Positions 1 through 64,000 of a stretch of 64,000 bases of DNA are shown here, piece after piece; within the stretch, counting starts at the first letter, position 1, and each line of letters begins with the position of its first letter. Source of the stretch: Buddleja alternifolia. Taxonomy: Eukaryota > Streptophyta > Magnoliopsida > Lamiales > Scrophulariaceae. The position numbers and the translations under genes are program-made. The notes under the pieces are model-generated. The model saw nothing but the letters and a program-made list of their open reading frames with translations, made no database searches and was not told the DNA's origin. Where the stretch lies: the NCBI GenBank assembly GCA_019426215.1, contig CM033394.1, forward strand, positions 21,906,195-21,970,194, read 5' to 3'.

Positions 1-3000
1 TAAGTAAACTGACCTGATGAGCAATCTGAGACATAGAGTCTGTGATGTCGTCCAGACGCTTGTCGAAGCATTCCTGCAGTGCGAGGAGCTTGGCGCTGGT
101 AGCATCATTCAGAGATGTCTCTAAGTTTTGAAGGCGCTTTTCAAGCTCTTCTTTTATGGCAAGTTGGTTGGTTTGAGTAGCATTATGCATTTCTTGAAAA
201 ACTTGTCTGCACTCACCAACAGCTGCTTGAGCTGAACTACGCATATGAGCAATCTGAGTGCTCATAATGTGAGACTCAATCTTTGTCAAATCGTCTTTAA
301 TCCAGTGGAGAGATTCTTCATTCTGATTAGCATGAGCATTGATATCCTCCAAAATGGATTTGAGCAAAGAACCAAAAGATTGACTCTCATCTGATTGAAT
401 GGCTTGAGGAGCCGGTCGCTTAAATCTGGATGAGTGTTTAAGAGAGTCAATAGGAACTTGATATGCGGGATCAAAGACAGTACCTCGTACACAAGAGAAA
501 GATCCTCAGCAATATCAGCAGCAACGAGTTCAGGTGCGTCAGGAATATCCTTTGGTTGAGACACTTGAACTGGTTCTTCAGCAGACGCTGGAATACTTGT
601 AATTTCAGAAGTGCACGCTTCAACTGACTTAGCAGGCGCTTCCTCAAGCGCCGACTCTGTTTGGCAAAAGTCATCGAATTGGAAGTTCCAATTTGCTAAA
701 TTGGCATAAGAAGTGGACGCAGCTTCCAAGAGTTCAATGATTCTGGTTCTAGAAATGCAAATACCGGAAATGAATGTGCGAAGGGGACTCTCAATGGCCC
801 GGATGTGTATGGGACCAATGATATCAAGCACATGATTAGGAAAGACTTTGGACGGCGCTTGACAGACAGAGAAAATTGAATCTGGGGAGTAATCTCTGGA
901 AAATCCAATCAAGCAGTCAGAAGGAAGAGGCTTAAGACGCTGATTTTGAGGCACATAAGCAGCATAGTACTCTTCTAAATATGGATAGATCGCTTGAGCT
1001 AGTCCCTGATTTCGTTTTAGCAGTGAGAGGACAAACTCATAATGACTGAGTACCTCTTTGCGGATACAAGGGAGCAGTGGATATCCTCGAAATGAATTGA
1101 TTACTGAGCCGTTCCATTGTCTGAGATTGGCAGTGAAGATTCTGTCAAAATGAGATAAGGGAGTCATAATCTTCACCATCTAATTGAAATTATCTTCGCA
1201 GTGGCTCGGAGCGAAATTCAAGCAAGATACGGAAGAACTGCCACTGGTAGATGTTTGAGCGTTGAAATGGAGAGGAGTAATGGACAGTCTGTGAAGCTCT
1301 TGCCGCAAACACTGCTCAATCTGATGTCTAATGATTGGGAGCTTGAGAACAGGTCCAACTCTATGTTGACGCTTCTTCAGGCAATACTTGGCGAAATGAC
1401 GCTTCTTGTCATGCATGCCTATGCCAAATAAATGGGGAGCTTGAACTAACTCGAAGAATGTATATCTGTTTCCCATATATGCTTCAACCTAGTTAACTTC
1501 GTTCATGCAGTAGTCTGTGACAGCGTTGACAATAGCTCTAATGCCTTCATGGCGAATGTCTCTGATAGATTCAAAGTGATATCTATCAGTCTGATAGTTG
1601 GCATTCCAGACGCTATCAAAGTATGCATCCGCTTCAGTTTGAATCAAATCTGTAAGAGATGCTAGACGCTCACCGGCATGAACTGCTTTATTCTTCCATA
1701 GGCGAAGTGGATTGACCGAATTTAGATTTTCAGGACTATTGGCAATATGAGGAAAGTGTGTGTAGCCTTCTCTGTTCAAGACTACCTCTGATGGATTCAG
1801 AAAGCTAGGACGAAGAGGCTCATACACACGGATATTGTAGTCTCTTAGAGCGAATCCAGTGGACTTGCTATGCCCATAGTCTAGGTAATATGCGAGATCC
1901 ATATCACACCTGGGAGTTCGGCCTCCTTGTCTTTCTTGTTGAAGAATAAGAGAAGACGGTATCTGACCAGGAGTTTTACGAAGTTGAATAGCCAGACAGT
2001 ATTTTCTCTCAATTTCTGTCAGTTCAGTGTTGAACATTGTATCCCTGATTTCACTATTGATATCCATCAGCAGGGCAATCTCATTCTCAGCACCAATGTA
2101 TCATTCTTCATTATAGCCTGTAGGAATGAAATCTTCTTCGAGCGCTGGGGGCATATAGTTGATTAAATGATCAATCATTTTCAGCGGATCCAATTTGAAG
2201 AAGTGCCTTGGCTCTGTAACGTCTTCAGCAACGCTCTGACCTTCTGAGCCTGCCTCTGTTATAGCCGGAACAGGCAAAGATATCTGAACCTCTTTGGGAG
2301 CAGGTTCCACAGTTTCAATTGCAGCAGCTTCTGTGGCAACGTCTTTGGCAATAGCCACAACTTCTATCATCTCAACATCGAGGTGGACGTGTTTTGATGC
2401 TTCAGCAGCAGCTGGAACTAAAGCTGTAACACATGAACTATCCTCTATAAGAGCAGGATCTTCTATAGATGAAGGAAAAGAAATGTTGTGGGAAGAAATA
2501 AACTTACCCTGAGAACTTGTCTCAACAGCAACTTGAGCCCTTAGCTCATCCGTAATTTGAGCGCTTGGCTCAACCGTCTCAGGCTTCTCAGGAACAGAAG
2601 CAGCTTGACGCTTGCTTGTCCTAGTACACTTAAAGATCTTCTTTATATTGATTCCTTCAATGAGCTTGAGCTTTTGAGCGGGAGAAGCATCAGCTGGTTC
2701 CTCAAAGTCTATTTGTTTAATGATGCCTGCCAGCTTCCTCTGCTTGAGAGGTAACTTGTCTTCTGCATCCTCATCAGTTTCCTCATCATCCTTTTGAGGA
2801 GCAAGAATAACTTGTGCCTTGGGCTTTCTGGGAGCCCTCTTCTTGGTAGCAGCCGGACGCTTCACGACTTCTTCTTGAGCAGGACGCTCAGCTTCTTCAT
2901 CAGACGCTTCACGTACAGTCTGACGCTCAGAAATTGGTTTAGCGGCACCACCAACTTTGGGAGGATTGAAAAGGTTGGCCAGAATCCTTTTTCCCAGAAT

Positions 3001-3703
3001 CTTGGTCTTATTCAGCGGTTGACTAGACGAGTATACACACTTTGATTTGTATAGCGGATCACTCAGAACAAGCCCATAAGGTTTATTCGGGGCGCTTAAA
3101 CAGTCCCGAAACCTTCCAAAAATATACTCACTCCAGGTGATCTTGATGTTGAGGAGTATCGCAGTCATCATCTGAAATTGTACTGGGTTTACCTTATCAA
3201 AGGTACCCACTCTGCATTCTATGATCTTGCTGCAGAAATCAGCCATCAGTTTGTATTTGGATACCAGTTCTTTCTTTTCAAAATACTGAGTATAGGGTAC
3301 ACAGTCGTAAGCACTCATGGTTGTCCATGCTTCCTTGATTTTATCCAAAGTAATGCAGTCCAATGCCTCACCCTCATTTGGGAGATTGAAGTTCTTGGCA
3401 ATGGAGGCAGCAGACAAAAATAAATTCCTTGGGAGGCTCCTTCTTGGATAGAGGAATTAGACAAGAGATAGACTTCTTGTCCTCTGAGAGTTTAGCAGTC
3501 TTCCAGAAGGTGTCAACTTCCGTCGGAAACAGATAGGAGTATTGGGTCAAGAAAGGTTTAAGCCCAGCATTGACTACCATGTCCATCATGCCTGTTAGGT
3601 TTATCTGAGGTTGTTCATAAAGGAATTTCCAATCGACAACAAGGCCTTCAGTAACCTTGATGGTAGGCACGGCAGAAGTAGCAGAAGATTTCTTTGGTGC
3701 CAT
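1..3703 (-). pseudogene. Element A extra 3' ORF (env-like position), broken
   Basis: This long ORF follows pol on the minus strand. It starts at the ATG at 3703 (MAPKKSS...) and continues past the window edge. The N-terminal part (3703 to about 3080) is a globular-looking domain shared with the ORFs of C, E and B. Next come a Lys/Pro/Glu-rich, probably disordered middle (3050-2100), a second conserved region (2067 to about 640), and an acidic tail leading to a heptad-rich coiled-coil-like end near 1-260. Lesions: a frameshift near 3400, in-frame stops at 2101-2103, 1489-1491 and 1180-1182, and a frameshift near 480. I see no N-terminal signal peptide and no clear membrane segment, so 'env-like' describes position only and the function is unknown. 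It contains a candidate intron at 2424-2507. Confidence 0.75.
2424..2507 (-). other. Candidate 84-bp spliceosomal intron in element A 3' ORF
   Basis: On the minus strand the sequence reads CTCAGG|GTAAGTTT at the 5' border and TGTTACAG|CTTTAG at the 3' border. The interior is T-rich. The intron interrupts a codon after its first base (phase 1), and splicing joins Gln to a GCT Ala codon, in frame with the downstream ORF. In A the unspliced reading also stays open, so A alone proves nothing. The same position, border and phase recur in C, B and E. Confidence 0.6.
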
Positions 3704-4080
3704 TTTTAGTGAAAGAGATGAACTGAGATTTTCTTTTTGCTTTGAGAGAGAGAGAGAAAGTAAGATTTGCAGAAAGCTTTGAGTGAAAGTGAATGATTTT
3801 TCTGCAGAAATTGTGTTTTAAATGACACAGTAATGAATTTTTGAAACTTGTGTTCTCTAGTCTCTGTAGGATTCAAACACGTGTAAAGAGTTTTAATCTC
3901 AGCCATGAATTCATTGACTGCGGACGCGAGTTTTGTGTAAGAGAGAGAAGTTATATTTGGTAATTCCCATATATAGAGATTTGACATCCGAGTTAAAATT
4001 TTAAAAATGTTTGGCATTTTAAGAGTGTAACACACGCGCCTGATGGTACACAGACACGTACACAAACACGTGCTATCTCT
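3704..4080 (-). promoter_or_regulatory. Possible promoter and leader of the element A 3' ORF
   Basis: Upstream of the ATG at 3703 the coding strand has a CT-rich leader with a (CT)n run near 3743-3760, a TATATA motif at about 3969-3975, and CACGTG G-boxes at 3878-3883 and 4067-4072. The TATA-like motif lies about 270 bp before the ATG. The layout is looser than in elements B, E and F, where spacing is tight. This is a sequence-only suggestion of an internal promoter. Confidence 0.35.
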
Positions 4081-4426
4081 GAACCGTCATTTTGAAAAGT
4101 TTTTGATTACCCGCCAGTTTGATGTGATAGAAGCTTGTGAATAGAGTACATAATAGACTTATGAGTCTATCCACTACTTCAAGAAGCGTGTAAAATTTAT
4201 GCATGACTTTTTAAAAATAATTTTATATTACGTGTTAAATGGAATAAGTTCAACGCTTAACATTACCACTTGTTGTAACTGTTGTAAGAGTGACGCTTGA
4301 GATCAAAACCTTTTTATGTTTAAGCGTCCAATATTTTATGCATAAATAGTACTGAGCGTTGATGATCATGCATCTGAAAGTTTTGATCATTGACGCTTCC
4401 AGTTATGTTCAAGCACAATTTTAAGG

Positions 4427-4507
4427 TTCCCCCTAAGTTTGATAACTTGTAACAACTTTTCAAATATAGTGATTTTTGGGACAAAACATAAGGTGAATTC
4501 CCCCTAA
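4427..4507 (-). other. Two polypurine-tract-like motifs after element A pol
   Basis: The minus strand carries AGGGGGAA at about 4506-4499 and again at about 4434-4427, just downstream of the pol stop at 4541. The same pair lies after pol in B, C, E and F. They match the core of the tract next to the 3' LTR of element C (GGGGGAAA), but they lie before the extra 3' ORF, several kb from where a working 3' LTR would be. The rest of 4080-4540 is AT-rich and without a recognisable gene. Confidence 0.55.
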
Positions 4508-4540
4508 ATTATATGTCTAATAAAGTATGATGCTTGATGA

Positions 4541-7500
4541 TTAAGCGTTTAAATCAATCATACCTAATTCACTTCTCAAAGTGAGAAAACGTTGTTCGTT
4601 GAGCGCTTTGGTGAAGATATCTGCCAATTGTTTGTCAGTTCCAATAAAGTGCATGGAGATATCTTTCTTTTGAACATGGTCACGAAGAAAATGGTATCTA
4701 ATGTCAATATGTTTGGTTCTGGAATGAAGAACAAGGTTTTGAGTCATGGCTAAGGCGCTTTGGTTATCACAGTGAATGGGGGTTGGACCTAGGATTATAC
4801 CATAATCTCTAAGTTGTTGCCTCATCCATAACACTTGTGAACAACAACTGCCTGCAGCTACATACTCAGCTTCGGCTGTAGAGGTAGCTATGGATGTTTG
4901 TTTATTACTATGCCATGAAACTAACCTATCACCTAGAAATTGACATGTACCACTACTACTCTTACGATCTATTTTGCAACCTGCAAAATCTGCATCTGAG
5001 TAACCAATTGGTTCAAAAGGAGAGTCCCTTGGATACCATAAGCCGACGTTCTGTGTGTCTTTTAGGTATTTAAGGATCTTCTTGGCAACAATTAAGTGTG
5101 ACTCTTTAGGATCAGCTTGAAATCGTGCACACATGCATACTGAAAACATAATATCAGGTCTACTAGCAGTAAGATAAATAAGTGATCCAATGATACCTCT
5201 ATAATTAGTGATATCAACTTTGTTTCCACTTTCATCTTTATCTAACTTAAGCGTTTGGCTCGTTGGAATTTTTGAATATGATGCATTTTCCATACCAAAT
5301 TTGTTAATCTCTTGTATATTTAGCTTGGTTAATAAATATGCCATTAGTGAGTTGTTTAACTTGTAATCCTAAGAAGAAAGTTAATTCACCCATCATGCTT
5401 ATTTCAAATTGTTCTTGCATCATTTTCGAAAATTTCTCACACAATTGCTTATTAGTAGATCCAAATATAATATCATCAACATAAATTTGGACTAAGAGAA
5501 TATCTTCGTCATTGGTAATTTTAAATAACGTTGTATCAACGCTGCCTTTTGAAAAGCCTTTACCAATAAGGAAAATAGAGAGAGTGTCATACCATGCTCG
5601 GGGTGCTTGCTTAAGCCCGTAAATTGCTTTGTCTAGCTTGTAAACCATACCCTTACCATGGTTGTTGATGAATCCCAGTGGTTGCTCCACATATACTTCT
5701 TTTTGGAGTTTACCATTCAGGAACACACTCTTCACGTCCATCTGATATATTGTGAATTTGTTGAACGCTACATACGCTAGAAACATGCGGATTGCTTCAA
5801 GATGGGCGACAGGAGCATATGTCTCATCAAAGTCAATACCCTCTTCTTGGCAATTTCCTTGAGCTACAAGTTTGGCCTTGTTTCTTATTACAATGCCATT
5901 CTCATCCATCTTGTTTCTATGACTCCTTGGTGAGTTGGTCATGGTACTAGTGTCCAAACCTTACTACGCTCAAACTGATTAAGCTCTTCTTGCATGGCTT
6001 CAATCCAACTTGGATCACTTAGTGCTTCATCTACTTTCTTAGGTTCCATTTGAGATAGAAAGCTTGCGAACATAGCCTCATTGAATGTAGCGGCTCTGGT
6101 CCTAACAGACGCTCTAATATCTCCAATAATCTGCTCAGGTGGATGATCACGCAGCCATAGTCTATCTGGTTGGAAAAGGTTAAGAGGTTAAACCGGCGCT
6201 TGATGATCAGACGCTTGACTACCTTCTTGCGTAGGCCCTTCAAGTTCACAAGTCCTTGTTTGCTCTTGATGATCACTCTCTTCAAGATCATCAGCATTTC
6301 TTACATTGTTATCCAAAGTAACCTCACGAGTAATCTTAGGAGGTGGCACTGAGATCTCATCATCGTCGTCACTATCATCATTAATGGTGATCTTAAACGC
6401 TTGATGACATAGATCTTCAACTCCTACATCATTTATATTGACCTTACCCGATTCTTGGTTAGCATCATCAAAAACAACATGAATAGATTCCTCAACCTTT
6501 GATTTGATCTTATTTAGGATGCGAAAATTCTTTCCATTCTTAGCGTAACCTAGAAAGATTCCCTCGTCCGATTTAGGATCAAATGTCTTTAGGCTTTGGG
6601 ATCCATTATTATGGATAAAGCATTTAGAACCAAAGATGTGAAAATATGAAACATTTGGCTTACGTCCCTTCCATAGTTCAGATGGAGTTTTCCCATGCTG
6701 TTTGTTCATCATGCAACGGTTTTGAGTATAACAAGCAGTGTTGATCGCTTCGGCCCAAAACCTAGGAGCAAGCTTGGACTCTGCTAACATTGTCCTAGCG
6801 GCTTCCTTGAGTGTTCTGTTCGGGCGCTCAGCAACACCATTCTGTTGGGGAGTTCTAAGAGCTGAATACTTATGATGTATTCCATTCTTTACACAAAACT
6901 TCTCAACAATCTTGTTAGTAAACTCAGTACCGTGATCGCTTCTTATTCTTGCAACTTTAAGATTTTTCAATGTTTGAAGTTGTCGAATAAGCGTTGTTAA
7001 CTTGTCACATGTCTCATCTTTGGATGAAAGAAATTCCACCCAAGTAAATCGAGAGAAATCATCTACTATCACCAAAGTATACTTTTTACCGCTTACACTG
7101 ATCGTTTGAACAGGTCCAAACAAATCCATGTGATGTAGTTCAAGTATTCTAGAGGTAGATAGATGGGGTTTTCTCTTGAAAGATGATTTGACTTGTTTGC
7201 CCATTTGACAAGCGTCACAAAGACGATCCTTGTGAAATGGTCCTTTTGGTAATCCCTCTACAAGATTATGACTTACAAGCTGAGAGATTGTCTTAAAGTT
7301 GAGGTGATTCATTTTTCTGTGCCATAACCAACCCGTTTTAGATTCATTTTTAGCAACAAAGCATGTTGGGTTATTGTCAGCTGTTGAACCCCAATCTACC
7401 AAATATACGTTGTTAGTTCTTTTACCCTTCAATTTAGTAGACTTAGTCTTAGCGTCATTTATATAGCAACAGTCGCTTGAGAATATGACTTCAAAGCCTT

Positions 7501-7756
7501 TATCACAAAACTGACTTATGCTTAATAAATTATGCTTTAGACCCTCAACATAATAAACATCACTTATCATGATGTTCCCCCTATGCACAGTACCTATACC
7601 TTTGGTTTTACCTTTGGAGTTGTCACCGAATACAACCTGAGGACCATTGGCAGCTCGATAGTTGATCAGAAGATCCTTGGAACCAGTCATGTGCCTTGAC
7701 GATCCACTATCGAAGTACCACACAGATGTATCAACTCTAGCTCTAGGTACTTGCAA
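4541..7756 (-). pseudogene. pol: Element A pol (copia PR-INT-RT-RNase H), broken
   Basis: This encodes the retrotransposon polyprotein that matures Gag, integrates cDNA and copies RNA to DNA. Reading on the minus strand, it holds an aspartic protease DSGSS motif near 7700, the integrase zinc region (WHRKMNH ... CDACQMGKQ) around 7330-7190, integrase DDE landmarks (DLFGP near 7130, SDHGTEF near 6930, GVAERPNRT near 6830), reverse transcriptase with YVDDI near 5480, and copia RNase H with DADFAGCK and AEAEYVA around 5000-4870, ending ...IDLNA at 4541. Lesions: CAA to TAA at 6188-6190, a small deletion with frameshift near 5930, and another frameshift near 5330. The pol frame begins with TTG rather than ATG, directly after a TGA. 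Confidence 0.93.
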
Positions 7757-9988
7757 TCAAAAGAGGAAGTCCTATTTCTGTTTAGGTACCCATTGTTGCT
7801 TGGGTCCTTTAACATTAGTAACATTGTTAGTTTGAATTAGAACTTTAGGAACCCATATTTGCCTAGTCTTCATTGTAGGAATACTGGCCTTCTTGGGTTT
7901 CACCTTGTGCTGTGTGTGCTTTTTGGGTGTATAATAATATCCTCGATTATATTAGTAATCATAATCGTAGTCATAATCATAATCATCATAGTAGCGATAA
8001 TATGATTTAGACCTCTGTGGATATTAATGCTGGTATTTCCTGGGTGCTGGCTTGGGGTGCACTTTTGATGCTAGACGCTTAGCGTTTGACTCACAGTGAT
8101 TAGGTTTATCCTTAGCCTTTGGAGCGTTTGGATGAACCTTTCTTTGTGAATCATTTGCTTTCGCCTTTCCCTTGCCTGAGTCAACTTTGGCTTTCTCATT
8201 TGACCTCGTACCTTTGTCGCTTGGTTCATTTTGTGTTTGACCTTGTGAACCTTTCTCAACAAAGAAAACATCCTTTCCTTTGTTGTTTGCCGTAACATTA
8301 GGTTTGTTTGGTTGTTTACTGAATTTATTGCATCCTAAACCGGTCTTTTCACCAAATAACCTTGTTACTTCAGTCACATTGTCAAGCTTTCTTGATGCTT
8401 TAGACAATGATGAGATGAGTTGTTCTGATTTAGCAAGTCTAGCAATCAGCTCAGCTTCTCTCTTGACTATTATATCAAGATCACTTTTTAGATTGATTAT
8501 ATCATTCTCAATTGATTTATTCTTCTCAATGCATTGTTGCTGAACTTGCAACTCTGCTTTGAGCGTTACTTTATCACTTTTGAGCGATGAAATGATAGCG
8601 AAGTGATTTTGATATATTTTGGCAGCTTCTTGACATTCATTGTAATATTCTTTGACTTTGTCAAGTAATTCATCATAAGAGAGAGGAATAGATAATTCAT
8701 TGTTTACCTCAGGAGATGCTTCATCATCTTTGGCCATGAGACATATAAGCGCTGAGTCATCCAATGGCTCATCATCATCACTACTCTCCTCTGATGACTC
8801 CAAATCTTCAGGTGCGGACGGTGGTTCTGATTCCGCTAACAAACCTTGTTGGCGAAGGTTGCTCCTGAATTGGTTTCTATCCACATAATCCTGCCTTGAG
8901 GGCTTGGCTACATTTGGATAAGGGCAATTTACCTGGTAGTGCCCTGGTTTCCTGCAATTATAACAAAGATTAGTTTTCATCTTTTGTTCATTTGTTAACC
9001 TTGCAGTGTGTGGTTTTGAGATCACTGACGCTGAGAGATTTTGAGTAGATGCTTGGTATTGAGCAGGCGCTTGGGGTGAAGGAACAGAATACTGAGGCGC
9101 TTGGTACTGTTGTTGTACTGGAGCGGGTGCTTGATATGAATTCTGTCCTTGATGCTTAGGGCTCTTTCCTTTCTTTTCATATCTTAAGAACATTCTGAAT
9201 CTGTTTAGCAAGGCCAACTCCTCTTCCTCACTGATATCTGAAGCTTTTCCTTTATAACCCGATTTACCCTTGATTGATGCTACGAGCGTTCCAGACTCAA
9301 TTACTGGACTGCTCACTGCATCACTAGCCGAATTCAACTCAAACTCAAATGCTTTGAGCTCTGAAAAAAAGCATCTTCTGGAGTTAGACGATCCAACATA
9401 TTTGATTCTCTCATAGCTGTTGTCTTCATCAAAAATCTACTAAGTAGACTTCTAAAAGATCTTAACCACCATTTCCCGATTCTGTAAATCCATTCCCAAC
9501 GATGTAAGTTCTATAACCAGAGCTGTAAATCTTATGTCCAGTTGCTCTAGAGTCTCATTGGTCAACATCTTAAAGCTGTTAAACCTTTCCTTGGCAATGG
9601 AAAGCTTGTTCTGTTTAATCTGAGCTAAACCACCACATATCATAGCTAACTTATCCCAGATTTCCTTAGTTGTGTTGCATGACTTAATCTTATTGAATAG
9701 GTTATAATTATCACCAATAGCTGTATACAGAGCATTCCAACCAAAATTATCCAAATTTGCTCTTCGACGCTCATCCGGAGACCATTCTTGTTTCGGTTTT
9801 TCAACGTAACCATCCGGAGTGTCTTCCGTGGCTCCAGGCGCTCTTGTGATAACTTTATATATTTTGATTGGCCCATCTAAAATAATATCGCACATGTCAT
9901 CATCACATGAACAGAGATATGTAAATGCTTTGACTTTCCATGTGTCATAATTTGACTCAGTCAGTTTGGGAACTTTAGCAAATGCCAT
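7757..9988 (-). pseudogene. gag: Element A gag, broken
   Basis: This is the structural capsid/nucleocapsid protein. It starts at the ATG at 9988 (MAFAKVPKLTESNYDTWK), the usual opening of copia Gag of the UBN2/DUF4219 type, and continues to a zinc knuckle CYNCRKPGHYQVNC near 8960-8920. After that come coiled-coil-prone and Lys-rich stretches and a Tyr/Asp-rich segment near 7930-8000. Several stops cluster at 9425-9455 and the frame breaks again near 8024. The gag frame ends in TAG at 7772-7774, with 12 bases and then TGA (7757-7759) before pol, all in the same frame as pol. Confidence 0.88.
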
Positions 9989-10077
9989 AACAAATTTTTT
10001 AAAAGCAATTAGATTTTTTTGAAATAGAATCTAACCAAGCAGTTATGCTTGGAAATTTTCAAATCTCAATTTTAACC

Positions 10078-10089
10078 GCTTTGATACCA
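10078..10089 (-). other. Element A primer-binding site (initiator tRNA-Met)
   Basis: The minus strand reads TGGTATCAAAGC two bases inside the LTR. It matches the standard plant copia initiator-Met site TGGTATCAGAGC with one change. Element F has the exact form. Confidence 0.85.
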
Positions 10090-10091
10090 CT

Positions 10092-11653
10092 TGTTGGTCC
10101 CAAGTGGCATACGAAAGGGTCTAGAAGAGGAGGGGGGGGTTGAATAGACCCTGAAGTCTTTTTCGACTTCAAAAAGTTTCGTATTAAAATGGTTTTGGAC
10201 GCTTGAAATGTAGACGCTTGATTGAGCGTTTACTTGAAATATAAACGCTTAGGCTAAGCGTCTAATGAAGACTGTTTTAGAAAATTAACTTAGACTTTAA
10301 GATTTGAATACTTTAACCAAGTAGGTTTAAGCGTTCAGTTCTTTAATCAGTGTTAGCACAGCGGAATAATTTTAGAGTCTTCTCTTTTGGAAATCTTTAG
10401 CATCACAAGTTGTTTCTTAGTTGCTTAGCGTTTGATTTTGTTTTACTTAATCAATTTTTGCAATGATATGACAGATAATAGAATTGACTGTAAAGTAAAT
10501 GACACAATATTTGTAAGGTTCGTTGGGTGGTGTAATCCCAACTACGTCCTTCTTCTCCTTGAACACTCGGAGGTAATCCACTAAAATAATTCTCAAAGAA
10601 TCACACAGAGTCTTCTACAAATAAGGGAGAGATGGATGTCGATGACTTGAGCTCCTTGATCACATAGATTTCTGCTCCAAATCGCTTCAATCCCCTTGCT
10701 TCTTTCACCCAGAAATAATGCAAGTATCCAACTTCGACTTCACACTGATCGCGAGGCTTGGATAGGGTTTTCTAAACGGTTTGTTTGATTTTGATGAAGT
10801 TCAAACAACTGGAAATATCTCTGTAGTAATATGGTTTCTTCGAAAAGAATGTTTGAGATATTGGTTGACTGTCTCAGGAATTGAAGAAAAGCAAAGAGAA
10901 TGTTTTCTTGAATATTCTGGCTTTTCTGAGAGTTAGGAATGAGACTTCAATGCAACAGCAATTTGGCTTGGAAATTGATTGTCTTTTTGGCTTGTTGTTG
11001 AAGTCCTATTTATAGGCATTCTTGGAGAAAGTGTCCGTTTGACACATGCACAGGCGCGTGTCTCTCACTTCCGGGAGTGAACAACTTTTGTCCTTTTTCC
11101 TGAAAATCTGCTGCACAAAAGTTGGTGCTGCAGTCTATAAAAGTTGACAGTCCAATAGGGTGGCTTCTCCGTATGTTTGTAAGTGCTTATCACATTTAAT
11201 GCTCTTATAAGCATTTAATGCATTTGAAGTAAATGCCCGTTGGCACTTAATGCGTTGAGAGTATTTGCATTAAACTCCTTCTGGACTTAGAAATAAATTC
11301 AGGTGAAATCAGTCATTGATAGACGCTTATCCATCCTTGAATTAATTTTGTCCTTTAAGGTGACGCTAGATATAGCTGGTTATTTGCACGCTTGGAATCT
11401 TCATCTTCATTCAGACTTCAGGTGCTTGAGTCTTCAAACTTTACCACTGATAAACTCACTCAAAAATTATCAGACGCTCAGCCTAAGACTACTTAGCCTA
11501 GCAATCTAGAATAAAAACAAAACAAAGCCTATTACAAATCTAACACTTCAAAGCTTATACATGATTTTTGCTAAAATCAAACTTACATATTTTCGGGTCT
11601 GACATAATGTCCTAATTGTCATTATCAAAACATCTAACATGAAATTCCTAACA
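10092..11653 (-). repeat. Element A 5' LTR (1562 bp)
   Basis: In element orientation it begins TGTTAGGAATTTCATG at 11653 and ends ...GGGACCAACA at 10092, with TG...CA ends. A TATA box (TATAAATA) lies at 11014-11007 and a short perfect hairpin (GAAGTC/GACTTC) at 10153-10170. It is collinear with the LTRs of C (1505 bp) and F (1498 bp). It contains many copies of AAGCGTC/AAGCGTT-type words. Confidence 0.95.
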
Positions 11654-12792
11654 AAAGTTATAACTCGAGCACCTGGAGCGACTGAAGCAACTCCAGATGG
11701 TTACGTTAAGAAGCCTAAGTTAGAATGGACGCCAGAAGATCGGAAAAGAGCTAACTTGGATAATGTTGGACGAAGCGCTCTTTACTCAGCGTTAATAGAC
11801 AATGATGGATTGTTCAACAAAATCAAATTTTGTAAGACTTCAAAAGAAATATGGGATAAGTTGGCTACTGTATATGAAGGATCATCACAGATGAGGGAGA
11901 ACAAGCTCTCAATAGCCATGCAAAGATTTGAGCACTTTAAGATGCAACCCAACAAGATGCTAGATCAATTGGATGCGAGATTCACGTCACTTATTACAGA
12001 GTTAGCGTCACTGGATAAAGAGTTGACCAACAAGGAAATGGTCAATAAGTTATTTAGAAGTCTTCCAAGCAAGTACTTGATAAAGACTATAGCCATGAGA
12101 GAATCACAAACGTTGGAGATATTAACTCTAGAGCATGTGTTTTCGGAGCTAAGGGCTTTTGAGTTCGAATTGGGTGAAGTCAGCGACACATTGACTTCAG
12201 CGACTGAATCAGGAGCTTTAATCGCTACTACCAAAAATAAGGGAAAATCAGTTACAGAATTGAGCGAGAAAAAGGAAATGGCTTTATTGGTCAAGAAATT
12301 CAAGAAATTTCTAAGATATGAAAAGAGAAATCCTATTGGACAGACCTCATTTCAAACCCCTCCCCCTGCACTAGCGCCTCAGTATCAAGCGCCAGTGTAT
12401 TCTGCCCCTCAACTTCCAGCGCTAGTTAAATACCAAGCGACTCCGTCTCTGACTCAGAATCTCTCAGCACCAGTAGTTTCCAAAAGGTTAACAACTGAAC
12501 AGAAAATGAAAACTAGCCTTTGTTACAACTGCAGGAACCAAGGCACTACCAGGCAAATTGCCCATATCTAAATGTATCTAAGCCCACAAGGCAAGATCAT
12601 GCGGATAGAAACCAATTCAGGAGCAACCTTCGCCAACAAGGTTTGCTAGCGGAATCTGAACCATTCTCTGCACCTGAAGAGGACTTGGAATCATCAGATG
12701 AAAGCAGTGATGATGAGCCATCTAGCGACTCAGTGCTAATTTATCTCATGGTGAGAGATGAAGAAGCGTCTGATGACTCGCTACCTGAGTTA
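11654..12792 (+). pseudogene. gag: Element B gag fragment
   Basis: The reading frame enters directly from the element A LTR boundary at KVITRAPGATEATPDGYV, which corresponds to about residue 44 of the intact-start Gag in F. The central Gag domain and the Pro/Gln/Ala-rich linker are readable. The zinc knuckle is destroyed by a one-base deletion near 12535, after CYNCR, and the frame then continues in another phase through the acidic DLESSDESSDDEP stretch. Downstream, sequence matching about 950 bp of F (roughly 48333-49287) is missing, and the two sides share a short TACC-type match, so this is probably a deletion. Confidence 0.85.
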
Positions 12793-15700
12793 CCTAGAGC
12801 CAACACCGATACTTCAATTTGGCATATCGATAGTGGGTCGTCAAGGCACATGACTGGCTGAAGGGATCTCTTGATCAACTATCGTAAAACCAATGGTCCT
12901 CAAGTTATATTCGGTGATAACTCCAAAGGTAAAACCAAAGGTATAGGTATCATGCATAGGGGGAACGTCATGATAAGTGACGTATATTATGGTGAGGGTC
13001 TTAAGCATAATCTTTTGAGCATTAGTCAATTTTGTGATAAAGGCTTTGAAGTTAAATTTTCTAGTGACTTTTGCTACATTAACGATGCTTAGACTGGATC
13101 TACTAAATTGAAAGGAAAAAGAACAAACAACGTGTATTTAGTAGATTGGGGTTCAACAATAGATAAAAACCCTACATGCTTTAGTTGCTAAGAGTCAAAA
13201 TAAATTGGGTTGGTTATGGCATAGAAAAATGAATCACCTCAACTTTAAGGCAATCTCTCAATTAATATCGCTAAATTCTGTAGAGGGATTACCTAAAGGT
13301 TCCTTTCATAAAAATCGCATATGTGATGCATGTCAAATGGGTAAACAAGTTAATCATCTTTTAAGAAGAAACCTCATCTATCTACGTCTAGAATTCTTAA
13401 ACTGTTGCATTTAAATTTGTTTGGTCCTATTCAAATCATGAGTGTTAGTGGTAAAAAGTATTCGCTAGTAATAGTTGATGATTTCTCACGCTATACATGG
13501 GTAGAATTTTTAGCGTCTAAAGATGAAACTAGTGTCAAGCTCACAGCGCTAATTCGTCAATTACAAACTTCGAAAGATCTAAAAGTGACGAGAATTAGAA
13601 GCGATAGAGGAATTGAATTTACTAACTATATTGTTGAGAAGTTTTATACAGATCTTGGAATACTTCATGAGTATTCTGCACCTAGAACACCTCAACAAAA
13701 TGGAGTTGCTGAGCAAAGGAACAGAACACTTAAAGAAGCTGCTAGGACAATGTTAGCCGAGTCCAAGCTGCCTCAAAGGTTTTGGGCCGAAGCAATCAAT
13801 ACCGCTTGCTACACTCAGAACCGGTGTATGATCAACAAGCAATATGAAAAGACTCCATATGAGTTGTGGAAGGGACATAAGCCAAATGTTTCATATTTTC
13901 ATTTATTTGGTTCAAAATGTTTCATTCATAACAATGGATCCCACAATCTAAAGACATTTGATCTTAAAGCGGATGAGGGAATCTTTCTAGGCTATGCCAA
14001 AAATGGAAAGAGTTTTTGCATCCTAAATAAGATCAAATCGAAGGTTGAAGAATCCATTCATGTTGTGTTTGATGATGCTAACCAAGAACCGAGTAAGGTT
14101 AATGTTCATAATGTAGGAATTGAAGATCTTGCCCAACAAGCGTCACAAATCAATCTTGGTGATGATAGTGATGTTGCTAAGGATGATGAGATCTTTGTGC
14201 CCAATCCTAAGGTTACTAATGAGGTTATCAATGATGATATTGTAAGAAACGCTGATGATCATGAAGAGAATGATCATCAAGAGCAAATTGGAACTGTGAA
14301 TGATGAAACGACTGCGCAAGAGACAAATGAGGGTCAAGCGATTGATAATCAAGCGTCTCTCGACCCGTTTCAACCAGATCGAAAATGGCTTAGAGGCCAT
14401 CCACCAAAACTAGTAATTGGAGATATTGGAGCACCTGTTAGGAATAGGGCCGCTACAATTAATGAGGCCATGTTCGCAAGTTTCCTATCTCAAATGGAGC
14501 CAAAGAAAGTGGATGAAGCGCTTAGGCCTTGTTTGTTGGTGTTTTCAATATCATTTTTCCATTTCCATTTTCATCTGAAAATGAAAATACACATTTTAAA
14601 CTGTTTTTAACTGAAAATATTCTAATTTTCATTCTTGTATTTACGTTCCCAATAAAATTTAATCATTTTTTTAAAATTACATTTCACATCACTTATTTTA
14701 TATTTTCTTTTTATCAATTTTCTCTCTCATCTTCTTTCAATTTTTTAAACATTGCTCTCTCACCTCCTTTAAATTTTTAAACATTTCTCTCTCCTCTCTC
14801 ATCTCCCTTAAATTTTTAAAACATCACCAATATTCACAATCAAATCCAACATTATCTATCTAATCATTATTTTTCAATTATTTCACACATCACACTCACC
14901 AATTTCAAAAATTTCGAAAACACAACCAAAGACACTTACTTTTTTCACAAAAAAATAAAAAAACTCATTCCCCTATACATTTTAGAAAATGACGGTTGAA
15001 AATGAAATGAAAACACATCCAAACAAAGCCTTAGCGATTCAAGTTGGGTAGAAGCTATGCAAGAGGAGCTTAACCAATTTGAGCGTAGTAAGGTTTAGAA
15101 GCTAGTACCAAGACCAACTCACCAAGGAGTTATTAGGAGTAGATGGATTTTTAGGAACAAGATGGACGAAGATGGTATTGTTAAAAGAAACAAAGCCAGA
15201 TTAGTTGCTCAGGGTTATTATCAAGAAGAGGGTATTGACTTTGATGAAACTTATGCCCCAGTAGCCCGTCTTGAAGCGATTCGGATGTTCCCAGCGTTTG
15301 CCGCATTCAACAAGTTCACAGTGTATCAAATGGGCGTGAAGAGTGCGTTCCTAAATGGTAAACTCCAAGAAGAAGTATATGTGGAGCAACCCCCAGGATT
15401 CATCAACAACCATCGCAAAAGTATGGTCTACAAATTGGATAAGGCACTCTATGACCTTAAACAAGCACCAAGAGCATGGTATGACACTCTCTCTATCTTC
15501 CTTATAGGTAAAGGCTTTTCAAAAGGCAGCGTTGACACAACGTTATTTAAAATTACCCATAATGAAGATATTCTCTTAGTCCAAATTTATGTTGATGATA
15601 TTATATTCGGATCTACTAATAAGCGATTGTGTGAGACATTTTCGAAAATGATGCAAGATCAATTTGAAATGAGCATGATGGGGGAATTAACTTTCTTCTT

Positions 15701-16534
15701 AAGATTGCAAGTTAAACAACTCCCTAATGGCATATTTATAAACCAAGCTAAATACACTAGAGATATGATTAAGAAATTTGGTATGGAAAATGCATCATCT
15801 TCAAAAATTTCAATGAGCCAAACGTTTAAGTTAGATAAAGATGAAAGTGGGACGAAAATTGATATCACTAACTATAGAGGTATCATTGGATCACTTCTTT
15901 ATCTTACCACTAGTAGACCTGATATTATGTTTTCGGTATGCATGTGTGCACGCTTTCAAGCTGATCCAAGAGAGTCACACTTAATTGCTACCAAGAGAAT
16001 CCTTAAATACCTAAAAGGCACACAAAATATGGGCTTATGGTATCCAATGGACTCTCCTTTTGAACTAATTGGTTATTCAGACGCAGACTTTGCACGATGC
16101 AAAATAGATAGAAAAAGCACTAGTGGTACATGTCAATTTCTAGGTGATAGACTAGTTTCATGGCACAGTAAGAAACAACAATCCATAGCGACTTCTACCG
16201 CTGAAGCCGAGTATGTAGCCACTGGAAGCTGTTGTGCACAAATCCTTTGGATGAGGCAACAACTTAGAGATTATGGCATAATCTTAGGTCCTACCCCAAT
16301 CCATTGTGATAACCAAAGCGCTTTAGCTATGACCTAAAACATAGTCCTTCATTCTAGAACTAAATCATTGACATTCGCTGCCATTTCTTATGTGACCATG
16401 TTCAAAAGAAAGATATCTCCATGCATTTCATTGGAACTGACAAACAATTGGCAGATATCTTCACTAAAGAGCTCAACAAACAACGTTTTCTCACTTTGGG
16501 AAGTGAATTAGGTATGATTGATTTAAACGCTTAA
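12793..16534 (+). pseudogene. pol: Element B pol, interrupted by a MITE
   Basis: The copia Pol order is protease (DSGSSRHMTG at about 12829-12858, then TGA), integrase from about 12870 to 14524 with the zinc region near 13215-13350 and the DDE landmarks SDRGIEF (near 13600) and GVAEQRNRT (near 13705), then the MITE at 14525-15030, then reverse transcriptase (15162 on; YVDDI near 15590) and RNase H. Stops include TGA near 12859, TAG near 13090 and CAA to TAA at 16335-16337. The final residues, LGMIDLNA, end at 16534. This is an inactive relic whose product would be the retrotransposon replication polyprotein. Confidence 0.92.
14525..15030. mobile_element. 506-bp Tourist-like MITE with TTA target duplication
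   Basis: Alignment with the pol genes of F and A shows an extra AT-rich block inside B. Its ends are GGCCTTGTTTG (14525) and CAAACAAAGCC (15030), imperfect terminal inverted repeats that extend further inwards with mismatches. It is flanked by TTA at 14522-14524 and 15031-15033; removing the block and one TTA gives gaagcgcttagcgattc, which aligns with gaagcgcttagtgattc in F. TTA duplications and a GGCCTTGTTTG end are typical of Tourist/PIF-Harbinger MITEs. It has no coding capacity of its own. Confidence 0.88.
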
Positions 16535-17392
16535 ACATGAAACATCATACTTTTATGGGCATATAATTTAGGGGGAATCCACTTTATTATAATGTCTAAA
16601 GCGTTTTCAAATTGAAATGAGTTATCAATTTTAGGGAGAACTTTAAAATTGTACTTATTTTAACCAGTGAGCGGCTATGATAAAAAATGACTTTGAAATT
16701 TTTTATGCATTGATCATTAGCGTTTACATTTATGCATGAAAATTTGATCGCTTATAAAATATAAGGTTTTATTTCCAAACAACGATTAAATCTTATTCGA
16801 TTTAATTTCAAAAAGACTTCAGCGTTAAGTATATTCCCACTTAAACGCTAAGTAACTTTCTCTGAAAAACATGCATTGTTTTCATCACTAAAAGGTAGCG
16901 TTTGGATAAGTCAAAAAGATAAGATTTGATAACTGCCCACACGTCCCTATCACATCAAACTGACAGTTATTGACCACTATCTCAAATAGGCGGTTCAGCT
17001 TTTGTACTTGTCTAGGTACGTGTTAGTGTACCATTAGGCGCGTGCAATTCACGCTGAAAATTTTCAAAATCTCAAACGTTTTTTAAAAGTAAATGCGGAT
17101 TTCAAAAAATTTATATTTACAGCAGTTAACCTAACTTATCGCCTCAGTTACATCCGTCTTTATGATTAAACGGCCCAGATTTAATGTCTTTCATTTCCCA
17201 TGAACTGCTTTTACACGTGGCACAAATCAAAGCAATTGAGGAATTACTTTTTGCCCTCCTATTTAAACCTTTTGAATTTTTTACAGAAAAACTTTATCAC
17301 TTCCAAAAACTTTCTTGCTGTAAAAGTTCATCTTCTTTCTAAGGAAAAAAGATCTCTTTTCTTTCTCCTCAAAAGTTCTTCAAAGTTCATCA
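16535..17392 (+). promoter_or_regulatory. Element B pol-to-3'ORF spacer: PPT-like motifs and candidate promoter
   Basis: This non-coding spacer of about 860 bp has AGGGGGAA at 16570-16577 and a mutated second copy (AGGGAGAA) at 16633-16640, soon after the pol stop. Further on are CACGTG at 17214-17219 and TATTTAAA at 17260-17267, followed by a CT-rich leader to the ATG at 17393. The same CACGTG to TATTTAAA spacing (about 45 bp) and the position about 115-135 bp before the ATG occur in E and F. Confidence 0.5.
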
Positions 17393-18625
17393 ATGGCGCC
17401 ACCGAAATCTTCACCTGTTGCCGAAAAATCTTCCAAACCAATGGGTTTCAACGCAGGGTTCCTTCTCAACTGGGAATACCTGTTCAATAACCAGAACTTT
17501 CCGATGAGAGAAATTCTTACTCTCATTGACAAATCCGGCTTGAAAAATCTTCTTACCTCTCATTCTCTTTTGCATGAGGATGAATTTAAACACTTTTTCA
17601 TTAAAAAATGTTGTCATTTCTGCAGACGGCAACTCTATCACCTGCTCATTCCCATCTATTGAAACTCCTTTTGTTCTTACTACCAAATTGCTTGCCGATC
17701 TTCTGAAACTGCCTTTCGATGGATGCATAGTGGAAGAAGTGGGCATGGGTACTTCTACAAAGGTGTGGGAAACTGTTCGGCGTGAAGCAGCTCAGGATGA
17801 CTACAAGTCAAATTTCAAGAAAAATGACATGAAGGACGAGTATGTCATTCTGGAGGACATTTGTACTAAGATGATCGAGTGCAGAAAAGGTTCTTTTGAT
17901 AAGGTTTCAATCGTGCAATTCAAGATGATGATCGCAGTGTTGACCAAGCTGAAGGTCGACTGGGCGTTGTACGTGTTCAATCGCTTTAAGGCAGTAATGC
18001 AAGAGTTCGTCAATCCCAAGCCTTATGGGATTTTTTAAAGTTTTTTTTTGAGCGCTTGTGGATTACCTACGCCCCAGGGATCTAAAGTGCCAGCGACCAA
18101 GCGAAGCTCACATGATGGGCGAGTTGCTCCATCCTAAGCGTTGCGATGGTGCAGCTGTTCCAAAAGACGAACGTGAGCGTCTTGCCGAAGGACAAGTCCG
18201 TGGTGATGATGAGGATCAAGCGAGTTCTTCCTCATCAGATGAACCTGAAGAAATTATTGTTAAGAGACCCAAGAGAAAGGTCACTGTGAAAGTCGCTGAG
18301 CCATCCCAGCCAGCAAATAAACAAAAGAAAGAAAAGAAAGAGAAAAAGAAGAAGGAAAAGTCTCCATCCCCCCCCCCCAGGAAAAATCCTTCTCCACCTC
18401 CAGCGACTACCATTTAGACAGAGACGGAAGAAGAAGTAGAAGTGCCGCTTGCTCGTAAATGCATACCCTGGTCTACTCCCAGAGGTTCAACAAGCACTCC
18501 CGTCGAACGAGCGCTTGAAGAATCCTCGAGTGTCCCTCCTCCTCCTCCACGTTCTGATCCAATCGCTGAACCAATCACAGAGCCCGTTCCTGAAGCTCTC
18601 TCGATAGAGTTAGATAGTGATTGAG

Positions 18626-18704
18626 GTAAGTACTTGTCTTAGACAATGTATATTATCCTTTCCTTGTGTTTTTCTTTTTAACGCTAGGATAAATTTTCTT
18701 TCAG
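18626..18704 (+). other. Candidate 79-bp intron 1 in element B 3' ORF
   Basis: The 5' border is TGAG|GTAAGTAC. The 3' border is TTTTCTTTCAG|CCTAT with a pyrimidine-rich tract. Element E has an 81-bp intron at the same place with the same style of borders. The unspliced reading meets a stop at the donor (TGA), while the downstream segment is homologous between B and E. Confidence 0.72.
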
Positions 18705-18884
18705 CCTATAGAGAATATAACATCCAGTTTGTTCTGAATACTCTAGAAGGATTCAATATTCTTATACGTGCTGATCCCCTCACTTCTTTACCCCTTGAAG
18801 TTGAAGAAGTTCCGGAGCCTGAGGCTATGGAAACTGAAGTTCCTATAGTTGAAGCGACTACCATAGGCGAAGATAGCCCTCAGG

Positions 18885-18964
18885 GTAAGCGTTTACGTAT
18901 TTTTTATCTCTAATTTCTACTTAGTAAAATTTTTTCCCATTTCTCAAATGCTTGCATGTATCAG
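18885..18964 (+). other. Candidate 80-bp intron 2 in element B 3' ORF
   Basis: The 5' border is CTCAGG|GTAAGCG and the 3' border GCATGTATCAG|CTCAAAG. It is phase 1, and splicing creates GCT (Ala) and continues in frame into QSSQDADAP. The same position and phase are seen in E (80 bp), A (84 bp) and C (85 bp). Confidence 0.75.
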
Positions 18965-19506
18965 CTCAAAGTTCACAAGATGCTGATGCACCTCCATCTT
19001 CAGAGGCAGACCTTGAGTTGGACGTTGATTTATCAACGGTGGTGGAATTCTCTAGAGAGTTAGACACAGTCCTTCCAGACGCTGAAATCTCATCAGCCAA
19101 GGAAGCGACTATGGATGCCGAGCGATCGACAGAAGTGGCCGAGATTATCCCCAAACCAACTGGTCCTCCTCCATAAGCAATCAGTTTCTTTCCCAGAGGC
19201 TATACTAAAGATTTAGAATTTTACAATACCTGGAGAGGGACGACGCTTTAGCAGCTGATTGAAATGGAACTAAATTTTCAAACTACCCTCCACAATCCGG
19301 CTCTCTCAGACGCTCAAAAGACGATCATATTTGAGACGCTTGCCAATAATGGAGTAACAACGATGAAATATATTATTGCTCGCTTGGAGTATTTGGAAAT
19401 TCCACAGAAAGACCTGGCAGACTTGGAGAGCAAACGCTTTCACGAAATCGGCAAGAGCATGGAACGCAATTATTCATTCCGTTGAACTCATGTCCAGATA
19501 AGAAAT

Positions 19507-21011
19507 TGTTGGTCCCAAGTGGCATACGAAAGGGTCTAGGAGGGGGGGTTGAATAGACCCTGAAGTCTTTTTTGACTTCAAAAGATTTCGTACTAAAAGG
19601 TTTTTTGGATGCTTGAAATGTAGACGCTTGACTGAGTGTTTACCTTGAAATATAGACGCTTAGGTTAAGCGTTTGATGAAGACTGTTTTTTTTTAGAGAG
19701 TTAACTTAGACTTCAAGATTTGAATACTTTAACCGAGTGGGCTTAAGCGTTCAGTTCTTTAACCAGTGTTAGCACAACGGAATGATTTTTCTAGTCTTCT
19801 TTTGAAAGCTTTAGCGTCACAAGAAGTTTCTTAGTTGCTTAGCGTTTGATTGAGTTTTACTTAATCAGTTTAAGCAATGATATGATAGATAAAAGAATTG
19901 ACTGAAAAGTAAATGACACAATATTTGTAAGGTTCGTTGGGTGATGTAATCCCAACTACGTCCTTCTTCTTCTAGAACACTTGAAGGCAATCCACTAAAA
20001 TAATTCTCAAAGAATCACACAGAATCTTCTACAAAATAGGGAGAGATAGATGTCGATGACTTGAGATCCTTGATCACACAGATTTCTACTCCAAATCACT
20101 TCAATCCCCTTGCTTCTTTCACCCAGAAATAATGCAAGTATCCAACTTCGACTTCACACAGATCGCGAGGCTTGGATGGGGTTTTCTAAAACGGTTTGTT
20201 TGATTTTGATGAAGTTCAAACAACTGGAAATATCTCAGTAGGAATGTTTGAGATATTTGCTGATTGTCTCAGGAATTGAAGAAAAGCAAAGAGAATGTTT
20301 TCTTAGATATTCTGGTTTTTCTGGGAGTTTAAGGAATGAGACTTCAATGCAACAGCAATTTGGCTTGGAGATTGATTGTTGTATTATTTGGCTTGTTGTT
20401 GAAGTCCTATTTATAGGCATTCTTGGAGAAAGTGTCCGTTTGACACATGCACAGGCGCGTGTCTCTCACTTCCGCGAGTGAACAACTTTTGTCCTTTTTC
20501 CTGAAAATCTGCTGCACAGAAGTTGGTGCTGCAGTCTGTGAAAGTTCATAGTCCAATGGGGTGGCTTCTCCGTACGCCTGAAAGTGCTTATCACATTTAA
20601 TGCATTTGAATTAAATACCCGTTGGTACTTAATGCATTGAGAGTATTTGCATTAAACTCCTTCTGGACTTAGAAATAAATTCAGGTGAAATCACTTTTGT
20701 CCTATAAGGTAACGCTTGATATAGCTGGTCAATTGGACGCTTGGAGACTTTATCTTCATTCAGAATTCAGGCGCTTGAGTCTTCGAACTTTACCATTGAT
20801 AAACTCACTCAGAAATCATCAGACGCTCAGCCTAAGACTACTTAGCCTAAAAATCTAGAATAAAATAAAACAAAGCCTATTAAACCTATTACAAGTCTAA
20901 CGCTTCAAAGCTTATACATAATTTTAACTAAAATCAAACTTACATATTTTGGGGTCTTAACAAAAAGTCCTAATTGTCATCATCAAAACATCTAACATGA
21001 AATTCCTAACA
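19507..21011 (-). repeat. Element C 3' LTR (1505 bp)
   Basis: In element orientation it runs from TGTTAGGAATTTC at 21011 to ...GGGACCAACA at 19507. A TATA box (TATAAATA) lies at 20415-20408 and a conserved GAAGTC/GACTTC hairpin near 19562-19579. The polypurine tract directly to its right shows that it is the 3' copy. Confidence 0.95.
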
Positions 21012-21026
21012 ATTTCCCCCTTTTTG
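21012..21026 (-). other. Element C polypurine tract
   Basis: The minus strand reads AAAAAGGGGGAAAT directly before the LTR start TGTTAGG. This is the plus-strand primer site for reverse transcription. From 21027 to 21242 there is a 3' untranslated stretch without features I can name. Confidence 0.85.
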
Positions 21027-21242
21027 ATGATGGCAATACTTACTCTTTTATAGTTCAAGAGTTAGACAGCCAAAATAAGAGTTAGCTTTAATTAGATAAC
21101 GTTAGTTAAAGAAAGTTATGCTTCAACGAGATGTTTCAGCTGAAAAATGCATTTTATATATATCAGTGATTACAAGCATTTTTACAACTAAACAAACAAA
21201 GGTATACGAGACAAGAATATAGATAATGCAGATCAAAAGGCT

Positions 21243-24200
21243 TTAACGTCTTGGTCTAACTTTGTATCGCTTGGGCACTTCAGCTCGGATAGCTTCAGTT
21301 AGATTATCTTCCAGAGTCATCATCGCTTCATGATCTTTGTTGATTATAAGCTTATTTTCTTCTTTTTGTCTCTTCTTGAAAGCAGTAAAGTGAATGTCCC
21401 AGTCAGTTGGGTCGATACCAATATACCTTAGGCAGATTTTGAAAGCTTGGATGAAGTCAGTCAACTTCCTCTCTTCGGCTAAGATTCTTGGATCTGTAGG
21501 TTCTGGAATAGATGTTCTTTGAAGAGGGATGTCGAACTGTTCAAGTAGTGCCTGAGAAGGTATTGGAAGATTTGGATATAGTGCTTGTGGGGTTTCTATT
21601 AGCGTTCTACTAGACGCTCCAGCTGAAGCACTTACTTCAGAAGCAGTTATCCACGAGGGGAGACTAAGCGCAGAAGGAGAAGGTAAAACTTAACGCTTAG
21701 GAGATGGACGCTCTTGAGCTCTTGAACTAGACGCTTTCCTCTTTTCTCCTTTCTTCTTCTTTTCCCCCTTATTGCCACCATCAAACTTTAGAAAATGATC
21801 TGTGAGTAAACTGACCTAATAAGCAATCTGAGACATAGAATCTGTGATGTCATCCAGACGCTTGTCGAAGCGTTCCTGCAGAGCGAGGAGCTTGGCGCTG
21901 GTAGCATCATTCAGAGAGGTCTCAAGGGTTTTAAGGCGCTTTTCAAGCTCTTCTTTCATGGCAAGTTGGGTTGCTTGAGTGGCATCATGCATTTCTTGAA
22001 AGTCTCTTGTTTGCACTCACCAACAGCCGCTTGAGCTGAACTATGCATATGAGCAATCTGAGCGCTCATAACGTGAGTCTCAATCTTAGCCAAATCGTCT
22101 TTAATCCAGTGGAGAGATTCTTCGTTCTAAGTAGCATGGGCACTGATATTCTCCAAAACGGATTTGAGCAAAGGACCGAAAGATTGACTCTCATCTAGAC
22201 GAACTGCTTGAGAAGTCGGTCTCTTGAATCTGGATGAATGTTTGAGAGAGTCAATGGGAACTCGATATGCGGGATCAAAGACAGTACTGCGTATGTCTAT
22301 AGAGAGATCCTCGTCAATATCATCAGCAACGGGTTCAGGAGCGTCAGGAATATCCTCTGGTGGAGACGCTTGAACGGGTTCTTCAGCAGACGCTGGAATA
22401 CTTGTAATTTCAGACGTGAACGCTTCAACTGACTTAGCAGACGCTGACTCAAGTTGACGAAAGTCATCGAATTGGAAGTTCCAACTTGCTAAATCGGCAT
22501 AAGAGATGGATGCAGCGTCCAAAAATTCAGTGAGTCTGGTTCTGGAAATACATGTACCGGAAGTGAATGTGCGAAGTGGACTATCAATGGACCTGATGTG
22601 CATTTGACCAATGATATATAGCACATAATTCGGGAAGACTTTGGATGGCGCTTGACAGATGCAAAAGATTGAATCTGGGCAGTAATGTCTGGAAAATCCA
22701 ATCAAGCAGTCAGAAGGAAGAGACTTAGGACGCCGATTTTCAGGTACACAATCAGCATAGTACTCTTCTAGATATGGATATATCGCTTGAGCGAGCTCTT
22801 GATTTCTTTCAAGCAGGGAGAGGACAAACTCATAATGACTGAGTACCTCGCTGCGGATAGAAGGGAGCAGTGGATATCCTTTGAATGAACTGATTACTGA
22901 ACCGTTCCAAGGTCTGAGATTGGCAGTGAAGATTCTATCGAATAGAGATAAGGGAGTCATAATCTTTACCATCAAATTGAAATTGTCTTCGTAGTGGCTC
23001 GGAGCAAAATTCAAGCATGATACAAAAGAGGTACCACTGGAAGATGTTTGAGCGTTGAAAAGAAGAGGAGTAATGGACAATCTGTGAAGCCCTTGATGGA
23101 GACACTGTTCATTTTGATGTCTAACAATTGGGAGCTTTAGAACAGGTCCGACTCTCTGTTGACGCTGCTTGAGGCAATACTTAGCGAACTGACGCTTCTT
23201 GTCATGCATGCCTATGCCAAATAAATGGGGAGCTTGGACTAACTCTGAGAATGTATATTTGTGTCCCATATACGCTTCAACCCAGTTGACTTCATTCATG
23301 CAGTAATCTGTTCCAGCAGTGACCATAGCGCAAATGCCTTCATGATGAATATCTCTGATAGATTCAAAGTGATATCTATCAGGCTGATAGTTGGCATTCC
23401 AGACGCTGTCAAAATATGCATCAGCTTCAGTCTGAAGCAAGTCTGTCAATGATTCAAGACGCTCACCGGCATGAACTGCTTTATTCTTCCACAGACGAAG
23501 TGGATTGACTGAAGATAGATTTTCAATACTATGAGCAGTCTGAGGAAAATGTGTGTAGCCTTCTCTGTTTGAGACTGACTCTGAAGGATTGAGAAAGCTT
23601 GGACGAAGAGGCTCATACACACGAATGTTGTGATCCCTTAGAGCGAAACCGGTTGGTTTGCTGTGCCCATAATCTAGATAGTATGCCAAATCCACGTCAC
23701 ATCTAGGAGTTCTGCCTCCTTATCTGTCTTGTTGAAGAATAAGAGAAGACGGTAGTTAGCCAGGGGTCTTTCCAAGTTGAATTGCCAAATAGTACTCCCT
23801 CTCTATTTCTGTTAGTGCAGCGTTAAACATTGTATCCCTGATTTGACTGTCAATATCAATCAGCCGGGCAACGTCATTCTCTGCAGCAATGTATCTTTCT
23901 TCATTGTATCCTGCAGGAATGAAATCTTCTTCGAGCGCTGGGGGCATGTAGTTGATTGAATGATCAATTGTCTTCAGTGGGTCGAGTTTGAAGAAGTGCC
24001 TAGGCTCTGGAACGTCTTCAGCAACGCTCTGACCTTCTGAGCATGCCTCTGTTATAGCCTAAACAGAGATTGAAGTCTGAACCTCTTTAGTAGCAGGTTC
24101 CTCAGCTTCAATTGCAGCAACTTCTGCGGCAACATCTTGAGCAATAACCACAACTTCAGTCATCTCAACATCTAGGAGGACATCTATTGATGCTTCAGCA

Positions 24201-25499
24201 GCGGCTGGAACTATAGCTGTAAAAAAAAGAACTATCCTCTATAAGAGCAGGATCTTCTACAGATGTAGGAATAAAATTGCTGTGGGAAGAAATCAACTTA
24301 CCCTGAGAACTTGTCTCAACAGCAATACTTTGAGTGCTTGGCTCAACAACAACTTGAGCGCTTGGCTCAACAGTCTCAGGCTCTTCAGGAACTGGAACAG
24401 CTCGACGCTTGCTAATCCTGGAATGCCTGAAGATTTTCTTCACGTTGACTCCTTCAATGAGCTTAAACGTTGGAGCGGAAGGATCAGCAACTGGTTCTTC
24501 AAAGTCTATCTGTTTGGTGATCCCTTCCAGCTTCCTCCTCTTGAGAGGTAACTTGTCCTTTGCATCCTCATCAGTTTCTTCATCATCTTTTTGAGGAGAA
24601 GGGACAAATTGAGCCTTGGGCTTTTTGGAAGCCCTCTTCTTTGTTGCAGTCGGACGCTTTACGGTTTCTTCTGGCACAGGACGCTCCGCTTCCTCATCGG
24701 ACGCTTGACGTACTTCCAGATGCTCAGAAAGTGGTTTAGCAGCACCACCAATTTTGGGAGGATTGAAAAGATTATTCAGAATCCTTCGTCCCAGCAACTT
24801 GGTCTTATTCAACGGTAGACCAGATGAGTATACACACTGTGATTTGTACAGCAGGTCACTGAGAACAAGCCCATAAGGTTTATTCAAGGCGCTTAAACAG
24901 TCCCGAAACCTTCCAAATATGTACTCACTCTAGTTGATCTTGATGTTGAGGAGTATAGCAGTCATCATCTGAAATTGTACTGGGTTTACCTTATCAAAGG
25001 TTCCCACTCGGCATTCTATGATCTTGCTGCAGAAATCAGCCAACAGTCGGTATTTGGATACCAAATCTTTCTTTTCAAAGTACTGAGTGTAGGGTACATC
25101 GTCGTACGCACTCATGGTTGTCCATGCTTCCTTGATTTGTTGTAAAGTAACACAATCCAATGCCTCACCCTCATTTGGAAGATTGAAGTTCTTGGCAATG
25201 GAGGCAGTAGACAAAGTAAATTCCTTGGGAGGCTCCTTCTTGGATAGAGGAATTACACAAGAGATAGACTTCTTGTCCTCTGAAAGTTTAGCAGTCTTCC
25301 AGAAAGTGTCGACTTCAGTTGGAAACAAATAGGAGTATTGGATCAAGAAAGGTTTAAGCCCAGCTTTGACGACCATGTCCATCATGTCTGTTAGATTGAT
25401 CTGAGGTTGTTCATACAGGAATTTCTAATCGACAACAAGGCCTTCAGTAACCTTGATGGTAAGTTCGGCAGAAGTAGACGAAGATTTCTTTGGTGCCAT
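21243..25499 (-). pseudogene. Element C extra 3' ORF (about 4.26 kb), intron-containing, broken
   Basis: This is the only copy in the window with both ends present and no insertion. It starts at the ATG at 25499 (MAPKKSSS). It has the conserved N-terminal domain (to about 24830), a Lys/Glu/Pro-rich middle, a candidate intron at 24301-24217, a second conserved region (23950-22440, including YHFESIRDI and MHDKKRQFAKYCLKQRQ), an acidic tail, a heptad-rich coiled-coil-like part (22016-21816) and a basic C-terminus ending at 21243. Lesions include TGG to TAG at 25425-25427 and 24930-24932, frameshifts near 23730 and 22130, and further stops. Coding length would be near 1390 codons, far larger than the roughly 650-residue env-like proteins I recall for SIRE1. 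The function is unknown. Confidence 0.75.
24217..24301 (-). other. Candidate 85-bp intron in element C 3' ORF; removal restores the frame
   Basis: Minus strand borders are CTCAGG|GTAAGTTG and TTTTTTTTACAG|CTATAG, with a strong T-run before the acceptor. Read through, the frame becomes SSFFYSYSSSRC and then stops. With the 85 bp removed, Gln is followed by GCT ATA GTT CCA GCC GCT, matching the downstream frame (A-V-P-A-A-A-E-A type) seen in element A. This is the strongest single case for real splicing in the window. Confidence 0.75.
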
Positions 25500-26371
25500 T
25501 TTTAGTGAAAAGGGGTGAACTGAGATTTTCTTTTGCTTTGAGAGAGAGAGAGAGAGAGTAAATTTGCAGAGATTTTTGAGTAAGAGTAAATGATTTTTCT
25601 GCAGAAATTGTGTTTTAAATGACAGAGGTTAATTTTTGAAACTTGTGTTCTCTTATCTCTGTAGGATTCACACACGTGTAAAGAGTTTTAATCTCAGCCA
25701 TGAATTCATTAACTGCGGTCGCGAGTTTTGTGTAATAGAGAGAAGTTACATTTGGTAATTCTCATATAAAGATTTGACATCCGAGTGAAAATTTTAAAAA
25801 CATTTGGCATTTTCAGAGTGTAACGCACACGCCTGTTTGTACACTGACACGTACACAAACACGTGCTATCTCTGAACCGTCATTTTGAAAAAGTTTTTGA
25901 TTACCCGCCAGTTTGATGTGATAGAAGTGTGTGAATAGAGTACACAATAGACTGTTGAGTCTATCCACTACTTCAAGAAGCGTGTAAAATTTATGCATGC
26001 CTTTTTAAAAGCATTTTTATATTAAGTGTTGAATGGAATAGTTTCAACGCTTAATTTGATACCATTGGTTGGTATAACATTTCTTGGTATTTATTATAAC
26101 TGTTGTAATATAGACGCTTAAAGTCAATTTTTTTTTATTTTTTTGGTTTAGCGTCCAATATATTATGCAAAAATAATACTGAGCATTGATGATCATGCAT
26201 CTGAAAATTTTGACCATTGACGCTTACAGTTATGTTCAAGTACAATTTTAAGGTTCCCCCTAAATTTGATAACTTGTACCATTTGTTTTGTTTTTCAAAG
26301 AAAGCTTTTTAGACATAAATCATGTGGATTCCCCCTAAATTATATGTCTACTAAAGTATGATGATTGATGA
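25500..26371 (-). promoter_or_regulatory. Element C pol-to-3'ORF spacer
   Basis: Minus-strand spacer. PPT-like AGGGGGAA motifs lie at about 26336-26329 and 26262-26255. A (CT)n leader run lies near 25540-25560 on the coding strand, CACGTG near 25672 and 25860, and a weak TTTATA-type motif near 25766. No other gene is visible. Confidence 0.4.
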
Positions 26372-29300
26372 TTAAGCGTTTAAATCAATCATACCTAGTT
26401 CACTTCTCAAAGTGAGAAAACGTTGTGAGTTGAGCGGTTTGGTGAAGATATCTACCAATTGTTTGTCAGTTCCAATAAAGTGCATGGAGATATCTTTCTT
26501 TTGAACGTGGTCACGAAGGAAATAGTATCTAATGTCAATGTGTTTGGTTCTGGAATGAAGAACAGGGTTTTGAGTCATGGCTAGAGCGCTTTAGTTATCA
26601 CAATGAATGGGGGTTGGACCTAGGATTGTTCCATAATCTCTAAGTTGTTGCCACATCCATAAAACTTGTGCACAACAACTTCCTGCAGCTACATACTCAG
26701 CTTCGGCTGTGGAGGTAGCTATGGATTGTTTTTTCTTGCTATGCCATGAAACTAACCTATCACCTAGAAATTGACAAGTACCACTAGTGCGTTTACGATC
26801 TATTTTGCAACCTGCAAAATCTGCATTTGAGTAACCAATTAGTTCAAAAGGAGAATCCCTAGGATACCATAAGCCCATATTTTGTGTGCCTTTTAGGTAT
26901 TTAAGGATCTTCTTGGCAGCAATTAAGTGTGACTCTTTAGGATCATCTTGAAATCATGTACACATGCACACCGAAAACATAATATCAGGTCTACTGGCAG
27001 TAAGATAAAGAAGTGATCCAATGATACCTCTATAATTAGTGATATCAACTTTCTTTCCACTTTCATCTTTATCTAACTTAAGCGTTTGGCTCATTAGAAT
27101 TTTTGAATATGATGCATTTTCCATACCAAATTTTTTAATCATATCTCTTGTATATTTAGCTTAGTTAATAAATATTCCATTAGGGAGTTGTTTAACTTGT
27201 AATCCTAAGAAAAAAGTTAATTCACCCATCATGCTCATTTCAAATTGTTCTTGCATCATTTTCAAAAATTTCTCACACAGACGCTTGTTAGTAGAGCCAA
27301 ATATGATATCATCAACATAAATTTAGACTAAGAGAATATCTTTGTTATTGGTAATTTTAAATAACGTTGTATCAACGCTGCCTTTTGAAAAGCATTTACC
27401 AATAAGAAAGATAGAGAGAGTGTCATACCATGCTCGGGGTGCTTGCTTAAGCCCATAAAGTGCTTTGTCTAGCTTGTAAACCATATCCTTACCATGGCAG
27501 TTGAAGAATCCCGGTGGTTGCTCCACATATACTTCTTCTTGGAGTTTACCATTCAGGAAGACACTCTTCACGTCTATTTGATATACTGTAAACTTGTTAA
27601 ACGCTGCATATGCTAGAAACATGCGGATTGCTTCAAGACGGGCGACAGGAGCATATGTCTCATCAAAGTTAATACCCTCTTCTTGGCAATATCCTTGAGC
27701 TACGAGTCTGGCCTTGTTTCTTATTACAATGCCATTCTCATCCATCCTGTTTCTATAAACCCATCTAGTTCCAATGACTCCTTGGTGAGTTGGTCTTGGT
27801 ACTAGCGTCCAAACCTTACTACGCTCAAACTGATTAAGTTCTTCTTGCATGACTTCAATCCAACTTGGATCACTTAGCGCTTCATCCACTTTCTTAGGTT
27901 CCATTTGAGATAAAAAGCTTGCGAACATAGCCTCATTGAATGTAGCGGCTCTAGTCCTAACAGGCGCTCCAATATCTCCAATAATTTGCTCAGGTGGATG
28001 ATCACGCAGCCATAGTCTATCTGGTTGGAAAGGGTTAAGAGGTTGAACAGGCGCTTGAGGATCATACGCTTGACTACCTTCTTGCGTAGCGCTCCAAGTT
28101 CACAATTCCTTGTTTGCTCTTGATGATCACTCTCTTCATGATCATCAGCATTTCTTACATGATTATCTAGAGTAATCTCATGAGTAATCTTAGGAGAAGG
28201 CACTGAGATCTCCTCATCGTCGTCACTGTCATCATTAATGGTAACCTTAGACGCTTGATGACATAGATCTTCAACTCCTACATCATTTATATTAACCTTA
28301 CGCGGTTCTTGGTTAGCATCATCAAAAAAGACATGAATAGATTCCTCAACCTTCGATTTGATCTTATTTACAATGCGAAAATTCTTTCCATTCTTGGCTT
28401 AGCCTAGAAAGATTCCCTCATCCGCTTTAGGATCAAATGTATTTAGGCTTTGGGATCCATTGTATGAATAAAGCACTTAGAACCAAAGACGTGAAAATAT
28501 GAAACATTTGGCTTACGTCCGTTGCATAGTTCATATGGAGTTTTCCCATGCTGTTTGTTGATCATGCAACGGTTTTGAGTATAACATGCAGTGTTGATCG
28601 CTTCGGCCCAAAATCTAGGAGCAAGCTTGGACTGTGCTAACATTGTCCTAGCGGCTTCCTTTAGCGTCCTATTCCGGCGCTCAGCAACACCATTCTGTTG
28701 AGGAGTTCTGGGAGCTGAATACTCATGATGTATTCCATTCTTTGCACAAAACTTCAACCATCTTGTTAGAAAACTCAGTACCGTGATCACTTCTTATTCT
28801 TGCAACTTTAAGATCCTTCAATGTTTGAAGTTGTCGAATAAGTGTTGTTATCTTGTCACCTGTTTCATCTTTGGATGAAAGAAATTCCACCCAAGTAAAT
28901 CGAGAGAAATCATCTACTATCATCAAAGTATACTTTTTACCGCTTACACTGATCGTTTGAACAGGTCCAAACGGATCCATATGAAGTAGTTCAAGTATTC
29001 TAGAGGTAGATAGATGAGGTTTTCTCTTGAACGATGACTTAACTTGTTTACCCATTTGACAAGCGTCACAAAGGCGATCCTTGTGAAATGGTCCATTTGG
29101 TAATCCCTCTACAAGATTTTGACTTATAAGCTGAGAGATTGTCATAAAGTTGAGGTGATTCATTTTTTTATGCCATAACCAACCCATTTTAGATTCATTT
29201 TTAGCAACAAAACATGATGGGTTGTTATCACGTGTTGAACCCCAATCTACCAAATATATGTTGTTAGTTCTTTTTCCTTTCAATTTAGTAGATTTAGTCT

Positions 29301-29607
29301 TAGCGTCATTGATATAGCAACAGTCGCTTGAGAATATGACTTCAAAGCCTTTATCACAAAATTGACTTATGCTTAATAAATTGTGCTCTAGACCCTCAAC
29401 ATAGTAAACATCACTTATCATGATGTTCCCCCTATGCACAGTACCTATACCTTTGGTTTTAACTTTGGAGTTGTCACCAAATACTACCTGAGGACCATTG
29501 GCAGCTCGATAGTTGATCAGAAGATCCTTGGAACCAGTCATGTGCCTTGACGATCCACTATCGAAGTACCATACAGATGCATCAGATCTAGCTCTAGGTA
29601 CCTGCAT
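26372..29607 (-). pseudogene. pol: Element C pol, broken
   Basis: Copia polyprotein starting at the ATG at 29607 (MQVPRARSD), directly preceded by TGA. It holds the protease DSGSS near 29550, the integrase zinc region near 29170-29040, and integrase core landmarks including the GVAERRNRT segment near 28690. A frameshift near 28760 falls just after SDHGTEF. Reverse transcriptase has a CAA to TAA stop at 27323-27325 directly before YVDDI, with further stops near 27143, 26880 and 26580. RNase H carries [12 protein letters not shown] (here NADFAGCK) and AEAEYVA, and the sequence ends ...IDLNA at 26372. It is inactive as read. Confidence 0.92.
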
Positions 29608-29893
29608 TCAACACGGGAAGTTCTATTTCTGTTTAGGTACCCATTGGTGCTTGGGTCCTTTAACATTAGTAACATTGTTAGTTTGAATTAGATCTTTAGG
29701 AACCCATATTTGCCTAGTCTTCATTGTAGAAATATTGGCCTTTTTGGATTTTACATTGTGTTGTGTGTGCTTTTTGTTCACCTTGTGCTGTGTGTGCTTT
29801 TTGGGTGTATAATAATATGCTCGATTATAATAACAATCATAATCATAGTCATAATCATAATCATCATAGTAGTGATAATATGATCTAGACCTC
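29608..29893 (-). pseudogene. gag: Element C gag C-terminal tail, cut by element D
   Basis: This is the last stretch of gag on the minus strand: the Tyr/Asp-rich low-complexity segment (29810-29880), then basic KKHTQ and the WVPK-containing end, finishing in TAG at 29623-29625. The frame then continues AAC TTC CCG TGT TGA into the pol ATG. The rest of gag and the 5' LTR are absent, because element D starts at 29894. Confidence 0.8.
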
Positions 29894-31809
29894 TGATAAG
29901 AGGTGTTTTTACGTGTTTTTAAGACCGTAATTCTTATGATTTGGATTCACTTATTGCTTAAATCATGTCACATTTGCATTTAATAGGTGTGTTAAGTGAA
30001 TACAGGTAATAAATGAGAATACATGAAGAAAAGGGAAGAAAAACGATGTACAAAACAAGTTCAAGCATGTTTTTCAACACCTAGGCGGTTAATGCATCTC
30101 CTACCATATTCGAGCGATAATTCCGTACATTTTGAGACCGACTTAGACAAAGTTTCCTTCTACAAAGTTTTAGATGTATGTCTTAGCTTCAAATGGGTAC
30201 TTCAAACATCCAAATCGGAGGTCTATAGAGATAATTGTGAAGGAAATACGATTGCTGCGCCGAACAGAGAAGTACATGTGCGAAGATACGCCCCAACGCC
30301 CTCCTAGTCATGCCTAGGCATGGATAGTCCGAATGTTACTCCTTTTCAGCCTAAATTCCAGCATTATATGATGGGTAAGAATCACTTTTGGCCATAATTC
30401 AGCACATGTGTTGAGGGGTTGTCATAAGTGTGTTTCTTGGTAGATTTACTTTATGGGCGCCAAATCAGAAACAACCTTCATGTTGAAACATAATTTAGGT
30501 ATACTTAGAGACCGAATTGGACAAAATGTCCTTCTAGAAAGTTGTAGATCTATGTTCTATCTGAACATGGGGACTTGAATCATCCCATTTGGAGATCTGT
30601 GGAGAAGTTTATGAGTAAAATACTAAGACTGCGCTGTAAAGCAAGAAAATGGCAGCATGCATGTGTTTTGTTGAAGTTTTCACATGGTTATGCTTGGTGG
30701 AATTCTTAAGGGCCGAAAGTTTAGCATTTTTTAGCTGGTTGGAATCTTAAAAGCCAAACTTTAAGCATCACCTTAGGTGGAATTCTCATTGGGGAACTTT
30801 AATGGGAATTCTTAATGCATACGTTAGTGGAATTTTGGCTATAAAAGGAGGGGGAACCCATACTCTTCATCATTCACTATCAATTTCAGATTCTTGGAGG
30901 AGAGGAGGAGGAGGAATTGGTCCTCAAGCTTCATTCATCACCATTCTTCATCATTCTAAGAGGAGAAAGCTAGGAATTGAAGCTCCAATCAAGGGGCCAT
31001 CATCTATCACATTAGAAGGAGTTTTTATAGCCTTTTCATTTCATTCATGTCTATGAACATGTGTATTTATTCATTATTGTTTTTCATAATATCTATCATG
31101 AACTAAATTCATAAGACTAAGGCCATATAAGGTCAAATTGTGATATATGCTTATAATAGAGGATTGTTGAGGTTATACTTATATTGTTATGTGATGTGAA
31201 TTTGTGTTTTTACCTATCTTGCATATACTTGATCACTATATGTTAGAATCTTATGCCTAGGTTGATATTTCGGGAGAAAATTAACTTAGGGTGCAAGAAA
31301 TTCACATCATGACCCGCAACTAATGAGGAATTGCCCTAGACATAGGTAAAGATTCCCGGGTGAAGTTGTTCGATTCTAATCGAGTGAACTCTAGTACGTT
31401 AATGCATGTTTAGTGGTTAGATTTCCGGATAGGAATATTTGGGAAATCACGATCTAAGCATAGGAGTTTATACGCGAGACATCGGTTATTCTCTACCCTC
31501 GGAGCTCTCACCATAACAATATAAGTGTAATCCTTCAACAAGAACCTTTATAAGTATATTTGATCAATTTGAACCTAGCATGTGCCTTAGTCTCCCTTTA
31601 TAATTGGTTTTAAATCACTTGCTCATCTTTGTTCTTGTTCTTTACAAATTTTATTTGAATTTATTCTTACTTTGTTTATTCACTTCATTACAAATCTTAA
31701 ACTAGAATTCAAATCTCCGTGGTTCGACAACCCGGACTTTTCGTCCACACTTATTACTACACACAACTAGTGCACTTGCTACAATAGCACGTTAGCTTTT
31801 AGCGTGTCA
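29894..31809 (+). repeat. Element D 5' LTR (1916 bp)
   Basis: It begins TGATAAGAGGTG and ends TAGCGTGTCA, seven bases... before the primer-binding site region at 31816. The start is confirmed by the second copy at 38990. A TATA box (CTATAAAAGG) lies near 30838. Short ORFs inside it (near 30023-30307 and 30802-31056) look like chance. It contains ACACCTAGGCGG, related to the CCTAGGCG core of the repeats in element G. Confidence 0.94.
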
Positions 31810-31815
31810 AGTTTT

Positions 31816-31833
31816 TGGCGCCGTTGCCGGGGA
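31816..31833 (+). other. Element D primer-binding site
   Basis: TGGCGCCGTTGCCGGGGA lies six bases after the LTR end. This is the primer site commonly seen in Athila/Tat gypsy elements and usually assigned to tRNA-Asp. Confidence 0.85.
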
Positions 31834-31970
31834 CTTTTTCATTTTAGTTTTTGATTCTTTTTGTTTAAACTTTCATAATTCTTAGTTTTTCGTTTATTTC
31901 TAACCTTTCTTTTATTTTATTATTCTAATTTTTTTTCTTGTGTTTATTTGTTAGGTGTAATTTGCGGTGC

Positions 31971-33590
31971 ATGACCCGCTCTTCTAACGAGCCCCTATAC
32001 AATTTTGAGCCGGAGATAGAGCGTGTTCTTCGATCTAGTAGACAAGCTCGAGAAATGGCCGACAATCTAAATCCAAATGGGAATTTTCCCGACATAAATC
32101 TTCCGGAAAACAGGGAATGGCTGCAAAATCTTTTCCAAGCTATGCAACCGGCACCTCCTCAAAGACTTCCATCGGTCCGGGAAAGTCTACCTCCAAGGGT
32201 CCACACCATACCGGGGCCCGTAGTCTTTCAAATTTCTTTGCACCAAATTATCACATTCCGTCACACATCTTTAGCATGGTGCAAAGCGAACCCTTCTATG
32301 GAGAGCCCCATGAATCACTTCATGAGCATTTGGAGACTTTAGACGATACTCTCATGACTACCCAATTTCATCCACGGGATCTCGATGCAATTCGTCTAAG
32401 AGTCTTCCACTTCTCATTAAAGGAAAGGGCGACCATGTGGTACAAATCTCTACCACCCCAATCCATCACAACATGGGGACAATTGGTCGATGCCTTTTTG
32501 AGCAAATTCTTTCCACCCTCCAAAATCAATGAGCTAAGGAGCAACATTAAGGAGTTTAAGCAGGGGAATCATGAGTCCTTAGCCGAGGCATGGGCTAAAT
32601 ATAAAAACATGCTCCGAAAATGTCCGGATCACAACCTAAGATTGAGCGAGCAAGTATTACGATTCCATGATGGAGTCCGTTCGCGCATCCAAAATAGGCT
32701 CAATGTTGGCGCCGGTGGTGATCTCCTTGGGCTCGATTGCCAAAGTGTGTGGGACAAGATTGAGCAATTAGCCCGAGAAGATGAACTCTATCCCGATGAT
32801 GAAGAAATCACACCCACTAAAAAGATTGCTTGTGTTCAAGAGTTGGGCGAAGAAGTTGCTTTGGAAACAATGGTTGGCAATGTAAACCATGTTGGAAATG
32901 CCAATCGACCTCAATTGAACTTCCATGTGCCCGAAAATTTTCCAAGGAGGCCCAATCCGGCACAAAATGCCCATCCCGGCGTCTAGCAAGCACCAAGGCC
33001 CCCATTCAACAATAACCAAGCTCAAAGGCAAGGTAATCCTCATATACAAAGGCAAATAAGACCTCTTACAACCGAAGAGCGTCTCGATGAACAAATAAAG
33101 AAATCGGATTCAGCAATCAACGAACTCCGTACTATGATGAAGGATATAATGATGGACATGAAGGATTTAAAGACACAAATGGGTCAAATGGCAAAGGCGA
33201 TCAGCGAGAGAGCCCCGGGAACTTTACCAAGTGACACAGAAAAAAACCCGAAGGAGCAATGCCACGCCATCACCTTAAGAAGTGGCAAACAGATAGTCAA
33301 TGATGTTGTTCGCATTTCCGCGCCCGAGCGCCCCGATGAGAACGCCCAGGCGCCGGAATCAACCCATAGTGAACGAATGCTTCGCAATTGCTCGCCCGAG
33401 CGTCCCGATGATCATGCTCAGGCGCCCGAGACCCAGCGCCCTGGCGCCGATTGTCGCGCCCAGGCGCCTCCTCCTGAACCCTCCACAGCGGGCTCTTCAA
33501 ATCCAACGCATCCTCCCATCGAGGTCCGTCTGCCATTTCCTAATGCACATAGAATGAAAAAAAAGGAGATGGATCCAAGTTTCCTTCGAA
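31971..33590 (+). pseudogene. gag: Element D gag
   Basis: The best start is the ATG at 31971 (MTRSSNEPLYNFEPEIERVL). A frameshift near 32190-32230 moves the frame into that of the ORF from 32117. The retrotransposon Gag domain follows (YGEPHESLHEHLETLDDT ... ATMWYKSLPPQSITTWGQL ... FFPPSKINEL), the Athila-type capsid protein. TAG at 32984-32986 replaces a Tyr codon that is intact in element G. Beyond it lies a helical stretch ([17 protein letters not shown]) and a Pro/Arg/Ala-rich linker with repeated AQAP/PERPD words, encoded by CGCC-rich repeats (33320-33480). I see no CCHC zinc knuckle. The frame continues into pol without a stop. Confidence 0.88.
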
Positions 33591-36500
33591 TCTTAGCAAT
33601 TCTTCGTGAGGTTAGGATTAATATTCCTTTTATAGACGCAATTTTACAAATGCCAAATTACGTGAAATTTTTCAAGGATATTTTATCCAACAAACAAAAG
33701 TGGGAGGAAAACAAAACGGTGTGCCTAACCGAGGAATGCTCCGCCGTATTGCTTAATAAATTACCAATGAAACTTGAAGACCCTGGGAGTCTCACTATTC
33801 CTTGCACGATTGGGCCATTATCCTTCGAAAAAGTTTTGTGCGACTCGGGAGCTAGCATCAACCTCCTCCCGTACTCTCTTTTCAAAAAGTTGGGCCTTGG
33901 TAACCCAAAGCCGACTTCAATGAGCCTCCAACTTGCCGATAGATCAATCAAGAGACCACGGGGAATAATCGAAGATGTAATCGTTCAAGTCGACAAATTC
34001 TACTTCCCGGTTGACTTTGTGGTTCTTGATATGGAGGAAGATGTTGAGGTACCCCTGATCCTAGGAAGACCATTCCTAGCCACTGGTAAGGCGGTAATCG
34101 ATATTGCCAATGGTAAGCTAACCTTAAATGTGGGAGATGAAAAGGTCACCTTTGATGTTTTTAAAGTGCTTAAACACCCATGTGATCCTGACTCATGTTT
34201 ACGCATCGATGTATTTGATATGTTGATTGATGAGACTTTTCAGGCACAAATGGTAGATGACCCATTGGAGACATGTCTTTCCAAATCTATGGATGTCGAT
34301 TCAGCGAGTGAAGAACAATTGGAAACCATGTTTAGCATAGAGAAGCCACCTCTTTACCACGTCATTGGAGCTAAAAAATTAGAAAGATCACTCTTGGCTC
34401 CTCCTCGCCCTTCTATCGAAGAGGCCCCTATCCTTGAGCTTAAACCATTACCATTACATTTGAAATATGTATTTTTAAATGATAATGAGACTCTACCTTT
34501 AATTATGTCATCTTCTTTGACAGGAGAACAGGAGGAGCGACTCATGAGAGTATTGAAGGCCAACAAAAAGGCCTTCGAGTGGAAAATTGCGGATATAAAA
34601 GGCATAAGTCCAGCAGTGTGCATGCACAAAATACTCATGGAGAAGTCCGCAAAACCTACACGCCAACCACAAAGACGGTCAAATCCACAAATACAAGAGG
34701 TGGTAAAGAAAGAGGTTATAAAACTACTCGATGCAGGTATAATCTATCCTATCTCTGATAGTGGATGGGTAAGCCCGACTCAAGTAGTACCCAAGAAGGG
34801 CGGAATAACTGTGATAGAAAATGCGAACAATGAATTAATCCCTACTCGAATGCTTACCGGGTGGCGTGTGTGTATAGATTATCGCAAGTTAAATGATGCC
34901 ACTCGTAAGGACCATTTCCCCCTCCCATTCATTGACCAAATGCTTGAAAGGTTAGCCAGACATGATTTTTATTGTTTTCTAGATGGGTATTCCGGCTATA
35001 ACCAAATTGCCATAGCCCCCGAGGACCAAGAGAAAACAACTTTCACTTGTCCCTATGGCACGTTTGCTTATAGGCGGATGCCGTTTGGATTATGCAATGC
35101 CCCGGCCACATTTCAACGATGTATGATGGTGATCTTTCATGACATGGTTGAAGAATTCCTTGAGATTTTTATGGATGATTTTTCTGTTTTTGGAACCTCA
35201 TTTAACACATGTCTTGATCATTTGGACCGTGTTCTAAAACGCTGTGAGGAAACAAATCTTGTTTTGAATTGGGAAAAATGTCATTTTATGGTCCGGGAAG
35301 GGATTGTGCTAGGTCACAAAATCTCCCGAAAAGGGATTGAAGTGGACCAAGCCAAGATTGAGGTAATAGAAAAGCTTCCTCCACCTACATCGGTGAAAGC
35401 CGCGAGGAGCTTTCTTGGTCATGCCGGCTTCTATAGGCGATTTTTCAAATTTTTTTCCAAAATTGCAAAGCCGTTATCTAACTTGCTTGTCAAAGATGCA
35501 CCATTCAATTTTGATTCCTTTTGTTTACAGGCCTTCATGACTCTTAAGGAGCTATTGATATCCGCTCCCATCATGGCACCTCCCGATTGGAGTTTGCCTT
35601 TCGAATTGATGTGTGATGCTAGTGACACCGCGGTGGGTGCGGTCCTTGGCCGAAGGAAGGTTAAGGTATTTCAAACCATCTACTATGCTAGTAAGACTTT
35701 AAATGATGCACAAATGAATTACGCAACCACGGAAAAAGAATTACTAGCCATAGTATTTGCATTTGACAAGTTCCATGCTTATCTCATTTTGAATAAAGTA
35801 ATTGTGTACACTGATCACTCCGCATTAAAATACTTGCTTGCTAAAAAGGATGCCAAACCTAGACTCATTAGGTGGATTTTACTTCTTCAAGAATTTGACA
35901 TAGAAATTAAGGATAAGAAAGGAGTAGAAAATGTTGTTGCCGACCACTTGTCTAGGATAGAGATTCCTAAGCCTGAGTGCGTGTTTGATAAACCTATTTG
36001 TGAGGAGTTTCCCGATGAGCAATTGTATGCTATACTTCATAATGATGCTCCTTGGTATGCCAATTATGCAAATTATCTTGTCACGGGAGTTCTTCCTCCG
36101 GATATCACTTACCATCAAAAGAAGAAATTCTTATTTGATGTGAAGCGATATTTGTGGGACGAACCATATCTATTTAAGATTTGTGCAGATGGTCTCATTC
36201 GACGATGTATCCCCGAGGAGGAAATAGCATCAATTCTCGCCCATTGTCATGATATGTCGGTAGGTGGTCACTTTGGACCCTCTAAAACAGTGGCTAAAGT
36301 GCTTCAATCAGGTTTCTTTTGGCCTACTCTTTCTAAAGATGCATTCTTGTATGTTCAATCTTGTGATAGGTGTCAACGAACAGGTAAGATCTCTAAAAGA
36401 CACGAAATGCCATTGAATAACATGCTTGAATGTGAACTATTTGATGTATGGGGTATTGATTTTATCGGACCCTTCCCTAGTTCTTGTTCCAATAAGTATA

Positions 36501-37333
36501 TTCTTGTTGCGGTCGACTATGTCTCTAAATGGGTCGAAGCTGAGGCTTTACCAACTAATGATGGTCGGATGGTTACTCGATTTTTAAAAAAAAGGATTTT
36601 CACTCGTTTTGGAACTCCTAGAGCAATCGTTAGTGACGGGGGCACCCATTTTTGTAACAAACAATTCGAGCACTTACTGAACAAGTAAGGGGTACGGCAT
36701 AAAATCTCAACCCCATATCATCCTCAAACGAGTGGTCAAGTGGAGGTGTCGAATCGGGAGATTAAACGCATTCTTGAAAAAACGGTTAACGCATCTAGAA
36801 AAGATTGGTCCCTTAAACTAGATGACGCCTTGTGGGCATATAGAACCGCGTTTAAAACTCCGATTGGCATGTCCCCATATCGCCTTGTCTTTGGAAAAGC
36901 ATGTCACTTACCGGTTGAGCTCGAACATCGCGCTTTTTGGGCTATTAAATTTCTAAATTTTGATTCTCAACTCGTAGGTACCAAGCGATTACTCCAATTA
37001 CACGAACTTGAGGAATGGCGCCATCAAGCGTATGAGAACGCCAAGCTTTACAAGGAGCGAACGAAAACATGGCATGATAAGCGTATTATTCCCCGAGAAT
37101 TTCATGAAGGAGACAAGGTTTTACTATACAATTCTCGCCTTCGACTTTTTCCCGGGAAGCTCAAGTCAAAATGGTCGGGACCATTTGTTGTATCTCGTGT
37201 GTATGCTTCTGGTGCCATTGAACTTATAACGAATAATGGACGAACCTTTACGACAAACGCCCAAAGGTTAAAGCATTACATTGGGATTGACGGGTCGAGG
37301 GATAAAGTGACCACTCCCCTCCAGGAGCTTTAG
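33591..37333 (+). pseudogene. pol: Element D pol (gypsy PR-RT-RH-INT), one stop
   Basis: Continuous with gag. The protease has CDSGAS at about 33839-33857. Reverse transcriptase spans about 34600-35300, with [10 protein letters not shown] near 34980 and FMDD near 35170. RNase H spans about 35590-35950, with MCDASD near 35610, TEKELLA and TDHSAL. Integrase has the H-H-C-C zinc region at 36235-36375, then D (GIDFIG, near 36455), D (SDGGTHF, near 36635) and E (GQVEVSNRE, near 36745), ending at 37333 without a chromodomain. The only break is TAA at 36686-36688, where G has a Tyr codon. It lost function recently, but the element also lacks most of its 3' LTR. Confidence 0.92.
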
Positions 37334-38989
37334 CGATTCTTTATCTCAAGTCGAGCTACCGACTCTAAACTAGCGCTTCTTGTGAGGCAACCCAAGTTTG
37401 TAAGTTTGTTTTTCTTTTTGTTTTTGTTTTTGTTTTGTTTAGTTTGTTTCTTTTTATTGTGTTCAAGCATGCACTTTTGGCATGTATGTTTTTCTTATGC
37501 TTGATGGTTTAAAAAGTTGAAGTGTTAGATATGATGCACATTTGGACCCCACCTTTGGAGATTCTTATTTTACTCGATAAGAGGAGAAACTTTGTAAGGA
37601 TGCATTGGAAGCTTAAGGATGTTCTTCAATATCCTTGGTTGTAAGTGTTCTTTTTACCTTTGTGTATGCATGTTGTAACAACATTGGGGACAATGTTGGA
37701 TTTAAGTTTGGGGGTAGAAGAGTATCTATTTTGAATATTGAAAATGCAATCCTAATTTTTAACTTGAATTTGGGGAAAGTTTGTTTGATATCATGTTTAT
37801 ATGCTTCTTTGTTGAGAAAATCAAGCATGAAAAAAATTTTAGTCCTTCCAATTGATGCATTGAAATTGATTGACTTGGAAAAATGGCATGAATTCTTGAA
37901 ATAATCTGAATTTAATGGAATATATATATCTTTGAAATTGCTCGTGGAGACCTTAGACTAGAATTGATTCTTTAGATGATTCACAATGCACTTAAATCGA
38001 AGGTAGAGGAGTTGAGAGGATAACCATCTTAAGACACTTAAGGAATTATTTCCAGAAATATTAACTTAGATTTCTCATAAGGTTATAAGTTGAGTAGTAA
38101 TTTTATATGCTAACAATGAATTGAAAAGGTTGAATTTTGGTATGACCAAAAGTGGTCAGGCTAATACGTACCGGAGGTGAAAAGTTTCATGCCTATATAC
38201 TGTACTATTATGCTAATTTGAGCTATGCTCAAGCCAAAAGAAGTGAGTTGTTTAAAAGATCTAGTTTTATTTCGTGGCCTTTGATACTCGAGTGATTAAA
38301 TCCTTAGGAGTGTCTCTACACTTAATGCCCCAAAACTATCTAGTTTGGGAGTCATTGGTCTAAAACTTGTTACATGGGTGTCATAGAAAGTCTAATGGAA
38401 TAAAACATTGCACATGATCTAGCCTTAATGAAGTTTAATGGAAATTCCATATGAATTGAATGTTGAATTTTTGAGATAATGAAATTTAAATGGCTATGAG
38501 ATTTTCTATAATTCTTGTGCCTTGTGTTTGATCAAAAGTTGATAGATATGGGATTAATGTCCAAAATTTGGTAAAGATGCCTCTCGACTATAATACCCTA
38601 AATTTATTTTTCACTATACCCTAGGGAGTCGTTTCAAGTATTGGTGTCACATGAGCAAAAGTAGTTGATATGTATATATATATTTGTGAACTTTAAAAGG
38701 TTGATTTTATGCCATTCATTCTTGTTGATCATATTGAGATGTGTTGATTCGGTTGGGATTGAAAATTTGCTAGATTTTGTGGGTATATCTTATGCAAACC
38801 CTCACGAGACTATAACTCGTCCTTTGAGGTAACTCAAAGGTTTAAAGGCTTGTTGCACCCGCTAAGTGCAATCGTTTACTCCACGAAAGTGAGTTAGTTA
38901 GTTGTTTTGTTTTCTCCCATTGAATGATGTTGGTCTTGCCTTATAGCTCTTATTGCTCTAGGTCGAGCAATTGATAAGTTTGGGGGTGT
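37334..38989 (+). other. Element D 3' noncoding region with hairpin and two polypurine tracts
   Basis: 1.66 kb without a convincing gene. CATTGGGGACAATG at 37682-37695 can fold into a 5-bp stem and is followed by AAGTTTGGGGGTAG, a polypurine-like tract. The terminal tract AAGTTTGGGGGTGT lies at about 38977-38989, directly before the LTR start at 38990. Element G keeps the hairpin and a paired tract. Unlike G, D has no extra ORF here; the 89-codon ORF at 37635-37904 is not conserved. Confidence 0.7.
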
Positions 38990-39308
38990 TGATAAGAGGT
39001 GTTTTTACGTGTTTTTAAGACCGTAATTCTTATGATTTGGATTCACTTATTGCTTAAATCATGTCACATTTGCATTTAATAGGTGTGTTAAGTGAATACA
39101 GGTAATAAATGAGAATACATGAAGAAAAGGGAAGAAAAACGATGTACAAAACAAGTTCAAGCATGTTTTTCAACACCTAGGCGGTTAATGCATCTCCTAC
39201 CACATTCGAGCGATATTCCGTACATTTTGAGACCGACTTAGACAAAGTTTCCTTATACAAAGTTTTAGATGTATGTCTTAGCTTCAAATGGGAACTTGAA
39301 ACATTCAA
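38990..39308 (+). repeat. Element D 3' LTR, truncated to about 319 bp
   Basis: It matches the first part of the 5' LTR from TGATAAGAGG to about ...AAACATTCAA, then stops matching. After a few bases (gcatgt) the sequence is the end of element E (ATTTCCCCCTTTTTGATGATG). About 1.6 kb of LTR is missing. Confidence 0.88.
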
Positions 39309-42297
39309 GCATGTATTTCCCCCTTTTTGATGATGTCAAGACTTTTAACTCTTAAAACTCTTTTATAGATTTAAGAGTTTTTAAAGAAAAGCCCAAATAA
39401 AGTATAAGTTAGCATTTGACAAGTTAGTAAGGTTAGCTAATGTTACATTAGCCTCAACAAGTTGTTTCAGCGATAAATCATTCATTTATGTAGAAGGATA
39501 AGCATACATGATTTATATTGATAATTGAAAGCGATAAAAAAAAGAGATAAACACATTCATTTTTTCTGTCGCTTTGCTCTTTCTTCACCTTGATAGATCT
39601 CATTTTCTAAGTCCATAAGGAGTTGATCAATATCTATCATGGTGGTATGTTGGAGTTCATCATAGTCACGCCTTCGTTTTTTAGCACTTTTATTTAATTC
39701 CAACAACCTTTCCACCCATTCCCTTGGAGGAATACCAACTTCACGAATTAAGTCGTGATAGATGTCTTGTCTTCTATTATTTGATGGTTTCCAGTTGATT
39801 GGCCTTCTAAGCGGTCCAGCATAAAGATGAAATCCCATACTTTCCAAAAATTCGACGTCCAAGTTCGGAAGCAAATACTTTCCTAGATAATGTCTTGGCT
39901 TTCTCTTTTTAGTTAGTATTTCTTCAAACATTGATCGCTAGTGTTTATTATTTGTTTTAGATATTGCTTTGGACGCTTGATGCTTTTCTTTCTCCTTTTC
40001 CCCCTTCTTGGCATCATCAAGAGAGGTTTTCAAATCAGCGACTTCTCTTCGCAAGAGTCGAACTTCTTCAACTAAGAGAACAATTTGTTGAGCGATGCTC
40101 TGAGCAGCGGCATCGGTCGAAATATGTCTTTCGGCATCAGCCGAAGCGCTCTGAGCTAAGTGACGGTTGAATTCGGATGACAGTTCAGCGACAAGTGGTG
40201 ATATGCTTTTCATGATTGTAACAGTGCTTTTATTTGCAGCGTTTGCAATATCACGACTTTGCGTATGAGACACTATTCGGATATGTCTATCAACAGCCTC
40301 AAAAATCTTGGAGCAAGAACCCTCAATGTTGGTGAGCGAGTTCCGCACTGCCTGTCTGAAATCTCTAGTTTCTGAATCACTCTCAGAATCCGAATCGGAA
40401 GAAGGACGCTCAGGAGATGGAATGAGTCTGTAAGAGCTACAAACTGCATCTTTGCCTTTGGATTTCTCTCTGATAAATGGCTCTTCAGGCTCTTAAGCAA
40501 TTTCAGCGTGCACTTCTTCAATCGCTTGATCCATTGAAGGATCTTCGATCGCTGGGGGCTCGACTACAGGGGCGCTAAAAGAATCTGGCAAAGAAGCCTC
40601 AGAAATTGGAGCGACTTCCTCAGTAGGAGCAGTATCTGGTTGAACAATTTGGATTGGGGGAGAAGGTTCTGCAATAGCAATGACCCAGAGTGGGCCAAGT
40701 GCTTCCAGCACATGCCTTGGACTAATCAGGCTTGATTGCGAAATAAAGAATATAGTGTCTTCGCGCTCTTCTATACAAAGTGCAAGTTGCACACCTTCCA
40801 GCAATCCTATTCCTGAAGTATAACACTTGAAAAAGTCCAGAATAAGAGGCATTAGCGCTTGAACTGCTGTTTGATCCAGTGGACTAATTAGCGAAATCAT
40901 CTTGGCCACTTGAATGTTCTGTTGACTGAAGAGCACAGGGTGTAGATTGTATCCTCTGAAATTGCTTAACCCTGAGTAATGATTAAAAGAGATGTCCAGC
41001 GCTTGGGCATTTTCTATCACTGCTCTCATTTCTCTGTGGAAGACAGCAAACTCAACATGCTCATTTCAAACATCAACACGAATTTGACTTTGACCGGGAA
41101 GAAGCGGTTGTTTGCTGGATGAGGCTTCTTCGTTGAGGTCAGGAAAGACACGTTGAACAAACGCTTGACGAGGATGCAAGATGTAGCGTCCGCCTTGGCT
41201 GAATAAGGCTAGCTGCTGGCGAATGTAGGTTTCTATTAGTTGCATGTAGCGTGGTAAGTCGCTGACATTGCCTGCAAAGTGCTGACGCTGTTGAAGCAAA
41301 AAGGTCGCGAATCCTCGGCGTCTGTTTGCAATTCCAAATTCAAACAAAAATGGATATCTTATGAGTTCGTCAAGGGAGTAGAAATGAAGAACGAACTCTT
41401 CAGCCCATCTGGCTGTACTTATCATCCATCTTTTTCCAAGCTTATCAGCTTTCGTTTGATCTTTTCTAGCGGCTAGGAATTTCTCGAAGCGCTCGATCTC
41501 TTCGTCATAATCCTCTGTCCATAATCTGGCAAGCTATTCTTGGGCTTCATCTTCTATCCACGAATACACTGGATTGGGACGCTCAGCCACAAGCGGTCCT
41601 TTGCCTTTCCATAACTTGAGTGGAGTAGGAGAGAGAGCATTCTGAGGAGAGTTGACTACTGAAGGTAGAGCCGAATATCCTATTTTGTTTAGATCTTCCT
41701 CATCAGGATTTTTGTTCCAATCGCCCATGTGGGGATTCTTGAAGATAATTTTGCTGGCTCGAAGATGATAGAAAGACTCGTCTGAGCGACCGGTGAAATT
41801 AAACCATGTTTGGTCAAAATCTGCTCTATTGAACACTGGTCGACGAATATACTCAAAGCGAGATTGGAGTCGCTCCAAGTTGTAGAGTCCTAAATCGGTA
41901 AGATGCTCAAAGAATTCAAACTTTTGGGTGTTGGAAAGATCAGGCCGATGGAGAGTTGTTTGAAAAGTGATTTCTAGATTTGCAAGCGTCTGGGTGTCTC
42001 GTTCTCTAGCGGCATAATAAAATTCAAGATCAGGAGTATATCCACGAGGAAAGAAATCGATGACACGAGGAGGAGGTCCTGTTGAAGTAGGTACAAGGGC
42101 CATCGCTTCTGTTAGGATGGGGCCCACTTCTATCGACCTCTCAGCATGTAAAGTCGCTTCACTAGTTGAAGATGTTTCAGCGTCCGGAAGGGCTTGAGAT
42201 GCTTCTTTTGCAATATCCACAACAGTTTCCATATCCACATCTACTTCAACTGGAATCTCGGAGAGTGGAGGAGCATCAGCGGTTGGTGCATCTTGAG

Positions 42298-42377
42298 CTG
42301 ATACATGCAAGCGGTTGAGAAGAGCAAGCAAAATTTCTACCAAGTAGAAATTACAAGGAAAAGACTAAAACGCTTAC
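42298..42377 (-). other. Candidate 80-bp intron 2 in element E 3' ORF
   Basis: Minus-strand borders are CCTCAGG|GTAAGCG and GCATGTATCAG|CTCAAG. It is phase 1: the joined codon is GCT, continuing Q-D-A-P in frame. Unspliced reading stops shortly after the donor. It is collinear with intron 2 of B. Confidence 0.78.
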
Positions 42378-42563
42378 CCTGAGGAATATCATCGACTGAC
42401 TTTGTCGCTTGATCTGTTTCTATATTAGGGACAGGTTCCTCAGGCTTCGGAACTTCTTCTTTTGGTTCTAAATCGAGAAAAGAAGTTATTGGATCAGCAC
42501 GAATGGGAATACGTAATTCTTCAAGAGTGTTGAGAACATATTCAAAACTCATTTCACATTGTG

Positions 42564-42644
42564 CTGAAAGAGATTTTATCCTAGCGTTAGAGACTTAGAA
42601 ACTAACGAGGAAAGGACAGACTAATTTGCTTAGCAAATACTTAC
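42564..42644 (-). other. Candidate 81-bp intron 1 in element E 3' ORF
   Basis: Minus-strand borders are CTCAGG|GTAAGTATT and CTCTTTCAG|CACAATG. It is phase 1: splicing joins G with CA to give GCA, then Q-C-E-M-S-F-E-Y in frame with the next ORF. Unspliced, the frame ends in a stop inside this segment. A putative branch-like CTAAC-type word (TCTAACG) lies upstream of the acceptor. Confidence 0.75.
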
Positions 42645-43913
42645 CCTGAGCACTAGAAAGCCTCTCAGATTGAGTAGCGGCTTGAGGATCTGAGCTAATT
42701 TCAGGAACAACGTCAGAGGGTGGAACGCTCGCTGACTCTCCAAGCGCTGGATTTGCTGAAACGCTTGTAGACGCGGCTGGAGTAGAGAGAGGAGAACGCC
42801 TTCGGGCAAGCGGTACTTCTTCTACTACTGCTTCCTCTTCTTTTGGAACTGAGAAAATAAACGCTGGAGGAGGAGAGGGTGATTTTGGAGAAGGAGAAGG
42901 AGAAGGAGATTTTTGTTTCTTCTTGGGCTCCGGCTTCTGCTTCTTCTTTGCGGGCTCCGGTTTTTTTTTTGGCTGACTTGGCTGGCTCAGCGACTTTGAG
43001 AGCGATTTTTCTTTTTGGTCGCTTAACCACCACTTCTTCTTCAGACGAGGACGACGATGAAGAGGAAGACGCTTTCTCTTCATCATCGCTGCGAAAAACT
43101 CCTTCGGCTTGAAGTCGCTCACGCTCTTCTTTGGGAACCGCTGCACCACCTCGCTTTCTTGGTTTGAGCAGCTCGCTAATTATCTTCTTTTCATAAAACT
43201 TCGGCGCTGGGATCATCTTTCCAGCGGAATTGGTGTAACCGCTAGCGCTAAGAATTCGACTTAAAACAATCCCATAAGGCTTGGGATTAACGGACTTGGC
43301 CATCGCTGCTTTGAAGCGATTAAAAACATAGAGAGACCAATTAATCTTCAATTTGGTCAGAATGGCCACCATCATCTTGTATTAAAAGGTTTGTAACCTT
43401 GTCGAAGCTTCCCTTTCTGCATTCGATCATTTTGGCGCATATGTCCACAAAAATGACATATTCACCCTTCATGTCGTTCTTCTTGAAATTGGGTTCATAG
43501 GTAGCTTCAACTTCATCTTTCTTGATCAATGCCCAAACCTTGGTAGCATCTCCAAGAGTAACAGTTTCAACTTCAACACCATCGTTTGGTAAGTTCAGTA
43601 AAGATGAAATCAGAGAGGGAGTGAGAATGAAGGTCTCACGGGCAAAAGGAAAGACGCAGGAAATGGAGTTTCTGTCGTCGGAGATTTTTGCATTCTTGAA
43701 GAAGAATAGGGTCTCTTCCTCAAAGAAGTTGAAAATAGTAATTAACATATCATATAAACCAGACTCCTGGACGAGTGGAAGAACAGTCCTAAGAGGGAAA
43801 TTCTGGTTATTGAATAGATAGTCCCAGTTAACAAGAAAACCAGCATTAATAGTGACTGGTTTATCTGGTTTGGAAGATTTTCCGGCAGCAGATTTTGAAG
43901 ACTTCGATGCCAT

Positions 43914-44769
43914 TAGAAAAAACTTCGGTTGAGGAGAGAAAAAGATGTTATTTTTGCCTTTAGAGAGAACTTTTACAGTAGAGGAATTTGGAAGTGATAA
44001 AGTTTTACTGTAAAGGTTTTGAAGGGTTTAAATAGGAGGCAAAAGTAACTCCTCAACTGGTAGATGAATGACACGTGTGCAGAAGTTAATGATAAAAGGA
44101 GATCTGAGTCGTTTACACATAACTTCGGATGTCAAAAAGTGTGGTAAAATAGGTTAACTGCTGTGAAATATAAAGTTTTTCGGATCCGCAGTTACTTTTT
44201 GAAAACGTTTGAATTTTAAATTTTCATCGTGAAATGCACGCGCCTGATAGTACATTGACACGTACTCACACATGTGCAGTTACTGAACCGCCTAGTTTTT
44301 AGATAGAAATCATTAGCCGTCAATTTGATTTGATAAGCACGTGTGAGCAGTTGTCAAATCTAATCTTTTGGACTTATCCACACGTTACTTTCAGCGATGA
44401 AAACTGTGCATGATTTTTAGAGAAATTCACTAAGCGTTAAAGTGGGAATCTTTTAACGCTAAAGTCTTTTTGAGAACAGAATTTAATTTCTTAAATTTTG
44501 GGATAAAATCAATCGCTTGGATTAATAAAAGACATTTTCATTCATTAGAGATTGACTTTGTCATGCATAAAGATAAGCGCTAGTGATCACTGCATAAAAT
44601 TTTAAAAGTCATTTTTGATCACAGTCGCTTTATATATTGACATAAGTACAATTTTAAAGTTCCCCCTAAAATTGATGACTTATTTCAGATTTTTGATAAA
44701 CGCTTTAGACATAAACATAAGGTGGATTCCCCCTAAATTATATGCCTATAAATATGATGCTTTTATGAT
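43914..44769 (-). promoter_or_regulatory. Element E pol-to-3'ORF spacer: candidate promoter and PPT-like motifs
   Basis: On the coding strand, TATTTAAA lies at 44034-44027 and CACGTG at 44077-44072, giving the same spacing as in B and F, with the ATG about 114 bp downstream of the TATA-like motif. PPT-like AGGGGGAA motifs lie at about 44734-44727 and 44667-44660, close to the pol stop. No other gene is visible. Confidence 0.5.
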
Positions 44770-45437
44770 TTAAGCGTTTAAATCAATCATACCTAATTCA
44801 ATTCTCAAAGTGAGAAAGCGTTGTTCATTGAGTGCTTTGGTGAAGATATCTGCCAATTGTTTGTCAGTTCCAATGAAGTGCATGGAGATATCTTTCTTTT
44901 GAACATGATCACGCAAGAAATGGTATCGAATGTCAATGTGTTTGTTTCTAGAGTGAAGGGCAGGATTTTGGGTCATAGCTAAAGCGCTTTGGTTATCACA
45001 ATGGATTGGGGTAGGACCTAGGATTGTTCCATAATCTCTAAGTTGTTGCCTCATCCAAAGGATTTGTGCACAACAGCTCCTAGTGGCTACGTATTCTGCC
45101 TCAGCGGTAGAAGTAGCTTTGGATTGTTGTTTCTTACTATGCCATGAAATTAATCTATCACCTAGAAATTGACATGTACCACTAGTATTTTTTCTATCTA
45201 TTTTGCATCCTGCAAAATCTGCGTCTGAATAACCAATTAGTTCAAAAGGAGAGTCCCGTGGATACCATAAGCCCACATTTTGTGTGCCTTTTAGGTATTT
45301 AAGGATTCTCTTGGTAGCATTTAAGTGTGATTCTCTAGGATCAACTTGAAAGCGTGCACACATGCATACCAAAAACATAATATCCGGTCTACTAGCAGTT
45401 AGATAAAGAAGTGATCCAATGATACCTCTATAGTTAG
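44770..45437 (-). pseudogene. pol: Element E pol 3' end (RT end and RNase H)
   Basis: On the minus strand it begins inside [20 protein letters not shown], immediately left of the element F LTR. It keeps the copia RNase H motifs ([10 protein letters not shown] near 45210, STAEAEYVA near 45110, [10 protein letters not shown] near 44990) and the normal end LGMIDLNA at 44770. It is open over this stretch, but the upstream part of pol is missing from the window because F is inserted here. Confidence 0.9.
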
Positions 45438-46935
45438 TGTTAGGAAATTTCATGTTAGATGTTTTGATGATGACAAGATAGGATTCATTGTTAGACCCCA
45501 AATAAAATGTAAGTTTATGTTTTCTTTAGATCATTGTTTAAGCGTTTGAAAGTTTGTAATTCTGTTTAGGCTTGTAATTTTTATCTTTGTAGATTTTAGA
45601 ATAAGTCTTAGTAACTGAATCGCTAGTAGAATTCTAGGTGAGTCTATTAGAGAACAAGTTGAAGACCAGCGTCTGAAGTCGACCAGAGATGAAGATTTGT
45701 CCCTTAGCGTCCGTTAAACGCTAAAAGAACCCAGTTCAGGATATATGGATCAAGCGCTCAATTTGTCTCAAGCGATGGATGAAAGATTCACCTGAAATAA
45801 ATCCGCAAGTCATGAAGGACTTAAATGCAATCATTCAACGGACATTTATTTCCAACGGGAAATAAATTCAAATGCATTAAATGCCTGATAAGAGCATTAA
45901 ATGTGATAAGCTACTATGACTTGTGGACAAGCCACCTTTTGACCAGACTGTCAGAAATTTCAGAGTTTTAGCTGCTCCCGTCCAATTGGATTCAGCGAAT
46001 TTTCAGGAATGTTAGACTTTAGGTATGATCACGCGCCACGTGAAAGGCACGCTTCTACATATGTCCAACGGACAGATCCCAAGAAATTGCCTATAAATAC
46101 CTTGCTCCAGAAAACCCTATAATAACAACAAGAATATACGAGAAAATTATTACCAAAAATCTTACGTACATTCTTTCTGAAAAAGCTTAGAAACCCTATA
46201 GCCAAAACCTTTCAACCTTTTTATATACATTCCAGACAGTCACAAATATCTCAAACATCTTCCAAAGAAGAAATTCAAATTCCAACTAAGATATTCCAAG
46301 TTGTTTGATCTTCTCTAAAAACAAACAAACCCTAGTGACAAACCTCAACCTTTCATCTGAGTGAGAAAAGTTGTTGAAAACCTTTCAGGCAGTATTTCTG
46401 AGTGAGAGAAGCTTAAAGAAGATGATCTTCATTAGTGCTGAAGTCTGTGTGATCAAGGAGCCCAAGATCATTTTCATCCATTACTATTTTGTAGAAGTTT
46501 CTGTGTGATTCTTTGATAATCATCATAGTAAATTCCTCCAAGTGAAAAAGAAGAAGAAGGACGTAGCTGGGATTACATCACCTAGTGAACCTTACAAATT
46601 ATTGTGTCATTTCTATTTTATTGTCTTATATTCATTTCTCATTCTTCTGAAAAAGGCAAATAAAATTGCAAAGCGATTAAATTATCTAAAAGAACGCTAA
46701 AAATCATTTCCGCTGTGCTAACCCTGATTAAGCGATCTAAGCGTTGCCCTACTTTGGTAAACTGCTGAAATCACTAAGTCTAAGTTAACTACTCTGAAGC
46801 GTCTGACCCAAGCGCTCAGTCTTCCAAGCGTTCAAATTTCTTAAGTTATACGAAAATTTTGTGAAGTCGAAAAAGACTTCAGGGTCTATTCAACCCCCCC
46901 TTCTAGACCCTTTCGTATGCCACTTGGGACCACCA
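45438..46935 (+). repeat. Element F 5' LTR (1498 bp)
   Basis: It begins TGTTAGGAAATTTC and ends GGGACCACCA. The TATA box TATAAATA lies at 46092-46099 and the hairpin GAAGTC-GAAAAA-GACTTC at 46863-46880. The end differs from the AACA of A and C by a small change. Confidence 0.94.
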
Positions 46936-46937
46936 AG

Positions 46938-46949
46938 TGGTATCAGAGC
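46938..46949 (+). other. Element F primer-binding site (initiator tRNA-Met)
   Basis: TGGTATCAGAGC lies two bases after the LTR end, an exact match to the common plant copia primer site. Confidence 0.92.
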
Positions 46950-47049
46950 GGTTGAATTAGAAACCTAAGCGTTTCTGAGCATAACTGCTTGTTCAGATCC
47001 ATTTTTTTAACCTAATCGCTTTAATCTTTCTCTGCAAAAATATCTCATT

Positions 47050-49266
47050 ATGGCTTTCAACAAAATGCCTAAGTTGGTAGAGTCAAATTATGATTCTTGG
47101 AAACTTAGAGCATTCGCTTACTTGTGCTCATGCGATAGTGAAATGTGTGATGTAATTACAGGTGGTCGCATTCAGATTATGAAAGTTGTAACTCGAGCCC
47201 CAGAAGCAACCGAGGCTACTCCAGATGGGTATGTCGAGAAACCTAAGTTAGAATGGACGCCTGAGGATCGAAAAAGAGCAAATCTAGATAATGTTGGACG
47301 AAGTGCACTTTACTCAGCATTAGGAGACAACGATGCATTATTCAACAAGATCAAGCAATGTAACACTTCCAAAGAAATATGAGATAAGCTGGCTATAGTG
47401 TGTGAAGGATCAGCACAAATGAAGGAGAATAAGCTTTCCATAGCCATGCAAAGATTTGAGCATTTCAAGATGCAGCCCAATGAGATGCTAGAACAATTGG
47501 ACGCAAGGTTTACTTTGCTCGTTACAAAGTTAACGTCATTAGACAAGGAATTGACCAACAAAGAAATGGTCAACAAAATTTTCAGAAGTCTTCTAAGCAA
47601 ATATCTAATCAAGACTGTTGCTATGAGAGAATCACAGACATTGGAGACTCTTACTCCAGAGCATGTCTTTTCAGAATTAAAGGCATTTGAGTTCGAATTG
47701 GGTGAAGTCAGCGATACATCGACTTCAGCGACTGAATCAGGAGCTTTGATCGCTACAACCAAAAGCAAGGGTAAAGCGGTCAGTGAGGTTAAATCCTCGG
47801 AATCAAATGAAGAAAAGGAAATGACTTTATTGGTCAAGAAATTTAAAAAATTTCTAAGATATGAAAAGAGAAATCCTATCGGACAAACGTCATTTCAAAC
47901 TCCTCCCCCTGCTCCAGCGCCTCAGTATCAAGCGCCAGTATACCCTGCACCTCAACCAGTAGCGCCAGTTCCATACCAAGCGTCTCCGTCCCCTACTCAA
48001 AATCTCTCAACGCTAGTAGTCTCAAAGCGATTATCCACTGAACAGAAAATGAAAACTAATTTGTGTTATAATTGCAGAAAACCAGGGCACTACCAAGTGA
48101 ATTGCCCTTACCCAAATGTGTCAAAGCCCTCAAGGCAAGACTATGCGGATAGAAACCAATTCAGGAGCAACCTTCGCCAACAGGGATTGCTAGTGGAATC
48201 TGAACCATTCTTCGCACCAGAAGAGGACTTGGAATCATCAGATGAAAGTACTGATGATGAGCCTACTAGCGACTCAGCGTTGATTTGTCTTATGGCAAGA
48301 GATGATGAAGCGACTGACGATTCGCTACCAGAGGTAACTAATAAATTATCAATTCCTCTTTCTTATGATGAATTACTTGACAAAGTCAAAGAATACTATA
48401 ATGAATGTCAAGAAGCTACCAAAATATATCAAAATGATCTCGATATTATCTCATCACACACAAGAGATAAAGTGACACTCAGAGCAAAGTTGCGAATTCA
48501 GCAACAGTGCATTGAAAAGAACCAATCACTTGAGAGTGAAGTTATTCAATTGAAAAATGATCTTGATATAATAGTCAAAAGAGAAGCTAATCTGATAGCT
48601 AGACTTGCCAAATCAGAGCAGCTCGTCTCATCATTATCAAAAGCTTCTAGAAACTTGGATAATGTGACTGAGGTAACTAGATTATTTGGTGAAAAGACCG
48701 GTTTAGGATACAATAAATACGGTAAACAACCAAATAAACCTAATGTTACGGCAAACAACAAAGAAAAGGGTGTTCACTTTGTTGAAGAAAGTTCACCAAG
48801 TCAAACGCTGAATGAACCAAGCGACAAAGGTATGAGGCCAAATGAGAAAGCCAAAGCTGACTCAGGCAAGGGAAAGACATAGGCAAATGATTCACAAAGG
48901 AAGATTCATCCAAACGCTCAAAAAGCTAAGGATAAACCTAACCACTGTAAATCAAGCGCTAAGCGTCCAGCACCAGAAGTTCAACCCAAGCCAGCGCCAA
49001 GGAAATACCAGCGTCAATATCCGAGACGGTCAAGGTCATATTATCGACACTATGATGATTATGACTATGACTATGATTATGACTACTATTATAATCGAGG
49101 ATATTATTACACACCCAAAAAGCACACACAACACGATGTGAAACCCAAGAAGGCCAGTATTCCCACAATGAAGACTAGGCAAATATGGGTTCCTAAAGTT
49201 TTAATTCAAACCAAAGTTACTAACACTGAAGGACCCAAAACAACATGGGTACCTAAGAAGAATTAG
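47050..49266 (+). pseudogene. gag: Element F gag with two premature stops
   Basis: It starts at the ATG at 47050 (MAFNKMPKLVESNYDSWKL). The Gag core domain is followed by a Pro/Gln/Ala-rich linker, the zinc knuckle CYNCRKPGHYQVNC (near 48063-48105), an acidic Ser-rich patch, a coiled-coil-prone region (48330-48640), a Lys-rich basic part and a Tyr/Asp-rich segment (49030-49115). It ends in TAG at 49264-49266. The frame is intact except for TGG to TGA at 47380-47382 and AAG to TAG at 48880-48882. The pol ATG follows 13 bases later, in another frame. Confidence 0.9.
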
Positions 49267-49279
49267 AACTATCCTTTAA

Positions 49280-52200
49280 ATGCAGGTACCTAGAGCCAGC
49301 ACCGATACTTCAGTTTGGTACATTGATAGTGGATCGTCAAGACACATGACTGGTTCCAAAAATCTTCTAGTCAACTATCAAGCTTCCAACGGTCCTCAAG
49401 TTATATTCTGTGATAACTCCAAAGGTAAAACCAAAGGTATAGGTATCATGCATAGGGGGAACATCATGATCAGTGATGTATATTATGTTGAGGGTCTTAA
49501 GCATAACCTGTTAAGCATTAGCCAATTTTGTGATAAAGGCTTTGAAGTAAAATTCTCAAGCGACTTCTGCTATGTTAACGACGCTAAGACTAAGTCTACT
49601 AAATTAAGAGGAAAAAGAACAAACAATGTATATTTAGTGGATTGGGATTCTACTTTTGATAACAACCCCAGATGCTTTGTTGCTAAAAGTCAAAATGAAT
49701 TGGGTTGGTTATGGCATAGAAAAATGAATCATCTCAACTTTAAGGCAATCTCTCAGTTAATATCGCTAAATCTTGTCGAGGGATTACCTAAAGGTTCCTT
49801 TCAAAAGAATCGCTTATGTGATGCATGTCAAATGGGTAAACAAGTTAAATCATCTTTCAAAAAGAAACCATGTCTATCTACTTCTAGAGTTCTTGAACTA
49901 TTGCATTTAGATTTGTTTGGACCTATTCAAATCATGAGTGTTAGTGGCAAAAAGTACTCGCTAGTAATAGTTGATGATTTCTCTCGCTATACATGGGTAG
50001 AATTTCTAGCGACCAAAGATGAAACTAGTGTCAAGCTCACAGCGCTAATCCGTCAACTGCAAAATTCAAAAGATCTAACGGTGACGAGAATTAGAAGCGA
50101 CAGAGGAACTGAATTTTCTAACCAATTTGTTGAGAAGTTTTGTACAGATTTTGGAATACTCCATCAGTATTCTGCTCCTAGAACACCTCAACAAAATGGA
50201 GTTGCTGAGCGATGGAACAGAACGCTTAAAGAAGCTGCTAGGACGATGCTAGCAGAATCCAAGCTGCCTCAAAGGTTTTGGGCCGAAGCCATCAACACCG
50301 CTTGCTACACTCAAAACCGGTGTATGATCAACAAGCAACATGAGAAGACTCCATATGAGTTGTGGAAGGGACGTAAGCCTAACGTTTCATATTTTCATGT
50401 TTTTGGTTCAAAATGTTTCATTCATAACAATGGATCCCACAGCCTAAAGACTTTTTATCCTAAAGCGGATGAGGGAATCTTTCTAGGCTATGCCAAGAAT
50501 GGAAAGAGTTTTCGCATCTTAAATAAGATTAAATCGAAGGTTGAAGAATCCATTCATGTTGTGTTTGATGATGCTAACCAAGAGCCGAGTAAGGTTATTC
50601 CTGATGATGTAGGAATTGAAGATCTTGCCCAACAAGCGTCACAAATTAATTTTGAAGATGATGGTGACAATGAGGATAATGAGATCTTTGTGCCTTTTCC
50701 TAAGGTTACTCGTGAGGTTACAAATAATGATGAAGTCAGAATCGCTAATGATCATGAAGAGAATGATCATCAAGAGCAAATTGGAACTGTGAATGTTGAA
50801 GCGACTGCGCAAGAGACAAATGAGAATCAAGCGATTGCTAATCAAGAGTCTATCAACCCGTTCCAACCAGACCAAAAATGGCTTAGAGATCACCAGATCT
50901 AGTAATTGGAGATATTGGAGCACCTGTTAGAACTAGGTCCGCTACAATTAATGAGGCCATGTTCGCAAGCTTTCTATCTCAAATGGAACCAAAGAAAGTG
51001 GATGAAGCGCTTAGTGATTCAAGTTAGGTAGAAGCGATGCAAGAAGAGCTTAACCAATTTGAGAGATCAAGGTTTGGACGCTAGTACCCAGACCAACTCA
51101 CCAAGGAGTCATTGGAACTAGATGGGTTTTTAGGAACAAAATGGAAGAAGATGGCATTGTTATAAGAAACAAAGCTAGATTAGTCGCTCAGGGTTATTGT
51201 TAAGAAGAGGGTATTGACTTTGATGAGACTTATGCCCCAGTAGCCCGTCTTGAAGCGATTAGAATGTTCCTAGCGTTTGACGCATTCAACAAATTCACAG
51301 TATATCAAATGGACGTGAAGAGTGCATTCTTGAATGGTAAACTCCAAGAAGAAGTCTATGTGGAGCAACCTCCAGGATTCATCAACAACCATGGCAAAAG
51401 TATGGTCTACAAACTGGATAAGGCACTCTATGGCCTTAAACAAGCACCAATAGCATGGTATGACACTCTCTCTATCTTCCTTATAGGTAAAGGCTTTTCA
51501 AAAGGCAGCGTTGACACAACGTTATTTAGAATTACCCATAATGAAGATATTCTCTTAGTCCAAATCTATGTTGATGATATTAAATTTGGTTCTACTAATA
51601 AGCGATTGTGTGAGAAATTTTCGAAAATGATGCAAGAACAATTTGAAATGAGCATGATGGGTGAATTAACTTTTTTCTTAGGATTACAAGTTAAACAACT
51701 CCCTAATGGAATATTTATAAACCAAGCTAAGTATACTAGAGATATGATTAAGAAATTTGGTATGGAAAATGCATCATCTTCAAAAATTCCAATGAGCCAA
51801 ACGCTTAAGTTAGATAAAGATGAAAGTGGGAAGAAAATTGATATCACTAACTATAGGGGTATTATTGGACCACTTCTTTATCTTACCGCTAGTAGACCTG
51901 ATATTATGTTTTCGGTATGCATGTGTGCACGTTTTCAATCTGACCCTAGAGAATCACACTTAAGTGCTACCAAGAAAATCCTTAAGTACCTAAAAGGCAC
52001 ACAAAATGTGGGCTTATGGTATCCACAGGATTCTCCTTTTGAACTAATTGGTTATTCAGACGCAGATTTTGCAGGATGCAAAATAGATAGAAAAAGTACT
52101 AGTGGTACATGTCAATTTCTAGGTGATAGACTAGTTTCGTGGCATAGTAAGAAACAACAATCTATTGCGACTTCTACCACTGAGGCAGAATATGTAGCTG

Positions 52201-52514
52201 CTGGAAGCTGTTGTGCACAAATCCTTTGGATGAGGCAACAACTTAGAGATTATGGAACAATCCTAGGTCCTACCCCAATCCATTGTGATAACCAAAGCGC
52301 TTTAGCTATGACCCAAAATCCTGTCCTTCATTCTAGAACCAAACACATTGACATTAGATACCATTTCTTGCGTGACCATGTTCAAAAGAAAGATATCTCC
52401 ATGCATTTCATTGGAACTGACAAACAACTGGCAGATATCTTCACCAAAGCACTCAACGAACAACGCTTTCTCACTTTAAAAAGTGAATTAGGTATGATTG
52501 ATTTAAACGCTTAA
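49280..52514 (+). pseudogene. pol: Element F pol, nearly complete
   Basis: It starts at the ATG at 49280 (MQVPRAST), directly after TAA. Protease DSGSSRHMTG lies at about 49325-49354. Integrase has the zinc region near 49710-49845, DLFGP near 49910, SDRGTEF near 50097 and GVAERWNRT near 50200. A small deletion near 50885 shifts the frame (stop at 50902), and stops follow near 51027 and 51202. Reverse transcriptase and RNase H are open from 51264 to 52514 with [17 protein letters not shown] (near 51570), DADFAGCK and TEAEYVA. The end is IDLNA. Confidence 0.93.
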
Positions 52515-53361
52515 ATCATAAAGCATCATATTTAATAGGCATATAATTTAGGGGGAATCCACTTTGTGATTATGTCTAAACTATATTTCCAAAAATGAAA
52601 TGAGTTATCAATTTTGGGGGGAACTTTAAAATTGTATTCACTTCATTAAGTAAGCGACTATGATCAAAATGACTTTAACAAACCTTATGCATCGATTATT
52701 AGCGTCTACTTTTACTCATTACAATCTGATCGCTTATAAATGAAAGGTTTAAAAGTCCAACAAGCGATTGATATGTATCAACTTAAATTTATTTTATAAA
52801 AGAATCTTCAGCATTGAAAAAATTCCCACTTCAACGCTAAAGTAACTTTCTTTCACAAAAAAAAAAATTCATGCATAGTTTTCATCGCCACTAAGTAGCG
52901 TGTGGATGAGTCCAAAATTCTAGATTTGTTAACTACCCACACGTGCCTATCAAATCAAACTGACGGTTATGATTCCTATCTAAACCTAGGTCGTTCAGTA
53001 AAATGCATGAATCTGAGTACGTGTCAATGTACTATCAGGCGCGTGTAACTCACGCTGAAAATTTCAAATTTTTTCCAACGTTTTCAAAAAGTAACTGCGG
53101 ATCCGAAAAATGTTATAGTATCCTACTTTACCGCACTTTTTGACATCCGAAGTTATGTGTACACGGTTCAGATTTCCTTCTCATTAACTTCTGTACACGT
53201 GTCATTTATCTACCATATGAGGAGTTACTTTTATCTTCTATTTAAACCCCTCAAAACTTTTACAGAAAACCTTTATCACTTCCAATCTCTCTACTGTAAA
53301 AGTTATCTCTCTCTAAAAGGCAAAAACTTCCTTCTTTTCTTCAAAGTCTCACCTTTCAGCA
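52515..53361 (+). promoter_or_regulatory. Element F pol-to-3'ORF spacer: candidate promoter and PPT-like motifs
   Basis: AGGGGGAA lies at 52550-52557 and a second G-run (TGGGGGGAA) near 52614-52622, soon after pol. CACGTG is at 53196-53201 and TATTTAAA at 53239-53246, followed by a CT-rich leader to the ATG at 53362 (123 bp from the TATA-like motif). Confidence 0.5.
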
Positions 53362-53532
53362 ATGTCACCCAAAGCTTCAAACTCTTCCAAAACAGCAACT
53401 TCTGCTACCGGAAAACCTTCCCGTGCTGAGAAACCAGCGACGGTTAACGCCGGATTTTTGGTTAACTGGGATTATCTTTTTGATAACCAGAACTTCCCTT
53501 CTCAAACAAGGAATTGCGTGTATAGCCATTAA
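53362..53532 (+). pseudogene. Element F extra 3' ORF, N-terminal fragment
   Basis: It starts MSPKASNSSKTATSATG and reaches NAGFLVNWDYLFDNQNF, the conserved start of the B/E/F-type ORF. After NFPSQT (about 53505) the sequence no longer matches the family and stops at 53530-53532 in DNA derived from the neighbouring gypsy LTR. The other roughly 4 kb of the ORF is not present in the window. Confidence 0.82.
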
Positions 53533-53719
53533 AAACCAAATTGAAAACCAAATTGATAGAGAATGCATACCATGTATTCACGTTAACCACGCCGGATTTT
53601 TGGTTAACTGGGATTATCTTTTTGATAACTAGAACTTCCCTTCACAAACAAGGAATTGCGTGTATAGCCATTAAAAACCAAATTGATAGAGAATGCATAC
53701 CATGTATTCACGTTAACCA
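53448..53719 (+). repeat. Tandem duplication spanning the F/G junction
   Basis: Two copies lie head to tail: 53448-53589 (142 bp) and 53590-53719 (130 bp). Each joins the end of the F 3' ORF fragment (GGATTTTTGGTTAACTGG...) to the LTR-derived stretch (...GGAATTGCGTGTATAGCC ... GTATTCACGTTAACCA). Copy 1 has an extra 12-bp repeat of AAAACCAAATTG. The duplication therefore happened after the two elements were joined. Confidence 0.92.
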
Positions 53720-53802
53720 TGCTCAATTCATCAAGTGACGGGTTGAAATTCTATCCAAAAAAAAATAAAAATTGCACACATTTCACATGTACAGGTACAA
53801 CA
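53506..53802 (-). repeat. Element G 3' LTR fragment
   Basis: On the minus strand, directly after a G-rich tract, TGTTGTACCTGTACATGTG starts at 53802 and continues to about 53649, where it joins element F sequence. Part of it is repeated at about 53511-53589 by the tandem duplication. No second LTR copy is in the window, so the exact start is inferred from the tract. Confidence 0.65.
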
Positions 53803-53903
53803 CCCCCCCAAAACTTGGACCGAAATATGTAAAACATGAATAAACATGACTATAATGGATCTAGTGTACCCCCCCACACTTATCATGAACATTGTCCCCA
53901 ATG
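53803..53903 (-). other. Element G polypurine tracts and conserved hairpin
   Basis: On the minus strand, CATTGGGGACAATG (53903-53890) is followed by AAGTGTGGGGGGGTAC (around 53880-53866) and, closer to the LTR, AAGTTTTGGGGGGGTG (about 53816-53802). The same hairpin plus two tracts occurs in D. The stretch 53904-54215 is 3' untranslated and shows no gene. Confidence 0.7.
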
Positions 53904-54215
53904 CTTGAAAAAGAGAAGGGCAAAGTACACGTCACCATAGGGAAGCTGAAAAGCAAACCCGAGTCCACTTAAGGCAATCAAGTCCAAGGATGGCAATCAC
54001 TGTGTCGATCACTACATAGGTAAACAAATGCTAGCCATACAAAGCATCAAACATTGGATAGAATAGAATAAAACAAAACGAGACAAACAAAAACGAGAAA
54101 CATGCATGGAAAGAAAACATCAAGCATCCAAACATAAAACATAAAATATCCAACAACCCAACAAAAGATATCCAAAAACAAAACGAAACATGCATGGAAA
54201 TAAAATAAGATAAGC

Positions 54216-55523
54216 CTAATCGGTGGTGCCAAAACGGTCAATGTAATCCTCATCCGTTCCGCCGAGATCATCCAAATCAATCAACGGGCTACCCTCATCA
54301 TTATGAGCCTCATCATCACCTCCTACAGGAACGAGAGCACCTGACTCGTGCAAATCTGCGGGCTGCTGAGGCGGGGGGTGCGGGTAAGGTGGAGGAGTAG
54401 AATAATCAAACGGCCCCCGACCGACAAACTCATTATGCTCTACAAGAAGCTGACGGAAATAAGCACAAGTGTCGGACATGACCACCCTCATCTCATCTCG
54501 CAACTCATCCCTCAATTCATCCATTAATTGTCTAATGGCGGCGGCATCCATAAGTGGAAACTGTGGGGAACTAGTAGACCGGGATGAAGACGGGCGAGGC
54601 CTCTTTGAAGTAGCTGGTGGAGGAGGAGCCTGGGAGTCGTCATCTACCACGGTGAGATAAGAACCAGGGAGCTCAGTACGCTCCATAGGAAATGTGGGAA
54701 CATTAGCTGCCTTGCATAAAGCTGTGATCAGTGACGGGAAAATGATGGGAATCTTCCGAGTGGGACCTTCGCCCTTTTGCTTAGCCAATTCTTTGTTAAT
54801 CAACGGCCCTAACTCATTCTTCAACTTCCTAAAGTGGTCCGTCAAAGACTTGTGGATTACCCGGGCAAAGTCCACAGCTTTCTTGGACATAATAGCATAG
54901 ATGAGGGTGGCCCGTTCCTTGTTTGCCTCTGACCGATTGGTACTCGGTATTAAATTGAATCGGATGAAGTCGAGCCAGAAAGCAGCCTCGGGTAATAGAG
55001 CCCTACGGGGGACATGAGCTTCTCCGGGTACCCATTCCCACCCCTCTCGGCCAATAACCCGCAAAATATCCGACAGGCTAACTCTGAGGCGCCCTGCATT
55101 GTAAAGAGTGGTGAACTCGCATGTCTGAGGGGTCGGGGTGCCTATGCTCTCCCTAATCTGTCTCAACTCATAATTGACATGTTTGCCCCGTACCAAAAGG
55201 GTAGTCCCCAGCCATCCTCGTGTCTCAATCTCATCATAAACCCCGGAGCTGAAGAATTCCAGGACCCAAGGAAGACGAATGGCCTCGGGCTTTTGACAGA
55301 AAAACTGTAAGTGATGGAACTGTATCAATTCGTGCACAGAGGGCTATCCCCGGGTGGTTAAATAGTGCTCCTTAATAAGGGTGCGGGGGGTGCTCAAACT
55401 CTGACACATAATTTGGACTTGGGAGTTTTCAAAACGGGTATTATCGGGAGTCTCGGGCTCATTAGAGGAACCCTCACCCACTTTTTTCTTACCCTTGGAC
55501 GGTCTGTTGATAGTTCTCGTCAT
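54216..55523 (-). pseudogene. Element G extra 3' ORF (putative plant transposon protein type)
   Basis: It starts at about 55523 (MTRTINRPSKGKKKVGEG); a single TAG at 55344-55346 interrupts an otherwise open frame of about 435 codons. Phrases such as GWEWVPGEAHVPRRALLPEA, ERATLIYAIMSKKAVDF and IIFPSLITALCKAANVP resemble the domain known as 'putative plant transposon protein' (I recall Pfam PF20167), often found as an extra ORF in plant retroelements. A Ser/Pro-rich part, a short charged helix (RQLMDELRDELRDEMR) and an acidic tail follow. The biochemical role is unknown. It lies between pol and the 3' LTR, where Athila elements carry an env-like ORF. No signal peptide or membrane span is seen. 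Confidence 0.72.
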
Positions 55524-56187
55524 TTGCAACAACAATGGTCAACTTCTCAACTACTCAAATCAACCCAAATGCAAGCAACCCAACACAACAATCGTCAACG
55601 CCCAACAACACACCAAAATCAGAGAGCAACCCACAATCTAGCAACAATCCACGGATTTAACAGATTCCTCAATTTTTAAGCAATAATCCACAGATTTAAT
55701 CAACAATATAGCATCCAATTTCAACAACAACAACCCACAAATTCAATTTCAACCCACAAATTGATAACAACCCACGGATTTAGCAACAATAGACCATCCA
55801 ATTCAACAACAACAACCCCCAATTTTTTTATTACAATCCACAAATCCAATAAAAGTCCTCAAATGCAATAACAAAAAAAATCAATCCACAATCGGACGAA
55901 GCCCCAAATAATCCTCAAAATATAATGTAAGGCACCTACTCGTCGGCTATGAATCGGAAATGGAAGAAGGGTAAAGCCAAAACTCACCTTTTTTCCCCAA
56001 AATTTTCGCACCGAGTCGGATGTGAAAGAGGAGCCACTGTGCAGCGAGTTATGTTGATGGAAAGTGGCGGTGAAACACGGTGGAAATGGCCGGAAATGGT
56101 GAGAGTGTCGCCGGAAATCGCGTGGGAGAGGAGTTGTGAAGAGTTTGTGAAGGATTTTGACCGTTTTGACCCACAAATATGTTTAAA
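55524..56187 (-). other. Element G noncoding stretch upstream of the 3' ORF
   Basis: 55524-55860 is rich in CAACAA/ACCCA-type words, while 55950-56187 is GC-richer and carries TCGCCG/CCGGAA words. I find no gene here; ORFs on either strand look like chance readings. It may be the leader of the 3' ORF. Confidence 0.5.
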
Positions 56188-56515
56188 TCAGAAACGGGCG
56201 CCTAGGCGCGCGTGTTTGGGCGCCTAGGCGCGCGACACAACGTACCTGGATTTTTGACTGGTAATGCCCGCGCCTAGGCGGGCGTTTTTTCGGCGCTTCG
56301 GCGCCCCTTTCAGAACCGGGCGCCTAGGCGGGCGTTTTTTCGGCACTTGGGCGCCCCTTTCAGAACCGGGCGCCTAGGCGGGCGTTGTTTCGGCGCTTGG
56401 GCGCCCCTTTCAGAACCGGGCGCCTAGGCGGGCATTGTTTCGGCACTTGGGCGCCCCTTTCAGAAACGGGCGCCTAGGCGGGCTTTTTTCGGCGCTTGGG
56501 CGCCCCGTTCAGAAA
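56188..56515. repeat. GC-rich 50-bp minisatellite built on GGCGCCTAGGCG palindromes
   Basis: Full units start at 56311, 56361, 56411 and 56461 (CAGAACCGGGCGCCTAGGCG...CGCCCCTTT; the last is 49 bp), with a diverged unit before 56311 and two further GGCGCCTAGGCGCGC blocks at 56190-56240. The core GCGCCTAGGCGC is a 12-bp palindrome, and a second GGCGCTTGGGCGCC arm lies in each unit, so each can form hairpins. The surrounding DNA is AT-rich. Confidence 0.92.
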
Positions 56516-56715
56516 TATTATGTAAAGAATTTCATTTCCTGTTTCAAAAAGGGAGAGACAAAACACTTAAAACACAAACTAACAAAGATGCAAGACTAGA
56601 AAATAAAGTAACAAACAGGATAATAAGAGAAAAAGAAAAGGAAACGGAAAGAAAACATGGGTTGCCTCCCAAGAAGCGCTAGTTTAGAGTCATTAGCTCG
56701 ACTGAAAGCGAAGAA
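56516..56715 (-). other. Element G spacer between pol stop and minisatellite
   Basis: Short A-rich noncoding stretch directly downstream of the pol stop. It includes GGGTTGCCTCCCAAGAAGCGC near 56660, which matches the TGAGGCAACCC downstream of pol in element D (37383). No gene is present. Confidence 0.5.
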
Positions 56716-59700
56716 TCACGAAGGGTCCGCGAGGATGAAGAATTCTTTGTCTCTTGGTCCATCCATCCCTAAGTAAGGTTTTAGACGTTGAGCGTTGACC
56801 AAGAAAGTATGTCCTTTATCTGTTGTAAGCTCGACGGCGCCGGATGGATAGACATGGGAAATAAAAAATGGGCCCGACCATCGAGACTTAAGCTTCCCGG
56901 GGAAGAGTCGGAGTCGAGAGTTGTATAGCAACACCCGCTCTCCCTTGTGAAATTCCCGGGGGAGAATATGTTTGTCATGCCACATTTTGGTCCGCTCCTT
57001 ATAGAGTTTCGCGTTCTCATAGGCAAGATGACGCCATTCTTTGAGCTCGTTGAGTTGTAGCAAACGTTGTGTACCTACACTTTGAGAGTCAAAATTTAGA
57101 AACTTAATGGCCCAATAAGCACGATGCTCGAGTTCAACGGGCAAGTGACATGTTTTGCCAAAAACAAGACGATACGGGGACATGCCAATTGGGGTTTTAT
57201 AGGCGGTCCGATAAGCCCAAAGAGCATCATCCAATTTAAGGGACCAATCCTTTCTTGATGCGTTGACAGTTTTTTCTAAAATACGCTTAATCTCCCTATT
57301 CGAGACCTCCACTTGGCCACTAGTTTGTGGGTGGTATCGGGTCGAAATTTTATGCTTCACCCCATACTTGGTCAATAAAAGTTCAAACTGCTTGTTGCAG
57401 AAGTGGGTGCCCCCGTCACTAATGATGGCTCGGGGAGTTCCAAATCGAGTAAAAATATGCTTCTTCAGAAAACGAGTGACAACCCGAGCATCATTAGTAA
57501 GCAAGGCCACGGCTTCCACCCATTTGGAGACATAGTCTACCGCAACAAGGATATATTTATTTGAACAAGAACTAGGGGAAGGGCCCATGAAATCCACACC
57601 CCATACATCAAACAACTCACACTCTAACATGCTATTTAAGGGCGTTTCATGATGTTTAGAGATGTTCCCCATTCGTTGACAGCGATCACAAGATTTGACA
57701 TAATGATGTGCATCTTTAACAAGAGTAGGCCAGAAGAAACCTGATTGGAGGATCTTAGCTACCGTTTTGGAAGGCCCAAAATGGCCACCTACCGCCATAT
57801 CATGACAATGAGATAGGATAGCATGCACGTCCGTTTCGGGTATGCAACGTCAAATTAAGCCATCTGCACAAACTTTGAATAAAAAGGGTTCGTCCCAAAG
57901 ATATTGCTTTACATCAAATAGAAATTTCTTCTTTTGATGAAAAGTGATATCCGGGGGAAGACGGCCCGTAACAATGTAATTGGCAAAGTTAGCATACCAA
58001 GGTGAAATTTTGTCAGAAATAGCAAGGAGGTGTTCATCTGGGAATTCCTCACGAATTGGTATCTCATCTAACGGATCATTCACTAGCTCTAATCGTGAGA
58101 GGTGGTCGGCTACTACATTTTCGGTGCCTTTCTTGTCTTTTATCTCTAAATCAAATTCTTGGAGTAACAAAATCCACCTAAGAAGTCTTGGTTTAGCATC
58201 TTTCTTGGCAAGCAAATATTTTAAAGCCGAATGATCGGTGTAAACTATCACGTTGATTAGCACGAGGTAAGAGTGGAATTTATCGAATGCAAAGACTATG
58301 GCTAGTAATTCCTTTTCCGTGGTGGCATAATTCAATTGTGCATCGTTAAGAGTTTTACTAGCATAGTAAATGGTTCGAAATACCTTCTCCTTCCTTTGGC
58401 CAAGGACCGCTCCAACCGCGGTGTCACTCGCATCACACATCAATTCGAATGGTAAGCTCCAATCGGGGGGTGACATGATAGGGGCGGAAACTAAGCGTTC
58501 CTTCAAATCAAGAAAGGCCTGCATACAAGAAGAATTGAAATCAAAAGGTGCATCTTTGACAAGCAAATTAGACAACGGTTTCGCAATTTTAGAGAAATTC
58601 AAGATGAATCGCCTATAGAAACCGGCATGCCCGAGAAAACTCCTAACAGCTTTTACCGAAGTGGGCGGGGGAAGTTTTTCAATGACCTCAATCTTGGCTT
58701 GGTCCACTTCGATCCCTTTTTGAGAGATCTTGTGGCCAAGCACAATCCCCTCCCGGACCATTAAATGGCATTTTTCCCAATTCAAAACAAGGTTGGTTTC
58801 TTCACAACGTTTAAGCACAACATTTAGATGAGCAAGACAAATATCAAAAGTTGTTCCGAAAACAGAAAAGTCATCCATAAAAATTTCAAGGAAATCTTCA
58901 ACCATATCATGAAAAATAGCCATCATGCATCTTTGAAAAGTGGCCGGGGCATTACACAAGCCAAATGGCATCCTTCTATAAGCAAATGTGCCATAAGGAC
59001 AAGTGAAAGTGGTTTTCTCTTGGTCCTCAGGATCTATGGCAATTTGATTATAGCCGGAGTAACCATCTAGAAAATAATAGAAATCATGCCCGGCTAATCG
59101 TTCAAGCATTTGGTCAATAAAGGGGAGGGGAAATGATCCTTACGTGTGGCATCATTCAACTTACGGTAATCTATACATACACGCCACCCACTAATTATAC
59201 GAGTTGGGATAAGCTCATTATTCGCATTCTCAATTACCGTTATCCCCCCTTTTTTAGGCACCACTTGGGTAGGGCTCACCCACGCACTATCAGAAATAGG
59301 ATAGATTATACCTGAGTCGAGTAGTTTAATCACTTCCTTCTTTACTACCTCTTGGATTTGTGGGTTTGATCTCCTTTGGGGTTGGCGTGTAGGCTTGGTG
59401 GAGTCCTCCATAAGTATTTTGTGCATACATATCACTGGACTAATGCCTTTGATGTCCGCAAGTTTCCACCCAAAAGCCCGTTTGTGAGATCTCAACACCG
59501 TCATTAATTGCTCTTCTTGTGATCCTGAAAGAGATGAGGAAATGATCAATGGGAGTGTTTCGTCGTCATTCAAGTACACATATTTAAGGTGGGAGGGGAG
59601 GGGTTTGAGTTCGAGAGAGGGGGGTTCTTCAATAGATGGGCGAGGTGATCCTGACAATGATCTATCAACTTTGATGAATCCTCCCGAATGAGAGGAAGAT

Positions 59701-60455
59701 TTGTACTCCAAGCTTAGAACCCTTTCCACTAGATCATCTTTCTCCGAGTCCACTTGCATGGATTTCATAAGATTCTGTTCGAGAGAATTTTCAATTGTAT
59801 TGTCCTGTAAATACTCAACAATCAACTGGTCAAATGTATCAATTCGATAACACGAGTCATGATCAATAGGATGTTTATGGACTTTGTAAACATCAAAGGT
59901 AACTTTGTCATCGCCCACATTCAAGGTAAGCTTACCATTAGCAATGTCAATTACCGCCTTACCCGTGGCTAGGAATGGTCTCCCTAGGATTAATGGTACC
60001 TCCACATCTTCTTCCATGTCGAGTACTACGAAATCAACGGGAAAATAAAACTTGTCGACTTGGACAATAACGTCTTCGATTATCCCCTTGGGCCTCTTGA
60101 TCGATCGGTCGGCTAGTTGAAGGCTCATTGAGGTCGGCTTGGGATTTCCAAGGCCTAACTTTTTAAATAGTGAGTATGGAAGAAGATTGATGCTGGCCCC
60201 CGAGTCACATAACACCTTCTTGAATGATAGGGATCCAATCGTGCACGGGATTGTGAGGCTCCCGGGATCTTGGAGCTTAGTTGGCAATTTATTGAGCAAT
60301 ACGGCGGAGCATTCTTCCGTGAGGCACACCGTCTCATTCTCTTCCCACTTCTGCTTGTTGGAGAGTATGTCCTTGAAGAACTTCACATAATTCGGCATTT
60401 GGAGAATGGCGTCAATAAACGGAATATTAATTCTCACTTCCCGAAGGATTGCCAA
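56716..60455 (-). pseudogene. pol: Element G pol (gypsy PR-RT-RH-INT), broken
   Basis: Minus strand. Protease CDSGAS lies near 60200. Reverse transcriptase has [13 protein letters not shown] near 59140, where a one-base change shifts the frame (about 59130), then [10 protein letters not shown] near 59070 and FMDDFSVFG near 58870. RNase H has MCDASD near 58435 and TEKELLA near 58310. Integrase has the H-H-C-C zinc region near 57820-57665, D (GVDFMG) near 57590, D (SDGGTHF) near 57415 and E (GQVEVSNRE) near 57300. It ends at 56716, and no chromodomain is seen. CGA to TGA at 57850-57852 is a second lesion. The element D Pol aligns along the full length. Confidence 0.93.
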
Positions 60456-61430
60456 AATTCAAAGAAAGCTCGGATCCATCTCCTTTTTCTTCTTTTTGTG
60501 AGCATTTGGGAAGGGGAGACGAACTTCGATAGGGGGAGAAAGCGTTGGATTAGACGGATGAAAACCCACTGAAACAGTAGGCGGCGCCTGGGCGCGTATA
60601 TCGGCGCCTGGGCGCGGATCTGTTGGCGCCTGGGCGTGCATTTCGGGGCGCTCAGGCGCGGGATTCAGAACATATGCATCTGGCAGGGTTGTGGGTGGCG
60701 CCTGGGCGCGTATATTGGCGCCTAGGCGCGGATCTGTAGGCGCCTGGGCGTGCAGGTCGGGGCGCTCGGGCGCGGATGTACTGGCAGTGTCATTCTCCAA
60801 TTGTTTGCCACTTCTCAAGGCTATGGCATTGCATTGGGCCTTCGGGTTCTTTTCCGTGTCGCTTGGGAGAGTCCCCGCGGCTCTACCGTTAACCGCATTA
60901 GAAAGTTGCCCTACTTGTGTTCGCAAATCCTTCATCTCCATACACATATCCTTTATCATACCCCGAAGTTCGTTGAAAGATGTATCGGACTTTTTCATGT
61001 GAGCATCTAGTTTCTCATCGATTGTGGGAGGTCGCATTTGCACTTGACCTTGACCTTGTCCATTGAAATTGCCTTGCCTCGGGGGTGGGTTATTGAAGGG
61101 TGGCCGTGGAGCTTGATAGATCCCCGGTTGTGCGTTCTGTGCGGGGTTGGGCCTTTTTGGAAAATTCTCGGGTATATGAAAGTTCACCCAAGGTTGATTT
61201 TGATTCCCCACATAATTAACGTTGCCCACCTCCAGTTCCAAGAGTACTACTTCCTCAACTACTTCCTCAATACAAGCAACCTTTTTAGAGGATGAGGCCT
61301 CTTCATCGTCGGGGTAAAGCTCGTCTTCTCGGGCCAACTGTTCGACTTTGTCCCATACACTTTGACAGTCTAACCCAAGGAGATCTCCTCCCGCACCCGC
61401 GTTGAGTCTATGCCGAATACGTGACCTAAC
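60456..61430 (-). pseudogene. gag: Element G gag C-terminal part
   Basis: It enters from the element H boundary at VRSRIRHRLNAGAGGDLLG, corresponding to the middle of D Gag. The sequence continues through the DELYPDDEE patch, a proline-rich stretch, a helical MKDLRTQVGQL stretch and a Pro/Ala linker encoded by repeated GGCGCCTGGGCGCG words (60580-60780). TGA at 60459-60461 replaces a CGA codon; gag and pol are otherwise one frame. The N-terminal half of Gag and the 5' LTR are not in the window. Confidence 0.88.
60580..60780 (-). repeat. GGCGCC-rich repeat inside the gag-protease linker of G
   Basis: About eight short blocks of GGCGCCTGGGCGCG or GGCGCCTAGGCGCG type encode repeated RAQAP / ERPD words in Gag. 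They share their core with the noncoding minisatellite 4 kb away (56188-56515). Element D has a weaker version at about 33320-33480. Confidence 0.8.
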
Positions 61431-62868
61431 TGACACATGAAATCCTAGCAAGTATACTAGGTCGTGCAAAGTAATAAAGTGGACTATTTAGCCCGGGGTG
61501 TATCGTCTCCACAAGGACAATTGGATTCAATGCTCGTAATTGCTATATTACCTATTTCTAAGCTAAATCAATTTATAAGATGATAGGTGTTTATACTATG
61601 AAAATACTAAAGATAACTAAAATGATTATCAAGGTAATAAATTAAATGGGAAGAGGTGATTGGGTTATGATCCTACTATGTTCTATTCTATGTTCATGAA
61701 TTCTCAATTATCCGGATTTTTAGAACGCTCTTGTTAGGGCGAAACCCCCTAATGTATTTATTATCCAATCTCTTGAAATAACAAGCCTATACTAGTTAAC
61801 AACTTCCTATATCTCTATAGTGAAGATTGAATTAACTAACATGCATTTAGGTTCAAAGGAATTCCTTGTTTACGAAGATCCTACATTCAATCGGGTCATC
61901 TTATCACAAAAAGCCACACAACGCAATCGATTCTATCTCTAGTCAATTGTTACGTTATGATGTTTGATTTTTCGATCTCCCTTTATCTATCTCCTCTCGG
62001 TCTCAAGACAAAGCATTATATCAAACACATGGTGATCATTCATGTGAAAGCATTAAGCATAAAATCAAACATGTAACAAGAATGTAATAAATCCGGAAAT
62101 TAATCATTCATTAAACACAAAACATCACAAAGTATTCACATAACCCAACCACAAAGATGCTTAGCTCATACTTACAACAACAAGTGATTCAACAACTCTA
62201 CAAGACATAATTGAAATACTAATCAAGAGAAAGAGTTGAATTACTCCCTATTATAAAGCGTGAATCCAAGCTTTGATGATGAAAATGATGATGATGAGGA
62301 TGATAATGGCTCTTCAAGCTTCCTTAGGACTTCCCATGGCTTCCCCTTGGTGTTTTAGAGCATTTCTTTCCTGTTTTCCAAGAGAAAAGTGTGTTATAAA
62401 GGGAGAAAACGGCGGACTTAATTTTAGGGCTTCGGGAGAATTGGACCGCGGCACAAACTCTTATCAGACCGCGGTCCTCTGACGCAGAATTCATAGATTT
62501 CGTATTTTGATCATAACTCTCTCTACAAATGTCGGATTGAGTTGATTCAAGTTGCTACGCGAAGCTAAGAAATAGATCTACAATATTGAAGAAGAAACCT
62601 TAGTATGATTCGGCCTGTAAGAGGACGAAAAACTCATTTATATATGAGCATTGTGTAAAATCTTTCGTCAACTATCTTCTTTTGTTTCTTTCTTGAATTT
62701 CAAGCTCAATTTGGATCACTTTTCTCGTCTTTCATGCGTAAATCAACTTTTATCCTACAAAACAAAATATATACCAATCAAAGCATTATGAGGGATAAAA
62801 AATGATCAAAGTAACGATCAAATCATATTACAATGGGGCATAAAATACTGTAAAATATGGACTTATCA
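61431..62868 (-). repeat. Element H 3' LTR (1438 bp)
   Basis: In element orientation it starts TGATAAGTCCATATTTTAC at 62868 and ends CTAGGATTTCATGTGTCA at 61431. The left edge coincides exactly with the point where G gag stops matching D gag. A G-rich tract sits directly before the start, marking this as a 3' LTR rather than a solo LTR. The ORF on the plus strand near 62273-62482 looks like chance. Confidence 0.88.
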
Positions 62869-62884
62869 ACTACCCCCCAACTAG
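62869..62884 (-). other. Element H polypurine tract
   Basis: The minus strand reads TAGTTGGGGGGTAGT directly before the LTR start, as in the other Athila elements here. Confidence 0.8.
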
Positions 62885-64000
62885 GCTATGATCGTCTCGA
62901 TCAATAATTGGCGAACAAGTACTCATAAGTTCAGATTTTACAACTTGCTTTGGGATCTTGAAAAGTTTTATGTCGCAATAATCAAGCACGTACACGAATT
63001 AAACCCTCGAAAATGATTATGACAAGTTACACTTTACCTAGAACACTCAACAATTTGAAAGCCTCCAAAACATCTTCGATTCCATCTCAAAATCATGAAC
63101 TCCATATCCATTTTTATGCCAAGAGCACACTTTAAACAAGATTATGCAAACTCATTAGATAATAAAAACATTAAAACACTTCAAAACTTGTTAACCTATC
63201 GGTGTGCATGAAATGTGAAAGTCAAGATCAAAAGGTCTTTTTGGCTTGTAACGTAAGGCTAGGTAATGGCTTGGACGGGAATATATGGATAAAGTGACTA
63301 AACTCAAGAAAGCATACAACTCAATATCATCGAGCTAAATACTCACTTATTAACCGAATAAATCTCCACATCTCGCCACTTATAGCTTTCTGATTTCTTT
63401 TCCCCTTGAACTCATAACCCCAAAACTTGTTTCTTTTGATGCTAGGGGTGGAAAAATGATTCCCAAACCAAATAAATCACATTGAAGCTCAGTTCGTAGC
63501 CAAGTCGAGAGAGAGCTCACATAATATATTTTTCGGTAACTTCCAATCTCTTGACTCTTTAGCCAACTTACAACATTTTATTTTCCTCTCTTTATTTCAC
63601 ATAAACTCAAGACCTCAAAATTTCTCAAAATCATCAAGAACAAACACACCTTTTAACCCATTAATCCATGAGATTCGACACCCAAAACAAAGCATAAACC
63701 CAAATTAAAGCCAAATGATATGAAGTTATATGCTCTCTTACTTGGGAAATAGACTTTGTTTTTCTTTCTTTTAGGCTAAAGGGTGGTTGGTGTGGCTTGC
63801 GAAAGAAAATCGAATGGTGGTTTTTAGTGTGCTAAACACACTCCATTCTTATCAATACGGCTCAAAATAAGGTCTAGAGATTATGTAATATCGTGAAGGC
63901 CAATTGTAAGGTTAAAGAAAATGAAAGATGGCCTAAATCATTTCATGACTTCGCACACTTAACACACATTTCAAAGTTGACAAAATTGAACGCTCAATGC
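62885..64000 (-). other. Element H internal 3' noncoding region
   Basis: 1.1 kb of AT-rich DNA with no ORF of note on either strand. By position it is the untranslated region upstream of the H polypurine tract. I see no hairpin of the CATTGGGGACAATG type here. Confidence 0.55.

What the first reader, a model, noticed from the sequence alone, without database searches (positions are those of the whole stretch)
17393..43913. Spliceosomal introns in the extra 3' ORF of Sirevirus-type elements
In four different elements (A 2507-2424, C 24301-24217, B 18626-18704 and 18885-18964, E 42644-42564 and 42377-42298) the 3' ORF contains 79-85 bp segments with CAGG|GTAAG-type donors and T-rich CAG acceptors. 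Where checked (both E introns, B intron 2, A and C) the segments are phase 1 and the exons join in frame. In E both introns, and in C the single intron, must be removed to keep the ORF open. Copies this decayed would not keep matching borders by chance at the same site. Introns are known in Ogre-type gypsy elements; I am not aware of introns described in the env-like ORF of copia elements. Retention in the genomic RNA and removal in an ORF mRNA would resemble retroviral spliced messages.
Basis: partly seen in the sequence, partly recalled or inferred. Interest (0 to 1): 0.87.

Follow-up and report, generated by a model that had tools for sequence, protein, structure and literature searches.

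The report
Spliced introns in plant retrotransposon ORF
An extra gene near the end of an abundant plant jumping-gene family is interrupted by short introns that the cell very probably cuts out, because the same genome holds copies in which exactly these pieces are missing.

Summary
The six segments exist as stated: GT-AG, 79-85 nt, phase 1, ranking 1, 2, 16, 22, 86 and 87 of 16,595 candidate GT-AG pairs in the window. The deciding evidence lies outside the window. The host genome holds 12 E-type places without intron 2 and 17 C-type places without the single intron; the free spacer of the search pattern had one length throughout, that of the predicted junction. In the 12 E-type copies intron 1 is exactly gone (3), gone with an in-frame alternative acceptor 96 nt into exon 2 (6), or present (3). 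They are best read as spliced RNA copied back into DNA. Pol-derived sequence lies upstream in 10 of 12, so pol-bearing RNA was probably spliced. Corrections: the C/A segment is 84 nt and open in frame in 30 of 31 rows, so C's need for removal is a quirk of that copy; introns differ less than the ORF exons, not more. A G-box and a TATA-like box precede the ORF in all five window copies, suggesting an own promoter. No RNA was seen. The papers found describe no introns in this ORF.

The parts
42645..43913 (-). E: 3' ORF exon 1 (ATG at 43913), with a frameshift
42564..42644 (-). E intron 1, 81 nt, phase 1, one in-frame stop; exactly absent in 3 of 12 intron-2-less genome copies
42468..42563 (-). 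part of E exon 2 (96 nt, 32 codons) missing together with intron 1 in 6 of 12 intron-2-less copies; alternative acceptor ending at 42468 (CTCGATTTAG|)
42378..42563 (-). E exon 2, 186 nt
42298..42377 (-). E intron 2, 80 nt, phase 1, length not a multiple of 3; exactly absent at 12 genome places
41534..42297 (-). E exon 3, first part (open to 41534; the ORF goes on, decayed)
17393..18625 (+). B: 3' ORF exon 1 (ATG at 17393), decayed
18626..18704 (+). B intron 1, 79 nt, donor GAG|GTAAGT, 3 in-frame stops
18705..18884 (+). B exon 2, 180 nt
18885..18964 (+). B intron 2, 80 nt (79-82 nt in 21 B-type rows)
18965..19505 (+). B exon 3, decayed and cut off by the neighbouring LTR
24302..25499 (-). C: 3' ORF exon 1 (ATG at 25499)
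24217..24301 (-). C single intron (place of intron 2), 85 nt; exactly absent at 17 genome places
21805..24216 (-). C exon 2 (homologous to exon 3 of B/E), decayed
2508..3703 (-). A: 3' ORF exon 1 (ATG at 3703)
2424..2507 (-). A single intron, 84 nt, open in frame
1..2423 (-). A exon 2, decayed, cut by the window edge
3817..3883 (-). A promoter-like pair: CACGTG at 3883, ATTTAAA at 3823
25614..25678 (-). C promoter-like pair: CACGTG at 25678, ATTTAAA at 25620
17214..17267 (+). B promoter-like pair: CACGTG at 17214, TATTTAAA at 17260
44027..44077 (-). E promoter-like pair: CACGTG at 44077, TATTTAAA at 44034 (TATATA in 14 of 17 E-type rows)
53196..53246 (+). F promoter-like pair: CACGTG at 53196, TATTTAAA at 53239, before the cut-off ORF start at 53362
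   Evidence: positions 53239 and 53362 counted by hand on the sequence
19506..21021 (-). C 3' LTR (19506-21012) with a polypurine octamer AGGGGGAA at its edge
45438..46949 (+). F 5' LTR (45438-46936) and primer binding site TGGTATCAGAGC at 46938

Best explanation
The 3' extra ORF of these SIRE-type (Sirevirus) copia elements is a split gene. Host spliceosomes remove U2-type GT-AG introns of about 80 nt, all in phase 1. B/E-type ORFs have two; A/C-type ORFs have one, at the place of the second. Intron 1 has two competing acceptors 96 nt apart, so the ORF can be made with or without 32 codons. Introns persist because most transposing RNA keeps them; now and then a spliced or partly spliced pol-bearing RNA is copied and leaves an intron-less element. 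Shown from sequence: exact absence of the segments at 12 and 17 places, the three outcomes at intron 1, and pol-derived sequence upstream of most intron-less E-type copies. Inferred: that the absences are reverse-transcribed spliced RNA, that a promoter in the linker (G-box plus TATA-like box) makes the ORF message, and that unspliced RNA is favoured for transposition.
For: Intron-2-less E-type places: 12 hits, control 0. The pattern fixes both exon edges and leaves 0-6 bases free; the free part was 2 bases in 12 of 12 (GC in 11), as the predicted junction demands. Intron-less C-type places: 17 hits, control 0, 3 free bases in 17 of 17 (GCT in 14). Alignment of the 12 fetched E-type copies confirms it: intron 1 exactly absent in 3, absent with the alternative acceptor in 6, present in 3. 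Pol-derived sequence upstream in 10 of 12. Trees on exon-1 columns: the intron-less label needs 4 changes (E-type, 41 rows; 2 forced by well-supported branches) and 8 (C-type, 41 rows; 3 forced). Stops: E2 in 31 of 31 rows, E1 in 29 of 31; B1 in 21 of 21, B2 in 15 of 21, with B2 lengths 79-82 while exon 2 is 180 or 186 nt in 18 of 21. The exon after C's intron is homologous to the exon after B/E intron 2 (HHalign E 8.7e-17, 28% identity), so position and phase are shared across a deep split. Six high-ranking sites; T-richness. Promoter-like pair in 5 of 5 window copies; of 22 CACGTG strand-sites in the window, 6 have a TATA-like box 30-75 nt downstream: these five and one inside F's LTR.
Against: No RNA was seen. 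The A/C segment is open and in frame in 30 of 31 rows, so those elements can also be translated unspliced. Some copies have lost a border by decay: AG is gone in 4 of 31 C rows, 3 of 31 E1 rows and 2 of 31 E2 rows, GT in 0, 1 and 2. Intron-less copies are more clustered in the trees than shuffled labels (4 against 10.7; 8 against 10.6), so some share one event. Within families there is little codon-position bias, so copies mostly show decay after insertion. Intron interiors of A/C and B/E do not align. How common spliced copies are is unknown: the counts of intron-bearing sites by the same anchors did not complete. A strict promoter syntax was found in 17 of 29 C-type, 16 of 29 E-type and 11 of 20 B-type stretches; the C-type G-box is only middling among linker hexamers in conservation.
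Confidence: 0.85

Rival explanations
1. Splicing mainly concerns a short ORF message from the linker promoter; intron-less elements arose when reverse transcriptase switched templates between that message and unspliced genomic RNA, or by gene conversion.
For: Promoter-like pair 120-180 nt upstream of the ATG in 5 of 5 window copies; the E family carries TATATA in 14 of 17 rows. No donor of score 3.5 or more in the leader and gag start of A and F.
Against: Pol-derived sequence lies upstream in 10 of 12 intron-less copies, which needs no switch if LTR-driven RNA is spliced. Three copies lost intron 2 but kept intron 1, as partial splicing of one RNA would give. Neither point excludes switching.
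Confidence: 0.25
2. Retrovirus-like subgenomic message: a donor in the leader joins an acceptor just before the ORF, and the inner introns are removed from that message.
For: In the window copies a TACAG or TGCAG lies about 100 nt upstream of the ATG (F by eye); as an acceptor it scores 2 or more only in B (5.1).
Against: No donor of score 3.5 or more in about 800 nt of leader plus gag start in A or F, against 4.0-7.0 for the six introns. Only two copies could be tested. The CAG also fits a transcription start behind the TATA-like box.
Confidence: 0.1
3. The segments are ordinary coding sequence that decayed in some copies.
For: The A/C segment is open in frame in 30 of 31 rows and 84 nt long in 30 of 31.
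Against: Exact absences at 17 C-type and 12 E-type places; stops in 31 of 31 E2 rows and lengths that are not multiples of 3.
Confidence: 0.02
4. Intron-less copies are the ancestral form and the introns were inserted later.
For: Intron-less copies fall in several subfamilies.
Against: L102 and L112 sit singly inside intron-bearing E-type copies, and C-type ones are scattered, so gain would be needed several times at the same base. The intron-2 place is shared by A/C and B/E. Alternative-acceptor copies lack 96 nt that the intron-bearing copies aligned beside them have.
Confidence: 0.03

Closest known systems
[quoted passage not shown]
   Same: Plant LTR element whose intron is spliced from only part of the transcripts
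   Different: Other superfamily; the intron lies between polyprotein ORFs, not in a 3' extra ORF
BARE1 and EVADE (Ty1/copia) gag introns (PMC3735527 and PMC12786077, passages seen)
   Same: Copia elements with alternative splicing; the BARE1 intron is short and U-rich like these
   Different: There splicing yields a Gag-only message; [quoted passage not shown]
BAGY-2 / Athila env-like messages (Ty3/gypsy; known here only through passages of PMC2829016, PMC7264820 and PMC3735527)
   Same: Splicing linked to a 3' extra ORF
   Different: A subgenomic message in gypsy elements; those passages do not speak of introns within the ORF
SIRE1 envelope-like ORF (passages in PMC2829016, PMC3414828)
   Same: Same lineage and same place of the extra ORF
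   Different: SIRE1 uses stop-codon suppression right after pol; here the ORF is about 0.8 kb away and has introns. An internal promoter had been proposed for other Sireviruses

Membership tests
Sirevirus / SIRE lineage (Ty1/copia) | copia order: integrase before reverse transcriptase, gag with zinc knuckle | tested here: met
   F: gag 47398-48882 with zf-CCHC, rve 49280-50902, RVT_2 51264-52514
Sirevirus / SIRE lineage (Ty1/copia) | several polypurine octamers in the linker and at the 3' LTR (PMC2829016) | tested here: met
   AGGGGGAA at 4427, 4498 (A), 26254, 26329, 21762, 21014 (C), 44660, 44727 (E); it also occurs elsewhere in the window. The G-to-A variant is reported for ToRTL1 and Tnd-1
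Sirevirus / SIRE lineage (Ty1/copia) | sense extra ORF between pol and 3' LTR (74% of SIRE elements, PMC6317226) | tested here: met
   ATG at 3703, 25499, 17393, 43913 and 53362 (F, by hand); the 3' LTR itself is in the window only for C
Sirevirus / SIRE lineage (Ty1/copia) | clusters with SIRE in RT/INT trees | not tested
   no labelled reference set was at hand
U2-type spliceosomal intron | GT-AG borders, extended donor | tested here: met
   6 of 6 GTAAG and CAG
U2-type spliceosomal intron | U-rich against flanking exons | tested here: met
   T excess 9-24 points over 52-nt flanks, 6 of 6
U2-type spliceosomal intron | branch point 18-40 nt before the acceptor | tested here: inconclusive
   YTNAY at -23 to -25 in A1, C1, B1, E1; none in that range in B2 and E2; the consensus is recalled
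U2-type spliceosomal intron | removed from RNA in vivo | tested here: inconclusive
   no RNA seen; exact absence at 12 + 17 genome places is strong indirect evidence
Ogre-type intron | lies between gag-prot and RT | tested here: not met
   all six lie in the ORF downstream of pol
retroviral env-type subgenomic splicing | strong donor in the 5' leader | tested here: not met
   none of score 3.5 or more in A and F; only two copies testable

The most novel reading that the evidence does not exclude
These copia elements run an RNA economy like that of complex retroviruses: one pol-bearing transcript is kept whole for transposition or spliced in several ways to give isoforms of an extra protein, and the introns are kept by selection although spliced RNA is repeatedly copied back into the genome. 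The extra protein may itself tip the balance towards unspliced RNA.
Probability: 0.2. Interest if true: 0.9.

Novelty: new variant of a known kind. Interest (0 to 1): 0.74.

Why it matters
How the extra ORF of Sireviruses, an abundant group of plant retrotransposons, is expressed has been open: stop suppression is known for SIRE1 and an internal promoter was only proposed (PMC2829016, passages). Introns in that ORF, with apparently spliced copies left in the genome, give a record of RNA processing that can be read from DNA alone. It also raises a testable question: why do introns persist in an element whose spliced RNA can be copied back?

Tried and rejected
Relatives in other collections: for the A ORF none scored E 0.001 or better among the 7,993 candidates scored (a capped list), none E 1 or better among 177 for its first 165 residues, and none in viral contigs or prokaryote genomes; for the C ORF none in viral contigs. 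Two structure models were of no use (mean pLDDT 37.7 and 33.0). No Pfam family reached its cut-off for the ten pieces scanned, nine of them ORF pieces. Intron 1 and intron 2 as copies of each other: rejected, interiors no more alike than shuffles. Exon 2 of B/E in A/C: not found. My first map took 10091-11654 and 19506-21012 as the LTR pair of B; orientation, the octamer at 21014 and the primer site at 46938 point to A and C. Introns slower than exons by constraint: only partly kept, because intron diversity is also lower within the C and E families, which a lower mutation rate of AT-rich sequence would explain. Papers: searches (lists mostly capped) showed none that, in the listings and passages I saw, describes introns in a SIRE or Sirevirus extra ORF; five older papers that I asked for are not held.
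Full report
What is in the window. The window is plant DNA packed with decayed LTR elements. Four carry an extra ORF downstream of pol: A (minus strand, 5' LTR 10091-11654), C (minus, 3' LTR 19506-21012), B (plus, 11654-19505, without its LTRs) and E (minus, about 39309-45451, cut by F). A fifth, F (plus, 5' LTR 45438-46936, primer site 46938), keeps only the start of the ORF. They show marks of the Sirevirus/SIRE lineage: copia domain order, polypurine octamers AGGGGGAA in the linker, and the extra ORF itself. Their place in an RT tree was not tested.

The observation. In each of the four ORF stretches the best pair is a proposed one. The best pair reaches 5 bits in 28% and 10 bits in 1.4% of 900-nt stretches, so single sites are not all improbable and the comparison between copies carries the weight.

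Copies in the genome. The window lies in an 853.6 Mb genome; the first looks gave 3170, 2858 and 2535 candidate places for the C, E and B queries, of which 40 were scored each. In 31 rows (E, B and 29 genome copies) the segment of E intron 2 is 80 nt in 30 and holds stops in 31; that of intron 1 is 81 nt in 29 and holds stops in 29. In 21 B-type rows intron 1 has stops in 21 and intron 2 in 15, and intron 2 varies over 79, 80, 81 and 82 nt (4, 5, 11, 1) while exon 2 is 180 or 186 nt in 18 of 21. In 31 C-type rows the segment is 84 nt in 30 and open in frame in 30. Decay has removed GT or AG in some copies: C segment 0 and 4 of 31, E1 1 and 3, E2 2 and 2.

Spliced copies. I searched the genome for the two exon edges with 0-6 free bases between them. 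E intron 2: 12 places, control 0, 2 free bases in all 12, GC in 11. C intron: 17 places, control 0, 3 free bases in all 17, GCT in 14. These are the lengths that exact removal predicts; shorter or longer gaps would have matched too. Exact matching makes both numbers lower bounds. In the 12 E-type copies intron 1 is exactly absent in L102, L104 and L105; absent together with the first 96 nt of exon 2 in L101, L103, L108, L109, L111 and L112; and present in L106, L107 and L110. The 96-nt case ends at TTTAG in exon 2, a site that scores 1.3 against 1.4 for the normal acceptor in E; 96 is a multiple of 3 and the split codon keeps its phase, so this reads as an in-frame alternative acceptor. In B the eight best-scoring acceptors include none at that place.

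Origin of the intron-less copies. Pol-derived sequence lies in the next fetched stretch upstream in 10 of 12 E-type copies; about 500 nt between the two stretches were not fetched, but in the four that I checked by coordinates (L101, L104, L106, L112) the distance fits an uninterrupted element to within 20 nt. In L102 another LTR abuts inside exon 1, in L108 other DNA does, and in L109 the linker is patchy. The 12 fetched C-type copies all keep both exons and the ORF start; their pol was not fetched. Trees on exon-1 columns need 4 changes of the intron-less label in E-type (41 rows, 2 forced by well-supported branches; the bootstrap had not settled) and 8 in C-type (41 rows, 3 forced). L102 and L112 sit singly among intron-bearing copies. 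The labels are also more clustered than shuffles (means 10.7 and 10.6), so some copies share an event. Sister copies with different outcomes (L103 and L104; L101 and L110) suggest repeated events. The E-type sample of intron-bearing copies was chosen by likeness to E, so one group of eight intron-less copies lacks intron-bearing neighbours perhaps for want of sampling.

Depth. The exon after the A/C intron is homologous to the exon after B/E intron 2 (HHalign probability 98.8, E 8.7e-17, 28% identity, starting 9 and 13 residues after the junction), while the intron interiors no longer align. Thus intron 2 probably predates the split of these ORF families. Exon 2 with intron 1 is not recognisable in A/C.

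Rates. Between B and E the introns differ by K 0.26-0.28, like the linker (0.25-0.31) and pol synonymous sites (0.235), whereas the ORF exons differ at synonymous sites by 0.75 to 1.6, beyond correction in one piece. Intron differences are fewer than third-position ones (35 of 155 against 134 of 276; Fisher p 8e-8; interiors 32 of 109, p 6e-4). Between A and C the same comparison is weak (10 of 84 against 187 of 934, p 0.08). Within the C and E samples intron interiors also vary less than exons, in B less or about as much, with no codon-position pattern apart from somewhat more shared variation at third positions in B. Mutation bias therefore explains part of the slower change; constraint on introns is possible, not shown.

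How the ORF is probably expressed. The ORF starts about 0.8 kb behind pol. In 5 of 5 window copies CACGTG lies 164-180 nt and a TATA-like box 120-133 nt before the ATG, F by hand count. Of 22 CACGTG strand-sites in the window only 6 have a TATA-like box 30-75 nt downstream: these five and one inside F's LTR at 46037. In the E family the box is TATATA in 14 of 17 rows and the G-box is kept in 16 of 17; in the C family ATTTAA is kept in 23 of 23 and the G-box in 20 of 23, the latter no better than many linker hexamers. The full syntax was matched in 17 of 29, 16 of 29 and 11 of 20 C-, E- and B-type stretches. No donor of score 3.5 or more was found in the leader and gag start of A and F. I infer an internal promoter plus splicing, with LTR-driven RNA spliced as well. 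The function of the protein is unknown; no Pfam family reached its cut-off.

Literature. The review PMC12786077 (passages) says that plant LTR elements generally lack introns and names Ogre and EVADE as notable exceptions; PMC3735527 (passages) describes the BARE1 gag intron; PMC2829016 and PMC3414828 (passages) give stop suppression and an internal promoter as routes for the Sirevirus extra ORF; PMC6317226 (passages) reports the 3' ORF in 74% of SIRE elements. Searches showed nothing on introns in this ORF in the listings and passages I saw; five older papers were not readable.

Noticed in passing
46037 + (F 5' LTR) and the five ORF promoters: The only other CACGTG with a TATA-like box 30-75 nt downstream in the window lies in F's LTR, so the putative ORF promoter may share the syntax of an LTR promoter.
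   Followed up: partly
3' ORF exons of A, B, C, E: Synonymous divergence of the ORF exons is about 1.7 to 7 times that of pol between the same elements, as if the ORF had another history or mutation rate than pol.
   Followed up: no
L101, L103-L105, L108-L111: A group of eight intron-2-less copies forms a separate subfamily in the tree; whether it transposes as an intron-poor lineage is open.
   Followed up: no
29894-39308: A gypsy-type element with short LTRs of about 320 nt (98% alike) and a long RT/RNase H/integrase ORF at 33134-36688.
   Followed up: no
56630-61411 -: A stretch 76% identical to the gypsy-type stretch at 32694-37419, probably a second such element.
   Followed up: no
A and C against B and E: Exon 2 with intron 1 is not found in the A/C ORF: either lost there or gained in B/E.
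   Followed up: partly
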